64,000 bases of DNA from Sipunculus nudus (lineage: Eukaryota > Annelida > Sipuncula > Golfingiida > Sipunculidae). The DNA is taken from positions 58,376,250 to 58,440,249 of the forward strand of contig CM049318.1 of the NCBI GenBank assembly GCA_026874595.1, given 5' to 3'. The translations under genes were made by a program, and so were the position numbers. Shown here piece after piece: positions 1 through 64,000 of the stretch (within the stretch, counting starts at the first letter, position 1; the number at the start of each line of letters is the position of its first letter). A model generated the notes under the pieces. It worked only from the letters and a program-made list of their open reading frames with translations, searched no databases and was not told where the DNA came from.

Positions 1-624
1 TCCTGCATCCATTCAGGCATGCAGCCCCCTGATAGGCCAGATTAGCAGTAGGGGCAGCACAGACGCCTGTACCTATACATCCTGGTGTCCTGTAGGTGTA
101 CAAAATTTGTAATGTACAACTTCAGGACTAGGTAGAACATCAGGTAATTCTGGGTTTTTTCTTGGTTTTACCGTGTGCCTTTATTCTTATTTTTCTATAA
201 TATACTATACCAACTAGTCTACCATTTGTTGAGTGTCCATTACGCACTGGACCAAAATTTGTCCGGTCTCCATAAAATTTGTGGGTTCTCTTTTTGTTGT
301 AGCCTCATGAAGTTCAGCCCCGTATACCCGAGACAGTTTTATAATCAATTATCACGAAAATTCATGCGGGCAGGGGTCCTGGAATGGACCTTACCACATT
401 ACTAGGATAGATGCTTCGACAAGAATGGATAATTCTATTATCGCTCAAGGCGAGACCGATATACAACCGGCTTTGGAAGGGTAATCGAAATCCCAAATAA
501 AATAATTATGCCTGACTTGTGTCAATATATGTGGATCTATTAGCCTCCAGTTTGACCCGATATTAGTGATACGGGGAGGATATATTAACAAACAAAACCA
601 AAAAACAATATGAAATTGACTTAC
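1..624. other. Flank without a recognised gene (possible intron)
   Basis: No coding region is supported here. If the minus-strand first exon at 625-641 is real, this stretch would be the beginning of its first intron. Short open frames are present but start or end without supporting signals. Confidence 0.4.
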
Positions 625-641
625 CGAGCCGAGCTTTCCAT
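625..641 (-). CDS. Possible first coding exon of a minus-strand gene (17 nt, partial)
   Basis: Read on the minus strand, an ATG in good context (cccacATGG) is followed by codons for M-E-S-S-A and two bases of an Arg-like codon, then a strong splice donor GTAAGT (plus-strand bases 619-624). The presumed 5'UTR reaches back into a GC-richer stretch with CCAAT boxes, which suits a first exon. The rest of the gene would lie to the left of the window. Only 17 coding bases are visible, so the product cannot be named and the call rests on the start context and donor alone. Confidence 0.3.
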
Positions 642-900
642 GTGGGTCTATGCACGTGATCTCTTTTGTGAATGAGAGTTCTTTCGGTTTAAGAAGACGG
701 CATCTTTTTTCGCGTCCGGGTTCTTGTTGTCACTTCGACTTGTGCTCAAAGAAATTTTTATTCACCGTATCTGCCGAAAATTTAAGAAATACTAAGAAAT
801 GTTTGATAACGACTTGATGGAAAAGGTTGGAAGCGGCGTGTGAAATCCCGGGCCTCCTATTGGCCAATAAACCATCTTGTCAATAATCATTCGTCGACAC
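642..900 (-). promoter_or_regulatory. Candidate promoter and 5'UTR with CCAAT boxes
   Basis: This is GC-richer than its surroundings. It carries a back-to-back ATTGG/CCAAT pair at 859-868 (tATTGGCCAATaa), a typical NF-Y binding arrangement, about 220 bp upstream of the minus-strand ATG at 641. No TATA box was seen. It would serve the candidate minus-strand gene; the transcription start cannot be placed from sequence. Confidence 0.3.
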
Positions 901-1078
901 GTCGGTCATCTACTTTTTGTTGAAAATTTCAGAGCCCTTTCCCGTACAACTGTGCAGCTACAAAAATGCGGTTGGCCGATTAAACTTTAAAAAAGTAAAT
1001 TATAAAGGATAAGTGACACCGCTTACTGTGGTGCAAGCGGCAGCGTTTGTTGAATTTGGGGGTGGGGCTTAAAGCCCA

Positions 1079-1090
1079 GCGCATGCGCAT
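1079..1090. promoter_or_regulatory. NRF1-like palindromic site
   Basis: GCGCATGCGCAT matches the NRF1 palindrome core GCGCATGCGC. It lies in a locally GC-rich island about 200 bp beyond the CCAAT pair, a usual place for NRF1 in TATA-less housekeeping promoters. Function is inferred only from the motif and the neighbouring candidate promoter. Confidence 0.35.
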
Positions 1091-1342
1091 GAGCAAATGT
1101 GTGTGAGACGCTGACTTCAACTTTGGACAGTTTCGCCATCGAATGGCAAGAACACACACACTCATGTATGACATTTTTCAAACGGGGGTCTCGCATAAAA
1201 CAACATTTTTCTTAATAATGTTCACATTTACACAACTCTTACAGATAAAATGTGAATGGAAGACATCTTATCTCCTTCGTCAGTATCAATTTTAGATCGT
1301 GCAGGGCCAGGGACAGGCATTCATAGTCTGAGGTCGGGGTGT

Positions 1343-1415
1343 TGGGACCTCAGTTTGTCAGAGGACCTCACTTTGTTGGTGTGTTGTCATATACGCGTCC
1401 TCAGTTTGTAGGTCC
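1343..1415. repeat. Short direct repeats of a GGACCTCAGTTTGT motif
   Basis: GGGACCTCAGTTTGTCAGA is followed directly by GGACCTCACTTTGTTGGT, and a third related copy (GTCCTCAGTTTGTAGGTCC) comes about 35 bp later. This looks like a degenerate short tandem repeat within a dispersed element. The next 80 bp (cacacacataca...gtttaacaataac) weakly resemble 2170-2235. Confidence 0.4.
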
Positions 1416-1483
1416 TGTAAACACACCCTCCCTCACACACATACAAACACAGGCTCACACATGCCCTTGTCACTGGGTATACC

Positions 1484-2636
1484 GTGTTTAACAATAACAA
1501 CAACCTATTTTCTAAACTTTCGAAAGCATATAATAAAAAAGTCATTAGTGGTGGATCCATAACTTATTCCTGGCACAGATTATGGCTCACAAGAGTACTG
1601 CTTAGGGTTTATGGGCCTCACAAAATGATAACAACAATGCACCGCGGATTTAACATACACCGTCGGCGTATAAAATGTAATGAAGAGGGTAATGTAGTCC
1701 GTTCAAATATGTTTCATGGCAAATTACATAAACATGGTTACTTTTGGATAAGGAATTTACGGTAGAAGTAATATATTGTAAGTATAACGTCAAATATAAA
1801 CAGACGCATATTTGCATGAAATGTATCATATATGATTTTGAAGTTAAACAGTCGAGAGAAGTAGGGAGGGGATCCGGGATGTCACAAACTTTCATTCAGG
1901 AAGAGATAAGTTTTGAGTAGAAAACGACATCTCGTGGAAGGGTGCTACCGCAGCCTTTTTATAAAGAGATTTATATTAATCGCCTGCGTCCTCCCCTTCT
2001 CTGGAAATCAGCAACTTTTTCCAACTTTGGACCACTCCCTCCCCAAAATCTTGGATTCCCTGTCCAGCACCCTGGTGATCCTATCAACCACGTGCATCAT
2101 AACCGCAAGCAAAAACATAGATTGCATCCAGGGGCTTATTTTTCTCTCGCAATTTGGGTCATGGTGGCGATGACACACATACATACACTGAGGCCCTTGT
2201 ATCTGATAGTTCCACGTTTAACAACATCAGTATTTGACCTTTGTGCATATAATGAATGTTAGTAATTGTACATTTCCTTAACCGATGACACATTTAACAG
2301 AATTCCTATCTGTGCAAAAGTTAAAATCATTATGATGTATGTAGAATCTATCACATGAATTTTGTGAAATTCACCTTAATATACATTGTCATAATGTAGT
2401 TTAACGGTATATATATATATTTTTCTATTATTTTTACGTTTTCGGATATACATTCGAATTTTGCATAAAGGATGCAACTGATGGGGATACTCTGACTTGT
2501 ACAAATAGACATACTACTGGTGTTTTTATGGAAACATTTACCTTTAGAACTTCCAAGCATAGATTTAGTGCTGCTGGTAACATACTGCAATGTTTAAGTA
2601 ATTTGCCTTGAAACCCTTTCCATACACTGAGTTTAT
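1484..2636. other. Flank, no gene supported
   Basis: Open frames such as 1484-1765 and 1942-2262 are short and lack splice, codon or family support. Apart from the weak similarity of 2170-2235 to about 1435-1500, no structure was recognised. Confidence 0.4.
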
Positions 2637-2647
2637 GTATATATAAG

Positions 2648-2924
2648 TAGGTCTGTTTGGCTTTACACCTAAGCCTACTGGCTTATCAGGCAGGAGCTTA
2701 GCCCAGTTATGGAAGCGTGAGGCAAATTAGGGGTTAAACTCCTCCTGGATGGTATGCTAGTCCGTCGCAGGTTACCTTCCAAGTATTTACTGGTGCCAAT
2801 TTCTGCTGCTTGACAGAGGCACACTTGAGGTTGGGACCATGCTTAAGGGTCTGGCAGGGAATCAAACACACAACCTCTCGATCAGGAGCCCAGTACCTCA
2901 ACCATTACACAACCGCCCCCACAA
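2648..2924 (-). mobile_element. tRNA-derived SINE with target-site duplications
   Basis: On the minus strand the head (2924 down to about 2850) reads like a tRNA: an A-box-like GTGTAATGGTTGAGG, a loop, and a B-box-like GTTTGATTCCC. The body carries the mollusc/metazoan SINE stretch around TGGTATGCTAGTCCGTCGCAGG (plus strand, 2750-2772). Near-identical 11-bp flanks, GTATATATAAG at 2637-2647 and GTATATACAAG at 2925-2935, look like target-site duplications and give a length of 277 bp. Such elements are mobilised by a partner LINE; this copy is old enough that its TSDs differ by one base. Confidence 0.75.
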
Positions 2925-3132
2925 GTATATACAAGATGTATTCTAACACGGGAAATACTCACCAAATGATCTTTAACAGTTGTCATCATAGACAGTTCTC
3001 TATGGACTATGTTTTATGTCTCAGTTTATCAGTATGTGTACGCCATGTCATAAATTTTACTTTTTATGATAAATATTAACTCACAATGCTTATAGGGATT
3101 TTCGTTTTGGCTATTTGTTCGGGTATGCCAAG

Positions 3133-3170
3133 GTATATATATATGTATATAATAATAATATATATATAAG
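3133..3170. repeat. AT-dinucleotide microsatellite
   Basis: An imperfect (TA)n tract interrupted by TGTATATAATAATAA. Simple low-complexity sequence. Confidence 0.8.
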
Positions 3171-3220
3171 TTAAAATTAGTTGCGGAAATTGAGTCTTTC
3201 CTTCTCGGCAACACAGCGCT

Positions 3221-4000
3221 CTATGTTTTGCAACAGGGCATGAAATGCTAAGAATCTATCTATCAAACATTAAGATATGCGTAAAAAGAATAGGAACAGG
3301 CACTTAGCAACAATGCAAGTATATAAATTCAGCTATACAAGCAAAAATTCAGTTCCACCGTTCCAGAGGAAGACATCGTAAACACCTCAAAAACCAAGTC
3401 AAAATATTACTTTGTTTAAATGATCTTACAGTGTTATCGTAAAGACAAACGTCGGCAAAATTGTTTTGAAACTTGTAGCCAAACACGTAAAAAGACACGC
3501 ATTCTATAAAATATTCAACAAAATAACCTGAAAATCAGCTACAGTGGCATGAGTAACCTAAATTAATAACCCGAAGCCACAATTCAAGAATACTATCCAA
3601 AAGGCAACAAAAAGAATCCACGCAACAACGGCTATGTAACTGCCATCTCAATTATAAATATCTTTCATCGTCCATTGTCTACCAAGCCGACGTGCACAAC
3701 AATGATATTATAAAAAGAAAATTAACATGACCGGAGGCCCCTTCAAACAAAGATAGTACAACCACAACATATTGCCCAAGCACAAGCTATAATATCGACA
3801 AAGAGCTTGCATAACAGTATGGACCCTGAAAGATAAGCAACAAAGTTTCACTATAACCTGGTCTGAAATCTAGCAATCAAAAGGCTCAAAACAAAGAACT
3901 TACTGAACAAACATTCCGACTTTGTATCCATATGTCGCCATTGACCAAGAGCAGTAAGCCGTGCAAAATAAAAGAAAAAAAAATATCGCAATTAGTTGAA
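3221..4000. other. A-rich, T-poor strand-skewed stretch without ORFs
   Basis: By eye the plus strand here is strongly A-rich, with A well above T and C above G for roughly 750 bp, unlike the balanced AT-richness elsewhere. No open frame of note and no recognised motif lie in it. A decayed retroelement with an A-rich sense strand is one explanation; this is inference. Confidence 0.35.
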
Positions 4001-4904
4001 CTTCAGAAGTCAATCGATGTCCATAGTCGTCGTATTAATATTCGCTCTCAAATGACAGGGGCTAACCACGTCGCAGTAACCAAAGCAGATCCACACATAC
4101 TCCAGAGGTAGTGGATCCAGAACGGGGTCCTGGGGATCTGGAGCCATCCCAGTTAACCTCAAATCCTTTTTATAAAGGAATTGAACTTTTTAGGCCTGGA
4201 CCCTTTGTCTGCCCGGACACAAAGCCGTTTTTTTAGTTTTATTCATCATTTTAATTGGATCCGCCCCTGACCAGCAACCACTTGATCAGTTCGATCACAA
4301 CATAACCGTCAGCCGAAAAGATAGTCGCCATCAGTCCCGTTTCCGTTATCTTGTTCTTAATTTCGGTTAAATTTATGGCTGTCCGTATACGGAATTATAA
4401 GCAAATGCAGAGTTATATTATAAATAAAGATAATATAAAAATAACCCGATATGCAGACGTCGCAGAGATGACTCTGTTAGTCAGGCACCATGCGAAGTTA
4501 AACTCTTTGGATAAGTATCTGGGCTCAAATAAAACATAGAAAATGTATAGGGACATGGTAAGGTCCCAATAACTACAAACCTAATAATTATGCAAGAATA
4601 CCTAGACTAAAGAACCAGCCAAGGACCTCGGGGTTTAAATATGTACAAAGAGTTTCAACGGTTTCCGTAAAAATTAGGATGAAGCTATTGGCAACTTTTT
4701 TTTATATATATTAATATTTGGAAAGACGAAATTCATATTTTTTTTAGGAAAATCCTTATCTTAAAATCTCTGGATGAATCACAATTTTTGTTTAAAGCAG
4801 CTGTGTCTTAAATAGATATTGTATATATTTAAAAAAATATAAAGTATAACGTACATATTGTCAATATAAGAGTGATAGAATAAAAAGAAAAGCTTTAAAA
4901 AAGG
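4001..4904. other. Flank, no gene supported
   Basis: A short G-rich patch at about 4105-4165 (aacggggtcctggggatctgg) resembles dispersed repeat sequence. Nothing else was recognised. Confidence 0.35.
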
Positions 4905-5830
4905 TCGGGCAGCCGGGCGGTCTTAAAATAAGGAACATTGAGTCAATATTCCATGCTGCAAAATATACATGGATACCAAAAATTCTACTAAGAAATTATT
5001 AAACGTCGATTATTTGAAATTTCTGATAAGAAGAAATTGGTTGAGATATTTTTTCAATGATTCAAAGTAATATTTCGAATTCAAATGAATCTGAAGTATT
5101 TTCATCACTGCAAATATTTCATCAACACATGATATTGAGTTATAATCGTTGCAAAATAATCTTAACCCTGGATAAAATAACAGCACAACAGCCATCAAAG
5201 GAAATTATATGGGAAACGAATACTTCTTACATAAAATAAACCCGTTATTATTTAAGGTATGGTCAAAAGCCAAAATATTACATTTTCAAGATATATTTGA
5301 TGGTGCTAGATTTGAGAAATATATATTCTACAGAAACATGAGGAAAAGAGAACCTAGATTATTGAATATGCGGTGCTTAACGTATATCGCAAAATAACTA
5401 ACTTAAAATAATTGACCATGAAAAGTTTTTAAAGTCGGTAAATCCAGAATATAACATTAAGGCTATTTTGAGACACAACGACTTTAATGATTAAAGAGTA
5501 GATGATGATTTTTTTCTACGATATTTTAGAAAAGGAAAATGATAAGTCTTGAGCATTACATAAAATGTGAAAGAAAAGGTTTAATATTCACAAAACAATG
5601 CCTTGGAAACAGTTGAAAGGTAGAATCATCCCCATGTAAGAAACCCGTTGCATTGAACTGGACTTCTGCAGAACGTAATCCCGTATAGCTAAAATTTTCA
5701 AGAACGGACTATACGGTGAATCCATTTTGTCATATATGTTATACATTTGACGACTTGTGCCATATGCTGTTTAACTGATTAAAGCAATTTGAACAATGTG
5801 TAGTCGTATATTACTGGTAAAGGTATCATG
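4905..5830 (+). mobile_element. Decayed LINE ORF2 C-terminal fragment (L1/Tx1-like)
   Basis: Translated in shifting frames, this stretch keeps the order of landmarks at the C-terminal end of L1-like ORF2 proteins. These are a segment like L-K-I-R-N-I-E-S-I-F-H-A-A-K-Y-T-W-I (about 4920-4980), a segment ending P-L-L-F-K-V-W-S-K-A-K-I-L-H-F-Q-D-I (5240-5295), and a Cys/His cluster C-x2-C-x6-C-H-M-L-F near 5740-5775, like the terminal zinc-knuckle. Stops and frameshifts are frequent, so it is a dead fossil. The family is inferred from pattern only. Confidence 0.5.
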
Positions 5831-6091
5831 GAAACATATAGTTTACATATAGCATTTAGGATACCGCTTTTAATACTAATTTAGTATTAATATACATATG
5901 CATCAGCATAATAACATACGCCATATCTAAAGCACAAATGGGTGCAAAAATGAATAAATCTAGTTTTTTTTATCAAATCCTATCATTAAGCATATTAAAA
6001 AAAGACATCGACCCATAATTTACAATTGTAATGATGATGTGATCTACAATGTTGTTGATAACGCTCTTCAGTAATGATAATCTAATTATAT

Positions 6092-6120
6092 TGATGATGA
6101 TGATGATGATGAAGATGATG
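6092..6120. repeat. (GAT)n trinucleotide microsatellite
   Basis: About nine near-perfect GAT units with one GAA interruption, followed by scattered GAT in the next 200 bp. Confidence 0.85.
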
Positions 6121-6199
6121 ACGTTACTTTTGTTAAGTACAACGTTACTCATGGTGGTGAGTACTATTGTATTACTATATGTTACTAAAGTGATTTTAA

Positions 6200-6875
6200 T
6201 GCGAATAAAAGAAATAGAACCAGAGTAATGTTAATAATGTTTCTAAGATGTCATAACAGTGTTGTTAATGTATCGATAATGCTGAGTTTGATGATGATAT
6301 AACGGTATAGCTACACATTGAATGTATTATAACTGTGCAATTATGTGCACCATATGAAACGGCTGTATACATGTATTTACTGCAAGGAAAAGAAATTTTT
6401 ACTGAAAACAAGGGAACGTTTAGGTCAAGGGACAAGTAAACTTGATAAGGATAATAAAATAGTGCAAGCTAGGTGTCACGAAGTGAATTGTATCATTTTG
6501 TTTGATCAGGTTTTATTTTCATTTCTCGCTTTAGCTGTACCGGGTTAGCTGTGCATTTGTATTTGTTGAGCGAGAATCTACGGCCGGTTAGGGTGTTCTA
6601 TTATTAGAAAATGGCGGTACCCAAGAGGGGGGAATATTGAGTGAGCTGCAGGTCCAGTTGTGTTATTGTTATGGCGATGCTTTGGGCGTTGGCATGTTTT
6701 GTTCCACGCCTATTTAGTATTCAAAGTTCTCACGAAAATGGATGGGCCTTAGTAGAAAACGAAGGCCAGTCTTTATATTAATCTTATGGATATAAATTGG
6801 TTTACAGAGTAGAAGGGTATTTAAAGAGAACGTCTAAGTGTTAGGACACACAGTCCGTTGAGCTTACAGAGTCCA
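6200..6875. other. Flank next to the array, no gene supported
   Basis: The open frame at 6345-6548 has no supporting signal. No dispersed repeat was recognised. This sequence does not recur in the array units. Confidence 0.35.
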
Positions 6876-6984
6876 GAAGTGCCGACCTCGTGTGACCAGA
6901 GAGATGACACAACCCAGTGTAGAGAGGTGCCGCAAACCAGTGTCAAGAGAAGTGCTGCAAGAAAGTGTCTGGAGAACTGCAGCC
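6876..6984. repeat. Degenerate ~23-bp minisatellite at the array boundary
   Basis: Four to five diverged units of about 23-27 bp follow a pattern like AGAAGTGCCGCAAACCAGTGT plus CAAG. The best units are aggtgccgcaaaccagtgtc (about 6924), agatgacacaacccagtgta (about 6901) and agaagtgctgcaagaaagtg (about 6947). The repeat stops exactly where homology to the array unit begins (cacactttac, 6985). It is not found at the other unit junctions, so it marks the outer edge of the array. It stays open in one frame, but a coding role is not supported. Confidence 0.5.
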
Positions 6985-7270
6985 CACACTTTACTTTTAC
7001 ATTATTGTCCCCGCCAGGAGGGTATGCTCTCATTCCCGTTCGTTTGTGTGTTTGTGTAGGTATGATACTGATTACTAAATGGTATATTACTATGATCACC
7101 TTGTCGGCAAGTTCACCCTCCTATAATAAAACACACGTAGGGGTTATATAGATGTGAGACTGACCACTGTCCACCGAATGTTTGGAATGAGTAGACCAAT
7201 GGCCAATCATTAATTAACATTACTCCGATTGTTTAATTAATTTAATAATTGTCCGATTTTATTTCTTAAG

Positions 7271-7482
7271 GTCCAGGGTTTTATGTCGCATATAGTTACC
7301 GTAAAGTTTGGGCTAATATGGATATGTATACATTGATCTATTTACACATGATGGAAAGAGAACATAAAAAGCTAAAGGAATCACAGTTGACCAAAACAAC
7401 TTATCGGTTTTGTGCATATGTATGTGTGAATAAACGTAAAACTGAAAAAGACACTAAGATATTGAGGGCATTGATATTATAG
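7271..7482 (+). CDS. 212-nt terminal-exon-like ORF, U0 (intact)
   Basis: A pyrimidine-rich tract ending TTTCTTAAG precedes the exon. If the incoming phase is 1 (as from the signal-peptide exon), it encodes R-P-G-F-Y-V-A-Y-S-Y-R-K and continues open for 70 codons to a TAG after I-L-x-A-x-I-L. The product is basic and Tyr-rich, with one Cys, and matches no family I recognise. No signal exon lies upstream in the window because U0 is the first copy. Differences from the U4 and U5 copies are mostly amino-acid changing. Confidence 0.3.
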
Positions 7483-7552
7483 GACTGTTTCATCCATTTC
7501 ATCTCATTATCCTAACCAAATCAATACATTTCTCAGATCAATAATGCCTCAT

Positions 7553-8440
7553 CAATCTATGATACTGATAAGCACCCCCCCCCCCCCCCGATCAATTTAA
7601 ATCATGATACAAAAGCTCCAGTAGCTGAATAACTAATGCATTGAATGCCATGATTCTTTCCATGCATATTGATCATAGTGTTTAATCAGTTCGTGAAAAT
7701 TGATGGCGTCATCAAGTAGTCTCTTCGTTAACACGGCATGTACCATAACAATTTGACCTAGAAACTTTTAATTGTATATTTAGGGAAGTCCTTGGTAAAT
7801 CTACTTGGAAACCTGATATTAGGTCAAAGCGACGTATAGTTTTCATACTTCAGGCTTTTAACATTATTCTGAGCACCAAGTGAGTCAATGGGCACAAAGT
7901 ATTTTATTTGGCCTAGAATCTTTTAACACGACATTCAGAGAGTAAATCCTGGGTAAATCTCTGTGCAAACCTGAGTGAGGTTATGTTGACCTATATTCTG
8001 CAAGATATGTTTAAAAAGATGATTGAGCACTCTTTTGGGGAAATTTGCATTATTGGTTACAGTTGGACCTAGAAACGTCTAAAACCTAATCGTCGTCGGT
8101 TCCTCTAAAATTTCTTGGATCCCTGAATTAATGTTACTGTGACCCATAAACTGTTACCTATGAGGACGGATATTATTTTAGGACTCCGTAGTCAGATGGG
8201 CACAAATGTGCAGCAGTTGGAAAAAGAAACTTCTAACTTAGCAATTTGGCAGTTGCTGGTAAAATCTTTATAGAAAGCCTACATAAGGTCACTGTAACCT
8301 ATTTCCAAGGACAACTGGCAAAATGCATGAATCTGAGCAAACTTGAAATCATTTTACCCAACGTTTAAGGTACCTAGAATATAGTTTAGCGTCATTGCCC
8401 ATTTGCCACTTGTTATAATTACAATTTACGGCAACCTTTG
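7553..8440 (+). mobile_element. Pearl/HINE-like element, U0 (head missing)
   Basis: Only the poly-C and the later cores remain; the bases before CCT of each core fall at 7756, 7911, 8067, about 8221 and 8372, showing the 151-156-bp period clearly. Confidence 0.5.
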
Positions 8441-9019
8441 AAGCCACTGCCGACGTTCTTAGATGTAATGTAAACTAATACACCTTCTGCACGAGCATGC
8501 GCATTGTGCATAATGATCATAAGCTCTGCTCCGGTCCAGTTATTCAGCATTGTCTTGTTTTTTTTTCAATTAAAATCATTGTCCTTTGTTGAAGGTCTTT
8601 CCTTGCCTCCATTGATCAATTAGCGAAACATTTTTAATAATCTTGAAAACTAGGAATCAATAGTTGATCGGAGCTGTTATTTGCAATACAACATTTGAAA
8701 TATCTGGTACTAGTAACGGTGGCAGGTAAAATTATATGAGCATTAATAAGATTTCTTTACATAGAGCAACAAATGACTAACCAAATTGTTGTTTTTGCCA
8801 ACCTATTGAGACGATGTGTCAAAAATGCAAATTTGGTCAGTATTGGAAGACGTGATCGAAAGGTGATTAGATATTCGCCTTGGGCATAATTTTATAATTA
8901 GATACTAATCATTACTCTGGATAGATTACATGCTATGTTGTCTTATTTGCTCCCAAATAAAGACATATTATATAAATCATCCTCATTACGGTCAGTCCGA
9001 AAGAAGTTAGGGGGGTTCT

Positions 9020-9409
9020 ATGATAACGGTCGAAGCCAAGCTGTGTTTTAGTTTCTCAAAGATAGTTGCTTTTGATAAAGACTTAAATCGTGGTCAGAAC
9101 TATTTGACAGAAAATCGTTGTCAAATAGCCAGTCGCAGATCAATTTCAAAGAAAGACCACCGACTGGCTTATTATAGCTGCAACAAACAAATGCAGTATC
9201 TGACTTTGTGCTTAATCAGTTTTCAAGAAAAAATTAAATCTTCATGTATAGAATTACTGGACGTCTCGCTCCATTCGGGCAATAATCAGTTTGTGATTGT
9301 TTCGACAAAAGGACCCCATAATTTAAATTTTATAAAGCCAGGCAACCTATCTTCGGATCTATTTGATATATGTCTAAATAGCGCTGCACAGGTTTATCAA
9401 TCGTCCTGA
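9020..9409 (+). pseudogene. Longest array ORF (129 aa), U0, relic of a 3' unit ORF
   Basis: Real ATG, M-I-T-V-E-A-K-L-C-F-S-F-S-K, through N-R-G-Q-N-Y-L-T-E-N-R-C-Q-I-A to Y-Q-S-S-stop. Other copies have the same frame preceded by a longer start (M-F-R-K-Q-H-L-R, about 90 bp upstream), but each is broken at a different site: GAT TAA in U1, ATT TAA in U2 and U3, a deletion in U4, TTT TGA in U5. U0 lost the upstream half through one extra G in a G-run. Hydrophilic, no motif recognised. Confidence 0.3.
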
Positions 9410-9744
9410 AAAGAAACTAGCCCAGCACTGAGGGTGCTCAAATTAGATTTTTCCCGTGTATCACTTAAGCCAGCTATTAAGTTTAAAAAGTAATGGTACC
9501 AGGATTTCTTTGGAGGAAAAGTTGGACTTTCTAAATGCAATAATATTTGCAGTCTTAGGGATTTCCAAACGATATAAATAAGGTACCAGCGTTATAGTCC
9601 AACGGTGAACTCTCCAAAATGTAAAAAGTCATACCATGTGATCTATTCACATTTTAAAAGCAGACCAGGACTTATGAAGGTGATGCCAATGATGACCTGT
9701 ATGGATAATCGTCGTCCAGGGAAAACCTAAATGCACACTTTGCT

Positions 9745-9890
9745 TTTACATTATTGTCCCCGCCAGGAGGGTATGCTCTCATTCCCGTTCGTTTGTGTGT
9801 TTGTGTAGGTATGGGACTGATTACTAAATGTTATGTATGGTACTATAATCACCTTGTCGGCAAGTTCACCCTCCTTTAATAAAACACACG
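9745..9890 (+). repeat. TIR-like dispersed repeat at the unit start, U1 (copies in every unit)
   Basis: GTCCCCGCCAGGAGGGTATG followed by a T/G-rich stretch (gttcgtttgtgtgtttgtgtagg) and a closing GTCGGCAAGTTCACCCTCC. It resembles a widespread marine-invertebrate interspersed repeat whose end reads CCGCCAAGGAGGTTATG. Other copies start near 7005, 19258, 28450, 37018, 48668 and 61767. The related repeat at 11083-11283 lies in the opposite orientation. Confidence 0.45.
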
Positions 9891-10022
9891 TGTGGGTTAT
9901 ACAGATGTGAGACTGACCACTGTCCACCGAATGTTTGGAATGAGTAGACCAATGGCCAATCATTGATTAACGTTACTCCGATTGTATCATTAATTAATAA
10001 TTGTCCGATTCTTTTTCTTAAG

Positions 10023-10231
10023 GTCCAGGGTTTTATGTCGCATATAGTTACCGTAAAGTTTGGGCTAATATGGATATGTAAACATTGATCTATTTACACA
10101 TGATGGTAAGAGAACATAAAAAGCTAAAGGAATCACATTTGACCAAAACAACTGTATTTTGTGCATATGTATTTGTGAATAAACGTAAAACTGAAAAATA
10201 CACTAAGATATTCAGGGCATTGATATTATAG
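10023..10231 (+). pseudogene. 212-nt exon-like ORF, U1 (broken)
   Basis: Acceptor intact, but a stop replaces Tyr after M-D-M, and a short deletion near 10152 shifts the frame. Confidence 0.4.
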
Positions 10232-10432
10232 GACCGTTTCATCCGTTTCATCTGATTATCCTAACCAAATCAATACGTTTCTCAGATCAATATTGCCTCA
10301 TCAACGGACACAAGCGGACTCCTTGAAGTCTCAACTGGTGGATGGATATGTTTCGGGCTTTAAGTCAAAATCTGCAGTTGCTTTTTTTTAAATGGTAGGT
10401 TTATTAACGTATATCTTTCAAATACCTTATAG

Positions 10433-10867
10433 GATTCAACGGATATTATATTAGCGGCCTTTAAATTTACAAATAACAAAGGTCAATCACCATATATATG
10501 TGTGTATCAAGCAGACATATTGATCCCACTGCCGATCAGACACATATCAGACACTTGTGTTGCTATCAAATATCATACATTATTTGACAGTATAACCCCA
10601 GCAGTACAGTCTAATTAGCAAAGAGGAAAGCAGGACCTGTTAGTGTTCATAGCAAAAGGGGTGCACGGTATACTACGGCTGGCTTTATATTCGCGGGTTT
10701 TATTTTTTTCAACAAAAGCAGGACGAATCCAAACAGAAACTATATCAAGAGTATTATTTACATGTAGTAAATTATCCAATTTAACATTGTATTCATTAAA
10801 GGAAAGTATTTGTGGTTGGTTGCCTGGAACGTTTATTAAACCTTTGTCATTCCTGAGAACTTTCTAA
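10433..10867 (+). pseudogene. 145-codon open block, U1 (one internal TAG)
   Basis: A TATAG acceptor-like end is followed by a frame starting D-S-T-D-I-K-L and ending P-L-S-F-L-R-T-F-stop. A TAG lies at about codon 62, where U5 has TGG (Trp); U1 is otherwise open. One frame staying open over 435 bp of AT-rich DNA in several copies suggests an exon remnant. It has a hydrophobic middle (V-F-I-A-K-G-V-H-G-I-L). No family recognised. A further short ORF (M-P-H-Q-R-T-Q-A-D) lies just upstream in most copies, ending at a GTAGGT donor, but joining the two gives no open frame. Confidence 0.4.
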
Positions 10868-11082
10868 TTGAAATACCGTCGTTGGACATCCAGGAATTGC
10901 CGCCCTTGAAAATTAAAAATAACGAACAACAACAATACTCCCGCTGCTTTACGTTGATTAACAGGCACCTTTCAAGGTAACGCCAATGTGACGTCATTGT
11001 CCTCTGTGACATCACGTCTGTTATGTGACGACTCACATGGCCATATCCTCATATGTTACGTCCCCTTGTAAACAAATGTGCT

Positions 11083-11283
11083 CTAAAACCCCCATAAGAA
11101 ACACTTTCCCGGATTATTTGCGCATAGATTACCCCAAAATTTACTTAGTGGTCCCTTTGTATCTTTATCGAGTTTTCCTGAAATTTCACAAAATCCATTA
11201 ATAACGTTTTTGAGTATTGTTGCTAAGAGACGAACACACAGACGAACCAACGGCATCAAAAACATAACCACTGCCATTCGGCA
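11083..11283 (-). repeat. Inverted TIR-like dispersed repeat, U1
   Basis: On the minus strand it reads GGCAGTGGTTATGTTTTTGA then TGCCGTTGGTTCGTCTGTG, GGATTTTGTGAAATTTCAGG and ACAAAGGGACCACTAA. This matches, as recalled, a common interspersed repeat of bivalves and other marine invertebrates. Open frames on this strand are by-products of the repeat. Confidence 0.5.
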
Positions 11284-11299
11284 GATTTAAAAATAAAAC

Positions 11300-11392
11300 T
11301 CATTATAACAATAATAACAATAAATAAATAATAAATAATATAATTAATAATAATAGAGTTGTAATAATAATAATAATAATAGTAATATAATG
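11300..11392. repeat. TAA/ATA microsatellite, U1
   Basis: AATAATAAC and TAATAA units of variable length. Homologous tracts: 20795-20878, 29845-29945, 38541-38640, 50217-50258 continuing at 54246-54294 after the LINE, and 63300-63412. Length varies greatly between copies. Confidence 0.85.
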
Positions 11393-11527
11393 TAATATAT
11401 TGAACTGAGGGGCTATGTGATATCAGGAAACTTGGTTATACATTAGAAAGAAAATCATTCATCAGGTCTGATTTATATCGTTTTATATGTATAACATTAT
11501 TTTGAACCCTTAGCCCCCCCCCCCCGA

Positions 11528-11812
11528 TTATGCCCAAATGCCCATTAAAGCCTTAGATCCATCATAAATGAATGCATACGCATTATATTCGTGAAGGAGG
11601 ATATGTTTATTATCATTCAGGAGGTAATCTTCATGTGTACAGTATGAAAAATGTAGGCAAACAACTTCACTCCTAAATATCAGGAAGCTGTTGTCTATGT
11701 AATTTTGACTTAACGGTGTGGTCGGTACCCCTGAGTCCCAAATGACCGGAGTACCCCTTAATCCCCAAGTCGAGTTGTACTTAAAGGGACGATGGCCTCT
11801 ACAAACCTCCAC
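11528..11812 (-). other. Minus-strand open frame after the poly-C tract, U1
   Basis: Open for 94 codons from a GTG (no ATG), containing F-L-I-F-R-S-E-V-V-C-L-H-F and H-E-Y-N-A-Y-A-F-I-Y-D. Shorter versions stay open in U2 (21029-21211), U3 (30098-30289) and U6 (63542-63754). An insertion of caata-type sequence separates the halves in other copies. Coding is not supported beyond persistence of the frame. Confidence 0.2.
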
Positions 11813-11869
11813 TCGAAATACTGCATTGTTGTGCTATACAAAATAATTCAATTTAAACACAAGCTTTAA

Positions 11870-12065
11870 GAATGAATTGGAAATACAAGATCTCTTCTCA
11901 GATATAATACGTAAATTTGTGTGTATAAGTGGACTTTTGCAATTTAAGTTCCAAAAAATTTGTCCACCATATGAAAAATCTCACTTGGGGCAAATAATAG
12001 ATCCCTTATTAGGTAATATTTTTATACTCTCTTTTAAAAATGATAAATATATAAATAGAACCTAA
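11870..12065 (+). other. Open frame I-Q-D-L-F-S-D-I-I-R-K, U1
   Basis: An open stretch of about 60 codons without ATG support; U2, U3 and U4 have a TAA or other changes near the middle. No family recognised. Confidence 0.15.
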
Positions 12066-12389
12066 TGTGTAAACAAAATCTCAGTCAACTGATTAGCCGA
12101 TAGCATTTTCATGCAAATAAGTATTTACTAATAGTAATCAGTCAACGGCATAAGACTAGAAAAAAAAGTATGATTTATAGGTTTTAAATCAAACTTAGAT
12201 TTATTTTTATTCAAGTCAAATAATATGCGTATTCATTACTTCTTCTCCATTAACGATACACACATTATCGTTCCATGTTATAAACCTAGTCAAGAAATCA
12301 AGTTAATTTAATTTTATACTATCAAATTCCAAGCCTTGTCAAACTTGTGGGTTAAAACGTCTCGATCTGTGTATAGCTTCTGTAGAAAC

Positions 12390-12548
12390 ATGGCTGTAGC
12401 AATTTGTTTATTAAGGATATTTGTATTTTTTTACCCTCTCAATAGCACACAGTTACCAAAATAATACCCTTAAAATACGGGCGCTGGTCGGTCGTAAGCT
12501 ATAGGGACTTATTATTTCAGTTATTCATGGACCTATTTACGAATTCTA
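12390..12548 (+). pseudogene. Small secreted-peptide-like ORF, U1 (frameshifted)
   Basis: The start and signal part are kept, but seven Ts after GTA replace six and shift the frame to an early stop. Confidence 0.35.
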
Positions 12549-12819
12549 GAATTAAAACTCATATACATTTTAAGCTAGTTTTAATCATTTTAATCCACTC
12601 TAACACTTTGTCTGACTTTTGTTAACATCTACTGGGACTTCACAGAGTGAAAGAAGGCTACCCCTAAAAAACATAATTCCACAATAATTTGGCGGATATA
12701 TTGTATATATTTATGGTAATTTGCCATATATGCTAACATTCGAGTAGTGCTGCCTATTAGATAAAAGTCCATTGTATAAACATGGTTTCTCCTTATCTAA
12801 ATATTTATTCCAGTGTTAG

Positions 12820-13430
12820 TGACAGGGTGGCAATACTACAAGTTTGTGGTTGAATATAACCATGCACCTTGGGGGTACGCCCAACGGTCGGTCACTTCCA
12901 CTGAAATATCATTTTTTTCCAACTTTATCAGTTCTTTAGCTCAGGTCACCAGATATAATTTTTTAGCAAAAAAAATGGATATGTTTTCCTGCTACATGAC
13001 GTGTAAACATTTGCATGCTCTGGCTCTGATTATAACCCACTAAATTTGATGACTCGCTGATTCACCACCATGACTTTCTAAAATATGCATACCTTAATGC
13101 CATGACAACGTTATAATGCTTCCTGATTCTCATTGTTTTTTTCTGGAAGGACAGCCGTAAATTGCACGTGAAGCGATATCAGCAAACTTCCATTCAACGG
13201 TTCAACTAATTTTAACATACCCCCTCCCAAACATGATTCCACATGAATAAACTTTGCCAAAATGTCGGATATAATGGAATCAGTTATATTTATACAAATT
13301 GTCTGATCAGATCCTTTATTATAGCTTTCGGAGCAGCCAGTCATCTATTATAAATTTTGCTGTAGTAAATAAAAACATAATTTTAAGATACGCCCAGTGG
13401 TCGGTCGTTTGCACCGAGATCTATTTATCA
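12820..13430 (+). repeat. Two related segments around TACGCCCA..GGTCGGTC, U1
   Basis: Segment A (about 12836-12910) and segment B (about 13345-13425) align at about 65% by eye, sharing TACGCCCA-nn-GGTCGGTC and then a CACnGAnATnT stretch. Translated in one frame they share F-x-V and Y-A-Q-x-S-V-x-x-T-E-I. A weaker third relative lies at 12477-12500 (ACGGGCGCTGGTCGGTCG). All long units carry them, about 510 bp apart. They look like an old internal duplication, perhaps of an exon or a short repeat. Confidence 0.35.
13111..13344 (-). other. Minus-strand open frame kept in three units (U1)
   Basis: True ATG (13342-13344), M-T-G-C-S-E-S-Y-N-K-G-S-D-Q-T, 77 codons. Also open at 22519-22749 and 56025-56246; in U3 the ATG is lost and in U4 an extra C shifts it. 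The peptide start Y-N-K-G-x-D-Q-T resembles conceptual translations of dispersed repeats in marine invertebrates, as recalled, so a repeat origin is more likely than a gene. Confidence 0.25.
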
Positions 13431-13865
13431 TCTCTCTGATAAACATATAAAGTGGATTAGAAACAAGAGCCTGGTTCTATATGGCGAACCATTAAAAAGG
13501 GAACATAATTTCTTTAATTAAAGACCAGTCCTAAGCATAAACCAAAACAAATTAATGTGGCAAAATCATGGTAGGGAATTAGTCCCATATGCAAATTATT
13601 CATTGTCTGATACTGAAATGCTCACATGTTTTACACAGTTTGTCTAATAAACAGGCATTTATGATAGATCCATAAAGTAATTTAGAAACCAGAGACTGAC
13701 TCAATATAATGAACATTAAAAGAGGAAAACATAATTTCATCTAGTAAAAATCTGAGAATACAGGATTTTTATTAAATAATTTTAATTGAATGATGAAGTT
13801 TTATATATGGAAAATCTAACCCCAGCTCGACAACTTTAAATTACTGACAGTTACAAACAGCTGAA

Positions 13866-14069
13866 TTGAGGAAGCAATGCTTTAAAATAATAAGCCAGGA
13901 AAAAGAAAATGAAAGCGTTCTCCCAAATATCGTGGATGCTACGACCTGCGCGCACTATCACTGCGCTTTATCAATACTAAAACAACACGTCTATATGCAA
14001 GTTATCATTGTCTTGCACAGTCTCGTAAATGATAATCAACAGATATTATTTGTCATAACGTACGTCTAG
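13866..14069 (+). other. Conserved open frame upstream of the signal exon, U1
   Basis: Open from a TTG (no ATG) through R-K-Q-C-F-K-I-I-S-Q-E-K-E-N-E to ...I-L-F-V-I-T-Y-V-stop. An acceptor-like TTACTGACAG lies just before. The frame is also open at 32434-32637, 41126-41329 and 44396-44599, but broken in U2 (deletion) and U5 (TGC to TGA). It could be part of a transcribed 5' region of the signal-exon gene; coding is not shown. Confidence 0.25.
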
Positions 14070-14157
14070 AACATCATTTTAACAGCCAAAATAGTGTAAA
14101 TAAACAAGTGAGATACTACCGCCACGTGATCCTTCTCGCAGACTCCTGTAGGACAGT

Positions 14158-14221
14158 ATGGCGACTTTAGTGGTCGGAATGATGTTTTTACTGGCAGGCA
14201 CGCTTTCTGTGCAAGGGCAAC
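14158..14221 (+). CDS. Signal-peptide first exon, U1 (partial CDS, 64 nt)
   Basis: An ATG opens MATLVVGMMFLL...SVQGQ, a textbook secretory signal: short N-terminus, hydrophobic core V5-L16, small residues, and a likely cleavage near V-Q-G/Q. The exon ends after one base of the next codon (phase 1) at a perfect donor GTGAGT (14222). An E-box CACGTG sits 30 bp upstream (14123-14128). No TATA box is evident. The next exon is not certain: the first phase-compatible acceptor ORF found is the 212-nt exon 5.3 kb downstream in U2 (19521), which is broken. The protein would be secreted; its function is unknown. Confidence 0.55.
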
Positions 14222-14588
14222 GTGAGTTATTTTTATTCTCTTAGTGTATATATTAAAAATGGCAACATACACACCACATTGCTTGCATTGGTAAAAAGCT
14301 AACACTTTGGTACCAGGTTCCTACATAATAAATATATGGGTTAAATATATTAACAATAACACTAATTATTCTTTATATGGTACTGTTATCACAAAATAAA
14401 AATAATGAGCCTAGTGGGTAATACATTGCATGTACACACTGGACTGGCAACACACACACCACATTTTTTGGACTTGTAAAAATCTAAAAGCTTTACCACA
14501 CGATTTGTTTAATAATCAAATATTTCAAACTTCGATGTATTTGTAATATTTTTAACATATTAATTATAACACACCTTATATTTTTTAA

Positions 14589-14816
14589 ATGGTACTTGTT
14601 TTATCGTTGTTAATGATTTGCAAGTACAATATGTGTTGTAAACACAAAAATACTAAATTGGAAGTTAGACCAAAAAAAAAAAAAAAAAGAACTGCGGACC
14701 TTGAATGTATCTCCGTTTGTGGTAACAGGGTTATAAGAAAAAGCATGTTCACAAATTTAAGACAAGTTAGGGATTTGTTTACTACTATGTTTACTCCGTT
14801 TACTTCAGAACTATGA
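14589..14816 (+). pseudogene. ORF relic with poly-Lys slippage tract, U1
   Basis: A true ATG opens M-V-L-V-L-S-L-L-M-I-C-K-Y-N, then a lysine run encoded by a long A-tract, then R-T-A-D-L-E-C-I-S and T-N-x-R-Q-V-R-D-L-F-T-T-M-F. In other copies the A-tract has 8-10 As (U4 with an extra GGGG) and the frame breaks there. After the tract most copies keep a frame through N-Y-E-G-I-T-Y-D-L-L-L-S-L-K-S-L-Q-L to a TAG near L-Q-R. No family recognised. Confidence 0.25.
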
Positions 14817-14995
14817 AGGCATCACTTATGATCTCCTTTTGTCACTTAAATCTTTACAACTAAAATATACCGTCAACATTAGCAAAGATAGAGCCATTTA
14901 TATTGACATACCCGAATAAAAGAGCACTCTGCAAAACTCAAATGCTTCCGTTAACACCTGCCATGGCATCTCTAATCCAAGACGGTTTTATACAT

Positions 14996-16400
14996 TTTTA
15001 GCTCAGCTGATTCAAAGTCAACTGGGCTATAGCGTTCCCTCTTTTTCCGTCGTCCGTCCTTCTAGTCTTCCCTTCGTTAACAAGGCACAAATCTTAACCG
15101 CTGGACTTAGAAACTTCTAACTGTACATCCTTGGAGAGCCGTTAAATATCCTCGGATATCTGAAACTAGGTCACTGCTATAGGGCTCGAATTACCCCCAA
15201 ATAAAGCTAAAATTTTGACACAAAATTCCATTTTCTGAATACATGATGCATTGATTGCCATGATTCTTGATTGCCGGGTTTCATCACTCCTGAATACTGG
15301 TTGCGCCACCTAAATTTTGTTAAATGTTTCCGCATTGTTCTCTCTCTTTTATTGAGACCTTCAAATAAGCAGTACCCAGAGATTATGTGCATCCAGTGAC
15401 CACTGGACCTAGAACCATCTAACTGCAGACCCGTGGAGATCCATACATTAGGTCAATGCAACTTCTATTCATAAGCTATGAGGCCCAAAAGCACCCCCCC
15501 CCCCGATCAATTTAAAAAAGATAAAAAAGCTCCAGTATCTGAATAACTAATGCATTGAATGCCATGATTCTTTCCATTCATATTGATCATAGTGTTTAAT
15601 CAGTTCCTGAAAATTGCTGGCGCCATCAAGTAGTCTTTTCGTTAACAGGGCATGTACCATAACAATTTGACCTAGAAACTTTTAATTGTTTATCTAGGGA
15701 AGTCCTTGGCAACTCTACTTGGAAACCTGATATTAGGTCAAAGCGACGTATAGTTTTCGTACGTCAGGCTTTAAACATTATTCTGAGCACCAAGTGAGTC
15801 AATGGGCACAAAGTATTTTATTTGGCCTAGAATCTTTTAATATGACATTCAGAGAGTAAATCCTGGGTAAATCTCTGGGCAAACCTGAAATGAGGTTATG
15901 TTGACCTATATTCTGCAAGATATGTTTAAAAAGATGATTGAGCACTCTTTTGGGGAAATTTGCATTATTGGTTACAGTTGGACCTAGAAACGTCTAAAAC
16001 CTAATCGTCGTCGGTTCCTCTAAAATTTCTTGGATCCCTGAATTAATGTTACTGTGACCCATAAACTGTTACCTATGAGGACGGATATTATGTTAGGACT
16101 CCGTAGTCAGATGGGCACAAATGTGTAGCAGTTGGAAAAAGAAACTTCTAACTTAGCAATTAGGCAGTTGCTGGTAAAATCTTTATAGAAAGCCTACATA
16201 AGGTCACCTTAACCTTTTTCAAAGGACAACTGGCAAAATGCATGAATCTGAGCAAACTTGAAATCATTTTACCCAACGTTTAAGGTACCTAGAATATAGT
16301 TTAGCGTCATGGCCCATTGGCTACTTGTTATAATTACTATTTACGGCAACCTCTGAACCCTCTGCCGACGTTCTTAAATGTAATGTAAACTAATACACCC
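14996..16400 (+). mobile_element. Pearl/HINE-like bivalve element with ~155-bp core repeats, U1
   Basis: It starts TTTTTAGCTCAGCTGATTC with an imperfect hairpin (TAGCTCAGCTGA / GTCAACTGGGCTA) and a CCGTCGTCCGTCC stretch, a head seen in many bivalve dispersed repeats. Core repeats follow, each with a version of GGGCACAAA...TTGGACCTAGAAACTTCTAA and TTAGGTCA. Cores sit near 15101, (15250, very weak), 15403, 15665, 15821, 15977, 16131 and 16283, spaced about 151-156 bp in the better part. Non-autonomous: no transposase or Rep/helicase frame inside. The link to Helitron-related pearl elements is inference. Confidence 0.5.
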
Positions 16401-16419
16401 TCTGCACGAGCATGCGCAT

Positions 16420-17730
16420 TGTGCATAATGATCATAAGCTCTGCTCCGGTCAAGTAATTCAGCATTGTCATGGTTTTTTCAATTAAAATCATTTTCCTTT
16501 GTTGAAGGGTCTCTCCTTGCCTCCATTGACCAATTAGCGAAATATTTTTAATAATCGTGAAAACTAGGAATCAATAGTTGATCGGAGCTGTTATTTGCAA
16601 TATAACATTTGAAATATCTGGTACTAGTTACGGTGGCAGGTAAAATTATATGAGCATTAATATTATTTTTTTTAAATAGAACAACAATCGACTAATCAAA
16701 TTGTTGTTTTTGCCAACCTATTGAGATGATGTGTCAAAAATGCAAATATGGTCAGTATTGGAAGACGTGACCGAAAGGTGATTAGATATTCGCCTTGGGC
16801 ATAATTTTATAATTAGATACTAATCATTACTCTGGATGCTGGAGACTGAACGACAAAAATCTTGCTTTATACAAACATTTATTCAAACAATTTTGGATCA
16901 TGTTTGTGCAATGTTACGACATTGTTAGAGAAAAGACAAATCAATGGAGAAAAAAAAGGAAAATTAATTGAAAAAAAATTCTTCAATAACCTAGAACATC
17001 AATCTATTTGAAAAGTTGATTACCCAGAAAAAAATAAAAGGTTGTAATGATATGATATCTTCAGTTATTCAAATGTCATGAAAGTACAGTACTTTACGGT
17101 TTGTTGAAATTACGTTGTAGGGTCAAATTTGTAAGCTTCCTTGCGCCCCATGGCATAAATAAAACTATTTATTTTCCTACAACGATCCCACCAGATTTAT
17201 AGTTGCTTAAAAGAACATTTTAGCAGTCAGGTTAAGTTTTGTAAACTTCAAAATGGCGGCAAATATGACAAACACATTGAAGAAGAATGTTTCAATTAAT
17301 TTGAGTCATTCAACGTAAATATTTTTACAGACTAAACTCTTCGGTGCAATTTTTTAACTGAGAGAAACCTAGATTTTTTTTGTGTTCCTTAACTTGACTA
17401 TATCACATTTCAAATATACAAGGGATTAGATAGAAATGGCCGCACCTTGTAACCTCAAATGATGACCAGTAGAGTGGCATAGAATGACTTTATTTTAAAT
17501 GGCCACGATGGGGCTTTTTTTATAGCGACCCACGATCGTCGTCTGTTCGGTGTTCCCCCTGTCCAGGAGGACGTCTGTTAACAAGGCACGTTTTGGAAAG
17601 TAAATACACTTATGCAAAATAGTGTTAATTGCATCATTTATACACTGGTGAATCTACAAGGATAATCTAATATAAAAGCTGCTTATATTTATAAGAAAGT
17701 GATTGATTTGAACTTACACTTGGCCATGTG
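16420..17730. other. AT-rich spacer with two ATGGC start-like motifs, U1
   Basis: It contains the relic of the M-L-E-T-E-R-Q-K ORF (16838-17000, broken here) and a short frame from aaaATGGCGGCAAATATG (17254) that runs 21 codons to S-H-S-T-stop. The AAnATGGCGGC context resembles a YY1-type start-site motif and is kept in U2 (26583), U4 (46730) and U5 (59819) but deleted in U3. No gene is supported. Confidence 0.3.
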
Positions 17731-17731
17731 T

Positions 17732-17951
17732 CCTCTATCTGGCCTGGTATCTGTTATAACCCATTTATTCCCTATCTGCTTTGGATCTATTATAGGTCAT
17801 TTTCCCAACTACGGTCCCGAGTCTATTTATAACCATTTAAACCCTGTCTGGCCTCCCGTATGTTGTAGTCCATTTATTCCCAGTCTGGTCTCGCACTTTA
17901 TAGGCCATTTATTTCCTGTCAGGCCTCGCATTCATTACAGGTTTATTATTC
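17732..17951 (+). repeat. 36-bp minisatellite, six units, U1
   Basis: Six degenerate units of 35-38 bp, pattern CCTGTCTGGCCTCGC...TATAGGCCATTTATTC. Because the period is about 12 codons, one frame stays open over the whole block (17699-17998), giving 12-residue repeats such as F-P-I-C-F-G-S-I-I-G-H-F and I-P-S-L-V-S-H-F-I-G-H-L. Confidence 0.7.
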
Positions 17952-18407
17952 CCAAATATTGTCGGCCCTGCAATCAATTAGAGTCTTGCATCTTTTAAAG
18001 GTTGTCTCTTTTTTTTTCTTGAATATTTGCTCTACTGTGTAAAATAAGCTTAGATAATGAAAATAAGGAGCCGTTATTACATGCAATTACGCGCAGACCT
18101 ATCTATCGACATCCGTGATAAACGTATTCGCCAGAGATTGCGGAAACTAATATTTTAACGGAGTTCCGCCGCCACCGCGTTCGTTTATTAAAAACTTTAC
18201 TGCCCCTGGATCGATCATTCTGAATCCCGGCATAATTAAGGGAAAGCAGGTGCACTTGTACCTCAAAAAAAGGTTGTTTGGGCAAACTACATTCTATTTT
18301 GCGTATTCGCAATTTTTTAGACTTATCTATGCGTCACATTACTGAAGGGTGCTTTGATGTAGGTCTGAAATTGTGCATGTCAATAGAAATACTTCGTATG
18401 TATGTTT

Positions 18408-18866
18408 AGAAAACAGCACCTAAGATTACATGCTATGTTGTCTTATTTGCTCCCAAATAAAGACATATTATATAAATCATCCTCAGTACGGTCAGTCCGA
18501 AAGAAGTTAGTGGGTTCTATGATAACAGTCGAAGCCAAGGTGTGTTTTAGTTTCTCAAAGATAGTTGCTTTGGATTAAGACTTAAATCGTGGTCAGAACT
18601 ATTTGACAGAAAATCGTTGTCAAATAGGCAGTCGCAGATCAATTTCAAAGAAAAACCACCGACTGGCTTATTATACCAACAACAAACAAATGCCGTTTCT
18701 GACTTTGTGCTTAATCAGTTCTCAAGAACAAATGGAATCTTCATGTATAAAATTACTGGACGTCTCGCTCCATTCGGGCAATAATCAGTTTGTGATTGTT
18801 TCAACAAAAGGACCCCATAATTTAAATTTTTATAAAGCCAGGCAACCTATCTTCGGATCTATTTGA
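18408..18866 (+). pseudogene. M-F-R-K-Q-H ORF relic, U1
   Basis: ATG at 18408. A stop from an inserted or changed T (ggaTTAAgac) interrupts after K-I-V-A-L-D; the frame is open again from 18603 to 18866. Confidence 0.25.
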
Positions 18867-19520
18867 TATATGTCTAAACGGCTCTGCACAGGTTTATCAA
18901 TCGTCCTGAAAAGAAACTAGCCCAGCACTGAGGGTGCTCAAATTAGAACTTTTCCCGTGTATCACTTAAACCAGCTATTAAGTTTAAAAGGTAGTGTTAC
19001 CAGGATTTCTTTGGATGAAAAGTTTGACATGTTAAATGCAATAATATTTCCAGTCTTAAGGATTTTCAAACGATATAAATAAAATACCAGCGTTATGGCC
19101 CAACGGTCAACTCTCCAAACAGTAAAAAGTCATACCATGTGATCTATTCCCATTTTAATAGCAGACCAGGACTTATGAAGGTGATGTCCATGATGACCTG
19201 TATGGACAATCGTCGTCCAGGGAAAACCTAAATGCAAACTTTACTTTTACATTATTGTCCCCGCCAGGAGAGTATGCTCTCATTCCCCTTTGTTTGTGTG
19301 TTTGTGTAGGCATGGTGCTGATTACTAAATGGTTTGTTACTATAATCACCTTGTCGGCAAGTTCACCCTCCTATAATAAAACACACGTAGGGGTTATATA
19401 GATGTGAGACTGACCACTGTCCACCGAATGTTTGGAATGAGTAGACCAAGGGCCAATCATTAATTAACATTACTCTGATTGTTTAACTAATTTATTAATT
19501 GTCCGATTCTTTTTCTTTAG

Positions 19521-19732
19521 ATCCAGGGTTTTATGTCGCTTATAGTTAACGTAAAGTTTGGGCTAATATGGATATGTACACAATGATTTATTCACACATT
19601 ATGGAAAGAGAACATAAAAAGCTAAAGGAATCACATTTGACCAAAACAACTTATCGGTTTTGTGCATATGTATTTGTGAATTAACGTAAAACTGAAAAAG
19701 ACACTAAGATATTGAGGGCATGGATGTTATAG
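19521..19732 (+). pseudogene. 212-nt exon-like ORF, U2 (broken)
   Basis: The acceptor is kept (tttctttag), but the first exon base is A rather than G, and Tyr10 to stop (AGT TAA) closes the frame early. Confidence 0.4.
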
Positions 19733-19926
19733 GACCGTTTTATCCGTTTCATCTCATTATCCTAACCAAATCAATACAGATCAATAATGAATCCTCAACA
19801 CACTCAAGCGGACTCCTTGAAGTCTCAAATGGTGGGTGGATATGTTTCGGGCTTTAAGTCAAAAGCTGCAGTTGCTTTTTTTTAAATGGTAGGTTTATTA
19901 ACGTATTTCTTTCAAATACCTTATAG

Positions 19927-20361
19927 GATTCAACGGATATTAAATTAACGGCATTTAAATTTACAAATAACAAAGGTCAGTCACCATATATATGTGTGTA
20001 TCAAGCAGACATATTGATCCCACTGCCGATCAGACACATATCAGACACTTGTGCTGCTATCAAATATCATACATTATCTGACAGTATAACCCCAGCAGTA
20101 CAGTCTACTTAGCAAAAAGGAAAGCAGGACCTGTTAGTGTTCATAGCAAAAGGGGTGCACGGTATACTACGGCTGGCTATATATTCGCTGGTTTTAATTT
20201 TTTCGACAAAAGCAGGACGAATTTAAACGGAAACTATATAAAGAGTATTATTCACATGCAGTAAATTATCCAATTTAACATTGTATTCATTAAACGAAAG
20301 TATTTATGGTTGGTTGCCTGGAACGTTTATTAAACCTTTGTCATTCCTGAAAACTTTCTAA
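19927..20361 (+). pseudogene. 145-codon open block, U2
   Basis: Same length as U1, with the shared TAG and an extra stop in CGA ATT TAA (about 20219-20227). Confidence 0.4.
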
Positions 20362-20548
20362 TTGAAATACCGCCGTTGGACATTCAGGAATTGCCGCCCT
20401 TGAAAATAAAAATAACGAACAACAACAATACTCCCGCTGCTTTACGTTGATTAACTGGCACCTGTCAAAGTAACGCCAAAGTGACGTCATTGTCCTCTGT
20501 GACATCACGTTTGTTATGTGACGACTCACATGGCCATATCCTCATATG

Positions 20549-20777
20549 TTACGTCCCCTTGTAAACAAATGTGCTATAAAACCCCCATAAGAAACCCTTT
20601 CCCGGATTATATACGCATAGATCACCCCAAAATTTAATTAGTGGTCCCTTTGTATCTTTATCGAGTTTTCCTGAATTTTCACAAAATCCATTAATAAAGT
20701 TTTTGAGTATTGTTGCTAAGAGACAAACACCCAGACGAACCAACGGCATCAAAAACATAACCACCGCCACTCGGCAG
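20549..20777 (-). repeat. Inverted TIR-like dispersed repeat, U2
   Basis: Same element as at 11083-11283, open for 73 codons on the minus strand but without an ATG at the track start (GTG). Confidence 0.5.
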
Positions 20778-21775
20778 ATTTAAAAATAATACTCATTATA
20801 ACAATAATAATGACAATAAATAAATAATAAATAATATAATTAATAATAATAGAGCTGTAATAATAATAATAATAATAACCGAGGGGCTATTTGACATCAG
20901 GAAACTTGGTTATAAATAAGATAGAAAATCATTCATCAAGTCTGATTTATATCGTTTTATATGTATAACATTATTTTGACCCCCCCCCCCCCCCTTCATT
21001 ATGCCCAAATGCCCATTAAAGCCTTAGATCAATCATAAATGAATGCATACGCATTATATTCGTGAAGGAGGATATGTTTATTATCATTCAGGAGGTAATC
21101 TTCATGTGCACAGTAGGAAAAATGTAAGCAAACAACTTCACTCCTAAATATCAGGAAGCTGTTGTCCATGTAATTTTGACTTAACGGTGTGGTCAGTACC
21201 CCTGAGTCCAATACATTGTTGTGCTATACAAAATAATTCATTGTAAACACAAGCTTTACGAATGAATTGGAAATAAAAGATCTCTTCTCAGATATAATAC
21301 GTAAATTTGTGTGTATACGTCGATGTTTGCAATTTAAGTTCCAAAAAATTTGTCCACCACATGAAAAATCTCACTTGGGGCAAATAATAGATCCCTAATT
21401 AGGTAATATTTTTATACTCTCTTAAAAATAATAAATATATAAATAGAACCTCATGTGTAAACAAAATCTCAGTCAACTGATCAGCCGATAGCAGTTTCAT
21501 GCAAATAAGTATTTAATAATAGTAATCAGTCAACGGCATAAGACCAGAAAAAAAGTATGATTTATAGGTTTTAAATCAAACTTAGTTTTATTTTTTATTC
21601 AAGTCAAATAATATTCGTATTCATTACTTCTTCTCCATTAACGATACACACATTATCGTTCCATGTTATAAACCAAGTCAAGAAATCAAGAATTTAATTT
21701 TATACTATCAAATTCCAAGCCTTGTTAATCTTGTGGGTTAAAACGTCTCGATCTGTGTATAGCTTCTGTAGAAAC

Positions 21776-21935
21776 ATGGCTGTAGCAATTTGTATATTAA
21801 GGATATTTGTATTTTTTTACCCTCTCCATAGCACACAGTTACCAAAATAATAACCTTACAATACGGGCGCTGGTCGGTCGTAAGCTACAGGGACTTATTA
21901 GGTCAGTTATTCATGAACCTATTTACGAATTCTAG
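21776..21935 (+). pseudogene. Small secreted-peptide-like ORF, U2 (frameshifted)
   Basis: Same seven-T frameshift as in U1. Confidence 0.35.
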
Positions 21936-23557
21936 AAATAACTCACAGACATTTTCAGCTAGTTTTAATCATTTTAATCCACTCTAACACTTTGTCTGAC
22001 CTTTGTTAACATCTACTGGGACTTCACAGAGTGAAAGAAGGCTACCCCTAAAAAACAAAATTCCACAATAATTTGGCGGATATATTGTATATATTTATGG
22101 TAATTTGCCATGTATGCTAGCATTCGATTAGTGCTGTCTATTCGATAAAAGTCCATTGTATAAACATGGCTTCTCCTTATCTAATTATTTATTCCAGTGT
22201 TAGTGACAGGGTGGCACTACTACAAGTTTGCGGTTGAATATAACCATGCACCTTGGGGGTACGCCCAACGGTCGTTCGCTTACACTGAAATATCATTGTT
22301 CTCCAACTTTATCAGTTCTATAGCTGTACACCTGAACCTGATTTAATTGATCAGGTCACCAGATATAATTTTTTATCACCAAATGGATATGTTTTCCTGC
22401 TACATGACGTGTAAACATTTGCATGTTCTGGCTCTGATTATGACTCACTGAATTTGATGACTCGCTGATTCACCACCATGACTTACTAAAATGTGCATAC
22501 CTTAATGCCATGACAACGTTATAATGCTACCTTATTCTCATTTTTTCCTGGAAGGACCGCCGTAAATTGCCTGTGAAGGGACATCAGCAAACTTCCATTC
22601 AACGGTTCAACTAATTTTAACATACCCCCTCCCAAACATGATTCCACATGAATAAACTTTGCCAAAATGTCGGATATAATGGAATCAGTTATATTTATAC
22701 AAATTGTCTGATCAGATCCTTTATTATAGCTTTCGTAGCAGCCAGTCATCTATTATAAATTTTGCTGCAGTAAATAAAAACATAATTTTAAGATACGCCC
22801 AGTGGTCGGTCGTTTGCACCGAGATCTATTTATCATCTCTCTGATAAACACATAAAGTGCATTAGAAACAAGAGCCTGATTCTATATGGCGAATCATTAA
22901 AAAGGGAACATAATTTCTTTAATTAAAGACCAGTCCTAAGCATAAACCAATACAAATTTATGTTGCAAAATCATGGTAGGGAATTAGTCCCATTTGCAAA
23001 TTATTCATTGATTGATACTGACATGCTCACATGTTTTACACAGTTTGTCTAATAAACAGGCATTTATGATAGATCCATCAAGTCATTTAAAAAAACAGAT
23101 ACTGACTCAATATAATGAACATTAAAAGGGGAAAACATAATTTCATCTAGTAAAAATCTGAGAATACAGGATTTTTATTAAATAATTTTAATTGAATGGT
23201 GAAGTTTTATATATGGAAAATCTAACCCCAGCTCGACAACTTTAAATTACTGACAGATATAAACAGCTGAATTGAGGAATGCTTTAAAATAATAAGCCAG
23301 GAAAAAGAAAATGAAAGCGTTCTCCCAAACATCGTGGATGCTAGGACCTGCGCGCACTATCACTGCGCTTTATCAATACTAAAACAACAAGTCTATATGC
23401 AAGTTATCACTGTCCTGCAGTCTCGTAAATGATAATCAACAGATATTATTTGTCATAACGTACGTCTAGAACATCATTTTAACAGCCAAAATAGTGTAAA
23501 TAAACAAGTGAGATACTACCGCCACATGATCCTTCTCGCAGACTCCTGTAGGACAGC

Positions 23558-23621
23558 ATGGCGACTTTAGTGGTCGGAATGATGTTTTTACTGGCAGGCA
23601 CGCTTTCTGTGCAAGGGCAAC
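23558..23621 (+). CDS. Signal-peptide first exon, U2 (partial CDS)
   Basis: Identical in sequence to the U1 exon, with the same donor GTGAGT. The upstream E-box is mutated to CACATG. The phase-compatible downstream exon in U3 (28696) has an early stop. Confidence 0.55.
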
Positions 23622-24094
23622 GTGAGTTAATTTTTTTATCTTAGTGTATATGTTAAAAATAGCATCATACACACCACATTGCTTGCATTGGTAAAAAGCT
23701 AACACTTTTGGTACCAGGTTCCTACTTAATAAATATATATGGGTAAAAAATATTAACAATAACACTAATTATTCTTTATATGGTACTGTGATCACAAAAT
23801 GAAAATAATGAGCCTAGTGGGTAATACATTGCATGTACACACTGGCCTGTCAATACACACACCACATTTTTTGGATTTGTAAAAATCTCAAAGCTTTTCC
23901 ACACGATTTGTTTAAAAATTAAATAACTCAAACTTCGATGTATTGGTAATATTTTTAACATATTAATAATAACACACCTTATATTTTTAAAATGGTACTT
24001 GTTTCATCGTTGTTAATGATTTGCAAGTACAATATGAGTAGTAAACACAAAAATACTAAATTGGACGTCAGACCAAAAAAAAGAACTGCTGACC

Positions 24095-24319
24095 TTGAAT
24101 GTATTTCCATTCGTGGTAATTAACAGGGTTATAAGAAAAAGCATGTTTACAAACTTTAGACAAGTTAGGGTTTTGTTTACTACTATGTTTTACTCCGTTT
24201 TACTTCATAACTATGAAGGCATCACTTATGATCTCCTTTTGTCACTTAAATCTTTACAACTAAAATATACCGTCAACATTAGCAAAGATAGAGCCAATTA
24301 TATTGACATACCCGAATAA
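24095..24319 (+). pseudogene. ORF relic downstream of the A-tract, U2
   Basis: Open stretch homologous to the second half of the 14589 ORF, with no ATG start; a small insertion (ggtaattaac) breaks the link to the first half. Confidence 0.2.
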
Positions 24320-24395
24320 AAGAGCACTCTGCAAAACTCAAATGCTTCCGTTAACACCTGCCATGGCATCTCTAATCCAAGACGGTTTTATACAT

Positions 24396-25720
24396 TTTTA
24401 GCTCAGCTGATTCAAAGTCATCTGGGCTATAGAAACTTCTAACTGTACATCCTTGGAGAGCCGTTAAATCTCCTCGGATATCTGAAACTAGGTCACTGCT
24501 ATGGGGCTCGAATTACCCCCAAATAAAGCTAAAATTTTGACACAAAATTCCATTTTCTGAATACATGATGCATTGATTGCCATGATTCTTGATTGCCGGG
24601 TTTCACCACTCCTGAATACTGGTTGCGCCACCTAAATTTTGTTAAATGTTTCCGCATTGTTCTCTCTCTTTTATTGAGACCTTCAAATAAGCAGTACCCA
24701 GAGATTATGTGCATCCAGTGACCACTGGACCTAGAACCATCTAACTGCAGACCCGTGGAGATCCATACATTAGGTCAATGCAAATTCTATTCATAAGCTA
24801 TGAGGCCCAAAAGCACCCCCCCCCCCCCCCCCGATCAATTTAAATCATGATATAAAGCTCCAGTATATGAATAACTAATGCATTGAATGCCATGATTCTT
24901 TCCATGCATATTGATCATAGTGTTTAATCAGTTCCTGAAAATTGGTGGCGCCATCAAGTAGTCTTTTCGTTAACAGGGCATGTACCATAACAATTTGACC
25001 TAGAAACTTTTAATTGTTTATCTAGGGAAGTCCTTGGCAACTCTACTTGGAAACCTGATATTAGGTCAAAGCGACGTATAGTTTTCGTACGTCAGGCTTT
25101 AAACATTATTCTGAGCACCAAGTGAGTCAATGGGCACAAAGTATTTTATTTGGCCTAGAATCTTTTAATATGACATTTAGAGAGTAAATCCTGGGTAAAT
25201 CTCTGGGCAAACCTGAAATGAGGTTATGTTGACCTATATTCTGCAAGATATTTTTAAAAAGATGATTGAGCACTCTATTGGGGAAATTTGCATTATTGGT
25301 TACAGTTGGACCTAGAAACGTCCAAAACCTAATCGTCGTCGGTTCCTCTAAAATTTCTTTAATCCCAGAATTAATGTTACTGTGACCCATAAACTGTTAC
25401 CTATGAGGACGGATATTATTTTAGCACTCCGTAGTCAGATGGGCACAAATGTGTAGCAGTTGGAAAAAGAAACTTCTAACTTAGCAATTAGGCAGTTGCT
25501 GGTAAAATCTTTATAGAAAGCCTACATAAGGTCACCGTAACCTATTTCAAAGGACAACTGGCAAAATGCATGAATCTGAGCAAACTTAAAATCATTTTAC
25601 CCAACGTTTAAGGTTCCTAGAATATAGTTTAGCGTCATGGCCCATTGGCCACTTGTTATAATTACAATTTACGGCAACCTTTGCATCCTCTGCCGACGTT
25701 ATTAAATGTAATGTAAACTA
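24396..25720 (+). mobile_element. Pearl/HINE-like element, U2
   Basis: Head hairpin kept; the CCGTCGTCC stretch and first core start are deleted (gggctatag joined to aaacttctaac). Confidence 0.5.
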
Positions 25721-26813
25721 ATACACCTTCTGCACGAGCATGCGCATTGTGCATAATGATCATAAGCTCTGCTCCGGTCAAGTTATTCAGCATTGTCATG
25801 TTTTTTTTCAATTAAAATCATTGTCCTTTGTTGAAGGGTCTCTCCTTGCCTCCATTAACCAATAAGCGAAACATTTTTAATAATCGTGAAAACTAGGAAT
25901 CAATAGTTGATCGGAGATGTTATTTGCAATACAACATTTGAAATATCTGGTACTAGTTACGGTGGCAGGTAAAATTATATGAGCATTTATAAGATTTTTT
26001 TTTTACATAGAGCAACAATTGACTAATCAAATTGTTGTTTATGACAACCTATTGAGATGATGTGTCAAAAATGCAAATATGGTCAGTATTGGAAGACGTG
26101 ATCGAAAGGTGATTAGATATTCGCTAAAATTATTTCATAATTTTATAATTAGATACTAATCATTCCTCTGGATGCTGGAGACTGAAGGACAAAAATATTG
26201 CTTTATACTAGCATTTATTCAAACAATTTTGGATCATATTTGTGCAATGTTACGACATTGTATGAGAAAAGACAAATCAATGGAGAAAAAAGAAAAATTA
26301 AAAAAAACATTCTTCAATAACCTAGAACATCAATCTATTTGAAAAATTGATTACCCAGAAAAAAATAAAAGGTTGTAATGATATGATATCTCCAGTTATT
26401 CAAATGTCATGAAAGTACAGTACTTCACTGTTTGTTGAAATTACGTTGAAGGGAAAAATTTGTAAGCTTCCTTGCGCCCCATGGCATAAATAAAACTATT
26501 TATTTTCCTACAACGATCCCACCAGATTTATGGTTGCTTATAACAACATTTTAGCAGTCAGGTTAAGTTTTGTAAACTTCAAAATGGCGGCAAATATGGC
26601 AAACACATTGAAGAAGAATGTTTCAATTAATTTGAATCATTCAACGTAAATATTTTTACAGACTCAACTCTTCGGTGGAATTTTTTAACTGAGAGAAACC
26701 AAGATTTTGTTTGTGTTCCTTAACTTGACTATATCACATTTCGAATAAACAAGGGATTAGATAGAAATGGCCGCACCTTGCCAGGAGGACGTCTGTTAAC
26801 AAGGCACGTTTTG

Positions 26814-26876
26814 GAATTATATTATATTTTATTTATATATTATATATAAAATTATATTTTTATAATATATTATACT
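26814..26876. repeat. AT-only patch at a rearranged site in U2
   Basis: About 60 bp made of TATAT/TTATAAT units, rich in self-complementary stretches, replaces about 90 bp of ordinary sequence present in U1, U4 and U5. Confidence 0.6.
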
Positions 26877-26918
26877 TATAAGAAAGTGATTGATTTGAAC
26901 TAACACTTGGCCATGTGT

Positions 26919-27137
26919 CCTCTGTCTGGCCTGGTATCTGTTATAACCATTTATTCCCTATCTGCTTTGGATCTATTATAGGTCATTTTCTCAACTACGG
27001 TTCCGAGTCTATTTATAACCATTAAAACCCTGTCTGGCCTCCCGTATGTTGTAGTCCATTTATTCCCTGTCTGGTCTCGCAGTTTATAGGCCATTTATTT
27101 CCTGTCAGGGCTCGCATTCATCACAGGTTTATTATTC
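26919..27137 (+). repeat. 36-bp minisatellite, U2
   Basis: Six units; one base lost (ataaccattt) breaks the open frame. Confidence 0.7.
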
Positions 27138-27591
27138 CCAAATAATGTCTGCCCTCCAAACAATTACAGAGTCTTGCATCTTTTAAAGGTTGTCTCTTTT
27201 TTTTCTTGAATATTTGCTCTACTGTGTAAAATAAGCTTAGATAATGAAAATAAGGAGCCGTTCTTACATGCAATTACGCGCAGACCTATCTATCGACATC
27301 CGTGATAATCATATTCGCCAGAGATTGCGGAAACTATTATTTTAACGGAGTTCCGCCGCCATCGCGTTCGTTTATTAAAAACTTTACTGCCCCTGGATCG
27401 ATCATTCTGAATCCCGGCATAATTAGGGGAAAGCAGGCAGGTGCACTTGTACCTCAAAAAAGATTGTTGGGGCAAACTATATTCTATTTTGCGTATTCGC
27501 AATTTTTTAGACTTATCTATGCGTCACATTTCTGAAGGGTGCTTTGATGTAGGGCTGAAATTGTGCATGTCCATAGAAATACTTTGTATGT

Positions 27592-27837
27592 ATGTTTAGA
27601 AAACAGCACCTAAGAATACATGCTATGTTGTCTTATTTGCCCTCAAATAAAGACATATTATATAAATCATCCTCATTCCGGTCAGTCCGAAAGAAGTTAG
27701 GGGGTTCTATGATAATAGTCGAAGCCAAGCTGTGTTTTAGTTTCTCAAAGATAGTTGCTTTGGATAAAGACTTAAATCGTGGTCAGAACTATTTGACAGA
27801 AAATCGTTGTCAAATAGCCAGTCGCAGATCAATTTAA
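27592..27837 (+). pseudogene. M-F-R-K-Q-H ORF relic, U2 (81 aa to stop)
   Basis: Open from ATG to a TAA that replaces TCA-rich codons after R-R-S-I; sequence beyond remains similar in the other copies. Confidence 0.25.
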
Positions 27838-28695
27838 AAGAAAAACCACCGACTGGCTTATTATACCTACAACAAACAAATGCAGTTTCTGAGTTTGTGC
27901 TTAATCAGTTCTCAAGAAAAAATGGAATCTTCATGTATAAAATTACTTGACGTCTCGCTCCGGAGATTCGGGCAATAATCAGTTTGTGATTGTTTCGACA
28001 AAAGGACCCCATAATTTAAATTTTTATAAAGCCAGGCAACCTATCTTCGGATCTTTTTGATATATGTCTAAACGGCACTGCACAGGTTTATCAATCGTCC
28101 TGAAAAGAAACTAGCCCAGCACTGAGGGTGCTCAAATTAGATCTTTTCCCGTGTATCACTTAAGCCAGCTATTAAGTTTAAAAGGTAGTGTTACAAGGAT
28201 TTCTTTGGATGAAAATTTGGACTTTTTAAATGCAATAATATTTCCAGTTTTAAGGATTTCCAAACGATATTAATAAAATACCAGCGTTAAGGCCCAACGG
28301 TCAACTCTCCAAAATGTAAAAAGTCATACCATGTGATCTATTCCCATTTTAAAAGGAGACCAGGACTTATGAAGACGATGTCCATGATGACCTGTATGGA
28401 CAATCGTAGCCAGGGAAAACTTAAATGCACACTTTACTTTTACATTATTGTCCCCGCCAGGAGGGTATAATCTCATTCTCCTTTGTTTGTGTGTTTGTGT
28501 AGGTATGGTACTATAATCGCCTTGTCGGCAAGCTCACCCTCCTATAATAAAACACACGTAGGGGTTATATAGATGTGAGACTGACCACTGTCCGCCGAAT
28601 GTTTGGAATGAGTAGACCAATGGCCATTCACTAATTAACATTACTCCGATTGTTTAATTAATTTACAAATTGTCCGATTCTTTTTTTTTCTTAAG

Positions 28696-28907
28696 GTCCA
28701 GGGTTTTATGTCGCATATAGTTAACGTAAAGTTTGGGCTAATATTGATATGTATACATTGATCTATTTACACATGATGGGAAGAGAACATAAAAAGCTAA
28801 AGGAATCACATTTGACCAAAACAACTTATCGGATTTGTGCAAATGTATTTGTGAATAAAGGTAAAACTGAAAAAGACACGAAGATATTGAGGGCATGGAT
28901 ATTTTAG
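28696..28907 (+). pseudogene. 212-nt exon-like ORF, U3 (broken)
   Basis: Same AGT TAA stop as U2, suggesting shared ancestry of U2 and U3 at this site. Confidence 0.4.
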
Positions 28908-29110
28908 GACCGTTTTATCCGTTTCATCTCATTATCCTAACCAAATCAATACATTTCTCAGATCAATAATGCCTCATCAACGGACACAAGCGGACTCCTT
29001 GAAGTCTTAAATGGTGGGTGGATATGTTTCGGGCTTTAAGTCAAAAGCTGCAGTTGCTGTTTTTTTTAAATGGTAGGTTTTTTAACGTATATCTTTCAAA
29101 TACCTTATAG

Positions 29111-29545
29111 GATTCAACGGATATTAAATTAACGGCCTTTAAATTTACAAATAACAAAGGTCAATCACCATATATATGTGTGTATCGAGCAGTCATATTG
29201 ATCCCACTGCCGATCAGACACATATCAGACACTTGTGCTGCTATCAAATATCATACATTTTCTGACAGTATAACCCCAGCAGTACAGTCTACTTAGCAAA
29301 GAGGAAAGCAGGACCTGTTAGTGTTCATAGCAAAAGGGGTGCACGGTATACTACGGCTGGCTTTATATTCGCGGGTTTTAATTTTTTCGACAAAAGCAGG
29401 ACGAATTCAAACGGAAACTATATCAAGAGTATTATTTACATGCAGTAAATTATCCAATTTAACATTGAATTCATTAAACGAAAGTATTTATGGTTGGTTG
29501 CCTGGAACGTTTATAAATCCTTTGTCATTCCTGAGCACTTTCTAA
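29111..29545 (+). pseudogene. 145-codon open block, U3
   Basis: Only the shared TAG interrupts the frame; the last 74 codons (29321-29545) are fully open. Confidence 0.4.
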
Positions 29546-29610
29546 TTGAAATACCGCCGTTGGACATCCAGGAATTGCCGCCCTTGAAAATAAAAATAAT
29601 GAACAACAAC

Positions 29611-29823
29611 AAATGTGCTATAAAACCCCATAAGAAACTATTTCCCCGATTATATACGCATAGATCACCCCAATATTTAATTAGTGGTCCCTATGTATCT
29701 TTATCGAGTTTTTCCTGAATTTTCACAAAATTCATTAATAACGTTTTTGAGTATTGTTGCTAAGAGACAAACACACAGACGAACCAACGGCATCAAAAAC
29801 ATATCCATCGCTACTCGGCAGAT
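29611..29823 (-). repeat. Inverted TIR-like dispersed repeat, U3
   Basis: Same element; its left neighbour is a U3-specific deletion junction. Confidence 0.5.
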
Positions 29824-29902
29824 TTAAAAATAATACTCATTATAACAATAATAATAACAATAAATAATTAATACATAATATAATTAATAATAATAGAGTT
29901 GT

Positions 29903-29942
<40 letters not shown>

Positions 29943-30938
29943 TAATGTAATATATTGAACTGGGGGCTATGTGATATCAGGAAACTTGGTTATACATAAG
30001 AAAGAAAATCATTCATCAGTTCTGATTTATATCGTTTTATATGTATAACATTATTTTGACCTCCCCCCCTCCCCCTCCCATTATGCCCAAATGCATATTA
30101 AACCCTTAGATCCATCATAAATGCATACGCATTATATTCGTGAAGGAGGATATGTTTATTATCATTCAGGAGGTAATTTTCTTGTGCACAATAGGAAAAA
30201 TGTAAGCAAACAACTTCACTCCTAAATATCAGGAAGCTGTTGTCCATGTAATTTTGACTAAACGGTGTGGTCAGTACCCCTGAGTCCAATACAAATGACC
30301 GGAGTACCCCTTAAGCCCCAAGTCGAGTTGTAATTAAAGGGACGATGGCCTCTACAAACCTATACTCGAAATACTGCATTGTTGTGCTATACAAAATAAT
30401 TCATTGTAAAAACAAGCTTTACGAATGAATCGAAATAAAAGATCTCTTCTCAGATATAATACGTAAATTTGTGTGTATACGTAGACGTTTGCAATTTAAG
30501 TTCCAAAAAGTTTGTCCACCATATGAAAAATCTCACTTGGGGCAAATAATAGATCCCTAATCAGGTAATATTTTTATACTCTCTTAAAAATAATAAATAT
30601 ATAAATAGAACCTCATGTGTAAACAAAATCTCAGTCAACTGATCAGCCGATAGCAGTTTCATCCAAATAAGTATTTAATAATAGTAATCAGTCAACGGCA
30701 TAAGACCAGAAAAAAAAATATGATTTATAGGTTTTAAATCAAACTTAGTTTTATTTTTTATTCAAGTCAAATAATATGCGTATTCATTACTTCTTCTCCA
30801 TTAACGATACACACATTGTCGTTCTATGTTATAAACCAAGTCAAGAAATCAAGAATTTAATTTTATACTATCAAATTCCAAGCCTTGTCAATCTTGTGGG
30901 TTAAAACGTCTCGATCTGTGTATAGCTTCTGTAGAAAC

Positions 30939-31097
30939 ATGGCTGTAGCAATTTGTATATTAAGGATATTTGTATTTTTTACCCTCTCCATAGCACACAG
31001 TTACCAAAATAATATCCTTACAATACGGGCGCTGGTCGGTCGTAAGCTACAGGGACTTATTAGGTCAGTTATTCATGGACCTAATTACGAATTCTAG
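30939..31097 (+). CDS. Small secreted-peptide-like ORF, U3 (52 aa)
   Basis: An ATG in good context (gaaacATGG) opens M-A-V-A-I-C-I-L-R-I-F-V-F-F and a small-residue stretch T-L-S-I-A-H-S, which looks like a signal peptide. The remaining 31 residues (from Y-Q-N-N-I-L-T-I-R-A) are short, basic (three Arg, one Lys) and alternate hydrophobic and charged residues, as in amphipathic helices. No Cys follows the signal. The stop is TAG in gaattcTAG. No known family is recognised. The frame is intact because the T-run after GTA has six Ts; copies with seven are frameshifted. Confidence 0.35.
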   Translation: MAVAICILRIFVFFTLSIAHSYQNNILTIRALVGRKLQGLIRSVIHGPNYEF

Positions 31098-32433
31098 AAA
31101 TAACTCATAGACATTTTAAGCTAGTTTTAATCATTTTAATCAACACTAACACTTTGTCTGACTTTTGTTAACATCTACTGGGACTTCACAGAGTGAAAGA
31201 AGGCTACCCCTAAAAACAAAATTCCACAATAATTTGGCGGATATATTGTATATTTATAGGGTAATATGTCATGTATGCTAGCATTCGGGTAGTGCTGCCT
31301 ATTCGATAAAAGTCCATTGTTTAAACATGGCTTCTCCTTATCTAATTATTTATTATAGTGTTAGTGACAGGGTGGCAATACAACAAGTTTGCGGTTGAAT
31401 ATAACCATGCACCTTGGGGGTACGCCCAACGGTCGGTCGCTTACACTGAAATATCATTGTTCTCCAACTCCATCAGTTCTATAGCTGTTGAAATGAACCT
31501 GATTTAATTGATCAGGTCACCAGATATGATTTTTTAGCAACAAAATGGATATGTTTTCCTGCTACATGACGTGTAAACATTTGCATGCTTTGGCTCTGAT
31601 TATGACTCACCAAATTTGATGATTCGCTGATTCATCACCACGACTTGAATGTGCGTACCTTAATGCCATGACAACGTTATAATGCTTCCTAATTCTCATT
31701 ATTTTTTTTCTGGAAGGACTGCCGTAAATTGCCTGTGAAGCGATATCAGCAAACTTCCATTCAACGGTTCAACTAATTTTGACATACCCCCCTCCCAAAC
31801 ATGATTGCACATGAATAAACTTTGCCAAATTGTCGAATATAATGGAATCAGTTATATTTATACAAATTGTCTGATCAGATCCTTTATTATAGCTTTCGTA
31901 GCAGCCAGTGATCTTTTATAAATTTTGCTGTAGTAAATAAAAACATAATTTTAAGATACGCCCAGTGGTCGGTCGTTTGCACCGAGATCTATTTATCATC
32001 TCTCTGATAAACACATAAAGTGGATAAGATACAAGAGCCTGGTTCTATATGGCGAACAATTAAAAATGGAACATAATTTCTTTAATTAAAGACCAGTCCT
32101 AAGCATAAACCAATACAAAATTATGTGGCAAATCATGGTAGGGAATTAGTCCCATTTGCAAATTATTCATTGTCTGATACTGATATGCTCACATGTTTTA
32201 CACAGTTTGTCTAATAAATAGGCATTTATGATAGATCCATCAAGTAATTTAGAAACCAGAGACTGACTCAATATAATTAACATTAAAAGGGGAAAACATA
32301 ATTTCATCTAGTAAAAAATCTGAGAATACAGGATTTTTATTAAATAATTTTAATTGAATGGTGAAGTTTTATATATGGAAAATCTAACCCCAGCTCGACA
32401 ACTTTAAATTACTGACAGATACAAACAGCTGAA

Positions 32434-32637
32434 TTGAGGAAGCAATGCTTTAAAATAATAAGCCAAGAAAAAGAAAATGAAAGCGTTCTCCCAAACATCG
32501 TGGATGCTAGGACCTGCGCGCACTATCACTGCGCTTTATCAATACTAAAACAACAAGTCTATATGCAAGTTATCACTGTCCTGCACAGTCTCGTAAATGA
32601 TAATCACCAGATATTATTTGTCATAACGTACGTCTAG
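32434..32637 (+). other. Conserved open frame upstream of the signal exon, U3
   Basis: Same 67-codon frame as at 13866-14069, with replacement changes T-to-R and H-to-Q. Confidence 0.25.
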
Positions 32638-32725
32638 AACATCATTTTAACAGCCAAAATAATGTAAATAAACAAGTGAGATACTACCGCAACGTGATCC
32701 TTCTCGCAGATTCCTGTAGGACAGC

Positions 32726-32789
32726 ATGGCGACTTTAGTGGTCGGAATGATGTTTTTACTGGCAGGCACGCTTTTTGTGCAAGGGCAAC
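32726..32789 (+). CDS. Signal-peptide first exon, U3 (partial CDS)
   Basis: One substitution relative to U1 changes S17 to F; the signal character and the GTGAGT donor are kept. The E-box is lost (AACGTG). Its downstream partner exon in U4 (37279-37490) is fully open, so U3-to-U4 is one of two positions where a complete two-exon frame of 91 codons can be drawn (about 4.5-kb intron). Confidence 0.55.
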
Positions 32790-33566
32790 GTGAGTTATGT
32801 TTTTTTTCTCTTAGTGTATATGTTAAAAATGGCATCATACACACCACATTGCTTGCATTGGTAAAAAGCTAACACTTTTGGTACCAGGTTCCTACTTAAT
32901 AATTATATATGGGTAAAATATATTAACAATAACACTAATTATTCTTTATATGGTACTGTGATCACAAAATGAAAATAATGAGCCTAGTGGGTAACACATT
33001 GCATGTACACACTGGATTGGCAACACATGCACCACATTGTTTGGACTTGTAAAAATCTCAAAGCTTTACCACACGATTTGTTTAATAAGTAAATATTTCA
33101 AACTTCGATGTATTGTAATATTTTTAACATATTAATAATAACACACCTTATATTTTCAAATGGTACTTGTTTCATCGTTGTTAATGATTTGCAAGTACAA
33201 TATGAGTAGTAAACACAAAAATACTAAATTGGACGTTAGACCAAAAAAAAAAGAACTGCCGACCTTGAATGTATCTCCATTCGTGGTAATAAGAAAAGGG
33301 TTATAAAAAAAAGCATGTTCACAAATTTTAGGCAAGTTAGGGATTTGTTTACTGCTATGTTTTACTCCGTTTTACTTCATAACTATGAAGGCATCACTTA
33401 TGATCTCCTTTTGTCACTTAAATCTTTACAACTAAATATATACCGTCAACATTTGCAAAGATACAGCCATTTATATTGACATACCCGAATAAAAGAGCAC
33501 TCTGCAAAACTCAAATGCCTCCCGTTAACACCTGCCATAGCATCTCTAATCCAAGACGGTTTTATA

Positions 33567-34960
33567 CATTTTTAGCTCAGCTGATTCAAAGTCAACTGGG
33601 CTATAGCGTTCCCTCTTTTTCCGTCGTCCGTCCGTCTAGTCTTCCTTTCGTTAACAAGGCACAAATCTTAACCGCAGGACTTAGAAACGTCTGACTGTAC
33701 ATCCTTGGAGATCCGTAAAATCTCCTCGGATATCTGAAACTAAGTCACTGCTATGGGGCTCGAATTACCCCATTATAAAGCGAAAATTTTTACACAAAAA
33801 TTCCATTTTCTGGATACATAATGCACTGATTGACATGATTCTTGATTGCCGGGTTTCATCACTCCTGAATAATGGTTCCGCCACCTAAATTTTTTAAAAT
33901 GTTTCCGCATTGTTCTCTCTCTTTTATTGAGACCTTCAAATAAGCAGTACCCAGAGATTCTGTGCATCCAGTGACCACTTGACCTAGAACCATCTAACTG
34001 CAGACCCGTGGAGATCTAACACTAGGTCACTGCAACTTCTATTCTATAAGCTATGAGGCCCAAAAGCACCCCCCCCCCGTTCAATTTAAATCATGATACA
34101 AAAGCTCCAGTATCTGAATAACTTATGCATTGAATGCCATGATTCTTTCATTGCATATTGATCATAGTGTTACATCAGTTCCTGAAACTTGCTGGCGCCA
34201 TCAAGTAGTCTTTTCGTTAACAGGGCATGTACCATAACAATTTGACCTAGAAAATTTTAATTGTATATCTAGGGAAGTCCTTGGCAAATCTAATTGGAAA
34301 CCTGATATTAGGTCAAAGCAACGTATAGTTTTCGTACTTCAGGCTTTAAACATTTTTCTGAACACCAAGTGAGTCAATGGGCACAAAGTATTTTATTTGG
34401 CCTAGAATCATTTAATATAAAATTCAGAGAGTAAATCCTGGGTAAATCTCTGTGCAAACCTGAAATGAGGTTACGTTGACGTATATTCTGCAAGATATGT
34501 TTTAAAAGATGATTGAGCACTCTATTGGGGAAACTTGCATTATTGGTTACAGTTGGACCTAGAAACGTCTAAAACCTAATCGTCGTCGGTTCCTCTAAAA
34601 TTTCTTGGATCCCTGAATTAATGTTACTGTGACCCATAAACTGTTACCTATGAGGACGGATATTATTTTAGCACTCCATAGTCAGGTGGGCACAAATGTG
34701 TAGCAGTTGGAAAAAGAAAATTGTAACTTAGCAATTTGGCAGTTGCTGGTAAAATCTTTATAGAAAGCCTACATAAGGCCACTGTAACCAATTTCAAAGG
34801 ACAACTGGCAAAATGCATGAATCTGAGCAAACTTGTAATCATTTTACCCAACGTTTAAGGTACCTAGAATATAGTTTAGCGTTATGGCCCATTGGCCACT
34901 TGTTATAATTACAATTTACGGCAACCTTTGAACCCTCTGCCGACGTTCTTAAATGTAATG
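33567..34960 (+). mobile_element. Pearl/HINE-like element, U3
   Basis: Complete head and cores as in U1. Confidence 0.5.
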
Positions 34961-36172
34961 TAAACTATTACACCTTCTGCATGAGCATGCCCATTGTGCA
35001 TTATAATCATACGCTCTGCTCCGGTCAAGTTATTCAGCATTGTCATGGTTTTTTTTCAATTAAAGTCATTGTCCTTTGTTGAAGGGTCTCTCCTTGCCTC
35101 CATTGATCAATGAGCGAAACATTTTTAATAATCGTGAAAACTAGGAATCAATAGTGGATCGGAGCTGTTATTTGCAATACAACATTTGAAATATCTGGTA
35201 CTAGTTACGGTGGCAGGTAAAATTATATGAGCACTAATAAGATTTTTTTTACATAGAGCAACAAATGACTAATCAAATTGTTGTTTTTGCCAATCTATTG
35301 AGATGATGTGTCAAAATGCAAATATGGTCAGTATTGGAAGACGTGATCGAAAGGTGATTAGATATTCGCCTTGGGCATAATTTCATAATTAGTTACTAAT
35401 CATTACTCTGGATGCTGGAGACTGAACGACAAAAATATTGCTTTACACTAACATTTATTCAAACAATTTTGGATCATATTTGTGCAATGTTACGACATTG
35501 TATGAGAAAAGATAAATCAATGGAGAAATAAAGGAAAATTAATTTAAAAAAACATTCTTCAATAACCTAGAACATCAATCTATTTGAAAAGTTGATATAA
35601 AATATAAGGTTGTAATGATATGATATCTTCAGTTATTAAAATGTCATGAAAGTACAGTACTTCACTGTTTGTTAAAATTACGTTGAAGGGTCAAATTTGT
35701 AAGCTTCCTTGCGCCCCATGGCATAAATAAAACTATTTATTTTCCTACAACGATCCCATCAGATTTATAGTTGCTTATAACAACATTTTAGCAGTCAGGT
35801 TAAGTTTTGCCAAACACATTGAAGAAGAATATTTCAATTAATTTGAGTCATTCAACGTAAATATTTTTACAGACGCAACTCTTCGGAGCAATTTTTTAAC
35901 TGAGAGCAACCTAGATTTTGTTTGTGTTCCTTAACTTGACTACCGCGTTCGTTTATTAAAAACTTTACAGCCCCTGGATCGATCATTCTGAATCCCGGCA
36001 TAATTAGGGGAAAGCAGGCAGGTGCACTTGTACCTCAAAAAAGATTGTTGGGGCAAACTACATTCTATTTTGCGAATTCGCAATTTTTTAGACTTATCTA
36101 TGCGTCACATTTCTGAAGGGTGCTTTGATGTGGGGCTGAAATTGTGCATGTCCATAGAAATACTTCGTATGT

Positions 36173-36418
36173 ATGTTTAGAAAACAGCACCTAAGAATAA
36201 ATGCTATGTTGTCTTATTTGCTCCCAAATAAGGACATATTATATAAATCATCCTCATTTCGGTCAGTCCGAAAGAAGTTAGGGGGTTCTATGATAATAGT
36301 CGAAGCCAAGTTGTGTTTTAGTTTCTCAAAGATAGTTGCTTTGGATAAAGACTTAAATCGTGGTCAGAACTATTTGACAGAAAATCGTTGTCAAATAGCC
36401 AGTCGCAGATCAATTTAA
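36173..36418 (+). pseudogene. M-F-R-K-Q-H ORF relic, U3 (81 aa to stop)
   Basis: Same length and same TAA as U2, supporting U2/U3 common ancestry. Confidence 0.25.
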
Positions 36419-37278
36419 AAGAAAAACCACCGACTGGCTTATTATAGCTACAACAAACAAATGCAGTTTCTGACTTTGTGCTTAATCAGTTCTCAAGAAA
36501 AAATGGAATCTTCATGTTTAAAATTACTGGACGTCTCGCTCCATTCTGGCAATAATCAGTTTGTGATTGTTTCGACAAACGGACCCCATAATTTAAATTT
36601 TTAAAAAGCCAGGCAACCTATCTTCGGATCTATTTGATATATTTCTAAATGGCGCTGCACAGGTTTATCAATCGTCCTGAAAAGAAACTAGCCCAGCACT
36701 GAGGGTGCTCTTCCCGTGTATCACTTAAGCCAGCTATTAAGTTTAAAAGGTAGTGTAAACAGGATTTCTTTGGATGAAAAGTAGGACTTTTTAAATGCAA
36801 TAATATTTGCAGTCTTAAGGATTTCCAAACGATATAAATAAAATACCAGTGTTATAGCTCAACGATCAACTCTCCAAAATGTAAAAAGTCATACCATGTG
36901 ATCTATTCCCATTTTAATAGCAGACCAGGACTTATGAAGGTGATGCCCATGATGACCTGTATGGACAATCGTCGTCCAGTAAAAACCTAAATGCCCACTT
37001 TACTTTTACATTATTGTCCCCGCCAGGAGGGTATGCTCTCATTCCCGTTCGTTTGTGGGTTTGTGTAGGTATGGTACTGATTACTAAATGGTATGTTACT
37101 ATAATCACCTTGTCGGCAAGTTCACCCTCCTATAATAAAACACACGTAGGGGTTGTAAAGATGTGAGACTGACCACTGTCCACCGAATGTTTGGAATGAG
37201 TAGACCAATGGCGAATCATTATTTAACATTACTCGGATTGTTTAATTATTTATTAATTGTCCGATTCTTTTTCTTTAG

Positions 37279-37490
37279 GTCCAGGGTTTTATGTCGCATA
37301 TAGTTACCGTAAAGTTCGGGCTAATATGGATATGTATACATTGATCTATTTACACATGATGGAAAGAGAACATAAAAAGCTAAAGGAATCACATTTGACC
37401 AAAACAACTTATCGGTTTTGTGCATATGTATTTGTCAATAAACGTAAAACTGAAAAAGACACTATGATATTGAGGGCATGGATATTATAG
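37279..37490 (+). CDS. 212-nt terminal-exon-like ORF, U4 (intact)
   Basis: The acceptor TTTCTTTAG is followed by 70 open codons in phase 1, ending I-L-R-A-W-I-L-stop. It begins P-G-F-Y-V-A-Y-S-Y-R-K-V-R after the split codon. It could join the U3 signal-peptide exon (32726-32789) to give a secreted protein of about 91 residues. No family recognised; coding status unproven. Confidence 0.35.
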
Positions 37491-37671
37491 GACCGTTTTA
37501 TCAGTTCCATCTCATTATCCTAACCAAATCAATACATTTCTCAGATCAATAATGCCTAATCAACGGACACAAGCGGACTCCTTAAAGTCTCAAATGGTGG
37601 GTGGAAAAGCTGCAGTTGCTGTTTTTTTTAATGGTAGGTTTATTAACGTATATCTTTCAAATACCTTATAG

Positions 37672-38107
37672 GATTCAACGGATATTAAATTAACGGCATT
37701 TAAATTTACAAATAACAGAGGTCAATCACCATATATATGTGTGTATCAAGCAGACATATTGATCCCACTGCCGATCAGACACATATCAGACACTTGTGCT
37801 GCTATCAAATATCATACATTATCTGACAGTATAACCCCAGCAGTACAGTTTACTTAGCAAAGAGGAAAGCAGGACCTCTTAGTGTTCATAGCAAAAGGGG
37901 TGCACGGTGTACTACGCCTGGCTTTATATTCGGGGGGTTTTAATTTTTTCGACAAAAGCAGGACGAATCCAAACAGGAACTATATCAAGAGTATTATTTA
38001 CATGTAGTAAATTATCCAATTTAACATTGAATTCATTAAACGAAAGTATTTATGGTTGGTTGCCTGGAACGTTTATTAAACCTTTGTCATTCCTGAGCAC
38101 TTTCTAA
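37672..38107 (+). pseudogene. 145-codon open block, U4 (frameshift)
   Basis: One extra G in a G-run (ttcggggggtttt) shifts the frame; the shared TAG is also present. Confidence 0.4.
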
Positions 38108-38306
38108 TTGAAATACCGCCGTTTGACATCCAGGAATTGCCGCCCTTGAAAATAAAAATAACGAACAACAACAATACTCCCGCTGCTTTACGGTGATTAA
38201 CTGGCACCTTTCAAGGTAACGCCAATGTGACGTCATTGTCCTCTGTGACATCACGTCTGTTATGTGACGACTCACATGGCCATATCCTCATATGTTACGT
38301 CCCCTT

Positions 38307-38522
38307 GTAAACAAATGTGCTATAAAACACCCATAAGAAACCCTTTCCCGGATTATATACGCTTGGATCACCCCAAAATTTAATTAGTGGTCCCTTTGTA
38401 TCTTTATCGAGTTTTCCTGAAATTTCACAAAATCCATTAATAATGTTTGAGTATTGTTGCTAAGAGACAAACACACAGACGAACCAACGGCATCAAAAAC
38501 ATAACCACCGCCACTCGGCAGA
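38307..38522 (-). repeat. Inverted TIR-like dispersed repeat, U4
   Basis: Same element as at 11083-11283. Confidence 0.5.
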
Positions 38523-39627
38523 TTTAAAAATAATACTCAATATAACAATAATAATAACAATAAAAAATTAATACATAATATAATTAATAATAATTGAGTT
38601 GTAATTATAATAATAATAATAATAATAATATAATGTAATATATTGAACTGGGGGCTATGTGATATCAGGAAACTTGGTTTACATAAGAAAGAAAATCATT
38701 CATCAGGTCTGATTTATATCGTTTTATATGTAAAACATTATTTTGACCCTCCCCCCCCCCCCTTATGCCCAAATGCCCATTAAAGCCTTAGATCCATCAT
38801 ATATGAATGCATACGCATTATATTCGTAAAGGAGGATATATTTATTATCATTCAGGAGGTAATCTTCATGTGTACAGTATAAAAAATGTAGTCAAACAAC
38901 TTCACTCCTAAATATCAGGAAGCTGTTGTCCATGTAATTTTGACTTAACGGTGTGGTCAGTACCCCTGAGTCCAATACAAATGACCGGAATACCCCTTAA
39001 GCCCCAAGTCGAGTTGTAATTAAAGGGACGATGGCCTCTACAAACCTCCACTCGAAATACTGCATTGTTGTGCTATACAAAATAATTCATTGTAAACACA
39101 AGCTTTAAGAATGAATTGGAAATAAAAGATCTCTTCTCAGATATAATACATAAACTTGTGTGTATACATGGACGTTTGTAATTAAAGTTCCAATAAATTT
39201 GTCCACCATATGAAAAATCTCACCAGGGGCAAATAATAGATCCCTTATTAGGTAATATTTGTATACTCACTTTTAAAAATAATAAATATATAAATAGAAC
39301 CTCATGTGTAAACAAAATCACAGTCAACTGATTAGCCGATAGCAGTTTCATACAAATAAGTATTTAATAATAGTTATCAGTCAACCGCATCAGACCACAA
39401 AAAAAGTATGATTTATAGGTTCTAAATCAAACTTAGATTAATTTGTATTCAAGTAAAATAAAATGCGTATTCATTACTTCTTTACCATTAACGATACACA
39501 CATTGTCGTTCCATGTAATTAACCAAGTCAAGAAATCAAGTCAATATAATTTTATACTATCAAATTCCAAGCCTTGTCAAACTTGTGGGTTAAAACGTCT
39601 CGATCTGTGTGTAGCTTCTGTAGAAAC

Positions 39628-39786
39628 ATGACTGTAGCAATTTGTATATTAAGGATATTTGTATTTTTTACCCTCTCAATAGCACACAGTTACCAAAATA
39701 ATATCCTTACAATACGGGCGCTGGTCGGTCTTAAGGTACAGGGACTTATTAGGTCGGTTATTCATGGACCTATTTACGAATTCTAG
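39628..39786 (+). CDS. Small secreted-peptide-like ORF, U4 first duplicate (52 aa)
   Basis: Same frame as the U3 copy, with A2T, R-to-L and L-to-V in the G-R-K-L segment, N-to-I near the end and two silent changes. The excess of replacement changes argues against strong constraint. Confidence 0.35.
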   Translation: MTVAICILRIFVFFTLSIAHSYQNNILTIRALVGLKVQGLIRSVIHGPIYEF

Positions 39787-41125
39787 AATTAAAACTTATA
39801 TACATTTTAAGCTAGTTTTAATCATTTTAATCAACTCTAACACTTTGTCTGACTTTTGTAAACATCTACTGGGACTTCACAGAGTGAAAGAATTCTACCC
39901 CTAAAAAACAAAATTCCACAATAATTTGGCGGATATATTGTATATTTATAGGGTAATTTGTCATGTATGCTAGCATTCAAGTAGTGCTGCCTACTAGATA
40001 AAAGTCCATTGTATAAACATGGCTTCTCCTTATCTAATTATTTATTCCATTGTTAGTGACAGGGTGGCAATACTACAAGTTTGCGGTTGAATATAACCAT
40101 GCACCTTGGGGGTACGCCCAACGGTCGGTCACTTACACTGAAATATCATTGTTCTCCAACTTTATCAGTTCTACAGCTGTAGACATGAACCTGATTTAAT
40201 TGATCAGGTCACCAGATATAATATTTTAGCAACAAAATGCATGTTTTTTTCTGCTACATGACGTGTAAAAATTTGCATGCTCTGGCTCTGATTATGACTC
40301 ACTAAATTTGATGATTCGCTGATTCACCACCATGACTTACTAAAATGTGCATACCTTAATGCCATGACAACGTTATAATGCTTCCTTATTCTCATTATTT
40401 TTTTTCTGGAAGGACCGCCGTAAAATGCCTGTGAAGCGATATCAGCAAACTTCCATTCAACGGTTCAACTAATTTTAACATACCCCCCTCCCAAACATGA
40501 TTGCACATGAATAAACTTTGCCAAAATGTCGGATATATTGGAATCAGGTATATTTATACAAATTGTCTGATCAAATCCTTTATTATAGCTTTCGGAGCAG
40601 CGAGTCATCTATTATAAATTTTGCTGTAGTAAATAAAAGCATAATTTTAAGATACGCCCAGTGGTCGGTCGTTTGCACCGGAATCTATTTATCATCTCTC
40701 TGATAAACACATAAAGTGGATTAGAAACAAGAGCCTGGTTCTATATGGCGAACCATTAAAAAGGGAACATAATTTCTTTAATTAAAGACCAGTCCTAATC
40801 ATAACCCAATACAAATTTATGTGGCAAAATCCTGGTAGGGAATTAGTCCCATTTGCAAATTATTCATTGTCTGATACTGACATGCTCACATGTTTTACAC
40901 AGTTTGTCTAATAAACAGGCATTCATGATAGATCCATCAAGTAATTTAGAAACCAGAGACTGACTCAATATAATGAACATTAAAGGGGAATTATTTTCAT
41001 TTAGTAAAAATCTGAGAATACAGGATTTTTATTAAATAATTTTAATTGAATGGTGAAGTTTTATACATGGAAAATCTAACCCCAGCTCGACAACTTTAAA
41101 TTACTGACAGATACAAACAGCTGAA

Positions 41126-41329
41126 TTGAGGAAGCAATGCTTTAAAATAATAAGCCAGGAAAAAGAAAATGAAAGCGTTCTCCCAAATATCGTGGATGCT
41201 AGGACCTGCGCGCACTATCACTGCGCTTTATCAATACTAAAACAACAAGTCTATATGCAAGTTATCACTATCATGCATAGTCCCGTAAATGATAATCACC
41301 AGATATTATTTGTCATAACGTACGTCTAG
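41126..41329 (+). other. Conserved open frame upstream of the signal exon, U4 (also 44396-44599)
   Basis: Same frame, open in both duplicates. Replacement changes cluster at the end (V-to-I, L-to-M). Confidence 0.25.
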
Positions 41330-41417
41330 AACATCATTTTAAGGGCCAAAATAGTGTAAATAAACAAGTGAGATACTACCGCCACGTGATCCTTCTCCCA
41401 GACTCCTGTAGGACATT

Positions 41418-41481
41418 ATGGCGACTTTAGTGGTTGGAATGAAGTTTTTACTGGCAGGCACGCTTTTTGTGCAAGGGCAAC
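41418..41481 (+). CDS. Signal-peptide first exon, U4 first duplicate (partial CDS)
   Basis: It carries M9K, which puts a lysine inside the hydrophobic core, plus S17F and one silent change. Donor GTGAGT is intact. The lysine would weaken the signal peptide, which suggests relaxed constraint. Confidence 0.5.
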
Positions 41482-42897
41482 GTGAGTTAATTTTTTTTCT
41501 CTTAGTGTATATATTAAAAATGGCAACATACACACCACATTGCTTGCATTGGTAAAAAGCTAACACTTTTGGTGCCAGTTTCCTACTTAATAATTATATA
41601 TGGGTAAAATATATAAACAATAACACTAATTATTCTTTATATGGTACTGTGATCACAAAATAAAAATAATGAGCCTAGTGGATAATACATTACTGGCAAC
41701 ACACAAAGCTTTATCACACGATTTGTTTAATAATTAAATATTTCAAACTTCGATGTATTGGTAATATTTTTAACAATTTAATAATAACACACCTTATATT
41801 TTTTAAATGGTACTTGTTTCCTCGTTGTTATTGATTTGCAAGTACAATATGAGTAGTAATCACAAAAATACTAAATTTGACGTTAGACCAAAAAAAAAAG
41901 GGGGACTGCGGACCTTGAATGTATCTCCATTCGCGGTAACAGGGTTATAAGAAAAAGCATGCTCACAAATTTAAGAAAAGTAAGGGATTTGTTTACTACT
42001 ATGTTTTACTCCGTTTTACTTCAGAACTATGAAGGCATCACTTATGATCTCCTTTTGTCACTTCAATCTTTACAACTAAATATATACCGTCAACATTTGC
42101 AAAGATAGAGCCATTTATATTGACATACCCGAATAAAAGAGCACTCTGCAAAACTCAAATGCTTCCGTTGACACCTGCCATGGCATCTCTAATCCAAGAC
42201 GGTTTTATACATGTTTAGCGGTGTGGTCAGTACCCCTGAGTCCAATACAAATGACCGGAATACCCCTTAAGCCCCAAGTCGAGTTGTAATTAAAGGGACG
42301 ATGGCCTCTACAAACCTCCACTCGAAATACTGCATTGTTGTGCTATACAAAATAATTCATTGTAAACACAAGCTTTAAGAATGAATTGGAAATAAAAGAT
42401 CTCTTCTCAGATATAATACATAAACTTGTGTGTATACATGGACGTTTGTAATTAAAGTTCCAATAAATTTGTCCACCATATGAAAAATCTCACCAGGGGC
42501 AAATAATAGATCCCTTATTAGGTAATATTTGTATACTCACTTTTAAAAATAATAAATATATAAATAGAACCTCATGTGTAAACAAAATCACAGTCAACTG
42601 ATTAGCCGATAGCAGTTTCATACAAATAAGTATTTAATAATAGTTATCAGTCAACCGCATCAGACCACAAAAAAAGTATGATTTATAGGTTCTAAATCAA
42701 ACTTAGATTAATTTGTATTCAAGTAAAATAAAATGCGTATTCATTACTTCTTTACCATTAACGATACACACATTGTCGTTCCATGTAATTAACCAAGTCA
42801 AGAAATCAAGTCAATATAATTTTATACTATCAAATTCCAAGCCTTGTCAAACTTGTGGGTTAAAACGTCTCGATCTGTGTGTAGCTTCTGTAGAAAC

Positions 42898-43056
42898 ATG
42901 ACTGTAGCAATTTGTATATTAAGGATATTTGTATTTTTTACCCTCTCAATAGCACACAGTTACCAAAATAATATCCTTACAATACGGGCGCTGGTCGGTC
43001 TTAAGGTACAGGGACTTATTAGGTCGGTTATTCATGGACCTATTTACGAATTCTAG
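42898..43056 (+). CDS. Small secreted-peptide-like ORF, U4 second duplicate
   Basis: Identical to 39628-39786 as part of the perfect duplication. Confidence 0.35.
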   Translation: MTVAICILRIFVFFTLSIAHSYQNNILTIRALVGLKVQGLIRSVIHGPIYEF

Positions 43057-44687
43057 AATTAAAACTTATATACATTTTAAGCTAGTTTTAATCATTTTAA
43101 TCAACTCTAACACTTTGTCTGACTTTTGTAAACATCTACTGGGACTTCACAGAGTGAAAGAATTCTACCCCTAAAAAACAAAATTCCACAATAATTTGGC
43201 GGATATATTGTATATTTATAGGGTAATTTGTCATGTATGCTAGCATTCAAGTAGTGCTGCCTACTAGATAAAAGTCCATTGTATAAACATGGCTTCTCCT
43301 TATCTAATTATTTATTCCATTGTTAGTGACAGGGTGGCAATACTACAAGTTTGCGGTTGAATATAACCATGCACCTTGGGGGTACGCCCAACGGTCGGTC
43401 ACTTACACTGAAATATCATTGTTCTCCAACTTTATCAGTTCTACAGCTGTAGACATGAACCTGATTTAATTGATCAGGTCACCAGATATAATATTTTAGC
43501 AACAAAATGCATGTTTTTTTCTGCTACATGACGTGTAAAAATTTGCATGCTCTGGCTCTGATTATGACTCACTAAATTTGATGATTCGCTGATTCACCAC
43601 CATGACTTACTAAAATGTGCATACCTTAATGCCATGACAACGTTATAATGCTTCCTTATTCTCATTATTTTTTTTCTGGAAGGACCGCCGTAAAATGCCT
43701 GTGAAGCGATATCAGCAAACTTCCATTCAACGGTTCAACTAATTTTAACATACCCCCCTCCCAAACATGATTGCACATGAATAAACTTTGCCAAAATGTC
43801 GGATATATTGGAATCAGGTATATTTATACAAATTGTCTGATCAAATCCTTTATTATAGCTTTCGGAGCAGCGAGTCATCTATTATAAATTTTGCTGTAGT
43901 AAATAAAAGCATAATTTTAAGATACGCCCAGTGGTCGGTCGTTTGCACCGGAATCTATTTATCATCTCTCTGATAAACACATAAAGTGGATTAGAAACAA
44001 GAGCCTGGTTCTATATGGCGAACCATTAAAAAGGGAACATAATTTCTTTAATTAAAGACCAGTCCTAATCATAACCCAATACAAATTTATGTGGCAAAAT
44101 CCTGGTAGGGAATTAGTCCCATTTGCAAATTATTCATTGTCTGATACTGACATGCTCACATGTTTTACACAGTTTGTCTAATAAACAGGCATTCATGATA
44201 GATCCATCAAGTAATTTAGAAACCAGAGACTGACTCAATATAATGAACATTAAAGGGGAATTATTTTCATTTAGTAAAAATCTGAGAATACAGGATTTTT
44301 ATTAAATAATTTTAATTGAATGGTGAAGTTTTATACATGGAAAATCTAACCCCAGCTCGACAACTTTAAATTACTGACAGATACAAACAGCTGAATTGAG
44401 GAAGCAATGCTTTAAAATAATAAGCCAGGAAAAAGAAAATGAAAGCGTTCTCCCAAATATCGTGGATGCTAGGACCTGCGCGCACTATCACTGCGCTTTA
44501 TCAATACTAAAACAACAAGTCTATATGCAAGTTATCACTATCATGCATAGTCCCGTAAATGATAATCACCAGATATTATTTGTCATAACGTACGTCTAGA
44601 ACATCATTTTAAGGGCCAAAATAGTGTAAATAAACAAGTGAGATACTACCGCCACGTGATCCTTCTCCCAGACTCCTGTAGGACATT

Positions 44688-44751
44688 ATGGCGACTTTAG
44701 TGGTTGGAATGAAGTTTTTACTGGCAGGCACGCTTTTTGTGCAAGGGCAAC
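44688..44751 (+). CDS. Signal-peptide first exon, U4 second duplicate (partial CDS)
   Basis: Exact copy of 41418-41481, including M9K. It is the nearer of the two to the open 212-nt exon of U5 (48931-49142), about 4.2 kb downstream. Confidence 0.5.
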
Positions 44752-45483
44752 GTGAGTTAATTTTTTTTCTCTTAGTGTATATATTAAAAATGGCAACATA
44801 CACACCACATTGCTTGCATTGGTAAAAAGCTAACACTTTTGGTGCCAGTTTCCTACTTAATAATTATATATGGGTAAAATATATAAACAATAACACTAAT
44901 TATTCTTTATATGGTACTGTGATCACAAAATAAAAATAATGAGCCTAGTGGATAATACATTACTGGCAACACACAAAGCTTTATCACACGATTTGTTTAA
45001 TAATTAAATATTTCAAACTTCGATGTATTGGTAATATTTTTAACAATTTAATAATAACACACCTTATATTTTTTAAATGGTACTTGTTTCCTCGTTGTTA
45101 TTGATTTGCAAGTACAATATGAGTAGTAATCACAAAAATACTAAATTTGACGTTAGACCAAAAAAAAAAGGGGGACTGCGGACCTTGAATGTATCTCCAT
45201 TCGCGGTAACAGGGTTATAAGAAAAAGCATGCTCACAAATTTAAGAAAAGTAAGGGATTTGTTTACTACTATGTTTTACTCCGTTTTACTTCAGAACTAT
45301 GAAGGCATCACTTATGATCTCCTTTTGTCACTTCAATCTTTACAACTAAATATATACCGTCAACATTTGCAAAGATAGAGCCATTTATATTGACATACCC
45401 GAATAAAAGAGCACTCTGCAAAACTCAAATGCTTCCGTTGACACCTGCCATGGCATCTCTAATCCAAGACGGTTTTATACATG

Positions 45484-46347
45484 TTTAGCTCAGCTGATTC
45501 AAAGTCAACTGGGCTATAGCGTTCCCTCTTTTTTCGTCGTCCGTCCGTGTAGTCTTCCCTTCGTTAACAAGGCACAAATCTTAACCACTGGACTTAAAAA
45601 CTTCTAACTGTACATCCTTGGAGATCCGTAAAATCTCCTCGGATATTTGAAACTAGGTCACTGCTATGGGGCTCGAATTACCCCCAAATAAAGCTAAAAG
45701 TTTGACACAAAAATTCCATGTTCTGAATACATAATGCATTGATTGCCATAATTCTTGATTGCCGGGTTTCATCACTCCTGAATACTGCGCCACCTAAATG
45801 TTTTAAAATGTTTCTGCATTGTTCTCTCTCTTTTATTGAGACCTCAAATAAGCAGTACCAAGAGATTCTGTGCATCCAGTGACCACTTGACCTAGAACCA
45901 TCTAACTGCAGACCCCTGGAGATCCATACATTAGGTCACTGCAACTTCTATTCTATAAGCTATGAGGCCCAAAAGCTACCCCCCCCCCCCGATCAATTTC
46001 AATCATGATACAAAAGCTTCAGTATCTGAATTACTAATGCATTGAATGCCATGATTATTTCAATGCATATTGATCATAGTGTTTAATCATTTCCTTAAAA
46101 TTGGTGGCGCCATCAAGTAGTCTTTTCGTTAACATGTACCATAACAATTTGACTTAGAAACTTTTAATTGTATATCTAGGGGAGTCCTTGGCAAATCTAC
46201 TTGGAAACCTGATATTAGGTCAAAGCGACGTATAGTTTTCGTACTTCAGGCTTTAAACATTATTCTGAGCACCAAGTGAGTCAATGGGCACAAAGTATTT
46301 TATTTGGCCTAGAATCTTTTAACAAGACATTCAGAGAGTAAATCCTG
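45484..46347 (+). mobile_element. Pearl/HINE-like element, U4 (cores deleted)
   Basis: The head is complete and follows the second 3,270-bp duplicate directly. Cores end at a deletion near 46347 (aatcctggg joined to tctcttcttgcctcc). Confidence 0.5.
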
Positions 46348-47205
46348 GGTCTCTTCTTGCCTCCATTGAATAATTAGCAAAACATTTTTAATAATCGTGA
46401 AAACTCGGAATCAATAGTTTATCGGAGCTGTTATTTGCAATACAACATTTGAAATATCTGGTACTAGTTACGGTGGCAGGTAAAATTATATGAGCATTAA
46501 TAAGATTTTTTTTTACATAGAGCAACGAATGACTTACCAAATTGTTGTTTTTGCCAACCTATTGAGATGATGGGTCAAAAATGCAAATATGGTCAGTATT
46601 ACATGTTAAATGCAAGATGGCAGGTGATCAAGCACAAAGAACGCTCTTTTTCCTACAACGATCCCACCAGATTTATAGTTGCTTATAACAACATTTTAGC
46701 AGTCAGGTTAAGTTTTGTAAACTTCAAAATGGCGGCAAATATGACAAACACATTGAAGAAGAATATTTCAATTAATTTGAGTCATTCAACGTAAATATTT
46801 CTACAGACGCAACTCTTCAGTGCAATTTTTTAACCGAGAGCAACCTACATTTTGTTTGTGTTCCTTAATTTGACTATATCACATTTCGAATATACAAGGG
46901 ATTAGATAGAAATGGCCGCACCTTGTAACCTCAAATGATCACAAGTAGAGTGGCATAGAATGACTTTATTTAAAATGGCCACGATAGGGCTTTTTTATAG
47001 CGACCCACGACCGTCGTCTCTTCGGTGTTCCCCCGTCCAGGGGAACGTCTGTTAACAAGGCACGTTTTGGAAACTAAATACACTTTTGCAAAATAGTGTT
47101 AATTGCATCATGTATACACTGGTGAATCTACAAGGATAATCTAATATAAAAGCTGCTTATATTTATAAGAAAGTGATTGATTTGAACTAACACTTGGCCA
47201 TGTGT

Positions 47206-47425
47206 CCTCTGTCTGGCCTGGTATCTGTTATAACCCATTTATTACCTATCTGCTTTGGATCTATTACAGGTCATTTTCCCAACTACGGTCCCGAGTCTAT
47301 TTATAACCATTTAAACCCTGTCTGGCTTCCCGTATGTTGTAGTCCATTTATTCCCTGTCTGGTCTCGCACTTTATAGGCCATTTATTTCCTGTCAGGCCT
47401 CGCATTCATTACAGGTTTATTATTC
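47206..47425 (+). repeat. 36-bp minisatellite, U4
   Basis: Six units, frame open across the block (47194-47433). Confidence 0.7.
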
Positions 47426-48930
47426 CCAAATAATGTCTGCTCTCCAATCAATTACAGAGTCTTGCATCTTTTAAAGGTTGTCTTTTTTTTTTAATATTTG
47501 CTCTACTCTGTAAAATTAGCTTAGATAATGAAAAAAAGGAGCCGTTCTTACATGCAATTACGCGCAGACCTATCTATCGACATCCGTGATAATCGTATTC
47601 GCCAGAGATTGCGGAAACTATTATTTTAACGGAGTTCCGCCGCCATCGCGTTCGTTTATTAAAAACTTTACTGCCCCTGGATCGATGATTCTGAATCCCA
47701 GCATAATTAGGAAAAAGCAGGCGCAAACTACATTCTATTTTGCGTATTCGCAATTTGTTAGACTTATCTATGCGTCACATGCCTGACGGGTGCTTTGATG
47801 TAGGGCTGAAATTGTCCATGACTATAGAAATACTTTGTATGTTTGTTTAGAAAACAGCACCGGAGATTACATGCTATGTTGTCTTATTTGTTCCCAAATA
47901 AAGACATATTATATAAATCATCCTCATTACGGTCAGTCCGAAAGAAGTTAGGGGGGTTTGATAACGGTCGAAGCCATGCTGTGTTTTAGTTTCTCAAAGA
48001 TATTTGCTTTGGATAAAGACTTAAATCGTGGTCAGAACTATTTGACAGAAAATCGTTGTCAAATTGCCAGTCGGAGATCAATTTCAAAGAAAAAAAGAAA
48101 ACAAACAAATGCAGTATCTGACTTTGTGCTTAATCAGTTCTCAAGAAAAAATGGAATCTTCATGTATAAAATTACTGGACGTCTCGCTCCATTCGGGCAA
48201 TAACCATTTTGTGATTGTTTCGACAAAAGGACCCCATAATTTAAATTTTTATAAAGCCAGGCAACCAATCTTCGGATCTATTTGATATATGTCTAAACGG
48301 CACTGCACAGGTTTATCAATCGTCCTGAAAAGAAACAAGCCCAGCACTGAGGGTGCTCAAATTAGATTTTTTCCCGTGTATCACTTAAGCCAGCTATTAA
48401 GTTTAAAGGTAGTGTTACCAGGATTTCTTTGGATGAAAAGTTGGACTTTTTAAATGCAATAATATTTCCAGTCTTAAGGATTTCCAAACGATATAAATAA
48501 ATTACCAGCGTTATGGCCCAACGGCCCAAAATGTAAAAAGTCTTACCATGTGATCTATTCCCATTTTAAAAGCAGACCAGGACTTGTGAAGGTGATGCCC
48601 ATGATGACCTGTATGGACAATCGTCGTCCAGGGAAAACCTAAATGCAAACTTCACTTTTACATTATTGTCCCCGCCAGGAGGGCATGCTCTCATTCCCCT
48701 TTGTTTGTGTGTTTGTGTAGGTATGGTGCTGATTACTAAATGGTATATTACAATAATTACCTTGTCGGCAAGTTCACCCTCCTAAAATAAAACAAACGTA
48801 GGGGTTATATAGATGTGAGACTGACCACTGCCCACCGAATGTTTGGAATGAGTAGACCAATGCCAATTATTAATTAACATTACTCCGATTGTTTAATTAA
48901 TTTAATAATTGTCCGATTCTTTTTCTTAAG

Positions 48931-49142
48931 GTCCAGGGTTTTATGTCGCATATAGTTACCGTAAAGTTTGGGCTAATATGGATATGTATAAATTGATCTA
49001 TTTACACATAATGGAAAGAGAACATAAAAAGCTAAAGGAATCACATTTGACCAAAACAACATATCGGTTTTGTGCATATGTATTTGTGAATAAACGTAAA
49101 ACTGAAAAAGACACTAAGATATTGAGGGCATGGATATTATAG
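48931..49142 (+). CDS. 212-nt terminal-exon-like ORF, U5 (intact)
   Basis: Open for 70 codons behind TTTTTCTTAAG. Private changes T-to-K and M-to-I. It could join the second U4 signal exon (44688-44751). Confidence 0.35.
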
Positions 49143-49344
49143 GACCGTTTTATCCGTTTCATCTCATTATCCTAACCAAATCAATACATTTCTCAGATCA
49201 ACAATGCCTCATCAACGGACACAGGCGGACTCCTTGAAGTCTCAAATGGTGGGTGGATATGTTTCGGGCTTTAAGTCAAAAGCTGCAGTTGCGGTTTTTT
49301 TAAATGGTAGGTTTATTAACGTATATCTTTCAAATACCTTATAG

Positions 49345-49779
49345 GATTCAACGGATTTTAAATTAACGGCCTTTAAATTTACAAATAACAAAGGTCAATC
49401 ACCATATATATGTGTGTATCAAGCAGACATATTGATTCCACTGCCGATCAGACCCATATCAGACACTTGTGCTGCTATCAAATATCATACATTATCTGAC
49501 AGTATAACCCCAGCAGTACAGTCTACTTGGCAAAGAGGAAAGCAGGACCTGTTAGTGTTCATAGCAAAAGCGGTGCACGGTATACTATGGCTGGCTTTAT
49601 ATTCGCGGGTTTAATTTTTTTCGACAAAAGCAGGACGAATCGAAACAGAAACTATATCAAGAGTATTATTTACATGTAGTAAATTATCTAATTTAACATT
49701 GTATTCATTAAACGAAAGTATTTATGGTTGGTTGCCTGGAACGTTTATTAAACCTTTGTCATTCCTGAGAACTTTCTAA
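49345..49779 (+). pseudogene. 145-codon open block, U5 (Trp at the stop position)
   Basis: The only copy with TGG where others have TAG, so codons 1-89 are open (to 49614). A T shifted between two T-runs then creates V-stop instead of V-L-I-F-S, with the original frame recovered afterwards. Confidence 0.45.
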
Positions 49780-49979
49780 TTGAAATAGCGCCATTGGACA
49801 TCAAGGAATTGCCGCCCTTGAAAATGAAAAAAAAAAAACGAACAACAACAGTACTCCCGCTACTTTACGTTGATTAACTGGCATCTTTCAAGGTAACGCC
49901 AACGTGACGCCATTGTCCTCTGTGACCACGTCTGTTATGTGACGACTACCATGGCCATATCCTCATATGTTACGTCCCC

Positions 49980-50204
49980 TTGTAAACACATGTGCTATAA
50001 AACCCCCATAAGAAACCCTTTCCCGGATTATATACGCATAGATAACCCCAAAATTTAATTAGTGGTCCCTTTGTATCTTTATCGAGTTTTCCTGAAATTT
50101 CACAAAATCCATTAATAAAGTTTTTGAGTATTGTTGCTGAGAGACAAACACACAGACGAACCAACGGCATCAAAAACATAACCATCGCCACTCGGCAGAT
50201 TTAA
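49980..50204 (-). repeat. Inverted TIR-like dispersed repeat, U5
   Basis: Same element; it ends 55 bp before the LINE insertion. Confidence 0.5.
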
Positions 50205-50415
50205 AAATAATACTCATTATAACAATAATAATGACAATAAATAATTAATAAATAATATGTCGGAGGTGTGGTCGTCGAGGCGTGTAGACGTGTTTCTCAA
50301 GTGCGGCACACTATGCCGGCTGGTTGTTGTTATTAACTTTTATACCAGCTTGTTTCACAATTGAACAAATTTAGATTCCTTTTTATATTCGCTGGTTCCT
50401 ACATGATGTCATGAA

Positions 50416-51537
50416 ATGAACCTGGAATCAAGCACTAAAAGGACTAGAACAAGTTCTTCAGACTCTGACGGTACTATCCACCCGAATCCAAAACAGGGCA
50501 AGATAAACATGGAGGAAATCAGTGAAGTGACAGGTAACACATTGCTTTCTGAGATAAGAAAACTAAAAGGTGAGATAAAATCACTGAAGGAAGATTTCCA
50601 AGTTTGTCTTAGTGAGTCAGTTGAAAGAATGCGCCTAGATATTACGCAAATAATTGATTCAAAATTCGCCGAGTTGAACAATCGTATAGAAATCGAAATC
50701 GGTATCCTGACAAGGAGAATCGATGACCTAGTTAGCAGAATGTCCGTGATAGAAAAATCCGCGCACAAGATAGGAAACAAGCCGTTTGATCCTGATGTCA
50801 CTGTGGTAGCTATTAGAGTGGTGCAAAATGATAATGAAGACCCTAAAAAGCTTGCAGAGAGAAATATTCAGGAAGGTGTTGGTCTAGATGATATACCTGT
50901 GGTTAGGGCACTTAGACTCGGCTCTAGAAATGGAAGACCGGGTTTACTCAAAATTGAGCTAGCAAGTGAAGGTGACAAAATAAAAGTACTGCGCAATAAA
51001 CAGAATCTCGAAAACTCTGGTCTTTATAAACGTGTGTTTCTGAAGTCCTCCCAGACGCATGCCGAACGGCTAATCCAGCTCAACTTTAGAACTATTCTGA
51101 GCGAACTTCCAAATGGTGGCCAGTACAGAATAACCGGCAACGGTAAGCTGGTTCACACTAGTAGTTCACACTATCGGGGAACAGATGATTATCACACAAC
51201 AATAGACAAGCAAATATTACAAAGAGGCCCAGTACGGTCGCAAGGCCAGATGTCTACAGCTGGCTCTCAAGGGATGCCCAGTATGAAAGCATTCGCGCCC
51301 TCGGATCAGAGTGCAGTGATGCACACTCACCCTGCCGGAGTCAATATCCCTTCGTTACCGCCACCGCATACCTTAGTAACTACCGGACTTACAATAGCCC
51401 AGGGCCCTCCGCTGGTCCCACCTGACCACCCCCGCACCGACAAACCTCCAAGAGGCAACTACCCCTCAGGTGTTTGTGCCCAGCTGTCCCACGATCCCTG
51501 TACACACCCATTAGGGGAATACCCAACTCTCGTGTGA
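50416..51537 (+). CDS. LINE ORF1 protein (nucleic-acid-binding chaperone-like), intact, 373 aa
   Basis: ATG at 50416 to TGA at 51535. A polar N-terminus (residues 1-35) is followed by a long coiled coil at about 40-117 with heptads such as L-L-S-E-I-R-K-L-K-G-E-I-K-S-L and I-E-I-G-I-L-T-R-R-I-D-D-L. A compact domain at about 125-245 carries V-V-R-A-L-R-L-G and L-L-K-I-E-L-A-S, then R-V-F-L-K, like the RRM-type domain of LINE ORF1 proteins. The C-terminus is Pro/His/Thr-rich and disordered. Such proteins trimerise and coat the element RNA in the cytoplasm. The frame is uninterrupted although ORF2 is dead, suggesting recent insertion. Base use is richer in GC than the array around it. Confidence 0.85.
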   Translation: MNLESSTKRTRTSSSDSDGTIHPNPKQGKINMEEISEVTGNTLLSEIRKLKGEIKSLKEDFQVCLSESVERMRLDITQIIDSKFAELNNRIEIEIGILTRRIDDLVSRMSVIEKSAHKIGNKPFDPDVTVVAIRVVQNDNEDPKKLAERNIQEGVGLDDIPVVRALRLGSRNGRPGLLKIELASEGDKIKVLRNKQNLENSGLYKRVFLKSSQTHAERLIQLNFRTILSELPNGGQYRITGNGKLVHTSSSHYRGTDDYHTTIDKQILQRGPVRSQGQMSTAGSQGMPSMKAFAPSDQSAVMHTHPAGVNIPSLPPPHTLVTTGLTIAQGPPLVPPDHPRTDKPPRGNYPSGVCAQLSHDPCTHPLGEYPTLV

Positions 51538-54135
51538 CCAGGCCGATTTGCTCGCTTTGTGTGTTTGGAATGTGAACGGATGGACTACGAACAATGCAAA
51601 ATTAAGGAGCAAAATTCTGCTGAAATTAAACATTGACATTATATGTATTTTTGAAACTCATTTAAAAAATAACGATACTATTGAGCTTGATAATTATGTT
51701 TGGTATGGCCACAATCGAAATATGCTCCATGTAAACGCGAAAAAAGGGTCAGGTGGAGTTGGTATATTTGTTCGACCAGATCTACATTTAACATTTAATA
51801 TTCAGATTGTTGACAGGACCAAAGACGGTATATTAGGGATACAGTTAGTACATATATTCACAGACTGACATATTGTTGTTTATGTTTGTTATCTTCCACC
51901 TGAACAGTCACCGTGGGGCAGGGATAGTGATTCTTTTTTCGCTCATTTGACCCAGGCAGTTTACACTTGTTCTGATGTTGACCATGTCTTTATACTTGGA
52001 GATTTTAATGCTCGTTTAGGTAAACTACAAGACACTATTCCTGAGATGGAAAATTTAGAACCCAGAGAAATTTTAGATGAAACTCGTAATCTTCATGGTG
52101 AAAGCCTGATTGAATTCCTTAAAGAAAATATGCTTTGTGTACTTAATGGTAGAATAGACAGACACATGAATGATTTCACCTCAGTCACCGGTAGGGGAAA
52201 TCAGTCGTTGATTTTATAATAACTGGTCATGATACCCTCGAAAAATGTACTGGTTTCAGGATACTTCATGGTATTGACGTCATTGATGAGTTTAAACTAC
52301 AAAGTATGATCGAGGGACATTGTAAAGTACCAGATCATGCGATTCTCATTGTTTCAGTCAGATTAACACACAACACTGATTTTATTGTTTCTTCTGACAC
52401 TAGCACGAAAATTAATCGTTTAATGCAACCTGAGGCACCGAACTGCCCTCTTCCTACTTTAAAAAAATGTATCAATTTCAACGACATCTCAAAAAGTATT
52501 TTAAATAATGAACCTTTTGTCAACAAAGCTCAGGCATTCTTTGAAAATAATCTAGGCCCTTATGGAAATGTTGAAATAGACCTGTGTTACAGACAATTTT
52601 GTAGCATCATATATGAAGAAATACACGACCGATTGCCCTCCAAACAGAATAGGGCACGGAATAAGTGCAGGCCTAGTAAACGGAAAATAAGTATGAAGTC
52701 GTATTGGAACGATAAACGAGAAGAGGCCTGGATTAATATGCGGAACAAAGAACATAATTTGAAGAATCATGTAAGAAAAGGGTTACATAATATTGTTCTA
52801 ATACAAGAATTTACTCAGGCCAGGCGTTGTTTCGATAAAATATTAAGGTGTAAAGAAGGAATTTACCGCAGAAAAAAGTTGGCTGATATTGAGAATGTGG
52901 CAAAAACAAATCAAAAACAATTTAGGCGATTGGTCAATCGTTTGGGTTCCCAAAAAGGTCAAGGATACCACTGTCGGTCAGAAATAATGGTGTTTAATCC
53001 GAATCCGATAAAAAGTAATGTTATCCATTTCCGTGATCGTAAAAAATCGCTTACTCCGTCCAAATTTAATTTAAACGAGTTTAATTTAAAAGTTGTCAAG
53101 GAGTATAAATATTTAGGATTTTATCTTTCGGAGCATATGGATTATAAAACCGGAAGTGATGTTTTATCAGACGCTGGTTCAAGAGCACTTGGGAATACAA
53201 TTTCAAAATTTAAATATTTCAAAAATGTTTCTTATCATTCTTATACTAAACTTTATCACAGTGCCGTAGTACCAGTGCTTGATTATGCTTGTGAGGTATG
53301 GGGTCACTGTAAATCCCCGAACGTTGATAAAGTTCAAAACAAGGCTATAAGGTATTTTCTAGGAGTTCATAAATTATGTCCCATCCTAGGTTTAACTGGA
53401 GATATGGGGTGGATCCCCAGTTTAGAAAGGCGCCAGATAAAAATACTTAAATTTTGGAATAAGCTCATATTAATGGACGAAGGAAGGCTTGTAAAACAAA
53501 TTTTCATCTGGGACCGGGAGTTAAGATATAACAACTGGTCAGCTAAAGTAGAAGAAATTCTAGATATTGCGAATGTATCGCATATTGTTGCTCAGGTGTT
53601 AGTATGTCCTATTGAAAATGTTGGCAAAAAATTACGAGAATTCTACGAATCTAAGTGGCTAGAAGAAATGAAATTAAAGCCAAAACTAAGAACATACGCA
53701 TTACTAAAACCTTCATTCTCTACTGAACCTTATTTCACTCAATATTTAACGCGAGAAAAGAGATCCTTAATGGCACAGCTTAGATGTGAAATCTTACCGT
53801 TAGAAATTGAAGCTGGGAGGTTTAACAATATTCGAGACGCAATCACAGGTAAATTTAGAAAATTAAAACCCGAGGAAAGAATATGCACCATGTGTGAGGA
53901 CAATTCAATTGAAGATGAAATCTATTTCATATGCTCATGTCCAAAATATGAGGAAATAAGAAAGGAACTTTACAAATCTATTCATAACAGTGAAACCGAG
54001 TTGTTAGGATTATCTCCTAAAAGTCAATTTATATACCTGCTTCAAAACTGTGTTAAAGAAATTAGTGACTTTGTAGACAAAGGATGGGAGATTAGAAAGA
54101 ACTGTTTGTACGCCTGTACCACCATTATTGACTAG
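51515..54135 (+). pseudogene. LINE ORF2 (endonuclease-reverse transcriptase), broken and RT-deleted
   Basis: The frame opens after a TAG at 51512-51514, overlapping the end of ORF1, with no clear ATG. The endonuclease part shows C-V-W-N-V-N-G-W (51560), F-E-T-H-L with the catalytic Glu (51652), G-D-F-N-A-R (52000) and P-D-H-A-I-L (52333). It has one in-frame TGA at 51866 and a one-base frameshift near 52195. From 52306 the frame is open for 609 codons but jumps from a pre-RT segment (R-R-L-V-N-R-L-G, about 52925) straight to post-catalytic RT sequence (K-S-N-V-I-H-F-R, E-Y-K-Y-L-G-F). The finger and palm with the catalytic Asp box are gone. A C-terminal C-x2-C...C-x-C knuckle follows at about 53887-53940. 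Not able to move by itself. Confidence 0.85.
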
Positions 54136-54245
54136 AGAATTGAGTGTCATATAAACCCCTGCGAGGGTTGGGTACTATAAGCAGACTTTTATTATATTTT
54201 TTTCATGTATTATTGTACATGACACTATAATAAATAAACTCATTC
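54136..54245 (+). other. LINE 3'UTR and end
   Basis: A short 3' tail containing gcgagggttgggtactataa and closing AATAAATAAACTCATTC. The AATAAA could act as a polyadenylation signal. Confidence 0.6.
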
Positions 54246-55281
54246 AATATAATTAATAATAATAGAGTTTTTATAATAATAATAAAAATAATAACTGAGG
54301 GGCTATGTGATATCAGGAAACTTTGTTATACATAAGATAGAAAATCATTCATCAGGTCTGATTCATATCGTTTTATATGTATTACATTATTTTGAGCCCT
54401 CCCCCCCCCCCCCCCATTATGCCCAAATGCCCATAAAAGCCTTAGATCCATCATAAATGAATGCATACATTATTTTAGTGAAGGAGGATATGTTTTTTTA
54501 TTATTCAGGAGGTAATCTGCGTTTGTAAAGTATGAAAAATGTAGGCAAACAACTTCACTCCTAAATATCAGGAAGCTGTTGTCCATGTAATTTTGACTTA
54601 ACGGTGTGGTCAGTACCCCTGAGTCCAATACAAATGACCGGAATACCCCTTAAGCCCCAAGTCGAGTTGTAATTAAAGGGACGATGGCCTCTACAAACCT
54701 CCACTCGAAATACGGCATTGTTCTGCTATACAAAATAATTCATTGTAAACACAAGCTTTAAGAATGAATTGGAAATAAAAGATCTCTTCTCAGATATAAT
54801 ACATAAATTTGTGTGTATACATGGACGTTTGTAATTTAAGTTCCAATAAATTTGGCCACCATATGAAAAATCTCACTAGGGGCAAATAATAGATCCCTTA
54901 TTAGGTAATATTTGTATACTCTCTTCTAAAAATAATAAATATATAAATAGAACCTCATGTGTAAACAAAATCTCAGTCAACTGATTAGCCGATAGCAGTT
55001 TCATACAAATAAGTATTTAATAATAGTTATCAGTCAACGGCATATGACCAGAAAAAAAAGTATGATTTATAGGTTTTAAATCAAACTTAGATTAATTTTT
55101 ATTCAAGTCAAATAAAATGCGTATTCATTACTTCTTCTCCATTAACGATACACACATTATCGTTCCATGTAATAAACCAAGTCAAGAAATCAAGTCAATT
55201 TAATTTTATACTATCAAATACCAAGCCTTGTCAAACTTGTGGGTTAAAACGTTTCGATCTGTGTGTAGCTTCTGTAGAAAC

Positions 55282-55441
55282 ATGGCTGTAGCAATTGGTA
55301 TATTAAGGATATTTGTATTTTTTTACCCTCTCCATAGCACACAGCTACCAAAATAATATCCTTACAATACGGGCGCTGGTCGGTCGTAAGCTACAGGGAC
55401 TTATTAGGTCGGTTATTCATGGACCTTTTTACGAATTCTAG
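55282..55441 (+). pseudogene. Small secreted-peptide-like ORF, U5 (frameshifted)
   Basis: Seven-T frameshift; flanks well conserved. Confidence 0.35.
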
Positions 55442-57059
55442 AAATAACTCATAGACAATTAAATTTAGTTTTAATCATTTTAATCAACTCTAACACTTTG
55501 TCTGACTTTTGTTAACATCTACTGGGACTTCACAGAGTGAAAGAAGGCTACCCCTAAAAAACATAATTCCACAATAATTTGGCCGATATATTGTATATTT
55601 ATAGGTAATTTGTCATGTATGCTAACATTCGAGTAGTGCTGCCTACTAGATAAAAGTCCATTGTATAAACATAGCTTCTCCTTATCTAATTATTTATTCC
55701 AGTGTTAGTGACAGGGTGGCAATACTACAAGTTTGCGGTTGAATATAACCATGCATCTTCGGGGTACGCCCAACGGTCGGTCACTTAGACTGAAATATCA
55801 TTGTTCTCCAACTCCATCAGTTCTATAGCTGTAGTCATGAACCTGATTTAATTGATCAGGTCACCAGATATAATTTTTTAGCAACAAAATGGTTATGTTT
55901 TCCTGCTACATGACGTATAAACATTTGCATGCTGTGGCTCTGATTATGACTCACTAATTTTGATGACTCGCTGATTCACCACCATGACTTACTAAAATGT
56001 GCATACCTTAATGCCATGACAACGTTATAATGCTTCCTTATTCTCCTTTTTTTCTGGAAGGACCGCCGTAAATTGCCTGTGAAGCGATATCAGCAAACTT
56101 CCATTCAACAGATCAACTAATTTTAACATATCCCCTCCCAAACATGATTCCACATGAATAAACTTTGCCAAAATGTCGTTATACAAATAAGTTATACAAA
56201 TTGTCTGATCAGATCCTTGATTATAGCTTTCGGAGCAGCGAGTCATCTATTATAAATTTTGCTGTAACAAATAAAAAACATAATTTTAAGATACGCCCAG
56301 TGGTCGGTCGTTTGCACCGAGATCTATTTATCATCTCTCTGATAAACAAAGAAAGTGGATTAGAAACAAGAGCCTGGTTCTATATGGCGAACCATTAAAA
56401 ATGGAACATAATTTCTTTAATTAAAGACCAGTCCTAAGCATAAACCAATACAAATTTATGTGGCAAAATCATGGTAGGGAATTAGTCCCATTTGCAAATT
56501 ATTCATTGTCTGATACTGACATGCTCACATGTTTTACACAGTTTGTCTAATAAACTGGCATATATGATAATTCCATAAAGTAATTTAGAAACCAGGGACT
56601 GACTCAATATAATGAACATTAAAAGGGGAAAATATAATTTCATCTAGTAAAATCTGAGAATACAGGATGTTTATTAAATAATTTTAATTGAATGGTGAAG
56701 TTTATTATAAGGAAAATCTAACCCCAGCTCGACAAATTTAAATTACTGACAGATACAAACAGCTGAATTGAGGAAGCAATGCTTTAAAATAATAAGCCAG
56801 GAAAAAGAAAATGAAAGCGTTCTCCCAAATATCGTGGATGCTCGGACCTGAGCGCACTATCACTTCGCTTTATCAATACTAAAACAACAAGTCTATATGC
56901 AAGTTATCATTGTCCTGCACAGTCCCGTAAATGATAATCACCAGATATTATTTGTCATAACGTACGTCTAGAACATCATTTTAACAGCCAAAATAGTGTA
57001 AATAAACAAGAGAGATACTACCGCCACGTGATCCTTCTCGCAGACTCCTGTAGGACAGT

Positions 57060-57123
57060 ATGGCGACTTTAGTGGTCGGAATGATGTTTTCACTGGCAGG
57101 CACGCTTTCTGCGCAAGGGCAAC
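57060..57123 (+). CDS. Signal-peptide first exon, U5 (partial CDS)
   Basis: Substitutions L11S and V18A relative to U1; hydrophobic core shortened but plausible. Donor GTGAGT and the CACGTG E-box are kept. The partner exon in U6 (62029) contains a stop. Confidence 0.5.
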
Positions 57124-57895
57124 GTGAGTTATTTTTTTTTCTTAGTGTATATATTAAAAATGGTAACATTCGCACCACGTTGCTTGCGTTGGTTAAAAGC
57201 TATCATTTTTGGTACCAGGATCCTACTTAATAATTATATATGGGTAAAATATATTAACAATAACACTAATTATTCTTTATATGGTACTGTGATCACAAAA
57301 TAAAAATAATGAGCCTAGTGGGTAATACATTGCATGTACACACTGGACTGGCAACACACACACCACATTGTTTGGACTTGTAAAAATCTCAAAGCTTTAC
57401 CACACGATTTATTTAATAATTAAATGTTTCAAACTTCGATGTATTGGTAATATTTTTAACATATTAATAATAACACCCCTTTATATGTTTTAAATGGTAC
57501 TTGTTTCATCGTTGTTAATGATTTGCAAGTACAATATGAGTAGTAAACTCAAAAATACTAAATTGGACGTCAGACCAAAAAAAAAAGGACTGCGGACCTG
57601 AAATGTATCTCCATTCGTGGTAACAGGGTTATAAGAAAAAGCATGTTCACAAATTTTAGACAAGTTAGCGATTTGTTTACTACTATGTTTTACTCCGTTT
57701 TATTTCAGAACTATGAAGGCATCACTTATGATCTCCTTTTGTCACTTAAATCTTTACAACTAAATATATACCGTCAACATTTGCAAAGATAGAGCCATTT
57801 ATATTGACATACCCGAATAAAAGGGCACTCTGCAAAACTCAAATGCTTCCGTTAACACCTGCCATGGCATCTATAATCCAAGACGGTTTTATACA

Positions 57896-58920
57896 TTTTT
57901 AGCTCAGCTGATTCAAAGTCAACTGGGCTATAGCGTTCCCTCTTTTTCCGTCGTCCGTCCGTCTAGTCTTCCCTTCGTTAACAAGGCACAAATCTTAACC
58001 GCTGGACTTAGAAACTTCTAACTGTACATCCTTGGGGATCCGTAATATCTCCTTGGATATCTGAAACTAGGTCACTGCTATGGGGCTTGAATTACCCCCA
58101 GAAAAAGCTAAAATTTGACACAAAAATTCCATTTTCTGAATACATAATGCGTTGATTGCAATGATTCTTGATTGCCGGGTTTCATCACTCCCGAATACTG
58201 GTTGCGCCACTTAATTTTTTTTTAATGTTTCCGCATTGTTCACTCTCTTTTATTAAGACCTTCAAATAAGCAGTACCCGGAGATTTTGTGCATCCAGTGA
58301 CCACTGGACATAGAACCTTCTAACTGCAGACCCGTGGAGATCCATACATTAGGTCACTGCAACTTCTATTCTATAAACTATGAGGCCCAAAAGCACCCCC
58401 TCCCCCGATCAATTTAAATCATGATACAAAAGCTCCAGTATCTTAATAACTAATGCATTGGATGGCATGATTCTTTCCATGCATATTGATCATAGTGTTT
58501 AATCAGTTCCTGAAATTTGGTGGCGCCATCAAGTAGTCTTTTCGTTAACAGTGCATGTGCCATTACGATTTGACCTAGAAACTTTTAATTGTATATCTAG
58601 GGAAGTCCTTGGCAAATCTACTTGAAAACCTGATATTAGGTCAAAGGACCGATATTATTTTAGCACTCCGTAGTCAGCTGGGCACAAATGTGTAGCAGTT
58701 GGAAAAAGAAACTTCTAACTTAGCAATTTGGCAGTTGCTGGTAAAATCTTTATAGAAAGCCTACATAAGGTCACTGTAACCTATTTCCAAGGCCAACTGG
58801 CAAAATGCATGAATCTGAGCAAACTTGAAATCATTTTACCCAACGTTTAAGGTACCTAGAATATAGTTTAGCGTCATGGTCCATTGGCAACTTGTTATAA
58901 TTACAATTTACGGCAACCTT
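57896..58920 (+). mobile_element. Pearl/HINE-like element, U5 (cores partly deleted)
   Basis: Complete head; a deletion near 58647 joins one core (ttaggtcaaag) to a later one (gaccgatatt). Confidence 0.5.
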
Positions 58921-59405
58921 TGAATCCTTTGCCGACGTTCTTAAATGTAATGTAAACAAATACACCTTCTGCACGAGCATGCGCATTCTGCATAATGATC
59001 ATAAACTCTGCTCCGGTCAAGTAATTCAGCATTGTCATGCTTTTTTTCAATTAAAATCATTGTCCTTTGTTGAAGGGTCTCTCCTTGCCTCCATTGACCA
59101 ATTAGCGAAACATTTTTAATAATCGTGAAAACTAGGAACCAATAGTTGATCGGAGCTGTTATTTGCAATACAACGTTTGAAATATCTGGTACTAGTTACG
59201 GTGGCAGGTAAAATTATATGAGCATTAATAAGATTTTTTTTTTACATAGAGCAACAATTGACTAATCAAATTGTTGTTTTTGCCAACCTATTGAGATGAT
59301 GTGTCAAAAATGCAAATATGGTCAGTATTGGAAGACGTGATCGAAAGGTGATTAGATATTCGCCTTGGGCATAATTTTATAATTAGATACTAATCTTTAC
59401 TCTGG

Positions 59406-59648
59406 ATGCTGGAGACTGAACGACAAAAATATTGCTTTATACAAACATTTATTCAAACAATGTTGGATCATATTTGTGCAATGTTACGACATTGTATGAG
59501 AAAAGACAAATCAATGGAGAAAAAAAGGAAAATTAATTTAAAAAAACATTCCTCAATAACCTACAACATCAATCTATTTGAAAAGTTGATTACCCAGAAA
59601 AAAATAAAAGGTTGTAATGATATATCTTCAGTTATGCAAATGTCATGA
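59406..59648 (+). pseudogene. M-L-E-T-E-R-Q-K ORF relic, U5 (80 aa)
   Basis: Real ATG at 59406 (ctctggATGCTGG), Cys and Lys containing, ending S-V-M-Q-M-S-stop. Homologous stretches in U1-U3 have early stops (H-C-stop in U1), and U0 and U4 lost it. Lysine-rich middle from A-runs. No function recognised. Confidence 0.2.
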
Positions 59649-60298
59649 AAGTACATTACTCCACTGTTTGTTGAAATTACGTTGAAGGGTCAAATTTGTA
59701 AGCTTCCTTGCACCCCATGGCATAAATAAAACTATTTATTTTCCAACAACGATCCCACCAGATTTATAGTTGCTTATAACAACATTTTAGCAGTCAGGTT
59801 AAGTTTTGTAAACTTCAAAATGGCGGCAAATATGACAAACACATTGAAGAAGAATAATTCAATTAATTTGAGTCATTTAACGTAAATATTTTTACAGACG
59901 CAACTCTTCGGTGCAATTTTTTAACTGAGAGAAACATAGATTTTGTTTGTGTTCCTTAACTTGACTATATCACATTTCGAATATACAAGGGATTAGATAG
60001 AAATGGCCGCACCTTGTAACCTCAAATGATGACCAGTAGGGTGGCATAGAATGACTTTATTTTAAATGGCCATGACCGGGCTTTTTTTATAGCGACCCAC
60101 GACCGTCGTCTGTTCGGTGTTCCCCCTGTCGAGGAGGACGTCTGTTAACAAGGCACGTTTTGGAAACTAAATACACTTATGCAAAATAGTGTTAATTGCA
60201 TCATTTATACACTGGTGAATCTACAAGGATAATCTAATATAAAAGCTGCTTATATTCATAAGAAAGTGATTGATTTGAACTAACACTTGGCCATGTGT

Positions 60299-60515
60299 CC
60301 TCTGTCTGGCCTGGTATCTGTTATAACCCATTTATTCCCTATCTGCTTTGGATCTATTATAGGTCATTTTCCCAACTACGGTCCCGAGTAGTTTAACCAT
60401 TTAAACCCTGTCTGGCCTCCCGTATCTTCTAGTCCATTTATTCCCTGTCTGTTCTCGCACTTTATAGGCCATTTATTTCCTGTCAGGCCTCGCATTCATT
60501 ACAGCTTTATTATTC
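60299..60515 (+). repeat. 36-bp minisatellite, U5
   Basis: Six units with a small deletion in the third (gagtagtttaacc), which breaks the frame. U3 lacks the block; U0 lost it too. Confidence 0.7.
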
Positions 60516-60678
60516 CCAAATAATGTCTGCCCTCCATTCATTTACAGAATCTTGCATCCTTTAAAGGTTGTCACTTTTTTTCTTGAATATTTGCTCTACT
60601 GTGTAAAATTAGCTTAGATAATGAAAATAAGGAGCCGTTCTTACATGCAATTACGCGCAGACCTCTATAATTACATCC

Positions 60679-60972
60679 GTGATAAACGTATTCGCCAGAG
60701 ATTGCAGAAACTATTATTTTAACGGAGTTCCGCCGCCACCGCGTTCGTTTATAAAAAACTTTACTGCCCCTGGATCGATCATTCTGAATCCCGGTATAAT
60801 TAAGGGAAAGCAGGTGCACTTGTACCTCAAAAAAGATCGTTGGCGCAAACTACATTCTATTTTGCGTATTCGCAATTTTTTAGACTTATCTATGCGTCAC
60901 ATTTCTGAAGGATGCTTTGATATAGGGCTGAAATTGTGCATGTCCATAGAAATACTTCGTATGTATGTTTAG
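60679..60972 (+). pseudogene. F-I-K-N-F ORF relic upstream of M-F-R-K-Q-H, U5
   Basis: Open for 97 codons (no ATG; ATT start). It contains R-S-F-I-K-N-F-T-A-P-G-S-I-I-L-N-P-G-I and R-H-I-S-E-G-C-F-D-I-G-L, and ends M-Y-V-stop where the next ORF starts in another frame. U1, U2 and U4 carry shorter or shifted versions (for example 27302-27535 and 47586-47786). No family recognised. Confidence 0.2.
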
Positions 60973-62028
60973 AAAACAGCACCTAAGATTACATGCTATG
61001 TTGTCTTATTTGCTCCCAAATAAAGACATATTATATAAATCATCCTCATTACGGTCAGTCCGAAAGAAGTTAGGGGGTTCTATGATAACAGTCGAAGCCA
61101 TGCTGTGTTTTTGATTCTCAAAGATAGTTGCTTTGGATGAGGACTTAAATCGTGGTCAGAACTATTTGACAGAAAATCGTTGTCAAATAGCCAGTCGCAG
61201 ATCAATTTCAAAGAAAAACCACCGACTGGCTTATTATAGCTACAACAAACAAATGCAGTTTCTGACTTTGTGCTTAATCAGTTCTCAAGAAAAAATGGAA
61301 TCTTCATGTATAAAATTACTGGACGTCTCGCTCCATTCTGGCAATAATCAGTAATCATCTTCGGATCTATTTGATATATGTCTAAACGGCACTGCACAGG
61401 TTTATCAATCGTCTTGAAAAGAAACTAGCCCAGCACTGAGGGTGCTCAAATTAGATCTGTTCCCGTGTATCACTTAAGCCAGCTATTAACTATTAAAAGG
61501 TAGTGTTACCAGGATTTCTTTGGATGAAAAGTTGGACTTTTTAAATGCAATAATATTTCCAGTCTTAAGGATTTCCAAACGATATAAATAAAATACCAGC
61601 GTTATAGCCCTACGGTCATCTCTCCAAAATGTAAAAAGTCATACCATGTGATCTATTCCCATTTTAATAGCAGACCAGGACTTATGAAGGTGATGTCCAT
61701 GATGACCTGTATGGACAATCGTCGTCAAGGGAAACCTAAATGCACACTTTACTTTAACATTATTGTCCCCGCCAGGAGGGTATGCTCTCATTCCCCTTTG
61801 TTTGTGTGTTTGTGTAGGTATGGTGCTGATTACTAAATGGTATGTTACTATTATCACCTTGTCGGCAAGTTCACCCTCCTATAATAAAACACACGTAGGG
61901 GTTATATAGATGTGAGACTGACCACTGTCCACCGAATGTTTGGAATGAGTAAACCAATGGCCAATCATTAATTAACATTACTCCGATTGTTTAATTAATT
62001 TAATAATTGTCTGATTTTGTTTCTTAAG

Positions 62029-62240
62029 GTCCAGGGTTTTATGTCGCATATAGTTACCGTAAAGTTTGGGCTAATATGGATATGTATACATTGATCTATT
62101 CACACATGATGGAAAGAGAACATAAAAAGCTAAAGGAATCACATTTGACCAAAACAACCTATCGGTTTTGTGCATATGTATTTGTGAATAAACGTTAAAC
62201 TGAAAAAGACACTAAGATATTGAGGGCATGGATATTATAG
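62029..62240 (+). pseudogene. 212-nt exon-like ORF, U6 (broken late)
   Basis: Open until codon 57, where CGT TAA replaces CGT AAA; acceptor intact. Confidence 0.4.
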
Positions 62241-62443
62241 GACCGTTTTCTCCGATTCATCTCATTATCCTAACCAAATCAATACATTTCTCAGATCAAT
62301 AATACCTCATCAACGGACACAAGCGGACTCCTTGAAGTCTCAAATGGTGGGTGGATATGTTTCGGGCTTTAAGTCAAAAGCTGCAGTTGCTGTTTTTTTT
62401 AAATGGTAGGTTTATTAACGTATATCTTTCAAATACCTTATAG

Positions 62444-62878
62444 GATTCAACGGATATTAAATTAACGGCCTTTAAATTTATAAATAACAAAGGTCAATCA
62501 CCATATATATGTGTGTATCAAGCAGACATATTGATCCCACTGCCGATCAGAAACATATCAGACACTTGTGCTGCTATCAAATATCATACATTATCTGACA
62601 GTATAACCCCAGCAGTACAGTCTACTTAGCAAAGAGGAAAGCAGGACCTGTTAGTGTTCATAGCAAAAGGGGTGCACGGTATACTACGGCTGGCTTTATA
62701 TTCGCGGGTTTTAATTTTTTCGACAAAGGCAGGACGAATCCAAACAGAAACTATATCAAGAGTATTCTTTACATGTAGTAAATTATCCAATTTAACATTG
62801 TATTCATTAAACGAAAGTATTTATGGTTGGTTGCCTGGAACGTTTATTAAACCTGTGTCATTCCTGAGAACTTTCTAA
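62444..62878 (+). pseudogene. 145-codon open block, U6
   Basis: Only the shared TAG interrupts; otherwise open to the TAA at 62876-62878. Confidence 0.4.
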
Positions 62879-63078
62879 TTGAAATACCGCCGTTTGACAT
62901 CCAGGAATTGCCGCCCTTGAAAATAAAAATAACGAACAAGAACAATACTCCCGCTGCTTTACGTTGATTAACAGGCACCTTTCAAGGTAACGCCAATGTG
63001 ACGTCATTGTCCTCTGTGACATCACGTCTGTTATGTGACGACTCACATGGCCATATCCTCATATGTTACGTCCCCTTG

Positions 63079-63287
63079 TAAACAAATGTGCTGTAAAACC
63101 CCCATAAGAAACCCTTCCCCGGATTATATACGCATAGATTACCCCAAATTTAATTAGTGGTCCCTTTGAGATTTCCTGAAATTTCACAAAATCCATTAAT
63201 AACGTTTTTGATTATTGTTGCTAAGAGACAAACACACAGACGAACCAACGGCATCAAAAACATAACCACCGCCACTCGGCAGATTTA
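63079..63287 (-). repeat. Inverted TIR-like dispersed repeat, U6
   Basis: Same element, slightly shortened (ttgagatttcctg). Confidence 0.5.
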
Positions 63288-63299
63288 AAAATAATAGTC

Positions 63300-63369
63300 A
63301 CTATAACAATTATAATAACAATAAATAAGTAATAAATAATATAATTAATAATAATAGAGTTGTAATAAA

Positions 63370-63403
<34 letters not shown>

Positions 63404-63412
63404 GTAATATAT
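63300..63412. repeat. TAA/ATA microsatellite, U6
   Basis: Longest uninterrupted TAA run of the array apart from U3 (29905-29940). Confidence 0.85.
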
Positions 63413-63522
63413 TGAACTGAGGGGCTATGTGATATCAGGAAACTTGGTTATACATAAGAAAGAAAATCATTCATCAGGTCTCATTTATATCGTTTTATAT
63501 GTATAACATTATTTTGAACCCT

Positions 63523-63540
63523 CCCCCCCCCCCCCCCCCC
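63523..63540. repeat. Poly-C tract, U6 (two classes per unit)
   Basis: Eighteen Cs. Homologous first-class tracts near 11514, 20981, 30061 (interrupted by T), 38749 and 54401; second-class tracts (before gatcaattt) near 7575, 15494, 24817, 34070, 45968 and 58396. Confidence 0.85.
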
Positions 63541-64000
63541 ATTATACCCAAATGCCCATTAAAGCCTCAGATCCATCATAAATGAATGCATACGCATCAC
63601 ATTCGTGAAGGAGGATATGTTTATTATCATTCAGGAGGTAATCTTCATGTGTACAGTATGAAAAATGTAGGCAAACAACTTCACTCCTAAATATCAGGAA
63701 GCTGTTGTACATGTAATTTTGACTTAACGATGTGGTCAGTACCCCTGAGTCCAATACAAATGACCGGAGTACCCCTTAAGCCCCAATTCGAGTTGTAATT
63801 AAAGGGACGATGGCCTCTACAAACCTCCACTCGAAATACTGCATTGTTGTGCTATACAAAATAATTCATTGTAAACACAAGCTTTAAGAATGAATTGGAA
63901 ATGAAAGATCTCTTCTCAGATATAATACGTAAAATTGTGTGTATACGTGGACGTTTGCAATTTAAGTTCCTATAAATTTGTCCACCATATGAAAAATCTC

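Follow-up and report, generated by a model that had tools for sequence, protein, structure and literature searches.

The window analysed here, a stretch of 64,000 nucleotides from contig CM049318.1 of Sipunculus nudus, is occupied from position 6985 to its end (64000) by a direct tandem array, in which at least seven copies of one large unit follow each other head to tail (Table 1). Comparison of the window with itself by BLASTN, counting matches longer than 300 bp with E<1e-30, gave 66 rows of direct matches at identities of 88.7-99.97%; no such match arose in any of five first-order Markov versions of the window. When one unit (19235-28427) was mapped onto the window, it was found to begin at the seven positions at which the copies in Table 1 start, each time on the + strand. 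The copies comprise one at the left edge that has suffered heavy deletion, five that are near complete (U2-U6) and one truncated by the end of the window.

The first-pass annotation had described a large direct array with a visible left edge, made up of seven copies of a ~9.2-kb unit in one orientation and filling at least 57 kb. The array and its edge are borne out by self-BLASTN, by the mapping of the unit and by the sharp boundary at 6985, and the shared orientation stands, although U1 is short and U7 cut, which leaves five near-complete copies. The unit size was near the mark, but the consensus is 9540 bp long, exceeding the earlier figure because every copy has losses of its own. Similarly, the array does span 57 kb, but the DNA derived from the unit, summed over hand-set segments with the duplicate of a 3275-bp segment counted in, amounts to ~53 kb, the remainder being an insert in U6.

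The array's left edge fixed the phase of the unit. The 6984 bases in front of this edge show no similarity to the consensus of the unit in blastn at E<1e-3, and no fold was found at the edge itself (6890-7080, z 1.24). A degenerate short tandem repeat of ~23-25 bp occupies 6898-6980, immediately before the array. At the other end, U7 is still matching at the final base of the window, and the array therefore probably extends beyond it.

Table 1. Features of the window, numbered from its first nucleotide.
Feature	Positions	Strand	Remarks
Left flank, outside the array	1-6984		No match to the consensus in blastn at E<1e-3; six-frame Pfam search empty at E<=1
U1, left-edge copy, 2749 bp	6985-9733	+	Two big internal losses: one of ~5.2 kb at 7552, another of 1.6 kb at 8923
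U2, most complete copy, 9501 bp	9734-19234	+	From unit mapping and consensus
U3, 9193 bp	19235-28427	+	From unit mapping
U4, 8568 bp	28428-36995	+	From unit mapping; lacks ~775 bp at 35942
U5, 11650 bp	36996-48645	+	Holds the 3275-bp internal duplication; 643-bp loss at 46348
3275-bp segment, first copy	38945-42219	+	1 difference in 3275 from 42215-45489
3275-bp segment, second copy	42215-45489	+	Recent tandem duplication or assembly duplication
U6, 13097 bp	48646-61742	+	Contains the retrotransposon-like insert
3987-bp insert resembling a non-LTR retrotransposon	50259-54245	+	Located within U6's TAA tract, which is A+T-rich
U7, cut at window end	61743-64000	+	From unit mapping

Identity between copies ranges from 94.1 to 96.1% over the 21 pairs, corresponding to a divergence of 3.9-5.9%, and the distance of each copy from the consensus is 2.05-3.3%. 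The alignment contains 19 gaps of at least 25 columns, excluding that caused by the window end in U7, and two of these, in U3 and U6, overlap within the TAA tract. Homology at the junctions is 0-5 bp at all 19 gaps and absent at seven of them, values for which no chance expectation was computed; a few junctions have altered bases at the join. Both the differences of several percent between units and the deletions reported in the first-pass annotation are thereby recovered. Its other statements on the composition of the unit stand in part: of two homopolymer or microsatellite tracts said to lie in each unit, a (TAA)n tract is present in U2-U7, the corresponding region being missing from U1, but the poly-C run was followed in U1 only, at 7575. 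Likewise, the 'several repeat families' come down, as far as could be seen, to the TAA tract, the homopolymer and a small number of internal direct repeats, which are degenerate and have identities of 72-85%. Those located at 5360-6197 and 8037-8212 of the unit consensus, ~72-83% identical, probably predate the array.

Two candidate affiliations of the unit were rejected. As regards a transposon, U2 harbours 19 pairs of inverted repeats, 18-28 nt long and 70-89% complementary, none of which has an arm at the unit ends. As regards a relation to phages, 8000 bases of U3 (19235-27234) had no blastn match in a phage collection.

The length of U5 is explained by the presence of a 3275-bp part of it twice, in two copies that are far closer to one another, with a single difference, than any pair of whole copies. 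Such near-identity would result from a very recent duplication or, alternatively, from a mistake in the assembly. The contrast between one changed base in 42215-45489 and the 3.9-5.9% that separates the 21 copy pairs is also the observation that favours regarding the array as partly an assembly artefact, composed of haplotypes or of a wrongly repeated segment. However, seven copies lying 2-3% from the consensus, most of them with their own deletions, cannot represent two haplotypes, an argument that covers the array other than the 3275-bp duplication, and such an artefact appears very improbable.

The second departure from the regular pattern is the insert in U6, the uninterrupted insertion site of which is visible in U2; no other part of the window matches its bases 50259-54218. 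It is flanked by a 5-bp AATAT repeat (50254-50258 and 54246-54250), a candidate target-site repeat, but weak evidence on account of being short and in A+T-rich DNA. The insert encodes an endonuclease (Exo_endo_phos, 3.6e-11), two pieces of which, at 51515-51868 and 51869-52219, exceed the cut-offs of PF03372 and PF14529; the match to Exo_endo_phos_2 on one piece, over its cut-off, is at 8.3e-07, and the frame is broken by a stop at 51866-51868. An ORF at 50407-51537 gives a weak coiled-coil match, under the cut-off, and a long ORF of 646 aa (52195-54135) lies in a frame other than that of the endonuclease. A search of the first of the insert's ORFs in viral_contigs gave seven pattern matches, none of them confirmed. 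No reverse transcriptase domain family was detected in the three forward frames of the insert at E<=1. The element looks like a dead, internally deleted non-LTR retrotransposon; owing to the missing reverse transcriptase domain, it is not classed as a member of that group.

Exon-like pieces, or pieces of genes, had been proposed to lie in each unit by the first-pass annotation, but are not supported. At a threshold of E<=1, nothing was returned by Pfam from six frames each of U2, a single copy out of seven, and of the left flank, or by PDB from the three forward frames of U2, and single ORFs, three from the flank and two from the array, had no match in Pfam. Neither Rfam, at the gathering score, nor ARAGORN, in its bacterial setting, identified an RNA family or a tRNA respectively in the window. 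For the 43 consensus ORFs of at least 50 aa, synonymous, missense and stop-making changes were counted against the observed substitution spectrum, and convincing codon constraint was evident in none, those other than the ORF at 4970-5185 being judged by counts with no formal test. In the longest consensus ORF (159 aa), for example, synonymous changes number 18 (16.0 expected), missense changes 47 (48.7) and stops five (5.2), and a stop-making change is present in at least one copy in 32 of the 43 ORFs. The greatest relative synonymous excess, 13 changes against 7.3 expected, belongs to the ORF at 4970-5185 (binomial 0.019, or 0.81 when multiplied by 43). As far as domains in U2 and ORFs of at least 50 aa are concerned, the unit thus appears to be mostly non-coding, with no recognisable gene. 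The sparseness of coding sequence and the retrotransposon-like insert both point to a eukaryotic host.

The ORF at 4970-5185 overlaps the stretch of the unit that has diverged least. Divergence is unevenly distributed along the unit (chi-square 73.7, 38 df, 250-bp bins), and its lowest 250 bp, at consensus 5105-5354, were equalled in only three of 300 simulations; windows of 60, 90 and 150 bp show no unusual minimum, with 185, 155 and 56 of 300 simulations as low. A short conserved piece may be present within 5105-5354. This mildly conserved stretch speaks for an alternative in which the unit is an intron-rich gene duplicated in tandem, most copies having become pseudogenes, and in which the exons would be so short or so diverged as to escape domain searches; animal genomes often contain tandem gene families. 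Such an origin is nevertheless unlikely, given the empty searches of U2 (Pfam in six frames, PDB in the three forward frames) and, among ORFs of at least 50 aa, the number with a stop-making change and the lack of convincing constraint.

The relationships between the copies were reconstructed from U2-U6, with U1 and U7 excluded from both the tree and the counts of splits. The tree is near-star, its two internal branches, supported at 75 and 87, making up 4.06% of its summed length. At the 6911 sites where all of U2-U6 are present, there are 704 singletons and 105 2:3 splits, 73 of which join neighbouring units. This makes the real order of the units the best of 60, with the runner-up at 67; with five units, one in 60 is the best result attainable. 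U2 and U3 have 16 of the 105 two-unit variants in common, the third highest number among the ten pairs, and the sites shared by U5 and U6 are clustered, 11 of the 17 falling at consensus 2187-2794. The near-star tree, in combination with the variants shared by neighbours, indicates that the copies appear to have arisen close in time and that a faint trace of either stepwise duplication or exchange between neighbours persists; these two processes are indistinguishable here, and branch supports of only 75 and 87 leave room for the former. The earlier suggestion that the array has a history of its own was right.

The array is probably best explained by a burst of tandem amplification of 9.5 kb of mostly non-coding DNA, followed by independent and largely neutral decay. 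Head-to-tail amplification of the 9.5-kb stretch would have been rapid and driven by unequal exchange or by some replication-based mechanism; since then the copies would have drifted apart as largely neutral DNA. Amplification would have taken the form of a single burst, with weak exchange between neighbours since then; the deletions may have been made by end joining, and the array would be functionless. Running counter to such a burst and neutral decay are the uneven divergence, the low stretch at 5105-5354, the synonymous excess in the ORF at 4970-5185 and the modest branch supports. It is possible, but doubtful, that the burst was one event, for instance the reintegration of a multimeric circle or replication-based copying, in which case the array would form a nearly unhomogenised record of decay and neighbour exchange.

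The array belongs to a known kind of structure, being a segmental duplication of macrosatellite-like form; it is genuine but, as large tandem duplications go, ordinary, and does not reveal a new kind of element. Segmental duplications, in the description consulted, are at least 1 kb long and at least 90% identical. U2-U6 share both properties and, being adjacent, have those of tandem segmental duplications; the only difference seen from that description is that the copies of the array are in tandem and in a single orientation. As a direct tandem array of several-kb units, observed in one sequence, it also has the form of a macrosatellite. Those of the human genome include D4Z4, DXZ4, RS447, TAF11-Like, SST1 and ZAV (PMC3018141) and, as described there, likewise consist of several-kb units in direct tandem, with ZAV units similarly containing microsatellites and pieces of transposable elements (PMC3018141). 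By contrast, the unit of 9.5 kb exceeds the 2.4-5.3 kb given there for human macrosatellites, and the identity of 94-96% between copies is lower than the 99.3-99.7% of TAF11-Like and the 97-100% of SST1 on chromosome 4 (PMC3018141). The array further differs from human macrosatellites in having few copies in view and no conserved ORF that was found. Satellite DNA is described as having a variability under ~10% (PMC12692304), and the array resembles satellites undergoing concerted evolution in being tandem with variability below this level. Its near-star divergence and slight homogenisation are unlike theirs, and fit the non-concerted phase as characterised in the same source, in which homogenising events are reduced or absent (PMC12692304). 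The value of the locus is modest, and lies in being a little-homogenised tandem array where decay by substitution, deletion, insertion and partial duplication can be followed from one copy to the next.
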